Below are positions 1 to 64,000 of a DNA stretch of 64,000 nucleotides, in pieces. The DNA comes from Acorus gramineus (taxonomy: Eukaryota; Streptophyta; Magnoliopsida; Acorales; Acoraceae): the NCBI GenBank assembly GCA_030737835.1, contig CM060855.1, positions 15,629,438-15,693,437 of the forward strand. Direction: 5' to 3'. Within the stretch, counting starts at the first letter, position 1. Each line of letters begins with the position of its first letter. Under the pieces are notes generated by a model. It saw only the letters and a list, made by a program, of their open reading frames with translations, did not search any database and had not been told where the DNA came from. The translations under genes and the position numbers were made by a program.

Positions 1-1321
1 GTCCACGTAAAATGAACGGTCTATCATTTCATGGGTAGTGTCTTGTTGGTATTCGAAGATATGCTTGTACGTGTTGATTGATCATCTTGACAACGTGCTT
101 GTTAGGCTCATCATGTACTATTTATTGGAAAACAAATCTGATTAGCACAAACCAGGCTTGTTTAAGAGTTGTGTCCCTACCTAGTCAACTCCCAACTAGC
201 ACAACACAGCCCAAGCAGCTTCCCCTTTTCTTCTCCCGGCCCATCCTCCCCGCCTCTCTTGTTGTTGTCCCTAATCTCCGCCTTCGCCTCCCTCTCCACC
301 TCTTCTTTGTCTCGATCCCATCCCTTGTCACTGTTTTCTACCTCTCCTGCTCTTCTTCTTCTCTTCCTCTCCTCTGACCTCACCTTCTTCACCACTTCTC
401 CCCCAGTTCATGTCCCAACATGTCATTCCAATCGACTGCGTTGGGCCAACCATATCCCATTTGTCTATACGCTCGCTACGTCTCACCCAATACATCCAAC
501 GGAGTCTGAGATGGCTTCTGTAATGAAAAATTTGACACTTAAAGAAAAACAAATAATCTGCCATAAAAAACCTCAATCACTACAAATGAAGAACCCCAGA
601 CAAACTTTTGTCACCACAAGTGAAAACAAACAAAAAAGTGTTACAATCAGATAATGGAATCCCTGTATTCCTCTTAAGGTTTAAACCCTTTATATATACA
701 AGTACATATGAGTCACACGTATGTAATGACATAACACATATAATCTAACAGAAAACAAAAAGTTATGAGGCTCACTCATGGTATGGATCCAAATACAAAC
801 AAAAAGTAACAAAAAAGACTTGAATGAATTGTTCTCTGGTGTATAAGACTTGCATTTAAACAAAAAGAAAAAGGTGGGATCCACCGTATAAATAGAAATG
901 GATTTTCACCGTTGGATGTATTGGGTGAGAGTCGTGAGACACAAATTGTACAGCCGCGGATCAGTACCCCTCAGGAAGTTGGCCCAGCACGACACAATTC
1001 CATGGGCCATTTCTACCATGACTCATCTCTGAACGGGCTGGACCCATGGTGCGCTGGGCTGATCCGAGATAGATGAAGCTACTCTTGTCCAACATTAAAA
1101 TATTATACTTATATAAAGGTCTCTGAAAATATTTCATTTACTTATAAGCCCTTCTTATAAGGGACATTTCCAGAATGGAAATGCACAATGGGACTTTTAA
1201 ATAATTTACCTTCTCTCCTTTGTATTTCCTGAAATGCCCCCCTCCATCCTTCCATAAGTGCCCCTTTCTTTTCGTCCGGACCCGAGCCGGAGCGGAACAT
1301 GCGCGCGTTGGGCTTCCGAGA
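1..1321. other. Upstream intergenic region, no supported gene
   Basis: No convincing coding sequence is seen. Positions 200-420 are a C/T-rich stretch that opens frames on both strands, but these look compositional and match nothing I recognise. The last 200 bases lead into the helicase gene. A TATA-like run, tatataaagg, lies near 1110-1119, about 200 bp before the chosen start codon, and could be the core promoter. The region also holds a perfect inverted repeat, listed separately. Confidence 0.4.
481..930. repeat. Possible MITE bounded by a 22-bp perfect inverted repeat
   Basis: Positions 481-502 (tctcacccaatacatccaac plus gg) are exactly reverse-complementary to 909-930. The inverted match extends outward imperfectly by several bases. 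The roughly 400 bp between the arms has no coding potential and no second palindrome. A clear target-site duplication was not found. A short non-autonomous DNA transposon is the most likely explanation, and two unrelated copies of a short element in opposite orientation is the alternative. Confidence 0.4.
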
Positions 1322-4300
1322 ATGCTTTCCGGTCTCGTGTTAGGGCTGCTTAGGTCTGCCAGGGCTTCATCATCGCAGCCGTCGATACGTAGATGGACGG
1401 CCGTCGTGCCGTCCTGTTCTCGCCGCCTGTACTTCCCCATCGCCGGGAGCGTCGGCGTCCGCCGGGGATTCAACGGGTACGCCGTCGAGCAGTTCTCGGA
1501 CGACGAGTACGAGTGCGAGTTCGAGAACCATCCGGTCTCTGTCTCTCTCTCTATCTCTAACTGTAGTGTTGTATTTGGTGGAAACTCTAAAATTTGGATT
1601 TTTTTTTCGGACATTGTGTGAAATATTTGCATTTTAGTTGAATGGGTTCTGATTGGTTTTATATTTGTGGTGTTGAATTTGGTGGAAATTTAGTTGATTG
1701 TGGTTAAAAATCAAATTTTTGTAGGTTTTAACGAGATTCAGTGTTTGCGTTTCTGCAAAATAAGAGTTGAAGGTGGTCGAAGTTGCTTAATTTATGTCAA
1801 GTAGTGTTTGGATATCATGTAATTCTGCAAAAACCCGAAGATAATAAATGTAACTTATTGTCAAAATCTTGAATTTTCAATGAAGAATTGTATCATCTTT
1901 TGTGTAAGAGTGATTTGCTATCTTGATCAGATGAACCGAATAAAAGAATGAATATTGTTTGATTCTATTATTTGGTTTTTTTACCTGTCAAGTTCAGAAT
2001 TTATGTTTCAATTAATTACTTTATGTTTCGTGAGGCTTTGGTTTTAAGTGAAAGGATGACATGTTCATTTTCTTGCTTTGTTTATCCATTTTTTGAGATA
2101 AAATGGTGTTTTAACACTTGTTCTCCTCATACTACAATTTTTCGATGCAGAAGTCATCATCTGTGGCCAACATTGATGAATGGAGATGGAAACTTAGCAT
2201 GCTTTTACGTAGTGGGGAAGAGCAGGAGATAATATCTAGAGATAAGAGTGATCGGCGTGACTATGAGCAGATCTCCAACCTTGCCAAAAGGATGGGGCTT
2301 TACAGGTTTATCTCATTTTATTTTTTGTTTTTTTTTACCAATTCTTTCTGATAAAAGTAACCAATACAAGGGATACCCCCATGATCTCCATAATAGTAAG
2401 GTCTGAGGTTAAACTCTCAGGGAGATGTCATGAGAGGTTATTTTCCAGTGTGGGGTCGGTGTGGGTGATTGGAATGTGATCTGTTTAGTCCTCTGTAGCT
2501 AACTCTTGTGCCCTTAGGTCAAGAATACCATTATTTTTTGAAAAGAAGAGAAGTGCCAATTATAGTTGTAAAATAACTTAATATCACTATTTCTCCGTGT
2601 TGTGTCTTTGTATTGGTTCAGTGAAATATATGGGAAAGTAGTTGTCGCTAGCAAGGTTCCTCTTCCCAATTACAGACCGGATCTTGATGACAAGAGGCCA
2701 CAAAGGGAGGTAATATCTCTGTTTTCTTGTGAAGTATGCTTGGTTTAATTAGAAGTTTCTATGTGATATCATGTATATTTGGAATGGGCTACCTCTTTTC
2801 AGGTTGTCATCCCACTTAGCCTGCAAAGGAGAGTTGAAGGACTACTTCAGGAACATGTTGACAGAATTCATTTAGCATTAGGCAAAGCTAGAGATAAATT
2901 GGAGGAGAATGCCAATGTCGAGCATATTGAAGATTTAGTTCCTCGGGAGAACCCTGATTCTTTGGTTGACGCATCAGTCATGGAAAGGGTTCTTCAGAGG
3001 AGGAGTTTACGCTTGCGTAATGTGCAAAGGGCCTGGCAGGTTGTTATTTATTTATTTATTTGTCTGTTTTTAAATGATTTACTTCCCAATTATGAATTCA
3101 TCAAATCAAAGACTGGGTTGCACTTCTGCGGGTATTCATTTCATTCTCAAATATTTAAATTTGTTTATGGTGAATTGTGAGATTTCTCTCCCTTGCGTAG
3201 CGGTTCTTTATGGTTATTTAAATTTGTTTATGGGGGGGGGGGGGGATTCCGTAGCGGCCCATGTGTAGATGTCTCTTCTACAAATGGGGTGCTGGGTCAT
3301 TTTCTCTCCCTCGGGTTTCTTTGTTTGTTTCGTTTTAGTTTATGCTTCTTTGTAATTTCAGTTTGGGCTTTTGCCTTTTATTAATACAAGGCCAACAAGG
3401 GTGATCGCCTACCGTTATCATAAAAAAAATAAAATTTTGAGATTTCTAGGTTGACGGTTCTATCCCAAGTCCTGGAACCTTATTTATTTGAAGGACACAC
3501 GTGGCTTGAAAAACTTGTTTACCCAGAGCAGCAGCATAACTACTAAATGTAAATTGCAAAATGTTACCACTTATGATGTTTCTGGAGCCTTCATAATTAA
3601 CGACTACCACAGGGTGTACATATTTAAATTTCCTTCATTCATTGCTACACTAATTACTAACGCACTCATGCGACTAAGAGCAGATTGCATCTCATAGTTG
3701 CACATTTCAAATAAATGTAATGTGGTATCTTTATTAAAGGGATGTGATCTTCTGTTATCCAGGAATCACCAGAGGGCACGAAGATGTTGAATTTTAGGAA
3801 ATCACTTCCAGCTTACAAGGAGAAGGATATGCTGCTCAGTGCTATTGCACGCAATCAGGTGTTTCTTTAGATTGTGAACCTTCTGATATATTCAGACGGA
3901 AAACGACATGTTATTCTGAATTGATTATAGGAAACGTGTCCAAAAACATTTTCCACTCTAGTTGGGTGAAATACGTATTTCTAGTTGGAAATTTGAAACC
4001 TATTATAGATGCAACATATATTTATCGTTAATCTGTGCTTGTTTTTATTTTATGTCATGCAATGATACTGTAATGAGCATCTGGCACTGTATTATACTCT
4101 TCCATAATCACGATTGATAACTGGAAGACTGAATGAGACATAATATGCCGTTTTCCATGTTATAAGTTATAACAAAACTGTCTTTCACCTTTGTGTCCAT
4201 TTTTCATACTTTAAATGCGAAGGTAGGGAATAACTATTTTGTTTGAAAGTAAACCTGAATGATTTCATTATCGAGTGATAATGTTCCTAATAAAACATCT

Positions 4301-4614
4301 ACAAAATGTTCACTCATTTTTGGTGAACCCAATTGTAGATGGAATCATGGAAGAACTGCATATCTTGTCCATTAAATTTTTTAAGGGTTTTTACTTGATA
4401 TGATTCTGATTGCATTTCCTGTCATGGTTGTACATTAAAACATTATTCGTGCAACATGTTAGCCAGAAATTTATGAAGTATCTGTTTTTGCTCCTTTCTA
4501 AAATATTCTTGGTTGGGCATGCAGCTAAGTTTATGAATAATAGTGATTAACTTCTATTACAACATATATTGAGATTATTGTTTCCTGTTGGCCTTTATTT
4601 GGTACATTCTTTTT

Positions 4615-4658
<44 letters not shown>

Positions 4659-7600
4659 TTTTCATGCTGCATGGCGGTGTCTGAAGCAATGTCAATAGTC
4701 CTGCTCTCTATCTCACGTGATTCATAAATTAATTTGTTAAATGGAGTTAATCATCATCTTTTCTTGATGAACGTTTTTCCTATCTGATGCTTAATCAAGC
4801 ACTGCCTTGGAAGTTTAAGGAAACCAACTGGTTAATATATTATATCGTTTCACTCTGCCATTTATCGGTGTAGTTAGCTGGTCAGCTATGTCTACTGCAA
4901 CTTAACCTATTGTTATAGGTTGTAGTGATCTCTGGAGAAACTGGATGTGGAAAAACTACACAACTTCCTCAATATATATTAGAATCTGAGATAGAATCAG
5001 GACGTGGAGCATTTTGTAACATCATCTGTACACAACCACGAAGAATATCTGCAATGTCTGTGGCAGAAAGAGTTTCCGCAGAACGAGGAGAGGACCCAGG
5101 GGAATCTGTAAGTTTTCCACTGTTTTAATCATTCGTTGCATACCTCTATCTCTGACTTTCTTGTGAAAGGCATTTTTTATAACGTCTCAATTTAGGTTCC
5201 ATACAACATTAGCTTATGTGATAGGTTGGTTACAAAGTTCGATTAGAAGGAATGAAAGGAAAAAACACGCATCTGCTTTTTTGTACCAGTGGCATTTTGC
5301 TAAGAAGATTGCTGTCAGACCGGAATCTCAATGGTGTTACCCATGTATTTGTTGATGAAATTCATGAACGAGGCATGAATGAAGGTTTTGTTTCTTCACC
5401 CACATTGATCAAGTGTATTGTTATTTTGTTCTAGTCCTTCAAGCATCCTCAAAGTAGCTGGACCTTTTATGTATACCTGAAGCTTTTGTTATATACATAT
5501 TGCAGACTTCTTGTTGATCGTGTTGAAGGATCTTCTTCCTCGCCGTCGAGATCTCCGGTTGATCTTGATGAGTGCCACCTTAAATGCTGAACTGTTCTCT
5601 GGATTCTTTAATGGGGCTCCCACAATTCATATTCCTGTAAGCTACGTTTTTAAGTTTTAAAGTAGCCTTTTTTAGATTCAAAATGCATGTTGGCATAATT
5701 GATTATATTTCATTTGATAGGTAACTAAAGCATAACCTTTTTCAGGACATGCCCTTGGCATGCATTATGTTTGCTCATTATTAATTTGCACGCGTGCTGT
5801 ATGGTTTAGTCCTAGATTTCTCCAAGCATCTTCTCGTTTAGTACAACGTGCTCATTTTTCTGGACTTTTCCTCTCACCGATCCACTGCCACTTTTAGTTA
5901 TTATTATTTTTTCCTGTATCTTCAAAGTATTACAACTTGAGAATGGAGTTTCAGAGGCTTGGTCTCTCCAGCAAAAAGATTGCTATGTAGTTGTTTGGAA
6001 ATTTCCATTTGGATGATAATTTACCATGACTAACTTTTTATTCGATAAAATATTTTTTACCTCAGAACTCTGTGCCTTTGTCTATAGTCTGGGGGAGGTT
6101 TGTTATAACAGGTTGATCGTCAGTGTGAAACTTCATCAAAACAATTAATTAAACATATTACTTAATCTTAATTTAATGCATTTGGAATCTCTACCTTATT
6201 TGGCAATTTTATTAAAGTTGTAAGTCTATGCATATCTTTACTTCAGGGATTCACATATCCTGTAAGGGCACAATTTCTGGAAGATATATTGGAGATTACT
6301 GGATATAAGTTGTCGTCAGTCAACCAAATTGACAATTACGGTCAAGAGAAGTTGTGGAAGACACAGAGGCAACTCTTGCCACGAAAGAGGAAAAATCAGA
6401 TCAATACACTTGTTGAGGTACAATTCTGTTTTTCTAGATAAAAGAGGTCCAACGTTCCTGTTGTAAAGCATTTTTTTTTTATAGTAGTCCAAGTCTCCAA
6501 GATAGATAGATAATTAATTTATTTTTTAACACAGGATGCTCTCAGCAAGTCTAGCTTTGAAAGATATAGCTCTAGGACACGTGATTCTTTGGCTTCTTGG
6601 TCACCTGATTGCATAGGATTTAATCTTATTGAGGCTGTTTTATGCCATATATGTCGGAAAGAACGGCCAGGTGCTGTTTTGGTTTTTATGACGGGGTGGG
6701 ATGATATTAGCTGTTTAAAGGATCAATTAAAGGCCCACCCCCTTTTAGGTGATCCGAACCGGGTGCTGGTGCTTACATGTCATGGATCGATGGCCACATC
6801 CGAGCAGGTAATATCAATTATCATTTTTTAATAATTGTAATACAGATGCATAAGTTTGTTTTGTGTATTGTTTGTTGACTGTCCCTGATCATTGGTATAT
6901 GCCTGTATTTTATTGTCTTGATTTTAGGTGTTCTTCATTATTAGCTATTATGTGCATCCTATATCTATAAAATTGATAGCCATATGCTGATACTATGCTT
7001 CCTCTAACCTAATTATCGCCATTAACTTTTTTATCTGTTACTATAATCACACAGTATTTCACTTAGTGTGTTCTATTTGTGATGGATTGAACAAAGTGAC
7101 TTACACTACGAGAATGCATCGCCGAATCTCACTTTATAGCAGGAAACCCTTATTTTATTTTATTTTACAAAAGTTTTATTGGGCCCATTAAAAATAGAGC
7201 ATGGTTCTTTACTTTAGTGATTCCTAGATACAGTTACATCCCAGTGATTAATACTGATCATTACTGTTTTCTCCTAAGTTGTGTGATGGGTGAGTGAATT
7301 TATAGATTTTAGTGGTGTTCAAGTTCTAATTGTATGAAAGCTATCAACAAAGAGGATTTGATTTCCATCCCTTTAAAATTTTTTAAATTGTTTCCTATTC
7401 GTTAGAATGAGTATTTTGTTAAATCTACTTGCTTTCTTATGTAATATTTCTGAGAATTTACGTCCATACGGTTTTCTATTTGCAGAAACTCATATTTGAG
7501 AAACCACCTCCTAATATACGCAAGATTGTACTTGCTACAAATATGGCAGAGGCAAGCATTACGATCAATGACATTGTTTTTGTGGTTGATTGTGGAAAAG

Positions 7601-10600
7601 CAAAGGAGACTACATATGATGCTTTAAATAATACCCCTTGTTTACTACCATCCTGGATCTCACAAGCTTCTGCTCGTCAAGTAAGATACAACTGTTCTAC
7701 ATTAATGAAGCATGTATATTCATATTTTATGTGCATTTACCCTAAGTCACAAAAGTCAGCAACTTGGACGGGGGTCTATATTTGTTTGGGCATCCCTCCT
7801 AATAGAGGGTTTACATTTTCTTTTGTCATTTTCACCTTGTTCTTGAATTTCCTTTACATTTTTCTTTCATTGCGGTAGACCTTGAATGTTACATGCTAGG
7901 AAACATACACTTCAATGAATATTCTGTGTCCTTTTCTGAAACAATTCAGACATGGGACATGACATGAGATGGACATGTATCAGACATGTCCAACATGTGT
8001 CCAAAATTTAATAATAATTATATATATATTGGACGTACATTGGATTGGGGATAGACAATGCATGGACACACAACACTTATGCAGCCTAACGTGGGACGAC
8101 ATTGTAACTTTTTCCTTTATAAATATTGTAAGATGATGTTTATGTTCACATAAAGCCAAATGATGTTAAAATATTGAAAGAATTGATAATTGACACACTA
8201 TTTTAGTTATGTCAACTTCTTATGGTTTATTGATGTGCGCCTGTTTTTTTTCATTTATTATTCATTTTTTGTTTGTATCCTGGTTTTCTATGATTTGTCT
8301 AGTCACCGTGTCTGTAATCTGTATGGTGTCATGTTTATGTTCCTTATCTGTGGCCATGCTCTGCAGCTTACATGGTAAATAATTTAAAACCATTGCATTA
8401 ATTTATGAACCCAATGATTGGCTAGGATAATATAAGTCATCTTTTTCTATATGCATCATTTACTCACCAAATAAGTTTGTCTGGATTATATAGCCACTGC
8501 GACTATCATTCTGCTTGCTTATCATGCTGATTTATGTGATGTGGTGTTTTTTTTATGTGCCTATGATAATCACTTTACTCTTATCATATGCAAGGTGGCA
8601 TACCATTTTCTGTAAAACTGAAATGGACCTCTGTGTAAGTGAACACATAGTGTTGCATGTAAAAGGGCTATTCTGATGAACCTGATGAGCAACATACATT
8701 TTACATCATGGTTAAACATTAGGCAAGATGTATTATTATCAGTCATAACCGAGACAGATCAACCAGAGTCTGGGATTTGCATGTGTTTCTGCCTGAAACA
8801 ATAATGTTCATGTATCAACCAGGTACCTCTGAAACACATTGGTTTTAGCCTAAACAAGCAGCCCATGTCAATTTACTTTAAGGTGGATTATTAACTTAAT
8901 GTAACCTGTTTTAAAAAATGCGAGTCAGTTGGGTGGATGAATAAAGAAGAAACACATAGTAGGGAAATCAGAAATTATGTATGAATTATTTTTCTCTATG
9001 ATCTAATATAAACAACCACAAATAAACCAATCCTGTAACTTCAATTATCTCAAGCAGAAGAATTCTGATGACTTTGATCCTGTAGTAAATTTTTGTTTCA
9101 CCATTTTAAACTGGAGCCATATCTCATGTCTTCCTTGGCTTGGGTATGCAGAGACGAGGAAGAGCTGGACGCGTGCAGCCTGGAGAATGCTATCACCTAT
9201 ACCCTAGGTGTGTTTATGATGCATTTGCAGAATACCAGCTACCTGAGCTTTTAAGAACTCCTCTAAACTCCTTATGCTTGCAAATAAAGAGTTTGCAGCT
9301 TGATAGCATAGGGGAGTTCTTGTCAGCTGCTCTACAGCCACCGGAGCCTCTGGCTGTAAGTATATCCTTTGTTTGAATATTTTATTTTATGTTGATATTT
9401 TGCTTTATAATTGGTATAGAATATAATTTAATTTTAGGTTGAAAGGATTTTTTTTCTCTATTTAAGTGTATGTATGGTCTTATCAGATAGAGTTGATTTT
9501 GGAGAATTACTATGGAATGTCGATTTCCCTTGTCAATCTCCTCCTCTCTTTTCTTCTCTTCTCCATCCTACATCACAAATAGGTGGTATTTGTTTGTTAT
9601 ATTTTCATTCACCATGATATTATTTATATATGCAGGTTCAAAATGCAATTGATTTCTTAAAGGTGATTGAAGCATTGGATGAGAAGGAAAATTTAACAAA
9701 TCTTGGTTAGCTTGTGGATGCTATACTTTGTGTGGGGACAATTTGGTCTTTAGCTTATTCTCATGGGATCAATCTCATGTTTCCTTGTTCTGATCTTTTG
9801 TTTTCCAGGGCAATATCTGTCCATGCTTCCAGTGGATCCAAAGCTAGGCAAAATGCTTATCATGGGTGCTGTCTTTCGGTGCCTTGATCCAATACTTACA
9901 ATTGTGTCTGGATTGAGTGTGAGGGATCCATTTCTGCTACCTCAGGACAAGAAGGATGTAAGTGTGTGGTTAACATTAAAAAAAAAAAAAATTCTTGCAC
10001 GTGTCTATAGAACTCCTGTCCATTGGCATGCAAAACAACTTCATTCAAAAAGTGAAATAATTCCTAATGAAAGTTGTTCCTAATACCTCTGGATATCTTT
10101 GGGTAGTCCGAGCAGAATGGGTTAGCGTCACTGGAAACTTATGTTATAGTTTACAATCATCTATGATCAGTTTACTTATTCACCTATCTAAATGTTTGTC
10201 ATTAATGGTGTACTAGGAAGCAGAGATACTTCAATGAACATGTCATGTCCATGCCAATACATATCAGACATGGGACATGACTCTAAATGCGTTTGACACG
10301 TGTCTGACATATCCTATCATGTTTAAAATTCAAAAATGATTTTTCTGAATTTTGAACTTACATTGGACGTGAGATGGACATGGCATGAACGCACGACACT
10401 CATGTGGAACAACATTGTAATTTTTTTTCTTAACGGCCACTGTAAGATTAATGCTCACATGGAGTCCAACAATGTTAAAATATAAATGGAGTTGATAACT
10501 GGCACATCATTGTAGTTCTATTAACTTGTTATAGCTTATGGATGTGTGCTTATTCTTACATTTATCATTTCTTTTCAGTGTTGATGTACTAATTTTTCAG

Positions 10601-12988
10601 GATTTGCAGTGTCACAGTGTCTGTATTGTGTCATATCCGTGTCCCATGTCTGTGTCCATGCTCCATAGATGGTGTGGCATGTTAAAGGCTCTATTAAATT
10701 TTATAGCTCCCCCGTTATGTCTAATGATATTCAAATGTCCTCAAGGGAAGCATACCATTGACGTCTATGTTTCTCTTGTTCAGCTTGCAGGCTCAGCAAA
10801 ATCAAGATTCTCTGCAAAGGACTATAGTGACCATATGGCACTTGTTCGTGCCTACGAGGGGTGGAAAGATGCAGACAGAGAAGGATCAGCATATGAATAT
10901 TGCTGGAGGAATTTTCTCTCATCCCAGGCCCTTCAAGCTATCCATTCTCTTCGGAAGCAGTTTAATTTCATTCTAAAAGATGCTGGTTTAATAGATGCAG
11001 ACCCTGGAATCAACAATAGCTTGAGTCATAATCAACCGTTGGTCCGTGCTATTATCTGTTCTGGCCTCTTTCCCGGAATTTCTTCTGTTGTGGTAAATGA
11101 ATATCTCAATTTATTGATTTTCATTTTTAGTTTAATTTTCATTTCCATTCTAAATGGCCTCAGCTTAGGCCCCTGATTATACATTTTTGCTATCTACAGC
11201 ACCGAGAGAAGTCCATGTCTTTCAAAACGATGGAGGATGGCCAGGTTCTTCTTTACGCTGTGAGTGTGATGCTTCTACAACCCCATTATGTATTCCGCCT
11301 ATTTATATCTGCTTGGTTATCTATTACTTGAAACTATCAGGAAAAGTTTTAGTGGGTTCAGTTTGGAACTCATAGCACCAAATGACAGACACGCTTAGTA
11401 TTTTTTTTCCATTCTAGATCAGAATAACTGAATAATTTACAAGTATGAAATGGTTGCATTAAACTTTCTCTAGTTACAAGAAAAATTCCATACACATGGT
11501 TGTGGCCCTGTTGGTGGGTGAAACTCTGAGAGCTACATCAGCTCTTTCAATCCATTAGCCCTGTGGTTAAAAAAAAAAAAAGACACGACACACACACACA
11601 CACATTAATGGAGTTTCCCCTTCATGGATATTCTGTTTATACTCTGGAACTCATATCATACTTGTTATACATGCTAATGTGAATTTGATTTGTTCTATAG
11701 CTCACTGAAGAATACCTAACTTTCTGCATTATTTGGTTCCAGAACTCTGTGAATTCACGATATCAGACAATTCCCTACCCTTGGCTGGTCTTTGGAGAAA
11801 AAGTAAAAGTCAATACCGTGTTTATACGTGATTCCACGGGTGTCTCTGATTCGATATTGATTCTCTTTGGGGGGATTCTCACTCATGGAGCTTCAGTAAT
11901 TTCTTGAGCCTCTTATTTGTCCCTTTTCTTATTCATCTAATGGTTGTATTTATCCTTTCTTTTATTCTTCTAATTTTAAATATATAAATGGATTAATTTC
12001 AGGCTGGGCAACTGAAAATGTTGGATGGCTTCATTGATTTCTTCATGAATCCTAGTTTGGCGGAATGTTATTGGAATCTGAAGTTTGAACTTGATAAACT
12101 TATTCAAAAAAAGGTAAGACTACTCTGAGGGTCAATTTTAGGTGAATTTTTTGCATATATGATGTAAGGGTGCTGATACACTCAAAAACTTCTACAGATG
12201 TCGTATCATTTACTGAGCATATAAAATAGAGAATATACTCTACCATGTCAGTATATGCTCTATTATGGAAAATGTAAAAATATATGCATTCAATTTCTAT
12301 TTCACTTATTGTGAAAGCGTGTATTTCATTAGACAAGCATATATATTTTTTTTTTTAAAAAAAAGAGTTCAGTTTGCATAAGTGACCGCATGAATGACTA
12401 AATGTATCATTTTCAAGATGTAATTTCCATTTTTGTATCTTATCTTCTCCGAACACCACCTTTTCATCAATGCAGCTCCAAAACCTGAGCACAGACATTC
12501 ACAAAGAAGGCAAGTATCTGATGCTCGCCGTTCAAGAACTGGTTTCAGGCGACCTTTGTGAGGGCAGGTTTGTGTTTGGCCGGACGAACAACACCACCAA
12601 CGCCATTGGTGAAGTAAAAAACGACGAAAACAACAGGAATCCCAGTTATTTGAGGGACGGGACGAACCCTAAAGCTCTTCTCCAGACACTTCTCACGAGG
12701 GCGGGGCACCACCCCCCAAAGTACAAGACGAAGCATCTCAAGACGAACGAGTTCACAGCGACGGTGGAGTTTAAAGGGATGCAGTTCGTCGGGAGGCCGA
12801 AGAAGAACAAGCAACTCGCAGAGAGGGAGGCCGCGGTAGATGCGTTGGGATGGTTGACTCGCACATCTCACTATAATGTGAACAACAGGGATAAGGATTC
12901 CGATGGCGAGCTGATGGATCTTACTGAAGACATGCTGAAAGTGCTTTCAAAACCGAGGAAGAAATCTAAAAAGCGTGGAAGGCGATGA
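1322..12988 (+). CDS. DExH3-like: DExH-box ATP-dependent RNA helicase (DExH1/DExH3-like), 19 exons
   Basis: Inferred exons: 1322-1534, 2151-2305, 2622-2709, 2803-3039, 3763-3858, 4919-5107, 5225-5384, 5506-5636, 6247-6417, 6535-6807, 7486-7680, 9152-9355, 9636-9705, 9809-9957, 10784-11092, 11200-11259, 11743-11895, 12003-12113 and 12476-12988. All introns are GT-AG and all phases agree, giving 1158 aa. Seen in the protein: an Arg/Ser-rich N-terminus that could be an organelle transit peptide; Walker A GETGCGKT at about residue 269; DEIH at about 370; SAT at about 402; motif VI RGRAGR at about 638; then the HA2/OB-fold region with KMLIMGA, PFLLPQD and [13 protein letters not shown]; and a double-stranded-RNA-binding-like domain at about 1050-1115 with a basic tail. 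DEAH/RHA helicases unwind RNA or RNA-protein complexes with NTP hydrolysis; the plant DExH1/DExH3 branch is close to animal DHX36. The start at 1322 was chosen because it opens the frame that reads [10 protein letters not shown], which I recall as conserved in this family. Length fits family members of about 1150-1200 aa. No break is seen, so it is probably functional. Confidence 0.93.
4612..4660. repeat. (TTTC)n microsatellite in helicase intron 5
   Basis: About a dozen tetranucleotide TTTC units in a row inside the intron between the exons ending at 3858 and starting at 4919. It is a simple-sequence repeat and likely length-polymorphic. A G-run near 3234-3245 (intron 4) and a (CA)n run near 11585-11604 (intron 16) are similar simple repeats in the same gene. 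Confidence 0.9.
7895..8385. repeat. Dispersed TE-like repeat, copy A, helicase intron 11
   Basis: This stretch of the largest intron matches 10215-10690 of intron 14 along its length. Both open with a TTCAATGAA block, continue with ACATGGGACATGA and a TTGGACGT block, share a TGTAAGAT...GTTAAAATAT middle, and end with CAC(A/C)GTGTCTGTA...CCATGCTC. The left and right ends carry complementary GTGTC/GACAC-rich motifs, as expected for degenerate terminal inverted repeats. It has no coding content. Two copies in one gene imply two insertions or one intragenic duplication. Confidence 0.7.
10215..10690. repeat. Dispersed TE-like repeat, copy B, helicase intron 14
   Basis: This is the second copy of the repeat in intron 11 and lies just before the exon beginning at 10784. 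It contains several GT/AG and open-frame stretches, and one open frame runs through it into the real exon, which could mislead gene prediction. The end motif CCATGTCTGTGTCCATGCTC mirrors the GGACATG motifs at the start. Confidence 0.7.
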
Positions 12989-13836
12989 TCAACCATCTCT
13001 TGGCAGGTTGATGGAGATTTCTGCACTTCATTGAGGAATCTTCAATTTGAGTCTTTCTCTTGTTGATAGAAGAATGTCTAACCCGATAAATTTTTTTCAT
13101 AGAGAACGTAGAGTTGGAGTTTTGTTTTAGCATAGCAAATGATGTAAAATGTGTCATAGTGATAGCTTAAACAAAGAGGTCCAGCTATTTATCTTGGTAA
13201 CAATAAAAGTTTCATGTATCCCTTTTTTAAGCTATATTCATTTATTGAATTTCCTTCTAAGCTGTATATCTTGTTCCATATTTCTGTGCGTGTGAAAAGA
13301 TTTGTGACCGTCCCGGACCCACAGATCAAACAAATTTTTAGCCATTGAATTGAACATTTAGTCATTGGATATCTGAACATCCATTATTTAGATTCTATAT
13401 ATTATCATAATTTTTTCATAAATAAAAAAACTAGCCCTAATGATCAACATTTCATCTCCCCTTCAAGTTTTTAGGAATATACACTTTACCGGATGACCTT
13501 CACAAACAAATATTGTTGCACCCGAACTTTGTGGCAATGATTACATCTTTCTTTCAAATTACAAATATCAAAATGCAAACTAAAAAGAAGAGTAAAATAT
13601 ATATATGCCGTCTCTCTTCTGTGCATACAGATGTTATTTGTTGTTGTTTGATGTTGTCAGGGTAATATTGGAGACGGAGACGGACTCCAGTGTAAATTTC
13701 AACGGGACTAGTTTTTGTAAATATTCAAGGAGCAGAACTATTTTTGCAAATATTCATTTTCTTAGGATTAAAAGTGCTAATTACCCTAAAAAGAAATAAC
13801 GTGCCGTCTGCAAAATCTTCCTGCATTGAACAACCC
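12989..13836. other. Intergenic, convergent 3' ends of helicase and VAPYRIN genes
   Basis: The helicase stop codon is at 12986-12988. An AATAAA poly(A)-type signal lies at 13202-13207, about 215 bp downstream, which is a plausible 3'-UTR length. The remaining stretch to the VAPYRIN stop codon at 13837 is AT-rich without recognisable genes. The two genes are tail to tail, separated by about 850 bp. Confidence 0.6.
13202..13207 (+). terminator. Putative poly(A) signal of the helicase gene
   Basis: Canonical AATAAA hexamer 214 bp after the helicase stop codon, in T-rich context. Plant poly(A) signals are loose, so this is only a candidate. Confidence 0.4.
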
Positions 13837-15453
13837 TCAGCATGCCAACGGCGCCGACGACCGGTCGAATCCCCTGCCTCGGACAACTCCGCCTTTGCTC
13901 GCCAGTTGTTGCACCGCTCTCTTCTTCTTCATGTACCGATCCCGGCCCGCGGCGATCACCCTCTCCGCGTGCTCCAGCCCGCCGACATGGCCCGTGGGCC
14001 TGTCCCTCGTGGCGCCGCCGTTCACGAGTATCCGCACGATCCCCGCGTAGTGCAGCGACTCCGCCACGCGCAGCGGCGTGGCCCCCTTATTGGTCCGCGC
14101 CTCCACGTCCGCCCCCCGCTTCACGAGTAGCTCCACCGCCTCTGCCTGCCCGGCCTCCACGGCGCAATGCAGCGGCGCGTACCCCTCCCCGTCGCGCGCG
14201 CTCGCGTCCGCGCCCTTGTCGAGCAACGCCTTCACTACGTCCGCGCGCCCCTTGAACCCCGCGCGGTGCAGCGCGGTCCACCCGTGCTGGTCGCGCCCGT
14301 CCACGCACGCCCCCATCTCCACCAGCCTCTGCACCGCGCGCAGGTCCCCTTTGCGCGCGGCCGCGCACAACCGGTCCCCGAGCCGCAGCGCGTCGAATAG
14401 CCTTGCGTGTCCACCCTCAGCCGCTACGTCGTACGCCGTCTTCCCCGCCAGGCTTCGCACGTCCTTGTTTGCCCCCCTCGCCATCAGAAGCCTCACCATG
14501 TGCTCGTCCCCTGCCGCGGCCGCGACGTGCAAAGGCGTCTCCCCGTCCGCGCCACCGCGCACGTCAGGCGCGGCCCCGCTCGCGAGGAGGAGGCGCGCGC
14601 AGTCCCTCCGCCTCTCCTCCGCCGCGAGGTGCAGCGCGGTCCGCCCGTCCGAGGCGGGCTCGTTCGCGTCCGCGCCCTTCAGAAGCAGCAGGCGCATGAC
14701 CTCCAGGTGCCCCCCGCGCGAGGCGAGGTGGAGCGGGCCAAGCGCGGACGTCGCGGACCGCGCCGCGCGCGTGCGGTGAGCGAGGAGGAGCTCCACGATG
14801 AGCGCTTCGCCCGCGGCCGAGGCGGACTCGAGCGCCGTCCGCCCGGACGACCGGGCCGTCGACTCGACGTCCGGGTCGAACTCGAGCAGGAGCTGGACCA
14901 GGTCGGGCCGGGCCCGGTCGACCGCCAAGTGAAGCAACGATGACCCATCCGAGTCAGCCGAGTCGACGCACCGCCAAGCGGGGTCGCTCCGCTCGAGCAC
15001 CTCGCGCACGCTGTCCATTGAGCCATCGTGCACCAGACGAGTCAACACGGCCGAGCCAACGAAGAAGATTCGGATGCCACTGTCGCTGAAGACCTGTTTT
15101 TTCCTGTTAGTGAACCACTCACTCGGGACCGAGTCGGTCGAGGACCGGTCCCGAGTCGCGGCCGCGCCGGGCACGACCACGCTTTGTAAGATGAACAAGT
15201 CGTCCGAGTTGGGGTAGGACTCGGGGAGGGACTGGCCGAGGTATACGATTTCGATGGTCACGGTCGCGAGGGGGTGGATCACGCCTGAGTGTGGGTGGAT
15301 CGCGTACAGGGACTTGTGGACTGGGTAGAGGCGGAACGCAACGGGCATCGTGTACATGACGTTTCGGAGGGTGAGTTCACCAACGGAACGCTGGCCCGGT
15401 TCGACTCGGATGGCTACCTGGTTGGATGGCTCTAGACTTATGAGCCTGTCCAT
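13837..15453 (-). CDS. VPY: VAPYRIN-type protein (MSP domain plus ankyrin repeats)
   Basis: Single-exon gene of 538 aa. Residues 1-125 form a major-sperm-protein/VAP-like domain that begins MDRLISLEPSNQVAIRVEPG and has the conserved NVMYTMPVAFRLYP strand. A linker reads VPSEWFTNRKKQVF. About ten ankyrin repeats follow from about 170 to 500, with repeated GxTxLHxA and GADxxxR signatures. This domain order, length (family about 540 aa) and start are those of VAPYRIN, a cytoplasmic protein on small vesicle-like bodies needed for intracellular accommodation of arbuscular mycorrhizal fungi and, in legumes, rhizobia. The MSP domain is expected to bind membrane-trafficking partners such as exocyst and SNARE components. 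No frameshift or stop is seen. The ankyrin half is extremely GC-rich against AT-rich flanks, so several long shadow frames occur on both strands. A VAPYRIN-like paralogue rather than the strict orthologue is possible. Confidence 0.9.
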   Translation of the reverse strand: MDRLISLEPSNQVAIRVEPGQRSVGELTLRNVMYTMPVAFRLYPVHKSLYAIHPHSGVIHPLATVTIEIVYLGQSLPESYPNSDDLFILQSVVVPGAAATRDRSSTDSVPSEWFTNRKKQVFSDSGIRIFFVGSAVLTRLVHDGSMDSVREVLERSDPAWRCVDSADSDGSSLLHLAVDRARPDLVQLLLEFDPDVESTARSSGRTALESASAAGEALIVELLLAHRTRAARSATSALGPLHLASRGGHLEVMRLLLLKGADANEPASDGRTALHLAAEERRRDCARLLLASGAAPDVRGGADGETPLHVAAAAGDEHMVRLLMARGANKDVRSLAGKTAYDVAAEGGHARLFDALRLGDRLCAAARKGDLRAVQRLVEMGACVDGRDQHGWTALHRAGFKGRADVVKALLDKGADASARDGEGYAPLHCAVEAGQAEAVELLVKRGADVEARTNKGATPLRVAESLHYAGIVRILVNGGATRDRPTGHVGGLEHAERVIAAGRDRYMKKKRAVQQLASKGGVVRGRGFDRSSAPLAC

Positions 15454-16474
15454 GACTCACTTAAAGCACCCACTCCTTTTGTGGTTCAAAATTGGTTGCT
15501 CTAGTGAATTGAGTGACTATGGACTAACAAAGTTTTCTTGAACAACTTTTGATGATGGTTTTTTTGTTTGTTTGTTTGTTTTTTTTTTTTTTTTTTTGGG
15601 ATTGGGTGTCCAAAAACTTCATTGAAATAGGAGGGATTTTTGAGAAGGGAAGAGTGGGTTGTTTGAGGTGAATTAAAAGAGAGTGGGAAGGGATAGATTG
15701 GGCCGGCTCTAATGGGTATTTGCCACGTGGTGGTGTTAAAAACTAGGGAGACTTGTTCTTTCTGTTGTTAGAGCTAATTTAATCCTTAAAAATAATGTGA
15801 TTACTTTCTTGGTGTATAGTTTTAAATATTTTCTTAAAACACAAAAAAAATCGGATTATGGATAATTGATAATATAATTGAATGTGTCATCATCATGATT
15901 GATGTAAATTATATTAGTAATATTAAAAAAATATGAAAATTATTTACAAAATATTTTCATCAGTTTTGAAATTCTTTAAGACTTTATGTAACATCATTTG
16001 AAATCTTTGATTGACAATAACATTTTTTTTTTTTTTTAAAGTTTATGAACTAGTTGAGCAACTCTCGTTAAAAATTCATCGATATTCAAAATTCATGTGA
16101 GTTTTGCTTAATTTATTATTGGATTTTGAGGGTTAACCAGCTGGTTTGATCCAGTAATTATAAGCACTAATTATAATATGAAAAAACAATGTAGGTCATA
16201 TTCATCATTGTGTTGGCACAATTTTTTTTCCTTCTATTGTGAGCTGTTGGTCTTGTTATTTTTAATGATTTTTTCCATTGGAATCTATAGAGGATGTATG
16301 AGATGCTGTTGTATCTTATGGTGAAGCATAGTTGTTTATGTTTATTTTTGGTTATGCATTTTATTTTTACGAAGATCCCAAGAAGATCCCTCTGTAATAT
16401 TCTTTTTTAAATCAGGGATGTCCACTTTGCATTATTTTATGGTGATTTTAAGAAATCAACACACACACATACAC
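15454..16474. other. VAPYRIN upstream region, no gene seen
   Basis: This is the 5' flank of the minus-strand VAPYRIN gene. A T-rich run at about 15558-15598 (A-rich in gene orientation) sits about 110-145 bp before the start codon. Further out the sequence is AT-rich with homopolymer runs and no coding signal. Mycorrhiza-type promoter elements could not be assigned by eye. Confidence 0.4.
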
Positions 16475-17039
16475 ACAAAAGATGGTGTTTAGAAATGCTT
16501 TGAATGCTTTTCTATCTGCAGTAAAATATTATGTTTTATATATAAAAAAATCAGTTCTAAATGATAAACAAGATTTAAATATCTTAGAATCTGATTTTGA
16601 ACTTTGTATAGGTGAACACAACAAGACCCTTTAGAATTTCCTTCAGAATGTCAAAAAATTTAAATATCTTTTATTACAAAATTAGTTTTAAGCAATAAAA
16701 GGGACTTAAATGTTTTGAAATCTAATTTTGAATTTCATTCGTAAACAAGACCCTTCACCAGTTTTTCCAAATCAATTATGTTAGTTGGAAAATTTTAAAT
16801 TTTAATCCACACTAGCTTGCCTTTTTTTTTTTATTTATTTATCATGGATTTGCTCTTCACTCTCTGAAAAATATGCACAACATTTACGAGTAATTTTGTA
16901 TATCTAAGTTTTTTTGTCATCAGAAAATTCTAGACCTCCCTGAGATTATCTATAGCCTTTTATTCGTCAACGCGATTATGATTCAATTAGTAAACAAAGC
17001 TAGCCATAGCATCTTTAATTAATCAAATGGTTTCATACA

Positions 17040-18240
17040 CCACATAATAATATTATAAAACATCCCTTGTTTGTTGGTGGGGGAGTTGTGTGTGGATTTT
17101 TGAGTTCTTCTTATGACTTGCAAACACACACCAACATAAAATATCCCCAACAGTGATATATACCACTAAAATATTAAGGTACATAGACATAGGGCGCGTC
17201 TATCCCCACCAAACGTTTTTCTTACCCCACCAATCCAGGTCGACCGGACTTGGTCGCCATTTCAGGTTTTGGGCGACCGGACTTGGTCGCCATTTCAGGT
17301 TTTGAGCGACCGTAATTGGTCGCAATTTCAGGCTTTGGGCGACTGTAATTGGTCGAACAGGGTTCGGAACTATATCTACCTATTTTTTGTAAACAAATAA
17401 ATTTTTGGGTTTATCCATCATATTCTACATTTATTCTTTTATCCAAACAACAGCTAAGGGGCCGAAAAAAATGTAAGTAGGTATACTTTCAATTAATTCA
17501 AATTTTTGTAGAAAAATATCTTATTAGACAAATATATATCATTTTTAAGCTTCATTTGAATTCGTAGTTAAGAGGATTCTTCGTTTGAAAACAAAAAAAA
17601 CCTATCAGTTGATCCAAACACATTATATATTTGGCTTTTGAAAATTAGTCCGTCACTTATGTAAAAAAAAATTGTTCTTATATTCTATATTTAAGAATAA
17701 TAATTGATTCTCCTTACATTACAACTCAGACTTGGAGTAGTATGAAGGATTCAAGGAAGATATACGTCATGGGATTATGTTCCCAGAAAAAAAAATATAA
17801 ACTTTATTACAAATTCTGTTCGACCAAGTTCGGTCGCCCGAAACCTGAAATGACGACCAAGTCCGGTCGCCCAAAATCTGAAATGGCGATCAAGTCCGGT
17901 CGTCCAAAACCTGAAGTGGCGACCAAATCTGGTCGACCTGGCCGGATCGGTGGGAAAAGATAAAACACCGATTTTTTTTCCCGATTGGTGGGGTAAGAAA
18001 AACGCTTGGTGGGGATAGCCGTGCCCATAGACATAAGGTACATATATATTTCGTCATGTAGCCTGCCTTTCTTTTTGGCATACCTATGCATTTTTCCTTC
18101 TGCATGGTTTCCAAGTTCTTGTTACTTATTATATATAATTTGCTTCAAACAAAGCTCATTGGTTGCTTCACATAAAAAGTTACCATCATGTCATTTCTTC
18201 TCGGTCACCTTGGGACAATTAGGCCACAGATGCACATAAA
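17040..18240. repeat. Older internal duplication, copy 1 (copy 2 at 19255-19570)
   Basis: The block reading CTTGCAAACACACACCAACATAAAATAT...GTACATATAT...GTCATGTAGC...CTTCAAACAAAG recurs at 19255-19570 in the same unit, and both versions recur in unit 2 (about 45690-46040 and 46980-47260). The internal duplication is therefore older than the 23-kb segmental duplication. The copy here is expanded by the 835-bp element at 17192-18026. Confidence 0.75.
17192..18026. mobile_element. Non-autonomous MULE-like element with inverted subterminal arrays
   Basis: The element is bounded by the perfect 9-bp direct repeat atagacata (17183-17191 and 18027-18035), the usual Mutator-superfamily target duplication. 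The terminal inverted repeats are about 43 bp: 17192-17234 pairs with 17984-18026, with only a few mismatches. Inside each end lies a short array of a roughly 33-bp unit containing GGTCGCC and TTTCAGGTTTTGG, in opposite orientation at the two ends (17235-17360 and 17818-17940). The middle is AT-rich with no transposase. A small open frame over the right array reads a repeated SGRPKPE motif and is considered a by-product of the repeat. Unit 2 has the unfilled site near 45810-45830. Confidence 0.85.
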
Positions 18241-19697
18241 TATATCACATGTTAGGTTTATTGTACTGGGTCATTCATGGCTTCATGCAGTCCTAACTTT
18301 GTATAGGACATCTATAACAATTCTCCTATGCTATATGTATATAGATAAAATATAAAAAGACGCATTCAATTCATTCAAACATATATTTTATTTTTATGAA
18401 AATAAATCATTCATATCAAATAAGAATATAATTAAAAAATATTCAAAATCTATTGGGACAAAAAAAAACTACAAAATGACTAAGTGTAATATTTTCTGGC
18501 TAGTTTATATTCACATTTTTTTTGGGTGTGCCTTTTAATTTATGAAAATTATTTTGTATTATGGGTGCGACAAATACCTATTCATTGGTGCCATCTAACT
18601 GAAGAATAACTGCATGTGATCATTGATTAAAGGATGATGTTAGGGACAACTTTGAATGTAGTATCGCAAGCAGTTTCCATATCTTGATTTAATGAAGCAT
18701 CTAATTTCATGAAAATAATATATATATGTAATAAATTGTATATTCCCATTTATCTAGTGAAACATATTTACATCATTAATACAAGGGTTGTATTTTATAA
18801 AGTCTATATGTGATTAAATAAATGATAGAAGTTCTGTATTAGGTGACATAAATAGGCTTCTTTATAGGTGATTTTTAAGCAATCAATATTATTAGTTTTT
18901 TTTTCTTAACTAAGATTGTTTTTTAATTTTATTTATTTGAAGATCGATAGATTGATGTGTAGAAATAGGTTATTTTCTTATTTATAAAAAAAAAATTAGA
19001 CCATAGAAGGGAATTTATTTTGAATTTCTTACCTAAACAAGACCCTTCACAATTTTTCAAAGAAGCCATCATAAATTAAATTTTCCAAACATGTTTCCAA
19101 TTATCCGCATATTATAATATTTTCACTTTATCCTATGTTACATTATTAGCCTAAATAATTAAAATTGTGACCCCTACATTTCAAGCTTATTTTCCTATTC
19201 CATTATGATTCCATTTGTAAACAAAGCTAGTCATAAAAATTCTTTAATCAAATTGTCTACTCCTTTGTCTTGCAAACACACACCAACATAAAATATCACC
19301 AATAACTTGGCCAGCAACAGTGATATGCATATACCAATAAAATATGAAGGTACATATATTTGGTCATGTAGCTTTCATTTTCCTTTCATCATATGGATTT
19401 TTCCTTCTACATGATTTTAAGCTCTTGTTAAATAGTGTAAAAGGTCTTGTTTGTATTTGCTTCAAACAAAGAGCTCTCATTGGTTGGGTCACATAAAAAA
19501 TATCTATCATGACATTTCTTTTCTTGGTTCCCGCACAAATATGCCCCCAAATGTCCATTGATACTCCCCTAATGTGCCTCTATGTGAGATTGAGTCAATG
19601 GGAATAACTGGATCTTAGCAAGGACTGCTCAGAGGATTTGGTCTCTGGTTTTCTAATTATAGCTAAATTTGATGTGAATGTTTCTTTGGGTAATGGA

Positions 19698-20241
19698 GTT
19701 TGACTCTAAACCCAACCCCCCCCCCTGTGAAAAATAAACCCAGAATAAGGAAGAATACAAGAGAATAATAAAAAAAGTTGTTTGTTTTGACAGAATAAAT
19801 TCCGATAGTTATGCCTGGATAAGTTAGGATAAAGCCTGATAACTATTCTAAGGAAATGTTAGAATTGTTTATCAGGACTTATCTATGTCAATGGATAAAA
19901 ATACCCTTCTCTGTCATTTTAAAAAATTTATCTCACCTAACAGTCTCACACAGATTTAAAAAACTGTCACATCTATCAAATCAATCATACATTTCTCACA
20001 CTATTCCCAGGGGTATAGTTGTCATTTAAAAAGTCATAAACTCTTATTCATCCATTATCAACCATTTATCATCACTTTATCCAAGATGAACCAAACAACA
20101 AAAAAATCATTTTTACGTTTTCCAATGAGAATAACAGAAAATACAACCAAACAAAAAATTGCTTATTCAGTCTGAATTGTTATCTATTATAGTATAGCTA
20201 TCAAGAGCGAATAACTCAATATCACACCCCATACCGGGGGT
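19698..20241. mobile_element. Probable insertion of about 540 bp, MITE-like
   Basis: Unit 2 reads straight from TTTGACTCTTAAAAGAC, whereas unit 1 has about 540 bp between TTTGACTCT and AAAAGACCTA. The inserted DNA shares a stretch near its right part (AATAACAGAAAATACAACCA) with the Tourist-like element that follows. Terminal repeats are not clear: the left end is C-rich after CTAAACCC and the right end is CCATACCGGGGGT. The superfamily is unresolved. Confidence 0.5.
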
Positions 20242-20362
20242 AAAAGACCTAGTTTGGGAAACTCATCGAACCTTTGATTGTTAGTAGGTAGATGTATTCT
20301 GTTTTCACTGAGAGGTTTTGGATTCAAATTTTCTGTGCGAATACAATGCATTAAAACACTCA

Positions 20363-20809
20363 GGCCCTGTTTGGATAGGGGAATAAAGGGGGGAATAGGG
20401 GGGATAAATGGGAATAGGGGTAAAAAACTTGTTTGGGTGGGTGGTATAAAGGGGTATAGCTATGCAGAATTATGTGAGAATAAACTGGTATTTGTATTCC
20501 AAGTCTCCCCATGGAATAGTGTTATTTCTCCACTAGTTCTACCAAATAATATGTTATCACATCAAATCATCTATCATCACCTCTTATACATCAATTGGGC
20601 TCACATGTCAAATCAATTTTTTACATTTTATTCATATTTTATTCTTCATCAGTCAAATACTCCAACCTTTATTATTATTATTATGTTTCCCAACGGGAAT
20701 AACTAAAAACACAACCAAACAGAAAATCACTTATTCCATTGATAAAGTCAACAATTCTGGGAATAGGTATAAACCTCAGAATAACTTATGTCTCTATCTA
20801 AACAGGCCC
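20363..20809. mobile_element. Tourist-like (PIF/Harbinger) MITE
   Basis: The ends GGCCCTGTTTGGATAG and CTATCTAAACAGGCCC are inverted repeats typical of Tourist-type MITEs. The flanking trinucleotides are TCA and TTA, close to the TWA target duplication of the superfamily but not identical. The body is GGAATA-rich near the ends. The corresponding site in unit 2, near 47490-47510, lacks it. Confidence 0.65.
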
Positions 20810-20845
20810 TTAAGGATTATTGAGAATACAATGCATTTCAAAATA

Positions 20846-21110
20846 GAGATTTTTAGTTTTCAGTCACTGTAAACATACCTATTTAGTAATCGATCTCTCA
20901 CTTCTTCATATTTTGGTTTTAGTCCCCATATTTTCCTTTTTACTCCTTCTCACGGACTAAAAACAAAACCAAATAATTTAGGGATAGGTCCCTCCTAGGG
21001 ACTAAAAAAGAATATATCCTTTAAATTTGGGGACTAAAACCAAAATATGAAGAACTGAGAGATCGATCACTAAATCCTATGGTTTATGGGGACTTAAAAA
21101 TAAAAATCCC
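20846..21110. mobile_element. Palindromic MITE with 9-bp target duplication
   Basis: Flanked by the perfect 9-bp repeat ttcaaaata (20837-20845 and 21111-21119). The two halves fold back over nearly the whole 265 bp: GAGATTTTTAG... at the left pairs with ...CTTAAAAATAAAAATCCC at the right, and both arms contain GATCGATCTCTCA-like and TTTGGTTTTAGTCCCC-like blocks. It belongs to the same family as 25937-26393. Confidence 0.85.
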
Positions 21111-22525
21111 TTCAAAATAATATCACATGCTTTCACACCTATTTTATATCTGGCCTTTAAAAAGTGGGGCAGAGATACTCCCACCACCCAAATTATATGT
21201 TTCACCACCCTTTTAAACCCCCCACCTCCCATTTTGATTTTTACTACACCCACCTCCTAATAAATACCCACTTAATAGATCACCAACCCCACCACCTACC
21301 CTAAATGCACACAGCAACCTCTCTCTTCTTCTCCTTCTTTTCTTTGTTTTCTACTTTTCCTTCCAATCGTGGGTTTCTTCCCTAGGCACCGTGAGCCCTC
21401 TGTCAGGCCGCCGTGAACCCACCTTGAGCGCGCATCGTTGTTCTTGTTGTCCCCTACCACAGCCCTCCCGATCGTCACCTCATGACCTCTCAAAGTGAAA
21501 GAAACGGATATTTGATTTTTCATTTCTCCTTTATATGAATGGTATTGGTGATTCATCAGTTGTATTAATTGATTTTTGATTATTGTATAATTATTGAAAT
21601 TTTTGTTAGAAAGTTAAAATTTTGATAGGAAGTTAAGGTATTTAAAGAGAAATGTAAGGTTTAGGCTCAATTTTTTTTCTTTTTTCATTCAAAGATGTGA
21701 TTGTGATTGAATTTTAATTTATTTGGTTTAAACTGTATATTACTAAATATGTGATTTTTTGATATAAAGTTAGGGTTTTGATAGTATGTTAGGGTCTTTT
21801 TGGGAAAATATATGATTTAGGGTCAATTTATTTTTTATTTTTGGATTCAAAGATATGATTGTGATTGCATTTGTTTAGTTTAAACCCTATATTTTATCAT
21901 CATTGAACATGTTTAGATCGGATTTGTTAGTTATATATTCATAGGGATTTATGGCGTGGGTAATATGATTTTATAATGCCTTTAGTCATCGATCTGTCCT
22001 TTGTTTGTGTTAATGGATGCATACATGAATAATCTTTTGTGATGTTTTTTAGTATTATTTGTTAATTGTTACTGTGGGTTGATGTGATTCGTGTATTCTT
22101 TAAATGGTTAATTGAAATGATAATACGATTTCAAAGGAAATTCTTGTGTTAATGCACAGGTTAGGCTGAGTCTTCTTCTATTGGATTATCAGGTTGATCT
22201 ACTATGTAAATTTTTATTTGCTATAATTATATTAGTAGCCTAGAACTGCTTTGTTAATGTTCCAAATACCCATAGTGAGGGTTTGTTTATTTTATTTTTT
22301 TAATGATGAATCCATTAGAATGTCCATGGCTGTCTCTGTCTTGTAGTCTATTCTTTAACAAGTTTTTCTCATTAATGTTGGCCTTGACAATTAATTCAGG
22401 GGGGAGGGGGCTAGGGAAGAGTCAATATTGTGGGGGTGCCAATGAGTTGGATATTTGATAGATAATAGGCTTTATGTCTATTATTTTTATATTTTTATAT
22501 ATTATTTGAACCAATAGTTCGCAGG

Positions 22526-22834
22526 ATGCCTCTGAAGCCACGCGTTCTACATATTGCTTCAAATCGGAGATGCCAATCTAAAAGATTGACTAAAGATGTC
22601 CCTTCAACGTCAGTCATCCCATTCATTCAAGAAGTGACATCAAGTTCTCGAAATATTGAGGTCGAACCACAAGAGGAAGATGAGAGGGAAGAAGTAAAGG
22701 TAGAAGCATATTCAGATATTGATGAAGGTAGTATGAAGGGTCCTTTTCCTGGTGGTCTAGAAAATAATGAGCTTCTCATTGACTATCATTTTGTTTTTTC
22801 ATCGATTTTTTGGAATGAATGCTTATTTAAGTAA
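22526..22834 (+). pseudogene. Plant mobile domain (MAIN-like) protein fragment
   Basis: An open frame of 102 aa starts MPLKPRVL, has a basic N-part and an acidic stretch rich in E, and ends with GPFPGGLENNELLIDYHF followed by SSIFWNE. The FPGG-x-x-x-x-x-LL-x-x-Y pattern and the trailing W-x-E are the opening motif of the plant mobile domain found in MAIN/MAIN-like proteins and in many MULE elements. The rest of the domain does not follow in any frame, so this is a fragment. It was identified from remembered family motifs, not a search. Confidence 0.55.
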
Positions 22835-23099
22835 TAACAATGTTTCGATCAGTTGTATATTATATGATTTTTGTAGGATCACTTGTTGAAATTCAATAAC
22901 TTACTTTAAACAGTGTGGATGTTATTTGAATGGTGGTATTGATGGCTTTGAATGCAAGTATGACTTTGAAGGTTTACCCATGTTTATGAGGGAATCATGT
23001 CAAAAGACTTGTGAATAATTCAACTATTGTTGAATTTGTGATTTTTTTTTCTTATGTTTCATGAGGAAACCTGATTGATGAAGTCAAACATATTACTAT

Positions 23100-23820
23100 A
23101 ACTCATTCAAAACTCCCAATTTTTTTTTCTGTTCCCATCAACATAAAGGTGGTCTATGATATATAAATACATAGACACCCCATGTGTCTAACCCATTCCA
23201 GAACCAAATGGAGGACTTTTCTGTTCCCATCAACATGCGTATTGTTTAGGAAATTTAAAAACTTAGACATTGCATATGTCTAACCCATCCCAGAACATAT
23301 GCGTTGATTTTTCTGTTTTCATAGACAACAATAATGTCTAGGAAATTTAAAAACTTAGACACTACACATGTCTAATCCATCCTAGAACCTATGGGTTGAT
23401 TTTTCTGTTGCCATAGACAGAAGTATTGTCTATAATATTTAAAAACTTAGATATTTTATGTGTCTAACCCATTCCAGAGCCTATGGATTAATTTTTTTGT
23501 TTTCATAAACAGAAGTATTGTCTAAAATATGTAAGAACTTAGACATTGCATATGTCTAACCCATTCTAGAGCCTATTAATTATTTTTTTGTTTCCATAGA
23601 CACAAATAATGTCTAGAGTTTTTAAAAACTTAGACAAGGCATGTGTCTAACCCATTCCCGAACGTATGAATTGAATTTTCTATTTTCATAGACAAAATTA
23701 TCGTGTAGGGAATTTAAAAACTTAGACACTGCATATGTCTAACCCATTCTATAACCTTGATTGATTTTTCTATTTCCATAGATAGAAGTATTGTCTAGTA
23801 AATTTATAAACTTAGACAGA
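23100..23820. repeat. Tandem array, period about 91 bp, left block
   Basis: TGTCTAACCCATTCC-type motifs recur at about 23187, 23279, 23370, 23461, 23552, 23644 and 23736, a spacing of 91-92 bp. Each unit carries two short palindromes of the form AGACA...TGTCT, for example tagacattgcatatgtcta. The array resumes with the same spacing at 24376-24580 after a non-repeat interruption. Confidence 0.85.
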
Positions 23821-24375
23821 GTATAGCGATGCATTGGATTTCTACTTGCTCCCAGGGAGTTATGATTACAACCGTTGAAAGCGATAACAAAAGGATCGTT
23901 TTGAGTCAATAACATAATCCCCTATTGTTTCCAGTTAGGAAGCGAGGCGACCAACCGAACGAAGGTGCGAGCGTATGAGACATCTCTATTTTTCCCCTGG
24001 GGCTTCCTAACTTTCTCATCAAAGACTGCCTCACTCGAAAGCTCTTACTCTCGTTTCTCCCCATTTCTAAAAGTACATCAAAGTAGCATTCGAAGATCCA
24101 ACATTTCAGGTTCAGGATAGTTAGAAAAAAATTTCAAAGCCAAAAGTGAAGAAGAAGGTGACCGAAGGTGTGGAAACCAGTCTAAAGCTTCTCCGTAGAT
24201 TTAGGTCTTCCCCATCCCGATCCTGCACCCGTCACTTCTTGGAAGCACCGAGCACGGCTGGGTTCGTTATGAGTTTTTTTTCTTCATATTATTCCATTCC
24301 AACTCTTTCCCGATACCTCCCGAGGAAAATGAAAATCCCGTTCTCCGATCTTCGTCGCTCCTATGTTTCCACACC
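23821..24375. other. Non-repeat block interrupting the 91-bp array
   Basis: This block of about 550 bp is richer in G and C than its surroundings and breaks the tandem array cleanly: the array stops in the middle of an ...ACTTAGACAGAG unit and resumes at CACCTGTGTGTCTAACCC. An open frame at 24146-24406 is Ser/Arg-rich and unrecognised. The texture suggests captured host or organelle DNA, but I cannot identify the source. Confidence 0.45.
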
Positions 24376-24580
24376 TGTGTGTCTAACCCATTCCAAAATC
24401 TTTTGATTGATTTTTTTGTTCACCTAGACATGATTATTGTCTAGAACCTTTAACGACATAGACACACTCGATGTGTCTAACCCAAACCAGAACCTACGGT
24501 TTTCATACTGTTAACCTAGATATCTTGATTGTCTAGGTTATATAAATACATAGACAATACATATGTCTAACATGGGAAGA
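24376..24580. repeat. Tandem array, period about 91 bp, right block
   Basis: Three further units with TGTCTAACCCA-type motifs at about 24383, 24475 and 24567, and the same paired AGACA/TGTCT palindromes. It ends about 120 bp before the right terminal inverted repeat of the host element. Confidence 0.8.
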
Positions 24581-25936
24581 GAAAAAGGGTGGCATATAGA
24601 AGGTGGTGCTCTTAATCATTATACCTTAGAAGTGTTTCAATGCCTCTGATTAGTTGAGGAGGTGGTGTCTAAAGTAGTTTAGGTGGTGGCAATATCTCTC
24701 CCCTAAAAAGTGTTTTATTTTGTAAGAGCTATATATTCATATATAAACACATACTATCATCTTTCATCAACAAACGATGTGGAATCAAACCATAATGCAA
24801 GCTCTCATTTATCCTCTTCCCCACATGGGCTTATTAGCCTTATTGGACTTTTGGCTAACTCAAATTTTGACACTTTTAATGGGCCACATAGAGAGTCCTT
24901 ATATGCAGTTCTATATATGTAATCCTATTTCACTAACATAGTATATATTGGCCAGAGGAATCTTATATTTTTGTTAGATTATTTACTTCATTTTTTTTGT
25001 TAAGGCATATATATGTTAGATGAAGTGTATACTTAAAATAATATAAATCAAAACACGCGAGGATCATAGGCATTGTTGACATAAGGTTGTCCGTAACATT
25101 ATCCTGATCGAAATGATGGTTATTCTATGGATAATACTACATACAACCCCAGTTGCGGTACCATGTACAAACATAATTATATATTACATGTGATGAAATA
25201 TTGAACATATATCTTCTGTGGGACATGAGACCACACACAAGGTTGAAAATAAAGACTGCATTTAACAACATCCTTGTTCTCTATGTCTATTTTGATATAC
25301 GGGTGTGTTCCATTGTTCTAATTTAATATAAATATATGTTGGTGATTCTCTAATTTCATTCACTAATTTATTGATAATGACTCACTAATTTATTGATAAT
25401 GACATTTCTATCAAAACCATTAAAAGTTTGAGACAATCATATTATTAGTCCTTTAAGAATAATTAGGTTTATTAAAAAACCTTAATTAGCATGAGACATG
25501 TGTAATGGAAGCATAAGAATTATAGGGGTAGTCAATTAGGATTTTCATGGACAAAATGTCTATGTCCGTGGATTTATAAATCTTGTGTTATTCAATCAAG
25601 ACATTAGTTCATCGACAAAAAGTCCAATGTTATTCAATTGAGACATTATTTTGCGGACAAAAAGTCCAGTGTTATTCGATTGAGACATTATTTCGTAGAT
25701 AAAAAGTCCAGCTTAATTCAATTGAGACATTATTTTGTGGACATAAAGTCCATTGTTATTTGATTGAGTCATTATTTCGTAGACAAAAAGTTAAGTGTTA
25801 TTCGATTGAGATATTATTTCGTAGACAAAAAGTCCAGCGTTATTTGATTGAGACATTATTTTGTGGACAAAAAGTCCAGCGTTATTTGATTGAGACTCCT
25901 GATAGTAGATATTTTGTTATGTGTTATTTAATTTAA

Positions 25937-26393
25937 GGGATTTTTATTTTTAAGTATCTGTAAACATGCCTATTTAGGGATCGGTCTCTCACTTCTTCAT
26001 ATTTCTTTTTTAGTTCCCATATTCAACCGTCTATTTGATTTTTAGTCTCTCCATCAAACGTCCGTCCATACACCGTTAATTTTTGAAATATGATTTATTT
26101 TTAATTCCCTGTAAACTATGTTATTTAGTGACTAGTCTCTTCCTTCTTCATATTTTACAGGGACTAATCACTAAATAACATAGTTTACAGGGACTAATCA
26201 CTAAATAACATAGTTTATAGGGACTTAAAAATAAAATCACATTTCACAAATTAACGGTGTATGAACGGACGTTTGACGGAGGGACTAAAAACCAAATAGG
26301 CAGTTGAATATGAGGAATAAAAAAGAAATATGAAGAAGTGAGAGACCGATTCCTAAATAGGCATGTTTACAGGGACTTAAAACTAAAAATCCC
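25937..26393. mobile_element. Palindromic MITE nested in the 2.1-kb element
   Basis: Flanked by the perfect 9-bp repeat ttaatttaa (25928-25936 and 26394-26402). The ends GGGATTTTTATTTTTAAG and ...CTTAAAACTAAAAATCCC pair, and the arms continue to pair for most of the 457 bp. The centre holds a second palindrome with two direct copies of ACAGGGACTAATCACTAAAT, as if a sister element had inserted in or recombined with the first. Same family as 20846-21110. Confidence 0.85.
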
Positions 26394-27329
26394 TTAATTT
26401 AAATAGGATTTGTAAAGACTTTCATAAGTCATGAATTTTTATGGATTTTTGTGGACTTTAAAAAGAGAAATATAAAGGAAAAAGTCATTTCAAAATCTCA
26501 CCCAAATGGGTGAGATTCTCATGGAATTTTATTTTAGCATTGTGAATATATCTTTTTTTTTTTCTTTTAACAGAATTCATTTCTTTTATGGATAATGGTT
26601 ATTTCGTGCCTTTCATATTTTTATTCTCGTATCACTCTTTACCTAAAACCAAATACCATCCTTTTAAAATCCAACTCTACACAAATAACATCCTCAAAAA
26701 TCAAAATTCCTACAACTGATGAAATTTTCACAACATATGCTACAATTATATAGTAATTTTTATCTCATCCTAAACTACAACATTATAATAATTCATTCAC
26801 AATGACTATGAACTTTAGATGACCCATATATGTCATACAAAACCAACCAATCGGTCATATGTTGACAACATTCAAACAACAAGATCATTCACTAAATCCC
26901 AATCAAAATGCATTCATCACTTATGTATTTGGAAATATGTTTGAAAAGTAGCTTTTTACTTAAAGCTTCTCTTAAAATTGCATTACGAAGAAGTATACTT
27001 TTGTTATATTTATGAAAAGCTCAATTTTTCCTGTTCATAAATAAAAACTATTTTTTTTTCTTATAAAATTCAGGATCGCTTGAGGCATTTGGAAACATGT
27101 TTAGATTATATATGATTCCTACAAAAGCATAATTATCCAAACATATGTCCAAACACTACATTTGAAAATGAATATTTTTATCATGGCATTCTAGCAATAT
27201 ACATTTCAGATATATGAATATCGATATTTATTATATTAAATTACATTTTATATTGGGTATGAATAATTCATGTTGAATTTGAATATTTGAGTTTTTTATT
27301 TGTTATTTTAAAAATCCAAAAACAAGAAT

Positions 27330-27640
27330 CAATAGAAATCCACCTGTGAGAGTCTACAAAAGTATGTGAAATTATATGAGAGTCAATATTTAAAAGTCTA
27401 TAAAAGTCTGTGAAAGTCCATGAGATTCAATATGTGAAAGTCTGCAAAAGTCTGTGAAAGTCCATGAAAGTCAGTATATGAAAATCTGCAAAAGTCTGTG
27501 AAAGTCCATGAGAGTCAATCGGTAAAAGTTTGTAAAAGTCTGTGAAAGTATGTGAAAGTCCATGAGAGTCAATATTTGAATGTCTGTAAAAGTCTATGAA
27601 AGTCTGCAAAGTCTACAAAAATCCATCAAAGTCCGTATCG
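27330..27640. repeat. Short-unit tandem array (GAAAGTC-type)
   Basis: Many diverged copies of AAAGTCTGTGAAAGTCCATGA and GAGTCAATAT run in the same direction. The minus strand reads as an open frame of repeated H-x-F-x-D-F-type residues, which is a by-product of the repeat and not a gene. Confidence 0.75.
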
Positions 27641-27859
27641 ACTATCTCCCCTTGGCCACCATGATTAAGGACGAAATTCCATCTTCACAAAACATAAATT
27701 TTGTCTTAAACTTGAGCTAGTGTTTCACGTGTAAAACAAAAAGATGGCATAAACAATGCTCATCTTGTTTTAGTTGTACTTTTCATACTTTATGATGAAA
27801 TATGCATTTTAAGTGGTCGCCATTGTTCTTCCACCCTGTATTGATTTTGTGACCATATA

Positions 27860-29248
27860 TGGAAATGTTTGAGACAGTAACTAAACAATGCATATGGACT
27901 CTTCCAAGACGAAGCCTGTGGAATACAAAATAATAATAACAATAAATAAAATGAAAAAAGATATTATAGAGACAGTCCTTCGTGCAATTAGCGGCGGAGT
28001 CAGAAATTTACTTTGATGGGGAAAAACTTTAATCGCAATTTTTAAAGGAAGAAATAAGTTTAATCTAGTGATTATTTAAATAAGATTGTTTTGACGTTTG
28101 TATAATTTTTTTTTTACCATAATAGCAAGAGGGGTGATAATATTATTATATACTAAAAACTCTAATCCATGTTTGGTTTGCGATAAAGATAAGGATGAGT
28201 AATAACGAGTTTAATTAAAAAAAAACATGTTTGTTCACCGTGGATACACTGTAGTAATTAATAAAAATTAAATACTAATAAAATATAATAAATCATAATA
28301 GTTATAACTGAGAAAGACAAATATAATTCATTCAATTTTATTTCTTCAAAACTATAACCTTATATAATTAAACATAAAAGACATCTAGCAAAAACATGAA
28401 AGACAAAATATTAAAGGACATTAAAAATATCCATTAAGATTGTTGTTACACATTTTTCCAGCCCCAATTTCAGTCCCATATGTGTCGGGGTATATGTTTC
28501 GATAGAAGTTTTTCACATTTTCTATAACTGTGTCCATGCAATTCATTGGAGTATATGCTTCATTTTTTATAAATCCATGTATCTCATTAGATGAGATGTA
28601 ATATTTTTAAAAAATTCAAAACACATGTATACTAGAATTCAGGCTTAAAAAGGGCCTGTACATAACATTATCCATTAATTAAACAAAAAATTATGGCTAA
28701 AAACTAGATATGAAATATTATGTACTAATCAATATTCAATGCAAAATTTAATAAAAAATTAATACTGAAAGTTAGCTCTCTTAACTATTTTAAAACCATC
28801 ATTTTTTGATAGCTAATAACCTATTATTATTTTTTTTTTACACAAAACCAAACATACACCTCATTTGGTTTAAAAATAGGATGATGTTAAAAATATGAAT
28901 GGTTGGATTGGATGCAGTGGCAGAGCTATGAATTTTATAAAAGGGGGCCAATGTTACTTGTATAAATATTTTTTAAAGTTATATCATTATTTTTTTTTAA
29001 TTTCAATAGCATAGATTAAAAATATGTATAAAATGAGATAAAGACATTCATATAAAATATATAACTGAATAATTATAAAAAATAGTGATTATATTTTAAA
29101 ATAATATGTCATATTTCATATTGATAATTCATAAAAAAATGTCAAAATATAAATCTAATAAGTAATACATACCTTTAAATTTGACCTCGACGAGGTTTCA
29201 TATTATGAAAATGTTGAATGCTTTGCTTATTTGAGATATTTACACAAA

Positions 29249-29279
<31 letters not shown>

Positions 29280-32202
29280 GATATCGGAGGGACCCGACAC
29301 AAATATTTTAAACTTTAAATAAATTAATAACAATGACAATAAGGTAAAAGAAAAAAATTCTATATTTTTGAAGTATTGATGGAGGAGAGGATTACAGATT
29401 GTAGATTCGAAACAAAAAATAAAAATTGCAGATTTTTTTAGAGATGAGGATTAATATTAGAAATAGTTAAGATACAAAAAAAAAAAGATGCAAAAATTTA
29501 TTTTTTTCAAGATGAGCGCCTAGTGGGGACGCCAAGGAGTGGGATCCGTGCCTCCATAGTTGTTTATGGGATATAGATAGAAGGAGGCCGCTTGGGGCTA
29601 AATGAAAAAGGAGAGTAAAAAATGGCTTTTGTGTTATGTGGAGGGGGGAGGGTTAATTAAAAGAAGGGTGATGGCACACCATACATGTGGATGATCCAGA
29701 TAGATAATGGATGATTGTTGTTTTATTTTTATTTTATTTTTTATGTTTTTTTTAGTTGTGAACTGTTACTGTTTAAGGAATTTTATATGTAGGTGGGGCC
29801 TATGATCTATGAGCCATAATTAAAATCAATTTACTACAAGAAAATAAAAATAACATAGAAAAAATTAAAAGGATCTAAAAATAAATAAATAAAATCTAGG
29901 GGGATCCCATGCCCCTGGGTCCTATGTGGTTGGATGAACATATGAATGGAGCCATGGGGGCAATGGGGGCAGCTACCCCCACTCGTACCCCCACTCGTCC
30001 CCATGTGGCTCCGCCCTTCTGTGCAATATATATACTTTGACAAATAATAAGTTACATGCTATAATGAAATATATATATCAATTTATAGATAATGTAAAAA
30101 TTTACATGTTTGATTTAATAACCGTAAACATCATTTTGACATATATAGGACTATATACAAACAGAGTTATAAATGAAATTATGTGTAACGATATGAGAAA
30201 ATGACAACAACATGATCTATCAAAAATCGAACCAAGTACATACACAATTTTATACGGTATATTTCCATAAAATTATGTATTAATTTGCATCATAGAAATA
30301 TTATATACGCGATCTAAAATATTTAAATGTATGAAACATTCAAATTGTATATGTAATTATGCATATGCACATTTCTATAGAAAAATGACCCAATCTTAAA
30401 AATCATCATTATATATTTTTTGTTTGAGGTTATATGCATTTATATGAATTTTTCTTTTTGTACAATATGCATATGAGCCGAGAAGTGCTTTTTAGGACTG
30501 AGTGTATCAAAGCTCCAATTCTATAAGATGTGTACTATATATATATATATATATTCACACTATATTTTTGATTGGATTTTTAGTTGGCTAATTGGATTAT
30601 GTTGTTGTCCAACAGGCCTGTTGCACCTGTTGATTGCACCAGAATACAACATATATTTGGTCATAAATCAATTATAATTATATGGGTAAGAACCTGTAAA
30701 TAATGAAGGTATATGTCACATGCATTGTGCAGATGAATGCATATACCTCACGGGTTAGGAGTTGGATGAATGTTCTAATTAAATTGAGTAAGATTGGCTT
30801 TTAAATTTTTAAACAAATAAGTAATCTATCTATATTACTAATCGAAATTAAAGGGTTTTCAACTTTTTTTTGTTACACTATTAATTTTCTTAAAGGTATA
30901 TTAGATAAATGGTAATGATCATATCATATCATCATTTTTTTTTATATATTGAGATAAGGATGAAACGAAAAAAATTATCTATTTATCTATCAATATATGT
31001 ATATATATATAAATTGGATAATATCATATCTATACTCACCAAATCTTAATATTTTTTTTTGTATATATACCCCTGAAAAATCATATTTTGACAAAATATT
31101 CCTGATAATTTGTTTATGTCCAACAATACCCCTCAAAATATTTTAAATTGTACATAAACTTTGTTTTTTTACCCATTCGAGGGTTATGGTTGGTTTTAGA
31201 GTTTTAAATGGGGATTTTGACAATATAGGGTTGGTTGAGGGGGTATATATGTGAAAAACCTATTTTCAGTTGTATCATATCTCTTTTATCTGTAACTTCA
31301 TAATAAATTGTACAAACGATTTATTTAATAATGATTAAAAGTTTTATTATGATTTTGACAAATGTCGCATATAAATGAGTTGAAAAAAATTAAGGGAGTT
31401 GATTTAGAACTGATTTTCTTAAATATTTTTTTTATTTACATGTATATCTTGCGTGGATGAAGACTAGTTTACACATAGTGATAAGATAGTCTTCACATAG
31501 TGATGAGATTGAATAATTACATTAATTTATAACTTTTATTTCAGTTTTTAGTTAATTTTGTTGTATCTATCTATTGGTGATGTAGTGATGCAAAAGGGAC
31601 AACTAAACTGATTGAGTGTATCAGTACAATACAGCCCAGATCAACTGCATCAGCCCATTTTAATAAGGAAACTGTTAGAAGACTCAGTTATTTTTATCGT
31701 AAAAAACTCAGACCACACATGTATGTTTTCATTTTTTTAAAAGTAAATATCATATAATGAGGTATATACTTTGATAAAAAGTTTATTTCTCTCCATTTCG
31801 AGTTGAACGAACTCGCTTTTAGTAAGTGTATTAAAAAAAAATTTAACGAGATATATACATCGTTTAACGAGATATATACTTTATTGAATTTCTAATAAGA
31901 TATATGCTTCATTGAATTTTCATCAAAGCATATACTGCATTAGATGAGGTTTACTATGTTTTAAAGGGATTGTCCATAACATTAATATTATTGTTTTAAT
32001 CTACTGTACCTTCATAAAATATTTTTAGTACTCCTATTAATCAGATTGCCAGATTTATCAAAGAAACGTTGAGAATTACTTCATAAATCATATGTAACAA
32101 TGAGTTTTTCAAAACCATTAGCATCAATGAAAAAAGCCAATCCTGAAATACTAGTACACAACAATATTTTTAGTTCTTCCTAGTTGATTTCTACATTAAT
32201 TA
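27860..32202. other. AT-rich intergenic DNA with TE remnants, no gene
   Basis: No coding sequence is supported. Remnants seen: 28914-29565, opening with GTGGCAGAGCTATGAATTTT...GGGGGCCAA and closing near GGGATCCGTGCCTCCATAGTTG, resembles the ends of a common plant DNA-transposon type; 29930-30015, containing GGGGGCA, GGTACGAGTGGGGG on the minus strand and a GGCGGAGCCACAT motif, is a second end of this kind; 31010-31270 shows inverted TATATACCCCTGAAA / GGGGGTATATATG ends of a degraded palindromic element. TA dinucleotide runs occur at 29250 and 30535. Confidence 0.5.
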
Positions 32203-35200
32203 TCATTTACCAACACACTTTCTAATGCATCTTGCAAGGCCTGAAATCCCACTCTCACATGCATATATCAGATCATCTGTAGCTAAGAAAAACTTGACCC
32301 TCCAGTTCTCCTTGAACGCAAGCACAACAATAACACCCCAGAATCCGATCGCATATGATGCTGCGATGAATGAGTAGTAGATAACCGGGCTATCGATGAC
32401 CCTCGGCTTGTCGACCTCATCATTGGTGATGCGATGCGTTTGCGATGTTCCACTTGAGCAGCTCCTCTCCACCAATGGACCACATAAGTTTGGATTGCCT
32501 TCAAAATCGCTTGCATTGAATGTAGAGAACTGCCCGTTCAATGGAATAATGCCTGATAGATTGTTATAGGCCACCCGAAATGTTGAAAGCGCGTTGAGCT
32601 GAGCTAGTTGAGGAGGAATTTCACTTGAGAGATGGTTGAAAGAGAGGTCCAAACTCTCTAAACTCATCAGGTTTTGGAAGGATTCTGGAATCGATCCTGT
32701 TAGGTTGTTGTGTGACAAGTTCAACGAGTGGAGCGTTCTCAAATATCCCATTTCCATAGGGATGGGACCAGACAACATATTCATAGATAGATCTATCTGT
32801 GTCATCAAGGAGAGGGGATCACCCATAAAATTATACAACCTCCCCTTGGTTATTAAATCAGTTGTAACTGCTATCTCAGTAACGTTTATCAAATCGTAGT
32901 AATACGGGAACTGATCATCACTTGGAGGAGGTCTAATCCAAAAGGTGATGTTGTTAAGACAACTGGGAATTGTTCCTAAAAGATTGTTATTTGAAAGATC
33001 TAAGATGTGAAGATTTTGCATGTGACACACTTGTATTGGGATGGAACCTTTGAATTTGTTTCCGGATAAGAAAAGTGATATGATATTAGGAAGATCAAAC
33101 AACCAGCTTGGAATAGCATCCGTGAGAAAATTGTTACTCACATCTAACAATTTTAGGCTTGAACAATTTAATAAACTTCTTGGTATGGGCCCAGTAAAGT
33201 AATTATCATAGAGGATCAAATATTGAATATGTTGCATATTCCAATCCCCAGGAAACATGTCTCCTATAAAGTTATTTCTAGATAGGTCTAACACCTCTAT
33301 TGACTTGTGGACATAAGGGATACTGCCCTGAAAAGCATTTCCAGACAAGTTTAAGCAGCGTAAGTTGGGAAAGAACATTGTTAGATTTTGGGGAAGGATT
33401 CCAGAAATGTGGTTCTCGGATAAGTCGAGAATTTCGAGTGATAGACTTTTGTTATGGACACTCCAAAGAAGAGGGTTATGGAATGTGTTATGTGCTAAAC
33501 TTAGCACATTAATACCATTATTGACAAGTTCAAAGGGATTGCTCACTATGATCAAACTATTTGACAAATCTAGGATTCTCAATTTATTTTGGGTGAATAA
33601 GAAGCTAGGGACCCTCCAACCACTACGTTTGTTGAGCACACAATTATTTAAGATCAAATAATCCAACTGAAATGATGGAACCCAGGATGGAGATTCAGTT
33701 TCTACTTCTAGTTGATGGTTATTTGAGAGATCAACGGTTGACAAGTTGGAGAGGTTGGCAAACAAGGAAAATGAGAACACACCATCTAATTGATTGTCAG
33801 ATAGTAGTAGTCTTTCAAGAGAATATAGATTCCTTAGACATGTATCGATGTTGCCCACAATCAAATTTTCGCGAAGGTTTATTGCTTGTAAATTGTGTAT
33901 CCGACAAAGACCTGCATCGCAGAGACAAAAGTGTGGAAAATAATGTTAAAACAAATCCTTACAGAAGAAGTTGCGATCAATGGTGATGATCGCATTTGTG
34001 ATCCATGCAGAAGTTGCACCACTAGAGGCTCCAAAGAGATTAATCACAATGGAGCAGGATATATTTTTTGGGCATTGTTATGCAATGATTATTTGCAATC
34101 CCATTTATATTCTAAATAAGGCATATATATATATTTAGATGAAGCATGTATTTGTATTTTTTCTATAGGTGAGTCCATCCAATTAATTACAATATATCTA
34201 TATAGTATTATGAAAATACATGCTTAATTACATGAAACATAAACCCTCAAAAAAATTAAAATTAAACACGTGGGGACTTAACGTGGGATATCCCTATAAC
34301 ATTTTACATCTTAGAAAAAAAAAACACTAGAATAGAAAAAAAGACCAGAACATTTATATGAAAATTTATCTTTTAATATTTTAATTCTGAAAATATTGCT
34401 TGTTATACTTTAAATTTTGTGATAATATATTACTTGCTATACATTCACTTTAAACAATATTCCCTACATTTTATGTATAAATTTTTTTAAAAAAGATGTT
34501 CATAGAAACAATTACTACAAATTAACGTTAGAGTTTTGACTTTTCAATTAGGTAAAAACTAATAGTAAAGGAATGTTTATTATAACATTGTTCCAGGGTT
34601 TTTTTATGTCATAAAACAGATACATATATTTTTTTAAAAATAAAGGTCATGCATTAAACAAGAAAATTCAATGATGAGAGAATTTTCACTTTCGACTATT
34701 ATGTTGATCAAAGAGAGAAGAAAGAGTCATAAAAAAATAATAAAAATTGACATCTATTAATCAAAATGAGTTTCTAATGTTAAAAAGAGAGTTTATTGTT
34801 GCTGTCAAGTTATATTACATCTATAATTAATGTCTATTTTAGACTATAATTGACTTTTACAATGATGTTAATCATATATTTTATTTAGTAATTTATAAGC
34901 ATTATTTACAAATAAAGGTGGTTTTTTTTGTGCAAACAAATGAAGGTGTCTTGATTGACTTAGGCTCCATTTGAAAACGAGTTTGAGCAGCTTTTGGTTG
35001 CACGATTGTAAAAGTGTTTATAGGCAAAAGCTAAGTTTAAAACTAATTTTGCAGAAAGCTGCCTCTTTACAGCTTCTGAAAAATTTAGATTTTTGATATT
35101 TTTTTATATAAATTTGTCTGCAGCTTTTCTGTTTAGAAACAGATTTGGGAAAAATATAACTTCTTGCAAGCTCAAAAACTATCCAAACCCATTTCTAAGA

Positions 35201-38200
35201 AAAACTAAACTACAATAGGAAAGAATAAGATAAATTCATATAAAATTTACAAGATACAAATTTGGCAATGTATTACCTGATGGAAATTCTTTGATCATAT
35301 TAGATGACAAGTCAAGATTTTGCAAGGACGTAATATTTGAAATCCACGGATCGACCCTCTTGATAGGATTATTACTAAGATTCAACATCTCGAGTTTTTG
35401 CATATCTCTAAAGCCTTCAAAATATACATCAAATAAAAAATAATAGAGAGATTGATTAGTAATTATATAAATTAAACAATGAACTAATAAATTAAATAAA
35501 TGAACTGAAGTTGAGTGAGAGACATGTAATGTTTGCAAAACGAGTGCGAAAAAGAATTTTATATTTATAGTAAATTTGATATTAGTTTTTTTTTTGGAAA
35601 AATCCAAATAACCCCTTATAAACCGTGGATGAAAATACAATATATATACTAAAAACTCCCTACCATGTGTTAAAAATGTGAAAAATCCTATGAAAATACC
35701 GATTTTACCTCTATGAATAGATTATAAAACCTTATCTAGAAAGGTAAAATCGATGATTTTTTTGCATTTTTAAAACATTATAGGTTTTTTTTTGTAAACT
35801 ATGTTTTTATTCAGGGTTAACCAAACAAAACCTTCGATTTTGGATCTGGTCAGTTCGATCAGTATCGAACTGGATACTCTTTTAATCAAGCTGTACAATG
35901 TATAAATTGAACTGCACAACCAATTGTTGGATATATATTTCATCCTCCTATTGGATACTGATGATACTTAGGAATTCATATTTTCTCCAATAGTTGATTG
36001 GATCCAATAAGAGAGTGAAATATATACCCAACAATTGGTTGTGCAGTTTGATTTGCAGTTTGTTTTATACGTTGTGCAGTTCGATTAAAGAGGTGTTCAA
36101 TTCAAATTGATCGACCTGATCAGATCCAGTTCTGACTGAATCCGAACTCGTGACATATGGTAATCATTATTAACAAAAAATGTTTTCTTTTTATGACTTA
36201 ACGAACAACATGTAAAAGTTTCTCAAAAATTCTCTATTCGATTATCGATAATAGATGGAGTGTAATTAAGCAAGTTAGAAGAGGAAGTCAAGGGTCTTTA
36301 TACACCCAGCTCTTTTTGAAGATAAAGATCTAGTAACAAAAAATAACTGAAAATTTGATCAAAACTAATAAAAATATTAATATTCATCCTTTCAAACACC
36401 ACCAAAAAAAATGATAGGATGATATGCTATCAGCCATATTTTAATTGGTTCAAAATATATTTTTTTTACGATGATGGTAGGTATTCAGCTTGAATTTCAT
36501 AAGACAAGAAATGCCCAAAGGGAAATACATCGAACAGAAATAAAAAACAAAGATAGCTGATGAGAATTGTTGTTCAAATTATATTGGATTAAAATTAAAA
36601 ATTGGTCATGCTTTTGGTCATAGGATAAAAAAATCTCTCTCTTTTAGCTTCACTTTTAACCTTGGGGTTGTATTCATTTATATGGAGATCAAACGTAAGA
36701 GAAAATCCCTATAAATTAATGCATATAACTTCAAAGCATGGGTGTAACATTTTTGGAAAGTTAATGATATCAAGATGTAATAAATCCAATATGTTTAGGT
36801 TAGTAGAGTGCATATAAATCATTTGGAGATTATGTGAAAGCCCTGAACCTCTATATCCTTTATATATCCCAATACATATGTATCCCAATCCATATGAATC
36901 AAGAATTGTCACTTATTATGCAAAGAATAAGTTTCATGACCTTAGAAAATTTGACATGGATTTATATTGCATAAATCTGAGTAAGCTCTCACAAGTGAAC
37001 ACGTGTCCATGACACATTACGAGCTGTATGATAACCTAAAAGCTAAATTCCGCACGACATGTGTGCCAAATGACTCATGAGTTTATGATCAGTGACAGTG
37101 ATCATATTAAGGTCGGAGAAACGTATAAGATCAATGATTTAATCATGAGGTGCTATGACAAGGTATATAGGAATGTGATATCTCAGAGTTTGTTGGTTGT
37201 TAACAACTTGGGACCTCTTGGAGAACGAGCTTGTACAAATGGGCAAATGAGTCATAGGTGCGCTTGCATGTTGATTTAGTCAATGATCCATATAAAGGTC
37301 AGATCAACTTGGTTTAAAGACATGTATCGGATGCATGACTTTACCTATGTCATGTGTCTATTTGATAACACATCACGTGGTGACCTCTAATTGATTCCAA
37401 CAGTAACATATGAATTATTATCAATTTTTAAGTGAAAGTTCATTAATCTTTGTGAGATATGTTTTATGACTTTAACATTGGAGGATCGTTGATAAGCATC
37501 ACACTATGGTCCTAGTTTAGGAGCTTATTAGCTTCTATGTTAATTTCTTTGTTTTCTTTGATGCTATAGAGCAATCTAAAGGAGACTGGACATCTTGCTC
37601 TTCGAGCGTAAAGATTTATTACTCTATAAGAATTATTCAAATTTATCTAAAATATTTACTTATAAAAATCTATTTATGAATTATGAAAAATAGATTTAAT
37701 ATATCTTAAAAAGTTTATAACATACTAAAAACTACAAAAATAATTGCATGAATGACTTTACTTTTTTTTTTTTTTTTGTAAATGGTTGGAAATTTTATTA
37801 CTCAAATTAAAAAGTCAAAGGTACATCCTTAATATTTTTCTACTCATGATAAAACTTTATCCCTAATCTTTATAAATTCAACTTTCCTTCTTTTACCAGC
37901 CCAACCCAATTTCTTAGCTCAATCTAATTACCAAAGATAGATCATTATTTTGACTTGTGTAGTTATGAGTTTTGATCATTGAAAAACTCTATAATATCTT
38001 CTACTTGAAACAGTTGAGAAAATACCTTGTGGGTCGACCCATCCGGCGATGCCATTAGAACCCAAATAAAGCTCCTCCAACTCCATGAACTGGGCAAAAA
38101 GACTGGCGTTCGGATACCATTCTTCAGAAATAAATCCTTCTCTCACATCGATAAGATCTATTACAGTGACTTTATGTTGGTAAGATGAATTACCACATGT

Positions 38201-38413
38201 CACACCTGTCCAGTTGCAACAATCTCCACCTTCAATAACCCAATCTTCAAGTGCAGTAGAGTTATAACCCACTGAATCGAGAGAGTGTTTGATGTCTAAG
38301 AGTGCCCTCCTCTCCTCTTCCACACACCCATTCACATGAAAAACAAAACAACATATGAACACACACCCAATTAGTAGTCTCACCAAAGCACCACATGATC
38401 CCCCCATACTCAC
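32203..38413 (-). CDS. Receptor-like protein with leucine-rich repeats, three exons (RLP copy 1)
   Basis: Inferred exons, in gene order: 38413-38026, 35414-35277 and 33911-32203. The GT-AG borders and phases agree (1/1), giving 744 aa. Exon 1 has a signal peptide (hydrophobic LLIGCVFICCFVF), then the LRR N-cap CVEEERRALLDIK and GGDCCNWTGVTCGN. Exons 2 and 3 hold LRRs of the LxxLDLSxNxLxGxIP type with an island-like segment before TKGRLYNFMGDPLSLMTQID. Next come the C-terminal cap NPNLCG, a membrane helix near PVIYYSFIAASYAIGFWGVI and a short cytoplasmic tail ending CIRKCVGK, with no kinase. RLPs act at the plasma membrane with SOBIR1- and BAK1-type partners in immunity or development. Intron 1 holds MITEs and a possible lost LRR exon. 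Fewer LRRs than many RLPs. The gene model is inferred, and exon skipping or pseudogene status cannot be excluded. Confidence 0.75.
34962..35195. mobile_element. MITE in RLP intron 2
   Basis: The ends AGGCTCCATTTGAAAACGAG and, on the other strand, GAAATGGGTTTGGATAG look like weak terminal inverted repeats. The interior contains complementary GCAGCTTTT/AAAGCTGC blocks. It lies in the intron between the exons ending at 35277 and starting at 33911. A distant relative may be at 56305-56535 in unit 2. Confidence 0.5.
35595..35830. mobile_element. Palindromic MITE remnant in RLP intron 1
   Basis: The sequence GGAAAAATCCAAATAACCCC at the left and the pair of AATGTGAAAAATCCTATGAAAATA / AAATCGATGATTTTTTTGCATTTTTAA arms match the core of the larger palindromic MITE at 59035-59590. 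The outer right arm is missing or replaced by the next MITE. Confidence 0.6.
35830..36150. mobile_element. Palindromic MITE in RLP intron 1
   Basis: The left part (GATCTGGTCAGTTCGATCAG...GCACAACCAATTGTTGG) pairs with the right part (CCAACAATTGGTTGTGCAG...GATCGACCTGATCAGATCCAG) over about 110 bp. The loop contains CTATTGGAT/ATCCAATAA. It has no coding content. The transcript of RLP copy 1 would carry this foldback in its intron. Confidence 0.75.
36709..36912 (-). pseudogene. Possible LRR exon relic inside RLP intron 1
   Basis: The minus-strand frame reads SGLSHNLQMIYMHSTNLNIL followed by DLLHLDIINFP, which resembles an LRR run (LQxIYxxSTNLxxLDL). Homologous but stop-interrupted DNA is at 60140-60260 in unit 2 (CCAAATGATCT...TTGACATCATTAACTT on the minus strand). 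No good splice borders were found, so it is treated as a decayed exon. Chance similarity is possible. Confidence 0.35.
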
Positions 38414-39734
38414 TAATTCTTTAACTTTGTGTTTTTTTTTATATTATTATTTATAAAGTGCATGCTCACGAACTTCTTTTTTATATACATACAATATTCC
38501 ACAAAGTCTGGTCAATTGACTTGGGATCTTTTACGTGGCGTGGATGTTGTGGTGGGAGAGAAGCAACAGAGAATAGTCCATTCAAAATCTTATCTAGAGT
38601 AGGTGAGAGTCGGGGTCGGGGGAATAACTAATGCATATATGTTTTTCATAACACAAAATACAATTTTTATAAATATTATCTATAAGTGTATTATTTATTA
38701 TGTGTGGTAACTTACAAAATAATAGAAAAACATACATTAATGCCTAACATTAATATATGTGTGTTTCTTATAATGTCATAAAATATACATTTGTTGTTTA
38801 TTTATTTATTTATTTGATTGTATGACCAATTGTTGCATCTCTAATATAGTTTGGATAACACTTTCTTCCTAATAAAATACGCTTGTTGACTCGAAGGTGT
38901 AATAGTTAAATCGATTTTAGCTAAAAAGACATGAAGATGATCCAGGGGAAGACAACAATTTAGTTCATTAGGGTAGGAAAAGAATGTTGGAAAGCAAACA
39001 TTCGATGAATTCAAGTACTTTGATGCATTTATTGTGATAAAATATTTTTAAGTATTATGCATTAACGTATATTATGTAGTGTTTTGTAAGTTACAATTTT
39101 TACCTGACATTCATAATAATGCACTTACAAATAATATTTATATAAATTACATTTTGTGTTCTGCAAGCTACATAAAATATATATGCATTTATAACGAGAA
39201 AAACTACAATTTTGTGGGATTGAGGGAATTAAGGGGAGGAGGGTAAAAAAAAAATTAAGTGTTTGCTGTAGGGGTACATAAATTTTTTTTGAAAAGGTTG
39301 GGGCACAAGAATAGGCTGCCAGGGTATTTAGGCAATTCACCCTAATTTAAAAGAAAATGGTACCTTAATTGTATCAAAAGAAATTTTTTAGAAAATGCTT
39401 ATACATAATATTTTGATTCATGTGAGACTAATCTATTAGTACTAGTTCTAGATGTTGAATTGGAGTGTCAAAAAATAATTTCTGAGTATAGCTCTTGGAT
39501 TATAAATTGGATTAAATGTAAAAAAATAAATTTTTGTGGGTATTTTTATATTTGGGGGTCTTGCCTGATGGGGGGCTACGATTACTGCCTGTACCTGGGG
39601 CAAGAGCTAGAAATGTTATTTTTACTATTATAATTGAAAGTCATTGTTTATCTTTAAACAGTGGTTTAATGTCCAGAACCATGAGAATATGATTCATATC
39701 ATTTTCATCTATGGGTATAAATAAACTATTAAAG
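38414..39734. other. RLP copy 1 upstream region
   Basis: This is the 5' flank of the RLP gene on the minus strand. AT-rich with ACATAATA-type runs, it contains no gene. At 39210-39345 lies a solitary end of a TIR element: read on the minus strand it starts GGGTGAATTGCCTAAATACC and has TACCCCTACA further in, like the ends of the element at 41756-45475. The unit 1/unit 2 junction is at 39734/39735. Confidence 0.45.
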
Positions 39735-39906
39735 ATGAAGTTTAGAAATGCTTTGAATGCTTTTCTATCTACAGTAAAATATTATGTTTTATAAAAAAAA
39801 TCAGTTCTAAATGATAAACAAGATTTCAATATCTTAGAATCTGACTTTGAACTATGTAGGAACACAACAAGACCCTTCAGAATTTCCTTCAGAATTTCTC
39901 GAAAAG

Positions 39907-40490
39907 TGATGTAACACGATCATGGACCATTCAATCAATGCTGAGGACTACCATATGGAAGATTTTGGATGATTTATATTTATTAGTATTTTAATTTTAT
40001 TTGTTAGATTTATCATATCTTTTCTGGATAATTAGGATTGGTTAATATTCAGATATCATTCAGATATAATTTTTTTTATTTTTAGTTAGAATTTGAATTT
40101 GAATTTTGAATTTAAATTCAAATTTGAATATTAGTTAGGATTAAATAAAGATGTGTTTGTTATTTTGCATATTTAGTTAATCTGTTAGGATCATAGTTTA
40201 TAGATTTAGATAATTAGTTGAGATCCTAATTTATTAAGGATTCTCTAGTCTATAAATAGGCATGCAAACCAATTGATTATTCAGTTTATTGATTATTAAA
40301 GTTTCTTTATTTCATCTACTGTATTTTGTTATCCTAGAAGGATTAACATCTACATAGAACTCTATCGTGTTTATGGTATTTTTAAGAATCAACAAACGTG
40401 TTGAAGCCCTTCGATCATCCTGGTATTCTTAAAGTAATCCGTAATCCATCCCATTTATCAGTGGAAAAGCGTGAATACTACGCTGCATCA
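39907..40490 (+). repeat. 5' LTR
   Basis: 584 bp from TGATGTAACA to CGCTGCATCA. A TATA-like box sits in TCTATAAATAGGC near 40251-40262, a plausible core promoter shared with the 3' LTR (near 41469-41480). Confidence 0.85.
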
Positions 40491-40794
40491 GTTGGTATCA
40501 GAACCTCATCAATTCATCAAAGTAATTCGTGATCCATCCCATTTATCAAAAAAAAAAATCCATCGTATTCCTTCCCATCCTTTCCGAGCAACCCCAAACA
40601 CACCAAATAATAATAATAATAAAAAAATCAATCAGCCCACCGATGCAACCTCCTCCCCCCAACCGATTACATCACTTTTTCAAATAAAAAAAAAAGGAAA
40701 AATTTCATTTAAAACCTCAAACCCAAGTTTTCATTCCATAATACCCAACCCCACATATCATTCTTTTCATTCCAGTCCACCAAAAAAAAAAAGA

Positions 40795-40825
<31 letters not shown>

Positions 40826-40909
40826 TCATCAAGAAGGCGTTCGGTTCCACGCGAGGTTCCCATTGGAGAGCCGTACACCCATGACATAAAACAACAAGTA
40901 ATTTATCGA

Positions 40910-41335
40910 ATGGATGCGGGACTTGATGCGTTAACCAATCAAATGGAGAAGATAATGGCGCTTATCCGACATCAAGAACAACCAACAACTCCACAATTTG
41001 TGGAGGAGGAGCCTATTGATGGTGATTTCGACAACCTATTCGAAGAGGCAAACCTTCCGCCTATCTTCGATGAAGAGATTGAAGAGGCGAACCTTCCATC
41101 CATCTTCGATGAAGATATTGAAATGCCGAACCTTCCACCTATATTCGATGAAGAGATTGAAGTGCCGAACCTTCTACCTATATTCGATGAGGAGATTGAA
41201 AAGACGAATCTTCCACCAATCTTTGATGAAGAAATTGAAGAAACATATATTCCACCGATCTTCGATGAAGAGATGGAGGAGTCCGAACCCAAGAAATCAG
41301 CTCAAATATTTGACCCCGTTCAATTCACACAATAA
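40910..41335 (+). CDS. ORF with six 13-aa acidic repeats in the LTR element
   Basis: 141 aa starting MDAGLDALTNQMEKIMALIR, a segment of coiled-coil-like texture that resembles the start of plant retrotransposon gag-type proteins. Then six consecutive 13-residue repeats of the form NLPPIFDEEIExx (39-bp DNA units, 41051-41284), then a short tail. No zinc knuckle and no enzyme domain. The DNA repeats differ mostly at synonymous or conservative positions, which may reflect past selection or recent expansion. The function is unknown; an eroded gag derivative is the most likely origin. Confidence 0.5.
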   Translation: MDAGLDALTNQMEKIMALIRHQEQPTTPQFVEEEPIDGDFDNLFEEANLPPIFDEEIEEANLPSIFDEDIEMPNLPPIFDEEIEVPNLLPIFDEEIEKTNLPPIFDEEIEETYIPPIFDEEMEESEPKKSAQIFDPVQFTQ

Positions 41336-41411
41336 GCATTTCACACGTGCAACCATCATTTTGAGGATCCATTCTCTTCCGAAATCATGGTTACAACTCC
41401 TCGATTACCTA

Positions 41412-41735
41412 CATAGTTTATAGATTTAGATAATTAGTTGATATCTAATTTGTTAAGGATTCTCTAGTCTATAAATAGGCATGTAAACCAATTGATTATT
41501 CAGTTTATTGATGATTAAAGTTTCTTTATTTCATCTACTGTATTTTGTTATCCTAGGAGGATTAATATCTACATAGAATTCCATCATGTTTTTGGTATTC
41601 TTAGGAATCAACAGACGCGTTGAAGTCTTTCGTCCTGGTATTCTTAGGAATCAACAACGTCGCAGGAGCCTGCAGATCTCGCATCCCTGAAGGTTGATCG
41701 GGTCAGTAGAAGAGCGTGGTCATCACGCTGCATCA
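41412..41735 (+). repeat. 3' LTR, truncated at its left end
   Basis: Matches the 5' LTR from its position 40195 on (CATAGTTTATAGATTTAGA...), with scattered differences and an inserted GTCGCAGGAGCCTGCAG-type segment near 41660. Ends in ACGCTGCATCA followed by the target duplication aaaag. Confidence 0.8.
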
Positions 41736-41755
41736 AAAAGCCTTATTTTTATTTA

Positions 41756-44700
41756 GGGGGAATTGTTCAAATACCCCTGGACCAACCCCCTTATTTTTTC
41801 TGTGTCCCTGGACTTTGAATAATTTTTTTTTACCCCTGCAGAGCTGTCCCCTTTTTCTTTTATCCCTGTTTTTTCTTAATACTAGTAATACCCCCTCATA
41901 TAAGACAAATAAAAATGATATTCCCTTTCTTTTTCTTCTTCTTCTCCAAACCATCACTTTCTCTTCTTCTTCCCCAAATGATTTCTTCTTCTTCCTCGGA
42001 TGAGTTCGTTTCGATCTGTCGATGCTTATGAAATAATGGGTTATATCCAAAGAAAAAAAAGGAGAGAAGCTTGAGATGAATTGATACATTGGAAAGAGAA
42101 CAACAAACCTATCAAAAAACAAGGATCAAAGGAAGACTTTTATTACTGTTTAGGTATTTTTGCTCTTCTAAAGAATGGGGTCTATTGAAAGCTTCAAGGA
42201 TACCAAAAGAACCATTTAATCTGAGTGTTGGGATGTTTAGAGAAGGTTCGTTGTTTGATCCGAATCCGAGGCCCCCACGAGAGACTAACTGTGATTGGGT
42301 ATGTTGAGGAAGCTCTTGTGGGATAGAGAGAAGGTCAGCCAGTTATTCATTTAAAGACTTTTGACAAAGATAGATATCATACATAATATATGTAATTTCT
42401 ATCGTCATACAATTTTATCATAGTTTCATGTAAATTGATATGTTAATTCTGTGTGTTTACTCTTATATTTTGTAACTTATGCTATGTTTTTTGTAAGTAC
42501 ATCTGGACCTGAAGCGGATCTCATTCACGTGAATGACTCACAAGAAGGTGATAATGAAAACGCAGTCGAGCAATCAAATGCTCGGGAATCGGTGAACATC
42601 CAAATAACTTAATTTAATAAAGCTCATAGCCTCATTAGACAATCTGGTCAAATATTTTGCAATGTGGATCACTTCGGCGCATAGGATATGAGAATCCAAC
42701 TTAGAGAATGTTAGTTACATCAATATATGTTAATTACATATACAAAAACATTATATGTTAATTAGATCAATATATTTATGATTTACAATAACTATCAAAT
42801 GTACTTACATAAAGAGTTACAGAAAAACAAAACTACAACATGATACATACAGATATGATATGCATAGTTACAGATACTTAATTCTTACCTAGAGATAGCA
42901 TTTAGTGTGCACAATGATGGTTAAACACAAAATGATTATACACACAATCCAAAGTGTATTTACAATAGATACAAGAACAGTAAGTCATGTAAAAAAAGAA
43001 ACGATAAAAAACAGTACTTAACATCCAGTAAATTTTAAACATGTCCAACAGATTATAGAATTGGATACGTTTTTCAAGGAGGAATAGATGGTATGTGTTG
43101 GGTTTGATCATAGTCAACGTGTAGCATCTATGGTTGACCTTCTCTGTGTAAAATATATGCAAATCATATTAATACAAAAATGTAATGTCCAATCATAAAA
43201 ATGTAATTACGATTTACAGAATTTTACTCATAAATTATAGAAATACTATTTACAGAACAGAAGCTACCATATACATAATATAAAATATCATTTACATAAT
43301 TGAAACTACCATTTACAAAATAGAAAGAATCTAATTACAAAGACCAGTAAGAAACTAACATTACATATCTAATGTAACAACTACAACATAACTAACAATG
43401 CTCGATGTAACAACTACAACATAACTATAATATATATAACATAACTAACTAGGACTATTTAATGATGATTAATTTGAGCTCCAATAATACTAGAATAATC
43501 ATGTATCAAGTGGTTCTAAAGGGCACAATTGCAACACGAAAGAGTTTTTCAGGGGTATAGATGCAATTAGCTTTTTAAAGAGAGTATAACATAAAATACC
43601 ATATTTAACAGGAGTATAAATAAAGATAGCTTAGAATTATTCTTATGTCTCTTCCATGAATGAATTCATGATCACATAAACATTATGAGTTGCATGCTCT
43701 ACTTTGAGGAAATGGAATTGTTTAGAGTAGCAGATGAGGGGGCTTTTGCCTTCCATCCTCTCCCATCAAAAAATCCTTGAAACTTTACCATAGGTTGAGA
43801 GCTTTCGTAGTCTGGTGTGCTCATAGAAACACACAATGATACATATAGAAAGTATACACATAGCTATATAATCTTTGATACTTCTACGAGATGCCCCTCA
43901 CAGTGGATGTCTAGCATATCCAGCAATAATAGAATTGAGTCTTTGCAATGAGGGACATAAGATGTCTGACCATGGCCAATTACAGAAATTATACAAATAG
44001 TTACAGGTATTTCATAATTACCTACAGAGAGCATTTAACATACACAAATATGTTTAAACATAAATAGTTACAAATATATTCTCAGTGTCATTACAATAAA
44101 TTCATGAACTGTAAGTTTTGTCATTATCACATGGAAGTGTATTCAACGTCCACAAAATGAATTGATATGACATAGTTATACATATTTTCTCAAAGTGTCA
44201 TTAAAATAGATACATCAATTGTTTGAATTATAACGCTGTCTTCATATCCTAATGAAATCAGTTGTTGTCTCCCCTCTGATCCTCTTCATGTCCTCTTAGA
44301 TGAAATCGAACTCACTAAAGGCCTTCAAACTAGGCATCCAACGTACTCCATAAGGAAGAACGCGCTGTTCAATCTATATAAAGATGCAACGATCAGTCAA
44401 CCACCTAAACAATATTAAAGAAACTACAACATCACATAAATAATTGTAAAAACTACTAATGGAATTAAACAAAGGACATACAACTTTACAAAAATATAAT
44501 GTCCAATAACAGCAATGTATTACAATTTACATATATGTAAATTCCTAATTACAAAAACTTTATAAACAATTACAGAATGTATACCAATATAACAATTACA
44601 ACAAAATAACTACCAATGTAATGCCCAATAATAACATAAACTACCATTTATAGAACAAAAATGTAATATCATCCATCATTTGCATAACAACTATAACAGA

Positions 44701-45475
44701 AACTACAAAAATTATTATCTACTGAACAGAAATGTAATATCATTTATGTATTTAAACTAAGGACATACAACATTATAGAAATGTAATAATGAATTATAGA
44801 AATGTATTATCAATCTACAAATATGTAAATGACCAATTACAAAATTTTTATAAGCAATTACAGAATTAACAAGTACAATAAATAATTTTAAATTTAAGGT
44901 AAACCAAACAAACATCAAAACCTAATATTTAAATTAACCTGATCAAGAAGAACCCAAAAGTGAAATTCATCTGAAACAATGGGAGATGAGAGAGAATCTG
45001 CAGCAGTAGAAGAAGAAAAAAAAAGAAGAGAAGAAGAAAAGAAGAGAAGAAGAAGAATATGCGGAGGACCTTCAGATGCAGCAGCTGAGATCCAAAACAG
45101 TTGAGATCGAGCTTTGAAGATCGAATCTAACCATCTATAGACGTTCACCATAAAGGGCAAGATCTTGCTCGGCCTCTCCCACTACATGAACGTCTCTGAT
45201 TGCTTCTGGCAGGCCTTTAACAAAGGTGATGATGGCAGCGACAAGGCGGTCGACGGAGTATCAGGTGAGACAGATAGTGATTTGGGGAGAGAGGGTTTTG
45301 GGGGGGGGGGGGGATAAAGTAGAGAGGGTAGTTTAGGTAGTGAAAGGTGATGTGGCAAGGGTGAGGGGTACAAAAAAAAGGGGACAGCTTTGCAGGGGTA
45401 AAAAAAAAATTCTACAAAGTCAGGGGGTATGGAAATAATGGGAGGCTTGGTCCAGGGGTATTTGGACAATTCCCC
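41756..45475. mobile_element. 3.7-kb non-autonomous TIR element (MULE-like) with long TIRs
   Basis: Flanked by the perfect 10-bp repeat tttttattta (41746-41755 and 45476-45485), 9 or 10 bp depending on one terminal G. The terminal inverted repeats exceed 100 bp: from GGGGGAATTGTTCAAATACC through TACCCCTGCAGAGCTGTCCC at the left, and its mirror at the right. The interior is AT-rich with many ATTACAGAAATGTAAT-type motifs (about 42700-44880) and a few GC-richer coding-like bits (42230-42310, 42505-42610, 45100-45250). No transposase was found. It sits 20 bp from the end of the LTR element. Unit 1 has the unfilled site near 16825-16840. Confidence 0.8.
42700..44880. repeat. Field of TTACAnnnnTGTAAT-type short repeats
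   Basis: Within the 3.7-kb element, motifs like ACAAAAATGTAATGTCCAAT, ATTTACAGAA and AACTACAACATAACTA recur dozens of times, often as small palindromes around ATTACA/TGTAAT. They are irregularly spaced, unlike a clean tandem array. No coding sequence is supported. Confidence 0.5.
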
Positions 45476-47694
45476 TTTTTATTTATCATGGATTTGCTTT
45501 CACTCTCTGAAAATATGCACAACATTTACTAGAGATTTTATGTATCTATGGTTTTTTGGTCATAAAAAAATTCTAGACCTCCCTGAGATTATCTGTTTGG
45601 CTTTATTCGTCAACGCGATTATAGTTCAATTAGTAAACAAAGCTAGCCATAGCATATCTTTAATTAATCAAATGGTTTCATATACCACATAATAATATTA
45701 AAACATCCCTTGTTTGTTGGTGGGGGAGTGTTTTTGAGTTCTTCCTTTGGCTTGCAAACACACACCAACATAAAATATAACCAACAGTGATATATACCAT
45801 TAATATATTAAGGTACATAGACATGAGGTACATATATATTTGATCATGTAGCCTGCCTTCTTTTTGGCATACCTATGCATTTTCCCTTCTGCATGCATGG
45901 TTTTCAACTTCTTGTTACTTATTATATATAAATGGATTTGTTTGTATTTGCTTCAAACTAAGCTCATTGGTTGCTTCACATAAAAATTTATCATCACGTC
46001 ATTTCTTGTTGGTTCCCTTGGGACAATTAGGCCCCAAATGCACATAAAATATATCACATGTTAGGTTTGATACGCTGGTCGTTCATGCAGTCTCTCATTT
46101 ATAATGACTCTACTGCATGAGAATATATATCTACATAAAAAAAATATAAAAAAATAACATTCAATTCATTTGATTATATATTTCATTTTTGTAAAAATAT
46201 ATCATTCATCAGGCAATTATATATTTAAGAAATATTCAAAATCTGTCGGGACTCCAAAACAAACTACAAAATGATTCAGTGTAACATTTTCCCGTTAGTT
46301 TATGTTCACATTTTTTTGGGTGTTTTTATGAAGATCCTTTTGTATTATGGGGGTGACTCATTTGTACCATCTAAAGAACAACTGAGATCATTGATCAAAG
46401 AATGATGTTAGAGACTACTTTAAATGCATGCTTGCATGCAATTTCCACATCTTGGTTTAGCTAAACATCTAATTTCATAAAAATGAAATATTGTATGTAC
46501 TCTCTTACACATTTATCTAGTGGAACGTATATACATCAATAGTACAATGGGTTATATTTTATGGACTATATGTGATTAAATAAATGATAGTAAGTCCAAT
46601 TTGCATCCTGAGTTAGGTGACGTAAATAGGATTCATTTTAGAGTGATTTGTAAGCAATCAATATTACTAGGTTTTGTAAATTAATAGTGTTTTTTTATTT
46701 TATTTGAAGATTGATACTCACACACACATTAGGCCATAGAAGGGAATTTATTTTGAATTTCGTACCTGACCAAGACCCTTCACAATTTTTCAAAAAAGCC
46801 ATCATAGCTTAAATTTTCCCAATATTATAATATTTTTACTTCATCCAATGTAACATTTTTAGTCTAAATAATTAAACTGTGACACCTACATTTCAAGCTT
46901 ATTTTCCTATTCCATTATGATTCCATTTGTAAACAAAGCTAGTCATAAATATTTCTTTAATCAAATTGTCTCTTCCTTTGTCTTGCAAACACCCACCAAC
47001 ATAAAACATCACCAATAACTTAGCCAGCGACAGTGATTGGTCATGTAGCTTTCATTTCCCTTTTCTTTCATGTCCATGGATTTTTCCTTCAACATGGTTT
47101 TAAGCTCTTGTTAATTAGTGTAAAAGGTCTTGTTTGTATTTGCTTCAAACAAAGAGCTCTCATTGGTTCGATCACATAAAAAGTATCTATCATGACATTT
47201 CTTTGTTGGTTCCCTGTGCACAAATATGCATGCCCCCAAATGTCCATTGATACTTCCCTAATGTGCCTCTTATGTGAGATTGAGTCAATAAGAATAACTT
47301 GATCTTAGCAAGGACTGCTGAGAGGATTTGGTCTCTTTGGTTTCCAAATTATAGCAAAATTTGAAATGAATGTTTCTTTGGGCAATGGAGTTTGACTCTT
47401 AAAAGACATAATTTAGGAAACTCATTGAACCACCTATTGCTAGGTTCACTTGGAGGTTTTGAATTCAAATTTTTTCGTGTTATAGAAGAAGATTAAAAAA
47501 AAAACACTAAAAATAAAGATGATTGAGAATACAGTGCATCCCGTGTAGTATAACATGCTCACACATCTATTTTATCTCACGATGAATTCACGCTTTCAAA
47601 ATATATCCTGTATAGTATAACACATCTTTTTATCTCTTGATGAATTCACGCTTTCAAAATATGTGTTATTGTGTAAGAGCTATATTCATACATA

Positions 47695-47935
47695 GGCTGT
47701 GTTTAGTTACATGACATACATTGTTAGTGAAATAACAATGTATGTCTGCATTAGAGGTATTGTATATTTTGAAATAACAATGTTGTGAAATAACAATGAA
47801 ATAACAATGCTGTGAAATAATAGTGAAATAACAATACTGTATATATTTTGAAATAACAATGAATTAACATTGGTAGTGAAATAACAATGAAATAACAATG
47901 CTGTGAAATAACAATGTTCTGTATATTTCATTTTA
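47695..47935. repeat. Clustered GAAATAACAATG repeats in unit 2
   Basis: The 12-mer GAAATAACAATG occurs about eight times between 47728 and 47925, mixed with TGTATATTTTG spacers. The block begins GGCTGTGTTTAGTTACATGA, a typical transposon-end texture, and is absent from the matching place in unit 1 (about 24735), so it is probably a small insertion. Limits are approximate. Confidence 0.6.
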
Positions 47936-48543
47936 CATGTGGGTATATAAAATTTACAGGAATATATGTGTACTTTATTTTTTTGTTAAGGCACATGTAT
48001 GACATGAAGTTTACACTTCTATAAAAAATAAAAAAAATCAAAGCAAGCAAGTACTGCATGCAAGGTTGCTGACGAGGATATCCATAACATTAACCATATT
48101 GAAGTGATGGTTGTTTTATAGTCTAATAGATAATATTCCGTACAACTCCAGTTGTGATCTTATGTGCAATCCTCACATGATTGATTTTTTTAAAAATATA
48201 TGCTTCACATTAATTATCATCATAAAATACAATACATGTTCCAATGCTTTGTATAAGCCCTTGCAGAAAAGGAATTACATGTTTCGCCTAATGGAACATA
48301 TATCATCTTTAGGATACGAGAAGTCATGTGAGACTTTTAATAAAGAGTACTGCATCTATTTGGTAGACGGGCGTGTTCCACATTGTTTTTTTTTTTTTTG
48401 TTTCCTGGGTAATTTAGAACTTAGTATTGAAATATAGAGAAATGTACAAAATTACATAGAAGAGGCAAGAGAGCCAGACTGAGAAATTGCCTGAACTATC
48501 ATGAGATTACATCATACGAGGGCAGAGTTAGAGGGGAGGATTC

Positions 48544-51500
48544 TTAGCATTGTCGAGGATATAGTTTCCCAGTTTTGTCATCTAGAAGGAGCCCAGTGAA
48601 TTCCTCTTTAAAGGTGTTGGGATATTGGTGAGTCACCCCTACTTCCGATTGAGCAGATGCGAGGTAGTCCGCTGCGGCATTTCCTTCTCGAAAGACATGG
48701 GAGGATTTCCAGCTTTCCACGTTGGAGAGGAGAACCTTCAGCTGTCGAAGAATCCGTAAAGCTGTCCAAGGAAAATTGCCTCTGCCATTAGCCCATGCAA
48801 GAGCAGTGGTGGAGTCAGACTCACTCCAAATCTTAGTTGCTCCATGACTGACACAAAGTTGGATCCCCTCCACAATCCCTACCAATTCCAAAATATTTAT
48901 GGAATTTGCTCTGGTTCTGGCCGAGAGAGCTGTGATACAGTCCCCCTGTGAATTCCGAATGAGTGCACCAAAACCATATCTGTCTTCAGACACCGAACCA
49001 TCCGAATTGGCTTTGATCCAACCAGTAGGAGGGGGATGCCATTTGACAAGAATAGTAGAATTTAATTTGGGAGTAAATTTCACTCGAAAGACTGATTCCA
49101 TCTTTGAAGCAAGAGGGGAGAGGCAGTCCGGGAAAGAGTGATTTTTAAACCTGTAAGACATCGCCTCCAATGTTCTTTGAACTAACAATTGTTTGTGTAC
49201 TTGGGATCCACGAAACAATCTTGCGTTTCTCTCCAGCCAAATGTTCCATATCACTTGGACAAGCAGGAAATGCAAGACCTTCTTCTCAGAATCCGAGTGA
49301 CCTTGCTTCGGGAGCTACTCAAGTAGTTCCGGAATGGAGTTGTGCCTAGTCCTGAGAATTCCCAAGCTCTTACAAATGGCGGACCATACATGCGCCGAGT
49401 ATGAACAACGTATGAAGAGGTGGGAGTGAGACTCTTGATTTGATGAGCATAGGCAACATCGATTTTCCCTGACTAATCCCTGATGGAGGAGCCTGTCCAA
49501 AGTGGGGAGCCGGTTCAGAGCCCCTTGCCAGGCCAAAAGACTGAATCTTGGGGGTTGCGCAGAGTGCCAAAGCTCTTTGCACCAAGGAGGGGGATTGCGC
49601 TGCTCCCTTAGGAAGTTAGCGGCAGAGGTGGGTGTAACAGCTCCTTTTTTGTTCACAGACTAAATGATGATGTCTTCACCTGAACCACCTGCTTCAAACT
49701 GAGAGATCTCTTCCCACAAAGACGCAAAGTCTGCAGGCCATCTTGACGGTTTCACCCATCTCCCATCCCGGAGAAAATGACTTACCATTATAGTTTCAGG
49801 GGGACCACAGAAGATTGGGCCTACACCATTCATGAGCTCCCGAAGACCCTTACCTTGGATCCATGGGTCATCCCATACATTAATTTGCTTGCCTTCAAAA
49901 ATGATATATTGAACCTTTGGGAGAATCCATGTTCTAGATTTGAGAATGTGCTTCCATGCCCAGGAATTAGACAGCTTTGCAGTGACAGTCCATATGGAGC
50001 TGGTTTTCAAATATCTTCTTCGAATCCAGGTTGCCCATAGAGAGCAATGCTGAGATGCTACTTCCCAGAACCTGGAATCCATACAAGCTTCATTCCAATT
50101 ACACAGTTTCCTGATCCCCAGGCCCCCTTCGCCAAGAGGGGCACAGATTGAGTCCCAACTCACTGGGTGCGCTTTTTTTGTGCCATCGGAACTGTCCCAA
50201 AGAAAAGATCTAAAATGTTTTTCAATCAGTTTGATAGTTCTTCTAGGAAGCACAAAAGCGGAAGTCCAGTAGAGACTAAAACTAGAAAGGACCGATTTAA
50301 GGAGTTCCAGACGACCTGCTTTGGTGAGTAATAATGCAGACCAGGATTGGAGCTTTTTCCTAATCTTGTCAAGAAGAGGTGCACACATATTATGAGACAA
50401 AGCTCCACCAAAGAGAGGTAGGCCTAGATAACGAACCGGAAGAATGGAGACCGAGATACCGATCGCTTGAGAGAACTCTTCCAGATTAGCAGATACGAAA
50501 AGTTGACTCTTGGAGGGATTGAGATACAGTCCTGAGATGTCTGAAAATCTGACTAGGAGGTCCTTCAGGGCTGTAGCCGAGGAGATGGTGGCATCCAAGA
50601 AGATCATGAGATCATCAGCAAAGCATAAATGAGAGATGTTCAGGTCAGAGTTAATGAATTTCCCTAGCCTTCCACTGCTCACTTCGGATTCAATCATGGA
50701 AGAAAGAGCCTGCATGGCTATAACAAAAAGAAGGGGAGACAGCGGATCTCCTTGACGAAGACCACACTTGGCTGTAAAGAAACCATGTGGACTGCCGTTG
50801 ACCAGAACTGAGTATGAAGCTGTTCTAACACACTGCATGACCCAACGGATCCAAAGAGAAGGAAAGTTCATCCCCACTAGAGTATTCTCCAGAAAGTCCC
50901 AACAAACGCTATCAAAAGCCTTGCGAAGATCCATTTTGATACAGGCCCTCCCCGCGGATGAAGGCAGAGATAAATAGCGAGATAGTTCGTGAGCCAAAAG
51001 AATGCTATGGGTGATCTTCCAACCTTTGATAAATGCTGATTGGTTGAGAGCTATCAGCTTGGGGAGAACCAGTTGAAGCCTTGAAGCCAGGATTTTGGTG
51101 ATGGTTTTGTATACAACATTGCACAACGAGATAGGTCTGAAAAATTCAAAGGATATTGCATTTGAAGTTTTGGAGATGAGAGCTATGAAAGAGTGATTCA
51201 CCTGCTTTAGAAGATACCCGGATTTAAAGAATGAGGAGATGCCTGCCGTGAATTCAGCACCTAGAATCGGCCAGAAGTGATGAAAAAAACCAGGTGGAAA
51301 GCCATCCGGTCCAGGACTGCTAAGAGCTTTGAGAGAGTAAAGCGCATTTTTTATTTCAGTGGGGGATATAGGGGCCAATAGAACCTGTTGATCATCAGAC
51401 GAGAGGCCAACAGAAGCTGGAATGGACGGAACTGCAATTGGATCTTCTCGGTCCACCGCTCCTTCTATGATGTCGTGCGGCCTCGAGGAGAGAGAACCAT

Positions 51501-52595
51501 CAGGAGTTTGAACCATTCGTATGGAATTCTTTGCAATTCTGGCTTTAGCCTTGATTTTTGCCGATGGAAGGACTCTTCCATTTGTAATTGATCTAAGTAC
51601 TTCGTTTTTGCTTCTTTTTCTGCTGCCAGCAGGGCTGGGTTGCGGGGATCATCCATGACTGCTTGTTGGGCCTCTTTTAGTTTTGCCTTTCTGACCTCCA
51701 GAGATCTATTGATTGGTCCAAAGACGGTATTGTTCCAATGTTTTAGAATCATCTTGAGGTGCTGCAGTTTTTTTGCCAGAATAAACAGTGGAGATCCCTC
51801 AAAGGGAACACTCCAAGCATTTTCCACCACCCCCCAAAATTCCGGATGCAACTCCCACATTTTGAAATATTTAAAAGGTTTGGGTCCCATTGAGGACGAG
51901 GGAAGAACCGTCACCTTGAGAGGAGAGTGATCCGAGAGACCCGGGCTATCATAATGGACATAAGAATCAGGGAAAGAAGTCATCCAACTTGTATTGACAA
52001 GCACTCTATCCAGTCGACAGAGAATGCGGTCCACTTGATTATTAGACCATGAATAATGACAACCTGTGCTCTTGAGGTCTTGCAATGCACAGTCAGCTAT
52101 GCATTTGTTAAACTTAGCTAACCTTCTTGTGTGAGCTGGTTGTCCACCTTTTTTTTCCTGGCTGAATCTGACTTCATTAAAATCGCCACCAAGAATCCAT
52201 CGAGTGGATCCAATCTGTTGAGACAAGGAACGAAGGTCTTCCCATAGAACCTGCCTTTCTGATGAATCATTTGCTCCATAAATGACAGAGATGTAAAAGG
52301 GAGGTTGACCATCAGATGGAGAGGCCAGACAGTGGATGAATTGAGAAGAGTGCCGAATAAGAGAGAGATGGGTCTGATTGGGATTCCATAGGATCCATAT
52401 GCGCCCATTGGAGGAGGGATCAAGAACTTTATAGTGTGGAAGGACATTCCTCACTATTTTATTAGAAGACAAGGACTCCACCTTTGTTTCTACAAGGCAA
52501 ATGATGGGAGCCAGAGTATTAGCCAAAAATTTCTTTACATCTAGTTGTTTTTCCTTACTGTTGAGGCCACGTATATTCCAAAAAAGACAGTCCAT
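48544..52595 (-). pseudogene. LINE ORF2 (endonuclease, reverse transcriptase, RNase H), disrupted
   Basis: The start at MDCLFWNIRGLNSKEKQL marks an exonuclease/endonuclease/phosphatase domain with ICLVETK, GGDFNEVR and GLSDHSPL. The reverse transcriptase has SSPGPDGFP, GLRQGDPLSPLLF and the catalytic FADD box (HLCFADDLMIF). A zinc-binding RT-associated domain (LLAWQGALNRLPTLDRL, CCLCSS...HLFIRCSYS) and an RNase H (KANSDGSVSEDRYGFGAL, SESDSTTALAWA, REGNAAADYLA) follow. Three lesions are seen: a frame change between the endonuclease and RT frames near 51465-51570, probably with a small deletion, and in-frame amber stops at 49660-49662 and 49315-49317. All domains are otherwise readable, so inactivation looks fairly recent. 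About 1350 codons overall. Confidence 0.88.
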
Positions 52596-52630
52596 AAATT
52601 GTGGCAACAAAAAGGGGAAGGGGATTAAAC

Positions 52631-54133
52631 TTATCTGCACTCCCCGGAAGACTGGGTAGTTTTCCCTTTGGAGAGAGAGGCCTTGCGCTGAGGATAAGTG
52701 GCCACCAAAGCTCCGTCCTGTTTTTCCAGCATAGAGGGATCCTTCCCGGAAGATCCCTTTTGTCGTTTCTTCTTTTTTTGCTTGGGCAGAGAGGGCTCTC
52801 CCCCCTTGATAGGGAAGTCCTCCGGGCAAGGAAGAACAACCTCAATATTAATTGACCTTGTGGGTATGACCTGATCGATGGCTGCTCCTTGTTGATCTGG
52901 ATTGAGCACAGTTGAATCCACAGATCGAGAGTAACACCTAGGTGTCTTTCCAGGATTCTGAGTTGCTTCGACGTGTACTTTCTCCTTTGGAACAATATTG
53001 GACTTAGCCCGAACCTCAGATAGTGCCGCAGATGACAAATCCTGCTTAGTCTGGACTTCCTCTGGTTGGGCTGAACTGATCTTTGTAAGCTGGATGTGAG
53101 AGACTCCCTCCTGACACTCAGAAGGGGGATCTATTATCTCATCCTCTTTAGACTTCTTTTTGGAATTGACTTGCACAAATTCTTCTTCAGTTTGTATCTC
53201 CCTCAAGGTTGAAGGCTGAGAGAGAGAGGGAGTAGAAGAGGGGTGAGGTCGAGCTTTCTTTCCGCAAAGAGCACTATCATGTCCAAAGGTGTTACAATGA
53301 TCACAGGCTAAAGGCTTCCAGTCATAAGCAACCTTTACTCCCACTCTATCACCTTGTCTAATCTCTACAAAGACTTCTTCAGGAAATTCACATCCAGCTT
53401 CCACCTCTACACATACCCTTGCAAAGGAAGTTCGAGTTTTGTGAGCAGTTGGCGAGTCCATGTATAGTGGGGTACCGATCAAGCTAGCAATTCTGCCTAA
53501 ACACTTCGAAGACCAGAAATGAAGCAGCAAATTTGGAAATTTAATCCACACCAGGATGGAGGACAGCCTCTCAAACTCCAGCTTGGTGTTTTTGTTCCAC
53601 CTCTGAATTACAAAAGGCCTATTATCCATAGACCAAGGACCCCCTTCAAGGACTTTGGTTAAATCTTCCTCCAAGGAAAAACGGATCATAAAGAAACCAT
53701 TGCCTTGCAGGGACAGTATGAAAGTCCCTTTGGGATTCCATAGTCTATTAAGGAATTGGAGGAAAGGAATATAAACTAGGTTCTTACCACAGACATAACC
53801 AACTAGGATGTGGCCCCAGGATTCTTCTGCTTCAGGTACCTCCTCTTCTTCTAAGATTGCAACTTTTTGGCCCCCATCAAGGTGAGGTGGGAAATAATCC
53901 ACCGCATTGGATGATTGCAAAGGCCTAGGAGACGAGGAAGTGAAAAAACTGGACCATAACTTAGTCTTTTCGGAGACCTCAGGAGGGGGTGCAGTAGGAC
54001 ATACTCCCTTTGATGAAGCCCCCATATGTGAGATGACCTGCTGCTTCGAAGACTCACCTTTCGAAAAAAGACCCTTTTGCAGGGAGACCGGCATGGCGGA
54101 GACCGGCCACCGGCGGAGGAAATCGCAGATCAA
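52631..54133 (-). CDS. LINE ORF1 protein (nucleic-acid binding)
   Basis: 500 aa without internal stops. Residues about 85-205 resemble the DUF4283 domain found in plant LINE ORF1 proteins (GFFMIRFSLEEDL, GPWSMDNRPFVIQRW). Near residues 265-290 lies the zinc-knuckle CDHCNTFGHDSALC after YDWKPLA. The C-terminal half is low-complexity, rich in K, E and S. By family knowledge it packages the element's RNA. It ends 35 bp before the start of ORF2, in a different frame. Confidence 0.85.
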   Translation of the reverse strand: MICDFLRRWPVSAMPVSLQKGLFSKGESSKQQVISHMGASSKGVCPTAPPPEVSEKTKLWSSFFTSSSPRPLQSSNAVDYFPPHLDGGQKVAILEEEEVPEAEESWGHILVGYVCGKNLVYIPFLQFLNRLWNPKGTFILSLQGNGFFMIRFSLEEDLTKVLEGGPWSMDNRPFVIQRWNKNTKLEFERLSSILVWIKFPNLLLHFWSSKCLGRIASLIGTPLYMDSPTAHKTRTSFARVCVEVEAGCEFPEEVFVEIRQGDRVGVKVAYDWKPLACDHCNTFGHDSALCGKKARPHPSSTPSLSQPSTLREIQTEEEFVQVNSKKKSKEDEIIDPPSECQEGVSHIQLTKISSAQPEEVQTKQDLSSAALSEVRAKSNIVPKEKVHVEATQNPGKTPRCYSRSVDSTVLNPDQQGAAIDQVIPTRSINIEVVLPCPEDFPIKGGEPSLPKQKKKKRQKGSSGKDPSMLEKQDGALVATYPQRKASLSKGKTTQSSGECR

Positions 54134-55839
54134 AAAAGGGGGAAAGTTTTGCCTAGGTCAGTTGAAGTTTGTATAGAGCTAACTCAGTTTCACATTGTTC
54201 TAATTTAATATAAATATATGTTGGTTATTCTCTAATTTCGTTCACTAATTTATCGATATATAATATTTTTTAAAAAAATTCTATATATTTGGGACAATCA
54301 TTAGACCTTTAAGAATAGTCAGTTTTGATAAAATTTAATTAACATGAGACACGCCTAAAGATGCAATGGGAGCATAAGCATTAGACACCACGATGAAGGA
54401 CGAAATCTGATTTACACAAAACACAAATTTTTGTCTTAAACTTGAGCTAATGTCTCATGTGTAAAACCAAAAGATGGCATAAACTATGTTCATCTTGTTT
54501 TAGTTGTACTTATCATATTTATAAAGTCTCAAAATAATGAAAGCTGCATTTTAAGTGGTCACCATGGTTCTTCCACCCTGTATTCATTTTATGACTGTGG
54601 GGCCTGATGGAAAAACACTTTAAGTTTTTTAATTTTGAAAAAATCACAACATAATTAAAATTAAGTAGAGTTAGGAAAATCTGACAAAAATATATGATGG
54701 ATCGAGATGTATAAAAGTGTTTTTTAAAAAATAGATTCTGTTCCACTCTGATACAATGGTCCACTGGAGTGGTGATCCACTCCGAAGACAGATGATCTGT
54801 GATCCTTCTCTATGTGCATTCATGAGAAGATTTTAACAAACACTTTATACATCTTTAGAATTTGAAGACCTCACTTTCTCTAGTTTTATTTTTTAGTGGG
54901 CTTGGACTGGTTTTTCCGTGTGAAAGCAACCAGAGAGAGGGAATGAACATGAGGCCATTGATTTTTGGTTTTTAAAAGTTGGGGGAATAATTGATTAATT
55001 AAAACTAATTTATTTTATAAGTAAAACAACATTTTGTTATCAAACAAATTAAATTTAACTTCTAAATTTGAAAGTGGTATTTTTGACAAATTATACAGTA
55101 AAAAGTTGTTTTACAGCTTATTTAAACAAACATTTATAGCTGTTTATTCTTTACTTTTCAACAGCTACAACAAACATATCAACAGCTTATTAGAAAAGTT
55201 ATAATCTATAATTTATAAGTTATAACCTATAATCTATAAATTTAAATTGTAACAAACACGATCTAAATTTTAACAGAACTAAAATTAAGTAGAGTTAGAA
55301 AAAACTGTAAAAAATGATAGGCATGCAAAAATGCTTTCCGAAAAACAGATTGCATTCCATTATGGTGCAATGGTCCGTTAAGGTGCACTCCAAATTCTAA
55401 AGTTTTTAGAAATAGACATACTTTATAAGTCTTTAGAACATGAGACCTATCTTTCTCTAATTTTATTTTTTTAATAGGCTCGGACTGGTTTTTCTGTGCG
55501 TGTGTGTGTGTATATGAAAGCAACCGGAGAGAGGGAATGAACACACATGAGGCCTCTGTTTTTTTGGGTTTTTAGAAGTCCTCTGTTTTTTTTGTTTTTA
55601 AAAGTTGGTGGAACAATTGATTAACCCGTACTGTTATCTCTCGTTCTCTATAAAGAAGCACAAGAGGTGCTAAAACACCCCAACAGTGAGACGGATTTCG
55701 ACCGTTAAAAACATTTCCAGATGCTTTGAAAACTGTTCTTCAAAATTTGATCTATTGATCTTTTTTCAGTCTTTCACAGTGATGAGAGGTTGCTCGCCAA
55801 TTTAACTAAATATCGGTTCATAGAAAAAATAAATGAAGA

Positions 55840-56062
55840 TGTGCACATAAAATTTTTTCATATCAATACATAGTCATGAGAATCTTATCAATACATATTT
55901 GATGGATGATACATGTTCATAAAAAAGTTAAAAATATTTCATTAATTAAAAAATTATTGATAGAATTCTTATTAATGTATTTTCATAGTTTTTTGTCGTT
56001 CATCCAAATACGTATTGATGATAATCACATCAGTATGTACTGATATGAAAATTTTCTAGTGC
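55840..56062. mobile_element. Palindromic MITE
   Basis: The left arm GCACATAAAATTTTTTCATATCAATACAT... pairs with the right arm ...ATGTACTGATATGAAAATTTTCTAGTGCC over most of about 220 bp, including the internal ATCAATACATATTTG / CAAATACGTATTGAT pair. No target duplication was confirmed. Absent from unit 1. Confidence 0.65.
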
Positions 56063-56304
56063 CCAAAACCCTTTTAAGAATACCAATTGCTAACAGATGA
56101 AATTTATTTAAAATCAAATTAACCAACAATGCTATAAACCACCAGCCACCAAACTTAACTATCACACTCATGTAATTAACATATAAGTAATCAATAAAAT
56201 CATTTTATTTAGATCTTTCAAAATAAAACAAAATAATTTCTAATAGGGCCTATTTTCCTTGGCTCAACTGCTATGTGCCAATTGTACATCGCAGATCATT
56301 TTTA

Positions 56305-56535
56305 GGTTCCGTTTGGAAATGGGTTTAGGCAATTTTTAGGTTAGCAAGAGACTGCATTTTTCAAACCTATTTTCAAACAGAAAAACCAGAGCAAGAAACT
56401 ATAAACATATTTCTGTGAAAAAATATAAAAAAACTGAGTTTTTCAGAAACCGTGGAGAGGGAACTTTTTATAAAATCAGTTTTAAATCCAACTTCTGTCT
56501 AAAATCAGTTTTGCAATCATGCAACCGAACGCAGT
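56305..56535. mobile_element. MITE-like element upstream of the RLP copy 2 3' end
   Basis: The ends TAGGTTCCGTTTGGAAATGG and, on the other strand, GACTGCGTTCGGTTGCATGA are similar short inverted repeats. Inside, TTTTCAAACCTATTTTC and CAGTTTTAAATCC-type segments show partial pairing. Texture resembles 34962-35195. Confidence 0.45.
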
Positions 56536-56853
56536 CTACCACGTCGTGACACATGTTCTTGATGAGTCACTATCTTCAACTGCTGATACCTCAGGTCATA
56601 TTAATTTTGAAATGATCTGCAGTCGACTGGGGCCCTTGTTCATTTCATTCTTTTTTGGTTTATTATATATCTTTATAAATATTTTTTAGTACTCCTATAG
56701 TCCTGTTAGCCAGACTGCCAAAATTATCAAAACTAAGTCGAAAATGACTTCATGACAGAATTTAAAACCAGTAGTATCTATGAAAAAAAAGCCAACTCTG
56801 AAATACTAGTACACAATAATATTTTTAGTTCTTCATAATCGATTTCAACAATA

Positions 56854-58568
56854 TCATTTACGAATACACTTTCTAATGCATCCTGCGAGGATTGAAATCC
56901 CGGTCCCACATGCATATATCAGATCATCTGCTGCTAAGAAAAGCTTGACCCTCCAGTTGTACTTGAACGCAAGCACAGCAATGACACCCCAGAATCCGAT
57001 TGCATGCGATGCTGCGATGAACGAGTAGTAGATCACCGGGCTATCGATGACCCTCTGCTTGTCGACCTCATCATTGGTGATGCGATGCGTTTCTGATGTT
57101 CCATTTGAGCAGCTCCTTCCCACAACTAGACCACATAAGTTTGGATTGCCTTCAAAATCGCTTGCATTGAATGTAGAGAACTGCCCGTTCGATGGAATAA
57201 TGCCTGATAGATTGTTATAGGCCACGCGAAATGTTGAAAGCGTGTTCAGCTGAGCTAGTTGAGGAGGAATTTCACTTGAGAGATGGTTGAAAGACAGGTC
57301 CAAACTCTCTAAACTCATCAGGTTTTGGAAGGATTCTGGAATCGATCCTGTTAGGTTGTTGTGTGACAAGTTCAACGAGTGGAGCGTTCTCAAATATCCC
57401 ATTTCCATAGGGATGGGACCAGACAACATATTCATAGATAGATCTATCTGTGTCATCAAGGAGAGGGGATCACCCATAAAATTATACAACCTCCCCTTGG
57501 TTATTAAATCAGTTGTAACTGTTATCGTAGTACCATTAGCCATCAAACTGTAGTAAACCAAGGAATCACTTGGAAGAGGACGAATCCAAGAGGTGATGTT
57601 GTTGAGACAACTGGGAATTATTCCTAAAAGACTGTTATTTGAAATATCTAAGATGTGAAGATTTTGCATATGACATAGTTGAGTTGGGATGGAACCTTTG
57701 AATTTGTTCTTGGATAAGAGAAGTGTTGTGATATTAGGAAGATCAAACAACCAGCTTGGAATAGCATCCGAGAGAAAATTGTTTCTAACATCTAAAAATA
57801 TTAGGCTTGAACAATTCAATAAGCTTCTTGATATGGACCCTGTGAGGTAATTATCATGGAGAATCAAGTATTGAATTTGTTGCACATTAGAATTTCCAGG
57901 AAACATGTCTCCTATAAAGTTATTTCTAGATAGGTCTAATATTCTTATCGACTTGTGGACAGCTAGAGAAGAAGGGATATTGCCCTTAAATGCATTTCCA
58001 GACAAGTTTAAGTAGTGTAAATTGGGAAACAAGATTGTTAGATTTTGGGGAAGGATTCCGGAAATGTGGCACTCAGATAAGTCGAGAAATTCGAGTGATA
58101 GACTTTTGTTATGGATAGGCCAGAGAAGAGGACGATGGAATGTGTTATATGATAAAATTAGCTCAGAAGTAACATTATTTATAAGTTCAAAGGGATTGCT
58201 CACTATGATCGAACTATTTGACAAGTCTAGTTTGGTCAATTTATATTGGGTGAATAAGAAGCTAGGGATCCTCCAACCACTACGTTTGTTGAGTACACAA
58301 CTATTTAAGACCAACCAATATAATTGAAATGATGGAACCCAAGATGGAGATTCAGTTTCCACTTCTAGTTGATAGTTATTTTGGAGATTAACGACTGACA
58401 AGTTGGAGAGGTTGCCAAACAAGGAAAATGAGAACATACCATCTAGGTGATTGTCAGATAGATCTAATATTTCAAGAGAATATAGATTCATTAGACATGT
58501 ATCGATGTTTCCCTCGATCAAATTTTTCGCGAGGCTTATAAGTTGTAAATTTTGTATCCGACAAAGAC
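56854..58568 (-). pseudogene. RLP copy 2: intact 3' exon of a decayed receptor-like protein gene
   Basis: The large 3' exon is open from its AG acceptor (58569-58571) to the stop at 56854, about 570 codons. It has LRRs, the TKGRLYNFMGDPLSLMTQID segment, the NPNLCG cap, a membrane helix (SPVIYYSFIAASHAIGFWGV) and a short basic tail ending CIRKCIRK. It is the paralogue of 32203-33911. The N-terminal part is not intact: the exon-2 counterpart (60385-60490) has a stop and a frame change, a foreign LRR-like relic lies at 58760-58925, and no signal-peptide exon is in the window because a Copia element begins about 60.9 kb. A 226-bp stretch (57296-57521) is identical to 32645-32870. It may be a pseudogene, or a shortened protein may use an internal start. 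Confidence 0.75.
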
Positions 58569-58759
58569 CTGCATCGTAGAGAGAGAAGTGCGATGAATAC
58601 TGTTATGAAAAATAAAATAAAAATCAACTCGAGGAGACTTTTTTATTTCTTAATAAATAATCATTAAATTAGATAGATCATATAGTATCACAATAGTATT
58701 TTTTTTTTAATAACATAACTTGTGCTCACTACTCAAAATTATTGAGACAATAGAACTTC

Positions 58760-58925
58760 TCCAAAAGAGAGATTGCATTTGTTGTTAGATAAGTTGTGTT
58801 CACCACTCAAAATATTGAGGCTAATAGAATATGATGTACCTTTTATAAAAGTTGACATGGATGCTAGGTTGGAAACCCATGGAATTTCCATGAGTTCATT
58901 AGGACTAAGATCTAACTATAGATGT
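58760..58925 (-). pseudogene. LRR exon relic upstream of RLP copy 2 3' exon
   Basis: Read on the minus strand it gives LDLSPNELMEIPWVSNLASM, which fits the LRR pattern with a following IPxWVSNL turn, then LNILSGEHNLSNNKCNL before stops. No counterpart was seen at this place in unit 1. It could be an exon gained from another RLP or an ancestral exon lost from unit 1. Confidence 0.45.
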
Positions 58926-59034
58926 ATAGTTTATCTACTTAGAACAATAACGAACACATACATACATAGCAATTTCTTAACATGCTGTTAAGCTAATATT
59001 TTAGTAGAATAGAGCTCTATTAGAGGGCTTAAAC

Positions 59035-59590
59035 AAAGTCCCTCCAAAAGGATTCATACAACCCCCTTAAATTTGACTGAAATCCATATAACCCCCTGTC
59101 TTTTCTTAAAATCCATATAACCCCTTGAAAACACCTAATAAATCCAAATAACCCTCTAAATAAAATTTTCGTTAATAAATGATAAATATTTTGTGAATAT
59201 TTCGTTTGGTTAACCTTCACTGAAGACACAATATTCTAAAAAACCACTACAATGTGTTAAAAATACGAAAAATCCTATGAGAATGATGATTTTACCATCT
59301 ATGGATATATTATAAAGCCTTATCCGGAGGGGTAAAATTGTCATTTATAGAAGATTTTTCGCATTTTTAACACATTGTAAGGTTTTTTTGGTATACAATA
59401 TTTTCTATCAGGGTTAAAAAAACATAATATTCACAAAATATTTATCATTTGTAAATGTAAATTTTATTTAGGGGGTTATTTAGATTTAGTAAGTGTTTTC
59501 AGGGGTTATATAGATTTTAAGAAAAGTTAGGGGTTTATATGGATTTCAGCCAATTTATAGGGGGTCGTATGGATTTTTTCCAAAATAAAA
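59035..59590. mobile_element. Long palindromic MITE
   Basis: The left arm (CAAAGTCCCTCCAAAAGGATTC..., AATCCATATAACCCC repeated) pairs with the right arm (...GGGGTTATATAGATTTTAAG, GGGGGTCGTATGGATTTTTTCC) over about 200 bp per side. The centre, AAAAATACGAAAAATCCTATGAGAATG / TCATTTATAGAAGATTTTTCGCATTTTT, also pairs. Absent from the matching site of unit 1. A shorter relative is at 35595-35830. Confidence 0.8.
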
Positions 59591-60139
59591 AACGCCCGGA
59601 ATTATAAAATGATGATGATCGCATTTGTGATCCATCAAGTTGCGCCCCTAGAGGCTCCACAGAGATTAATCAGAATGCAGTAGGATAATTTTTTTGGGCA
59701 TTGTTACACACAATGTTTATTTACAATATCATATATATTTTCAACAGGGCATATGTTTCTTTAGATGAAGCATATAATTTTGCATTTTTATAGGTGAGTC
59801 CATTGAATTAATTGGAATATATATACAGTTTTACGAATATACATCCTTAATTATAAGAATATTGACTTTCAAAAAAATTAAAACACGTGGGATTATCCTA
59901 ACATTATACATACTTATATCAATAATTTCAAATCCAATGATTGCCAAAAGAAAAAAATTAACTTCATCTTCAAAAGCTAACACTTGATCTTTGCATGACA
60001 TAATAATCATCATAAGCTAACGCTTAATCTTTACATGACATAATAGTCATCATAAGAGATTATTTTCTTTTTATGACCTACAACATGAAAGAATTACCTT
60101 GTAAAACTGTCTCACAAATTCCCTAAGAAAGTTAGACAA

Positions 60140-60260
60140 TTGTTCCCTTTAAGGTAAATGGAAGTTAATGATGTCAAGTTGTGAATATGACATATTCAAG
60201 TGATCAGATCATTTGGATCTCTTTACACGTGGACCAAGCATTGCTGCTTGTTAAGAAAAG
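60140..60260 (-). pseudogene. Counterpart of the possible LRR relic at 36709-36912
   Basis: On the minus strand CCAAATGATCTG and TTGACATCATTAACTTCC align with the unit 1 relic, but stop codons interrupt the frame. Its position, below the exon-2 counterpart, differs from the order in unit 1, so unit 2 has been internally rearranged. Confidence 0.35.
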
Positions 60261-60384
60261 AACAAATTTTGTCACTTCATAAAGTTTGATGTAGATTTCT
60301 AATCTCTTGTAAAAAAAAACTATTCAAATTTAACTGAAACTAATTGATGCACTAATATTTAGTTTAATAGAGTATGACAACTAT

Positions 60385-60490
60385 GAATTGTAAGAATGTG
60401 ATATTTGAAACCCATGTGGATCGACCTTCTTGATGTGATTTTCACTAAGATCCAAAAGTTATTGATTTTGCATACCCCAAAAGCCTTTAA
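60385..60490 (-). pseudogene. Decayed exon 2 of RLP copy 2
   Basis: On the minus strand it aligns with exon 2 of copy 1 (35414-35277). It starts GCTTTTGGGGTATGCAAAATC, and the LRR core reads LLDLSENHIKKVDP, but a TAA stop precedes it and the frame is lost after VDP. The donor side is not recognisable. Confidence 0.7.
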
Positions 60491-60940
60491 AAAATACATC
60501 AAATAAAAAATATCAGAGAGATTGAGTCATTATATCACAAAGAACTAATGAATAAACGAACTAAAGGACGGTGAGAGACATGTACTGTTCGCAAACGAGG
60601 ATTAAAAATTTTTTTTTTTTTTAAAGTAAATTTTGATATTAATTTATGTAAGAAACATATTTTTGTTAAATTCTTTAAAAAAATATTTTTTTATATGATA
60701 AAAATTAAAAATGTTAAATGCATGATTCTGATAAAAAAATTCACAAAAAAAAATTAAATGAAAATAAAGCGGTTACTGACATATGGTAATCATCATTTAA
60801 AAGAACTATATTCCTTTTTATGACCTACCATGTGAAAGAACAACCTCATAAAAAATATTTCTATATTCGGTTATGGATAGTTAGTAAGTTAAGAAAATGA
60901 ATTTTTTTTATAAATTTAATCAAGGTATTTTCAGTCAAGA
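60491..60940. other. Unit 2 intron-like DNA, no gene
   Basis: Matches unit 1 intron 1 (35415-36260) in several blocks, such as GTGAGAGACATGTA and GACATATGGTAATCAT, without the two MITEs of unit 1. Similarity fades at about 60890-60940, where the Copia element begins. Confidence 0.5.
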
Positions 60941-61270
60941 GTGTAGTTTTTATGACACAATTGAAGGCACAGTGGAGCGATTGTGAAATAAATTTATTTC
61001 TGAATTTGATTGTTTTCTCTCTCTTGATGAAAAATAAAAAAAGATGTGAAATATATAGAAAATACTTTTCAATAAAATTATCACCGTCGTCCGTGGATGT
61101 AGGCAATTTATTGAACCACGTAAATTCTTTATTTTTTGTGTGATTGTTTATTTGATTTGTTTGTCTTCTTTCTCAAACCATTAAACTTAGATCTATTTTG
61201 AAAGGTTTTTCGCAACAAATTGGTATCAGAGCTTAGAGTTTTTTTTCTTTCTAAATACTAAGATTTTTCC

Positions 61271-62341
61271 TTGGTGAGATTTAGAGGTTCTTTGATTGGA
61301 TATGAGATTCCATTGCTTAGATCTATGGTTTCTCTGAGTGAATCTAGAATATTTTTTAAAATTCTAAGGTTTTGTTCATTCAAGAGAAATTCAAAAATTG
61401 CAAGGGTTTCGTACGCGGGGTTCGATGTTGAGAAATTCGATAGAAAGATTAACTTCGGGCTCTGGCAAGTCCAAGTTAAGGATGTCTTAATCCAACAAGG
61501 TCTTCACAAGGTGTTAGACGGGAAGGGGAAAAAGCCGAGTTTGATAAAGGATGATGATTGGGATGACTATGACCTTCAGGCGTGCAGTATCATTCATTTG
61601 TGTCTGGCAAATGATATCTTACACAATGCATCGACGGAGAAGTTTGCAGCGGCTCTCTGGTTGAAGGTAGAGAGTCTATACATGACGAAGTCCTTGACTA
61701 GTTGTTTTTACTTGAAGAGAGAACTCTATACACTACGGATGAAAGAAATTGCATCTATTGCAGAACATCTTAATATATTCACTAGACTAGCTTCTGAACT
61801 AGAGAATATGGAAAAAAAAATGTATGATGAAGACCAAGCTCTAATGCTCTTATATTCTCTTCCTAATTCCCTTGAGTATCTTATGACGACGTTGCTCTAT
61901 GAGAAGGACATTGTTGAACTGGAGACCATCACGGCAACGCTTCTATCGCATGAGATAAGGAAGAAGGGTTCTGATAGTGACTCACAGGTAGATGATCTAT
62001 TTGTGAGAGAAAGAACAGATGAGAGGGGATCTGAAAGAAATAAATTCAGATCCAAGTCCAAGAAGCGGGAGATTAGGTGTTATAAGTGTCAAAAGAAAGG
62101 GTATATGAGGAAGAATTGTCCTAAATTCAATCGACAGAACAAGGGAAAGAAGATTGAGGAGGCTAGCATAGCTGAATCTGGTTCTGATGATGCGGAGAAT
62201 GTCTTGTCAGTTGTTTTTTTATTCACAGTCCAAAGGTGTGTAGATCCTAGACTCGAGGTGCTCCTTTCACATGTGTCCCAATCGGGACTAGTTCGTCCAT
62301 TATCAGGAGGTCGATGGTGGTTCTGTTTTGATGGGCAATAA
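61271..62341 (+). pseudogene. Copia gag (with UBN2-type domain and altered zinc knuckle)
   Basis: 356-aa open frame. From about residue 50 it has the Tnt1-type gag pattern (FDVEKFDRKINFGLWQVQVK, then LWLKVESLYMTKSL and a Leu-rich central part). The zinc knuckle near residue 270 reads CYKCQKKGYMRKNC: the usual zinc-binding His is Tyr, so it is probably defective. The last 40 residues lie out of frame relative to the protease region. Confidence 0.8.
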
Positions 62342-62964
62342 CATGGCCTGTAAAACAGTCGGTAAGGGTTTGATCAAGGTGAAGATGCATGATGGGGTCG
62401 TGAGAACATTGACAGAGGTGAGACATGTTCCAGAACTGAAGAAGAACCTTATTTCCCTTGGCACATTGGACTCTAATGTGTAAAATTTCTCAGCCTATGG
62501 TGGAGTCCTGAAGGTGATTTATGACGCCTTGGTGGTGATGAAAGCCAACCGAGCTGGCAAGTTATATATTCTCTCGGACAATACTATGACTGGTAGAGTT
62601 TTGGTGTCTACATCAAGCGACAATGGCCTCTCGCTTACACAGTTGTGGCATATGCACCTTGGGCATATGAGCAAGAGAGGGATGTCGAAGCTATGCAAGC
62701 GAGGCTTGTTGAAGGGTTTGACAGATGAGAAGATTGACTTCTATGAACATTGCATTTTCAGCAAGTTAAATTCAGCACATCAATTCACACGGTCAAGGAC
62801 ACTCTAGATTACATCCATTCGGATGTATGGGTTCCATTGAAGGTTCTATCGAAAGGCGGAGCAAGGTACTTTGTCACTTTTATTGATAATTACTCTCATT
62901 ATGTATGGATTTATATGATGAAGAATAAGGATGAGGTGTTTGAGATCTTCAATAAATGGAAGGT
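62342..62964 (+). pseudogene. Copia protease remnant, pre-integrase and integrase N-part
   Basis: 62342-62480 reads [14 protein letters not shown] and [20 protein letters not shown], the segment after the protease. A stop ends this frame; 62514-62807 then carries GAG-pre-integrase (LWHMHLGHMSKRGM) and 62750-62964 the integrase core start (YIHSDVWVPL, ARYFVTFIDNYSHYVWIYMM) in another frame. Forward similarity stops at about 62964. Confidence 0.75.
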
Positions 62965-63500
62965 GTGTTGAATGTAACATCTCTGCTATTCACGAACTTG
63001 CATTCCTCAGGGTACCATATCGATATCCCTTAACGCCCTCTGTGTATCCCAAGAAGATCATCTTCTTTGCCCTTGGATCAATCGTACTTTCTTTGATGTG
63101 AAAGTAAACAAAGCATCCAAAGACCCTCAACACATTGTAATCTACAGGCTTCCCCAACAAACTTCTCAATAGGAGTCTTGCACTCTATAGTTATTGATGG
63201 AGATCTATTCACAGGATATCATGTTGTGTTGACCGCTTCAGCTCAAAGCTCTCTACCCAAACCTGTGTTGGATAACATGCATATTTCCCTTTCAAGTAGG
63301 GTCTTGTTCATCTGCTCTGTCACTCCATTTTGTTGGGGTGTGTTCTTCATCGTGAAATGCCCGGTGATATTGTTGACCTTACAAAACTCCAAGAAAGGTC
63401 CATAGGTGTATTCTCCACCATTGTCGGTCCTCAATTGCCTGACCCTCCTTCTCGTTTGATTTTCCAACAACATAAGTCTGCTTTTCAAACTTCTAGTAAG
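62965..63500 (-). pseudogene. Inverted segment: Copia integrase middle and C-part on the minus strand
   Basis: On the minus strand the frame reads LLENQTRRRVRQLRTDNGGE, then the NTPQQNGV motif of the integrase core, and continues (in shifted frame) through PRAKKMIFLGYTEGVKGY-type residues near 63020-63110. The 5' end of this piece abuts the RT-proximal forward sequence and its 3' end abuts the forward integrase start, so the piece was flipped in place. Confidence 0.75.
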
Positions 63501-63534
63501 CATAGTGATTTGTCTAGGAGGGATGATGGATGAT

Positions 63535-64000
63535 GCTATTAATGTTGAGTTGAAAACTCTCATAGGCCCTTTTGCAGAGGTTGATGAAGAGGTTCTGGAA
63601 CAACAAAAACCACAGCAACAGTCCTTAGTGGAAGGCAGATCCAGAAGGACGCACCGGGCACCAATATGATATGGGTTCAAGGACACTATGGCGTACACAC
63701 TAACCATCGATGGTGATGAACCGTTTCACTAAAAAAAATAGCAAAAGATTCCTCTTGCAGATAATGGAAATTAACCATGGAGGAGGAGATGAAGTCTCTT
63801 CATAATAATCAGACTTGGGTACTTAAAAAACTACCTAAGGGGAAGCGGGCCATATGGTGCAAATGGTTGTACAAGAAGAAGGAAGTCTCTCCAGAGTGTA
63901 GAGGCACAAGGTATAAGGTGAAGGGGTAGACTACAATGAGATATTTCACTTGTTGTTAAGCATACATTCATCCATGTTTTGTTGGGGATTGTAGTACAAT
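63535..64000 (+). pseudogene. Copia linker and start of reverse transcriptase
   Basis: Forward orientation resumes: after an E/Q-rich linker (DEEVLEQQKPQQQSLVEG) and the RRTHRAP motif with a stop, the block TWVLKKLPKGKRAIWCKWLY (63810-63875) is the conserved opening of the Copia RT domain. Frame changes and a TAG at about 63928 follow. The rest is beyond the window. Confidence 0.75.

Follow-up and report, generated by a model that had tools for sequence, protein, structure and literature searches.

A window of 64,000 nucleotides from the genome of Acorus gramineus (assembly GCA_030737835.1, contig CM060855.1) holds two long units in tandem. This raises the question whether the locus goes back to one 23-kb duplication with two units, as proposed by the initial annotation, or to a longer history. 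Four LRR receptor-like protein (RLP) genes, encoded by the minus strand of the chromosome, form a tandem array here, and the two units make up its left end. In the source genome, this array comprises about 112 kb and reaches beyond the 64-kb window; tblastn of the genome yielded four RLP genes, with last exons open in all four.

Layout of the Array

Strands are given where one applies, and positions outside the window continue its numbering.

16478..39730: unit 1, which holds RLP1
39731..64000: left part of unit 2, which holds the 3' part of RLP2

The left edges of both units are sharp (16478 and 39731), and the flanks beyond them are not common to both. The direct repeat with an ordered backbone claimed earlier was recovered by self-alignment, since 16478-36200 and 39731-60827 share 13 collinear forward blocks in a single order (5,612 aligned columns), compared with 5 reverse-strand matches. 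Dinucleotide shuffles of this comparison (n = 50) resulted in 0 matches, as did unit 2 reversed against unit 1. The proposed end of unit 2 at 60900 had to be given up, as the RLP2 gene continues to 79.7 kb outside the window. Homology to unit 1 runs on up to 79943, followed by two more units. Unit 2 was taken to extend to about 81100, a right edge set by convention like the edges between units 2, 3, and 4. In unit-to-unit chains, units 3 and 4 are 96.1% identical over 13,547 columns.

Receptor Genes

38026..38407, minus strand: RLP1 exon 1 (382 nt, LRRNT_2)
32203..33911, minus strand: RLP1 last exon, LRRs
56854..58568, minus strand: RLP2 last exon
66045-66182 and 76855-76992, outside the window: RLP2 intact cassettes
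79367-79748, outside the window: RLP2 exon 1

Judged by predicted domains, the core of the array is a plant LRR receptor-like protein gene. The open reading frame of RLP1 exon 1 matches LRRNT_2 (E 8.8e-13). The last exon of RLP1 and that of RLP2 both have LRR_1, LRR_8, and LRR_4 above the cut-off, and the best match among solved structures is the FLS2 ectodomain. No kinase family was among the domain matches of either exon, these two being the ones scanned. Inspection by eye of the RLP1 last exon indicated a transmembrane stretch and a short tail; signal peptide, transmembrane helix, and short cytoplasmic tail, likewise judged by eye, are compatible with the models. The four predicted models (742, 790, 765, and 886 aa for RLP1-RLP4) lack internal stops. 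A stop-codon simulation, covering substitutions only at a neutral divergence of 0.1 per site, ended with an open last exon in 0.5% of runs, which supports past constraint.

Inserted Elements

17191..18025: TIR-b, TIR element in unit 1, TSD CATAGACAT
41756..45475: TIR-a, TIR element in unit 2, TSD TTTTTATTTA, site empty in unit 1
39907..41735, plus strand: non-autonomous LTR element in unit 2, TSD AAAAG
48388..54190, minus strand: L1-type LINE in unit 2, TSD CACATTGTT, T-run at the left (3') end, site empty in unit 1
58614..59051: stretch missing from unit 1, common to units 2, 3, and 4
59052..59574: foldback repeat, at this site in unit 2 only
60940..64000, plus strand: unit-2-only stretch with a copia-type gag at 61262-62338, extending outside the window to about 65540

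TIR-a and TIR-b feature terminal inverted repeats and a TSD of 9-10 bp, a TSD length that marks Mutator-like elements. The target of TIR-b is single-copy in unit 2 (at 45816), and at least 39 further near-full copies of this element occur among the genome matches listed. The one ORF of TIR-a that was scanned (97 aa) had no Pfam match, and the same applied to the sole ORF scanned in the LTR element (197 aa). The latter is bordered exactly at 39907-41735, as annotated initially, with an LTR pair, TG..CA ends, and a 5-bp TSD; its LTRs align over only 240 columns. The L1 features ORF1, endonuclease, reverse transcriptase, a 3' T-run, and a TSD, its domains being DUF4283, RVT_1, Exo_endo_phos, zf-RVT, and RVT_3.

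Each unit had been expected to supply unfilled sites for the insertions of the other. TIR-a, TIR-b, the L1, and the LTR element were cut by script and the units realigned. Between units 1 and 2, the sites of TIR-a, TIR-b, and the L1 then aligned unbroken, but the LTR site remained broken: it is not clean in unit 1, with 176 bp compared to 10 bp in unit 2 after removal of the inserts. Likewise, the claim that nearly every transposon is private to one unit did not hold. Unit 4 contains 81 and 111 bp of the L1 5' end including the junction, and because this junction is shared, the L1 is not private to unit 2. In addition, 58614-59051 is found in units 2, 3, and 4, and repeats related to the foldback at 59052-59574 occur in units 1, 3, and 4, though elsewhere within them.

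Divergence and Exchange Between Copies

16834..19710: modules A (16834-17190 and 18035-18253) and B (18929-19710), an older internal duplication, counterpart at 45478-47402
32645..32870, minus strand: 226-bp patch identical in RLP1 and RLP2, unit 1 copy
57296..57521, minus strand: the same patch, unit 2 copy

Divergence between units 1 and 2 is uneven: the 226-bp exon patch shows 0, two noncoding modules show 7-9%, and the pooled other noncoding blocks 18%. The older internal duplication annotated before is present in both units, and K2P between copy A and copy B (0.445-0.495) lies above that between the units (0.079 for A1-A2, 0.093 for B1-B2). The proposed comparison of LTR and backbone divergence depended on the blocks used. 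When the LTR pair (16/235) was compared with noncoding blocks pooled at a distance from the left end (199/1086), the result indicated duplication before insertion (Fisher P 4e-6), but against modules A+B, which adjoin the LTR element (106/1250), no difference was found (P 0.44). There is no single duplication date for the units.

The identical patch contains 0 silent changes in 48.5 synonymous sites, compared with a Ks of 0.199 outside, and the longest identical run in 10,000 shuffles was at most 135, against 226 bp observed. RLP4 is mosaic, with some parts resembling RLP3 and others resembling RLP2. Up to column 581, its informative sites join it to RLP3 (28/30), and afterward to RLP2 (31/39), a clustering matched in 0 of 10,000 shuffles. 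Low-divergence stretches could also be due to purifying selection instead of exchange between copies, which we regard as possible, if rather unlikely, for the stretches taken together. The slow modules (A 42/562, B 64/688) flank a fast spacer (120/611), and this contrast holds for transversions alone (P 6e-4); here, purifying selection may well fit, and modules A and B could be regulatory sequence. Nevertheless, the exon patch is also devoid of silent change, and constraint does not produce the partner switch of RLP4. Moreover, no whole-module copies of A or B elsewhere in the genome were among the matches listed, and 10 folds of unit-2 module pieces gave no clear RNA fold signal (z-scores -2.08 to 1.31), so that structured RNA was rejected as a candidate. 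Rfam yielded nothing at gathering score in the whole window, and neither these folds nor Rfam revealed a function of the modules.

Exchange between array members also bears on the single 23-kb duplication with two units and later private insertions. The order of the units within the window and the three elements with clean empty sites in the partner agree with it, but the remainder of unit 2 and two further units lie outside the window, the L1 junction recurs in unit 4, and divergence varies by block. Given a correct assembly, it is refuted as a full account, and we consider it very improbable. The units might instead be alleles or falsely joined haplotypes. This assembly artefact is the least probable of all readings, with no observation in its favor: between units 1 and 2, about 5-23% of sites are different, depending on the aligned block, a range that allelic differences usually stay far below. 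Furthermore, there are no N bases in the window or in the flank fetched from the genome, and the copies bear different TSD-bordered insertions.

Quite probably, the locus is best explained as a four-gene tandem array with exchange, later insertions, and in-gene cassette duplication. The array would have grown by tandem duplication, most likely through unequal crossing-over, and its members have kept swapping pieces, as seen in the mosaics and the identical patch, probably by either conversion or crossing-over. Transposable elements entered between and within the copies, several of them after duplication, as shown by TSD-bordered elements facing unbroken sites. A second, finer duplication inside the genes would have added or removed a 138-nt two-LRR exon in frame. 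With four genes in the array and mosaic exchange among them, neither one duplication date nor the word "private" holds everywhere. The locus is also a warning that a duplication date from one block, or a "private" insertion from two copies, can mislead.

Cassette Exons

35277..35414, minus strand: RLP1 cassette exon, 138 nt, two LRRs, phase-1 introns on both sides
60388..60484, minus strand: decayed cassette in unit 2 with an in-frame stop and a frame change

The models of RLP1-RLP4 comprise 1, 2, 2, and 4 intact 138-nt cassettes, nine in total. The flanking phase-1 introns allow gain or loss without altering the reading frame. The broken exon 60388-60484 had suggested RLP2 to be a pseudogene with a cut 5' part; this was rejected, since the flank further right holds intact cassettes and exon 1, and 60388-60484 is accordingly a relic cassette. 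The x positions of LxxLxLxxN form the ligand-binding face in such receptors. In four related cassettes, a group chosen after the distances were known, 7 of 8 variable residues are located at the 10 of 46 positions that are putatively ligand-facing (P 1.7e-5). Cassette differences mostly at these positions would be expected under selection diversifying recognition. The exon outpaces its flank in one young cassette pair (8/138 vs. 47/3621, P 0.0008), which is the significant one of three (P 0.13 and 0.81 in the other two).

Since every intact cassette has 138 nt and phase-1 introns, any subset could be spliced in frame, and RLP4 with its four cassettes could therefore give several receptor lengths. 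It seems doubtful, and on present grounds improbable, that the ligand-binding face of these RLPs is modular by exon, with recognition diversity arising from cassette copying and splicing and RLP4 yielding several receptor lengths. Among the literature matches listed for copied LRR exons in RLPs, none corresponded by its title or the beginning of its abstract, a weak sign of absence.

Comparison with Known Systems

It is well established that RLP genes occur in clusters, with exchange among them and transposon insertions. In the tomato Cf loci, the repeats lie inside one exon, unlike in the Acorus array, where each LRR pair is a separate exon between long introns. Due to these exon-sized LRR pairs within long introns, each young cassette copy brings its own flank as a yardstick, and the pace at which a receptor gains recognition residues becomes measurable against the introns copied along with the cassette. 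Beyond receptors, the p genes of maize, which are Myb-type, offer a further comparison.

According to passages of a study on poplar, LRR-RLP genes form local clusters of up to seven members (PMC3975113), resembling the local grouping in Acorus. These passages are silent on cassette exons, on mosaic exchange, and on the history of insertions, all present in the Acorus array, and the terms "exon" and "gene conversion" have 0 occurrences in the available article text (PMC3975113). For the tomato RLP loci Cf-2/Cf-5 and Cf-4/9, parts of a review report repeated two-LRR super-motifs and sequence exchange between tandem genes (PMC4030839); repeated LRR pairs and exchange among tandem RLP genes are common to these loci and the Acorus array. 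Gene conversion in RLP, RLK, and NBS-LRR genes was linked to similarity, closeness, and clustering in sections of another review, which surveys families (PMC3924838). The Acorus case concerns a single locus, with its 226-bp patch and its mosaic gene. The account of the maize P1-wr cluster in excerpts of PMC2686159 describes genes arrayed in tandem that underwent unequal crossing-over as well as gene conversion, along with LTR-dated nested retrotransposons. The Acorus locus shares the tandem array, the exchange, and the retrotransposons, but the P1-wr copies are far more alike than the Acorus units (PMC2686159).

A Four-Gene Array of Receptor-Like Proteins

The core of the array is an LRR receptor-like protein (RLP) gene on the minus strand, which was placed four times by tblastn. 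The gene content points to a plant. The edges between units 2, 3, and 4 are a convention, and the numbering of the window is carried on past 64000 (adding 15629437 gives the place on contig C9, from which the window is taken).

Genes of the array and left neighbor (each RLP last exon is an open frame located by tblastn)
13837-15456, gene with ankyrin repeats and an MSP domain, left of the array
32203-33945, minus strand, last exon of RLP1; first exon downwards from 38407
56854-58602, minus strand, last exon of RLP2; first exon downwards from 79748
84796-86469, minus strand, last exon of RLP3; first exon downwards from 96946
108320-110077, minus strand, last exon of RLP4; first exon downwards from 127624

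The initial annotation described a tandem duplication of two units ending near 60900. The collinear repeat itself is real, as comparison of 16478-36200 with 39731-60827 gave 13 forward blocks in a single order (5,612 columns) besides 5 reverse-strand matches, whereas unit 2, shuffled 50 times or reversed, did not match unit 1. Nevertheless, the flanking DNA revealed the pair to be the left end of a larger array, and it holds the first exon of RLP2 and further array genes; unit 2 therefore extends over about 41 kb instead of 21 kb. A search of the 30 kb leftward and of 128-224 kb (E 1e-4, at least 30 residues) detected no additional member; a weak match to LRRs around 186 kb (26-31% identity) was the one exception. 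Across the genome from which the window comes (398.6 Mb in 137 contigs), identities of at least 76% were restricted to RLP1-RLP4 among the best 75 of 606 candidates, the next reaching at most 61%. Distant relatives (45-61% identity, several with stops) occur on contig C79 and at 15.29-15.37 Mb of C9, 0.3 Mb off on the same contig, and possibly represent an outgroup for the array. Left of the array, at 2767-15456, lie fragments of a helicase-like gene, which show a dsRNA-binding motif and weak similarity to Helicase_C (E 0.013); the ankyrin/MSP gene follows and is GC-rich (58.7% at 14001-16000).

Transposable Elements and Other Insertions

Insertions and unit-restricted stretches
17191-18025, unit 1, terminal-inverted-repeat element TIR-b, 9-bp TSD, single-copy target in unit 2
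39907-41735, unit 2, LTR element, borders exact by TSD
41756-45475, unit 2, terminal-inverted-repeat element TIR-a, TSD TTTTTATTTA
48388-54190, unit 2, LINE L1, TSD CACATTGTT, T-run at the 3' end, clean empty site in unit 1
58614-59051, common to units 2, 3, and 4
About 20.3-24.7, 25.5-27.7, and 27.9-32.0 kb, unit-1 stretches outside the delimited elements
23124-23818, 25585-25896, and 27345-27614, tandem arrays of about 92, 42, and 44 bp, respectively, inside unit-1-only stretches and near foldback repeats

With the four TSD-bordered elements removed in silico, units 1 and 2 aligned in 10 blocks with 6,031 columns. The proposed mutual pre-insertion sequence was thus recovered for L1 and both TIR elements, whose sites align unbroken, but not for the LTR element, whose site remains broken and for which unit 1 lacks a clean target. 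The insertions of TIR-a, TIR-b, and L1 are clean between units 1 and 2, but L1 is not private to unit 2: its 5' end together with the junction (matches of 100% over 81 bp and 98% over 111 bp) is also present in unit 4, and L1 is accordingly older than the event linking these copies. Around the LTR element and both TIR elements, the comparison is confined to units 1 and 2, because the best chains linking these two to units 3 and 4 do not extend that far. TIR-b, the ends of which contain 33-bp tandem repeats, is young, since at least 39 other near-full copies share 94-100% identity (best 40 of 5,113 candidates scored), one being identical across 801 bp; the family is a recent burst.

The foldback following 58614-59051 occupies that site only in unit 2 and has relatives elsewhere in the array. 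Neither the copia stretch at 60940-65540 nor 68050-76680 (8.6 kb, unit 2) matched units 1, 3, or 4. A copia-type gag on the plus strand lies within 61262-63725, together with a weak minus-strand integrase match at 63246-63725 (E 0.011, below the cut-off); either a rearranged element or a nested pair of elements may account for this.

Divergence and Exchange Between Copies

Noncoding modules A and B of an older internal duplication (counterpart at 45478-47402)
16834-18253 and 18929-19710

Divergence between units 1 and 2 is patchy, with K2P values of 0.056-0.278 across 10 blocks. Modules A and B differ at 42/562 (7.5%) and 64/688 sites (9.3%), their spacer at 120/611 (20%), and five noncoding blocks pooled from outside the left end at 199/1086. 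Used as a clock, the LTR pair (16/235 sites differing) gave a split answer: measured against the pooled blocks, the element looks younger (P 4e-6); measured against modules A+B, it does not (P 0.44). The modules are possibly regulatory sequence, and no whole-module copy outside the array was present among the best 40 of 240 candidates of the genome search.

The last exons of RLP1 and RLP2 (Ka 0.103, Ks 0.172) share an identical patch of 226 bp, compared with a maximum of 135 in 10,000 shuffles, and that of RLP4 switches near column 600 from RLP3-like to RLP2-like. Units 3/4 are 96.1% identical over 13.5 kb, units 2/4 94.6% over 4.0 kb, and units 1/3 93.8% over 1.8 kb surrounding exon 1. Together with the patchy divergence, this shows that exchange between copies is recurrent; a single date for "the duplication" is meaningless at this locus.

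Cassette Exons

Between exon 1 and the last exon, the genes carry a 138-nt cassette exon coding for two LRRs, with 1, 2, 2, and 4 intact copies in RLP1, RLP2, RLP3, and RLP4, respectively. All nine are preceded by AG and followed by GT, and phase-1 introns lie on both sides in the gene models, which predict 742, 790, 765, and 886 aa for RLP1-RLP4 free of internal stops. In addition, four remnants of about 40 nt and three decayed cassettes were found.

Decayed cassettes
60388, with a stop and a frame change (checked in this copy only)
87847
111467

Two RLP4 cassettes sit within 3.77-kb repeats of 98.5% identity, and in this young pair the exons differ more than the flanks (8/138 vs. 47/3621, P 0.0008; 49/3619 in the flanks with the repeat cut elsewhere, P 0.001). 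The corresponding values were 4/138 vs. 45/3352 (P 0.13) for a second young pair and 1/138 vs. 16/1341 (P 0.81) for a third. Of the 8 residues that vary among four related cassettes, picked from the nine for closeness, 7 fall at x of LxxLxLxxN (10/46 positions, P 1.7e-5); one additional codon varies silently. Such a pattern would be expected under diversifying selection on a binding face, with the function itself being putative.

Comparison With Known Systems

As a duplication with transposons the locus is ordinary; its exon cassettes lend it moderate interest. Among the titles and abstract openings listed for LRR exon copying in RLPs, none described an RLP array whose LRR number shifts by whole exons that keep the frame. 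Known already are RLP clusters (PMC3975113), gene conversion among RLPs (PMC3924838), the copying of a two-LRR motif (PMC4030839), and tandem arrays with nested insertions (PMC2686159).
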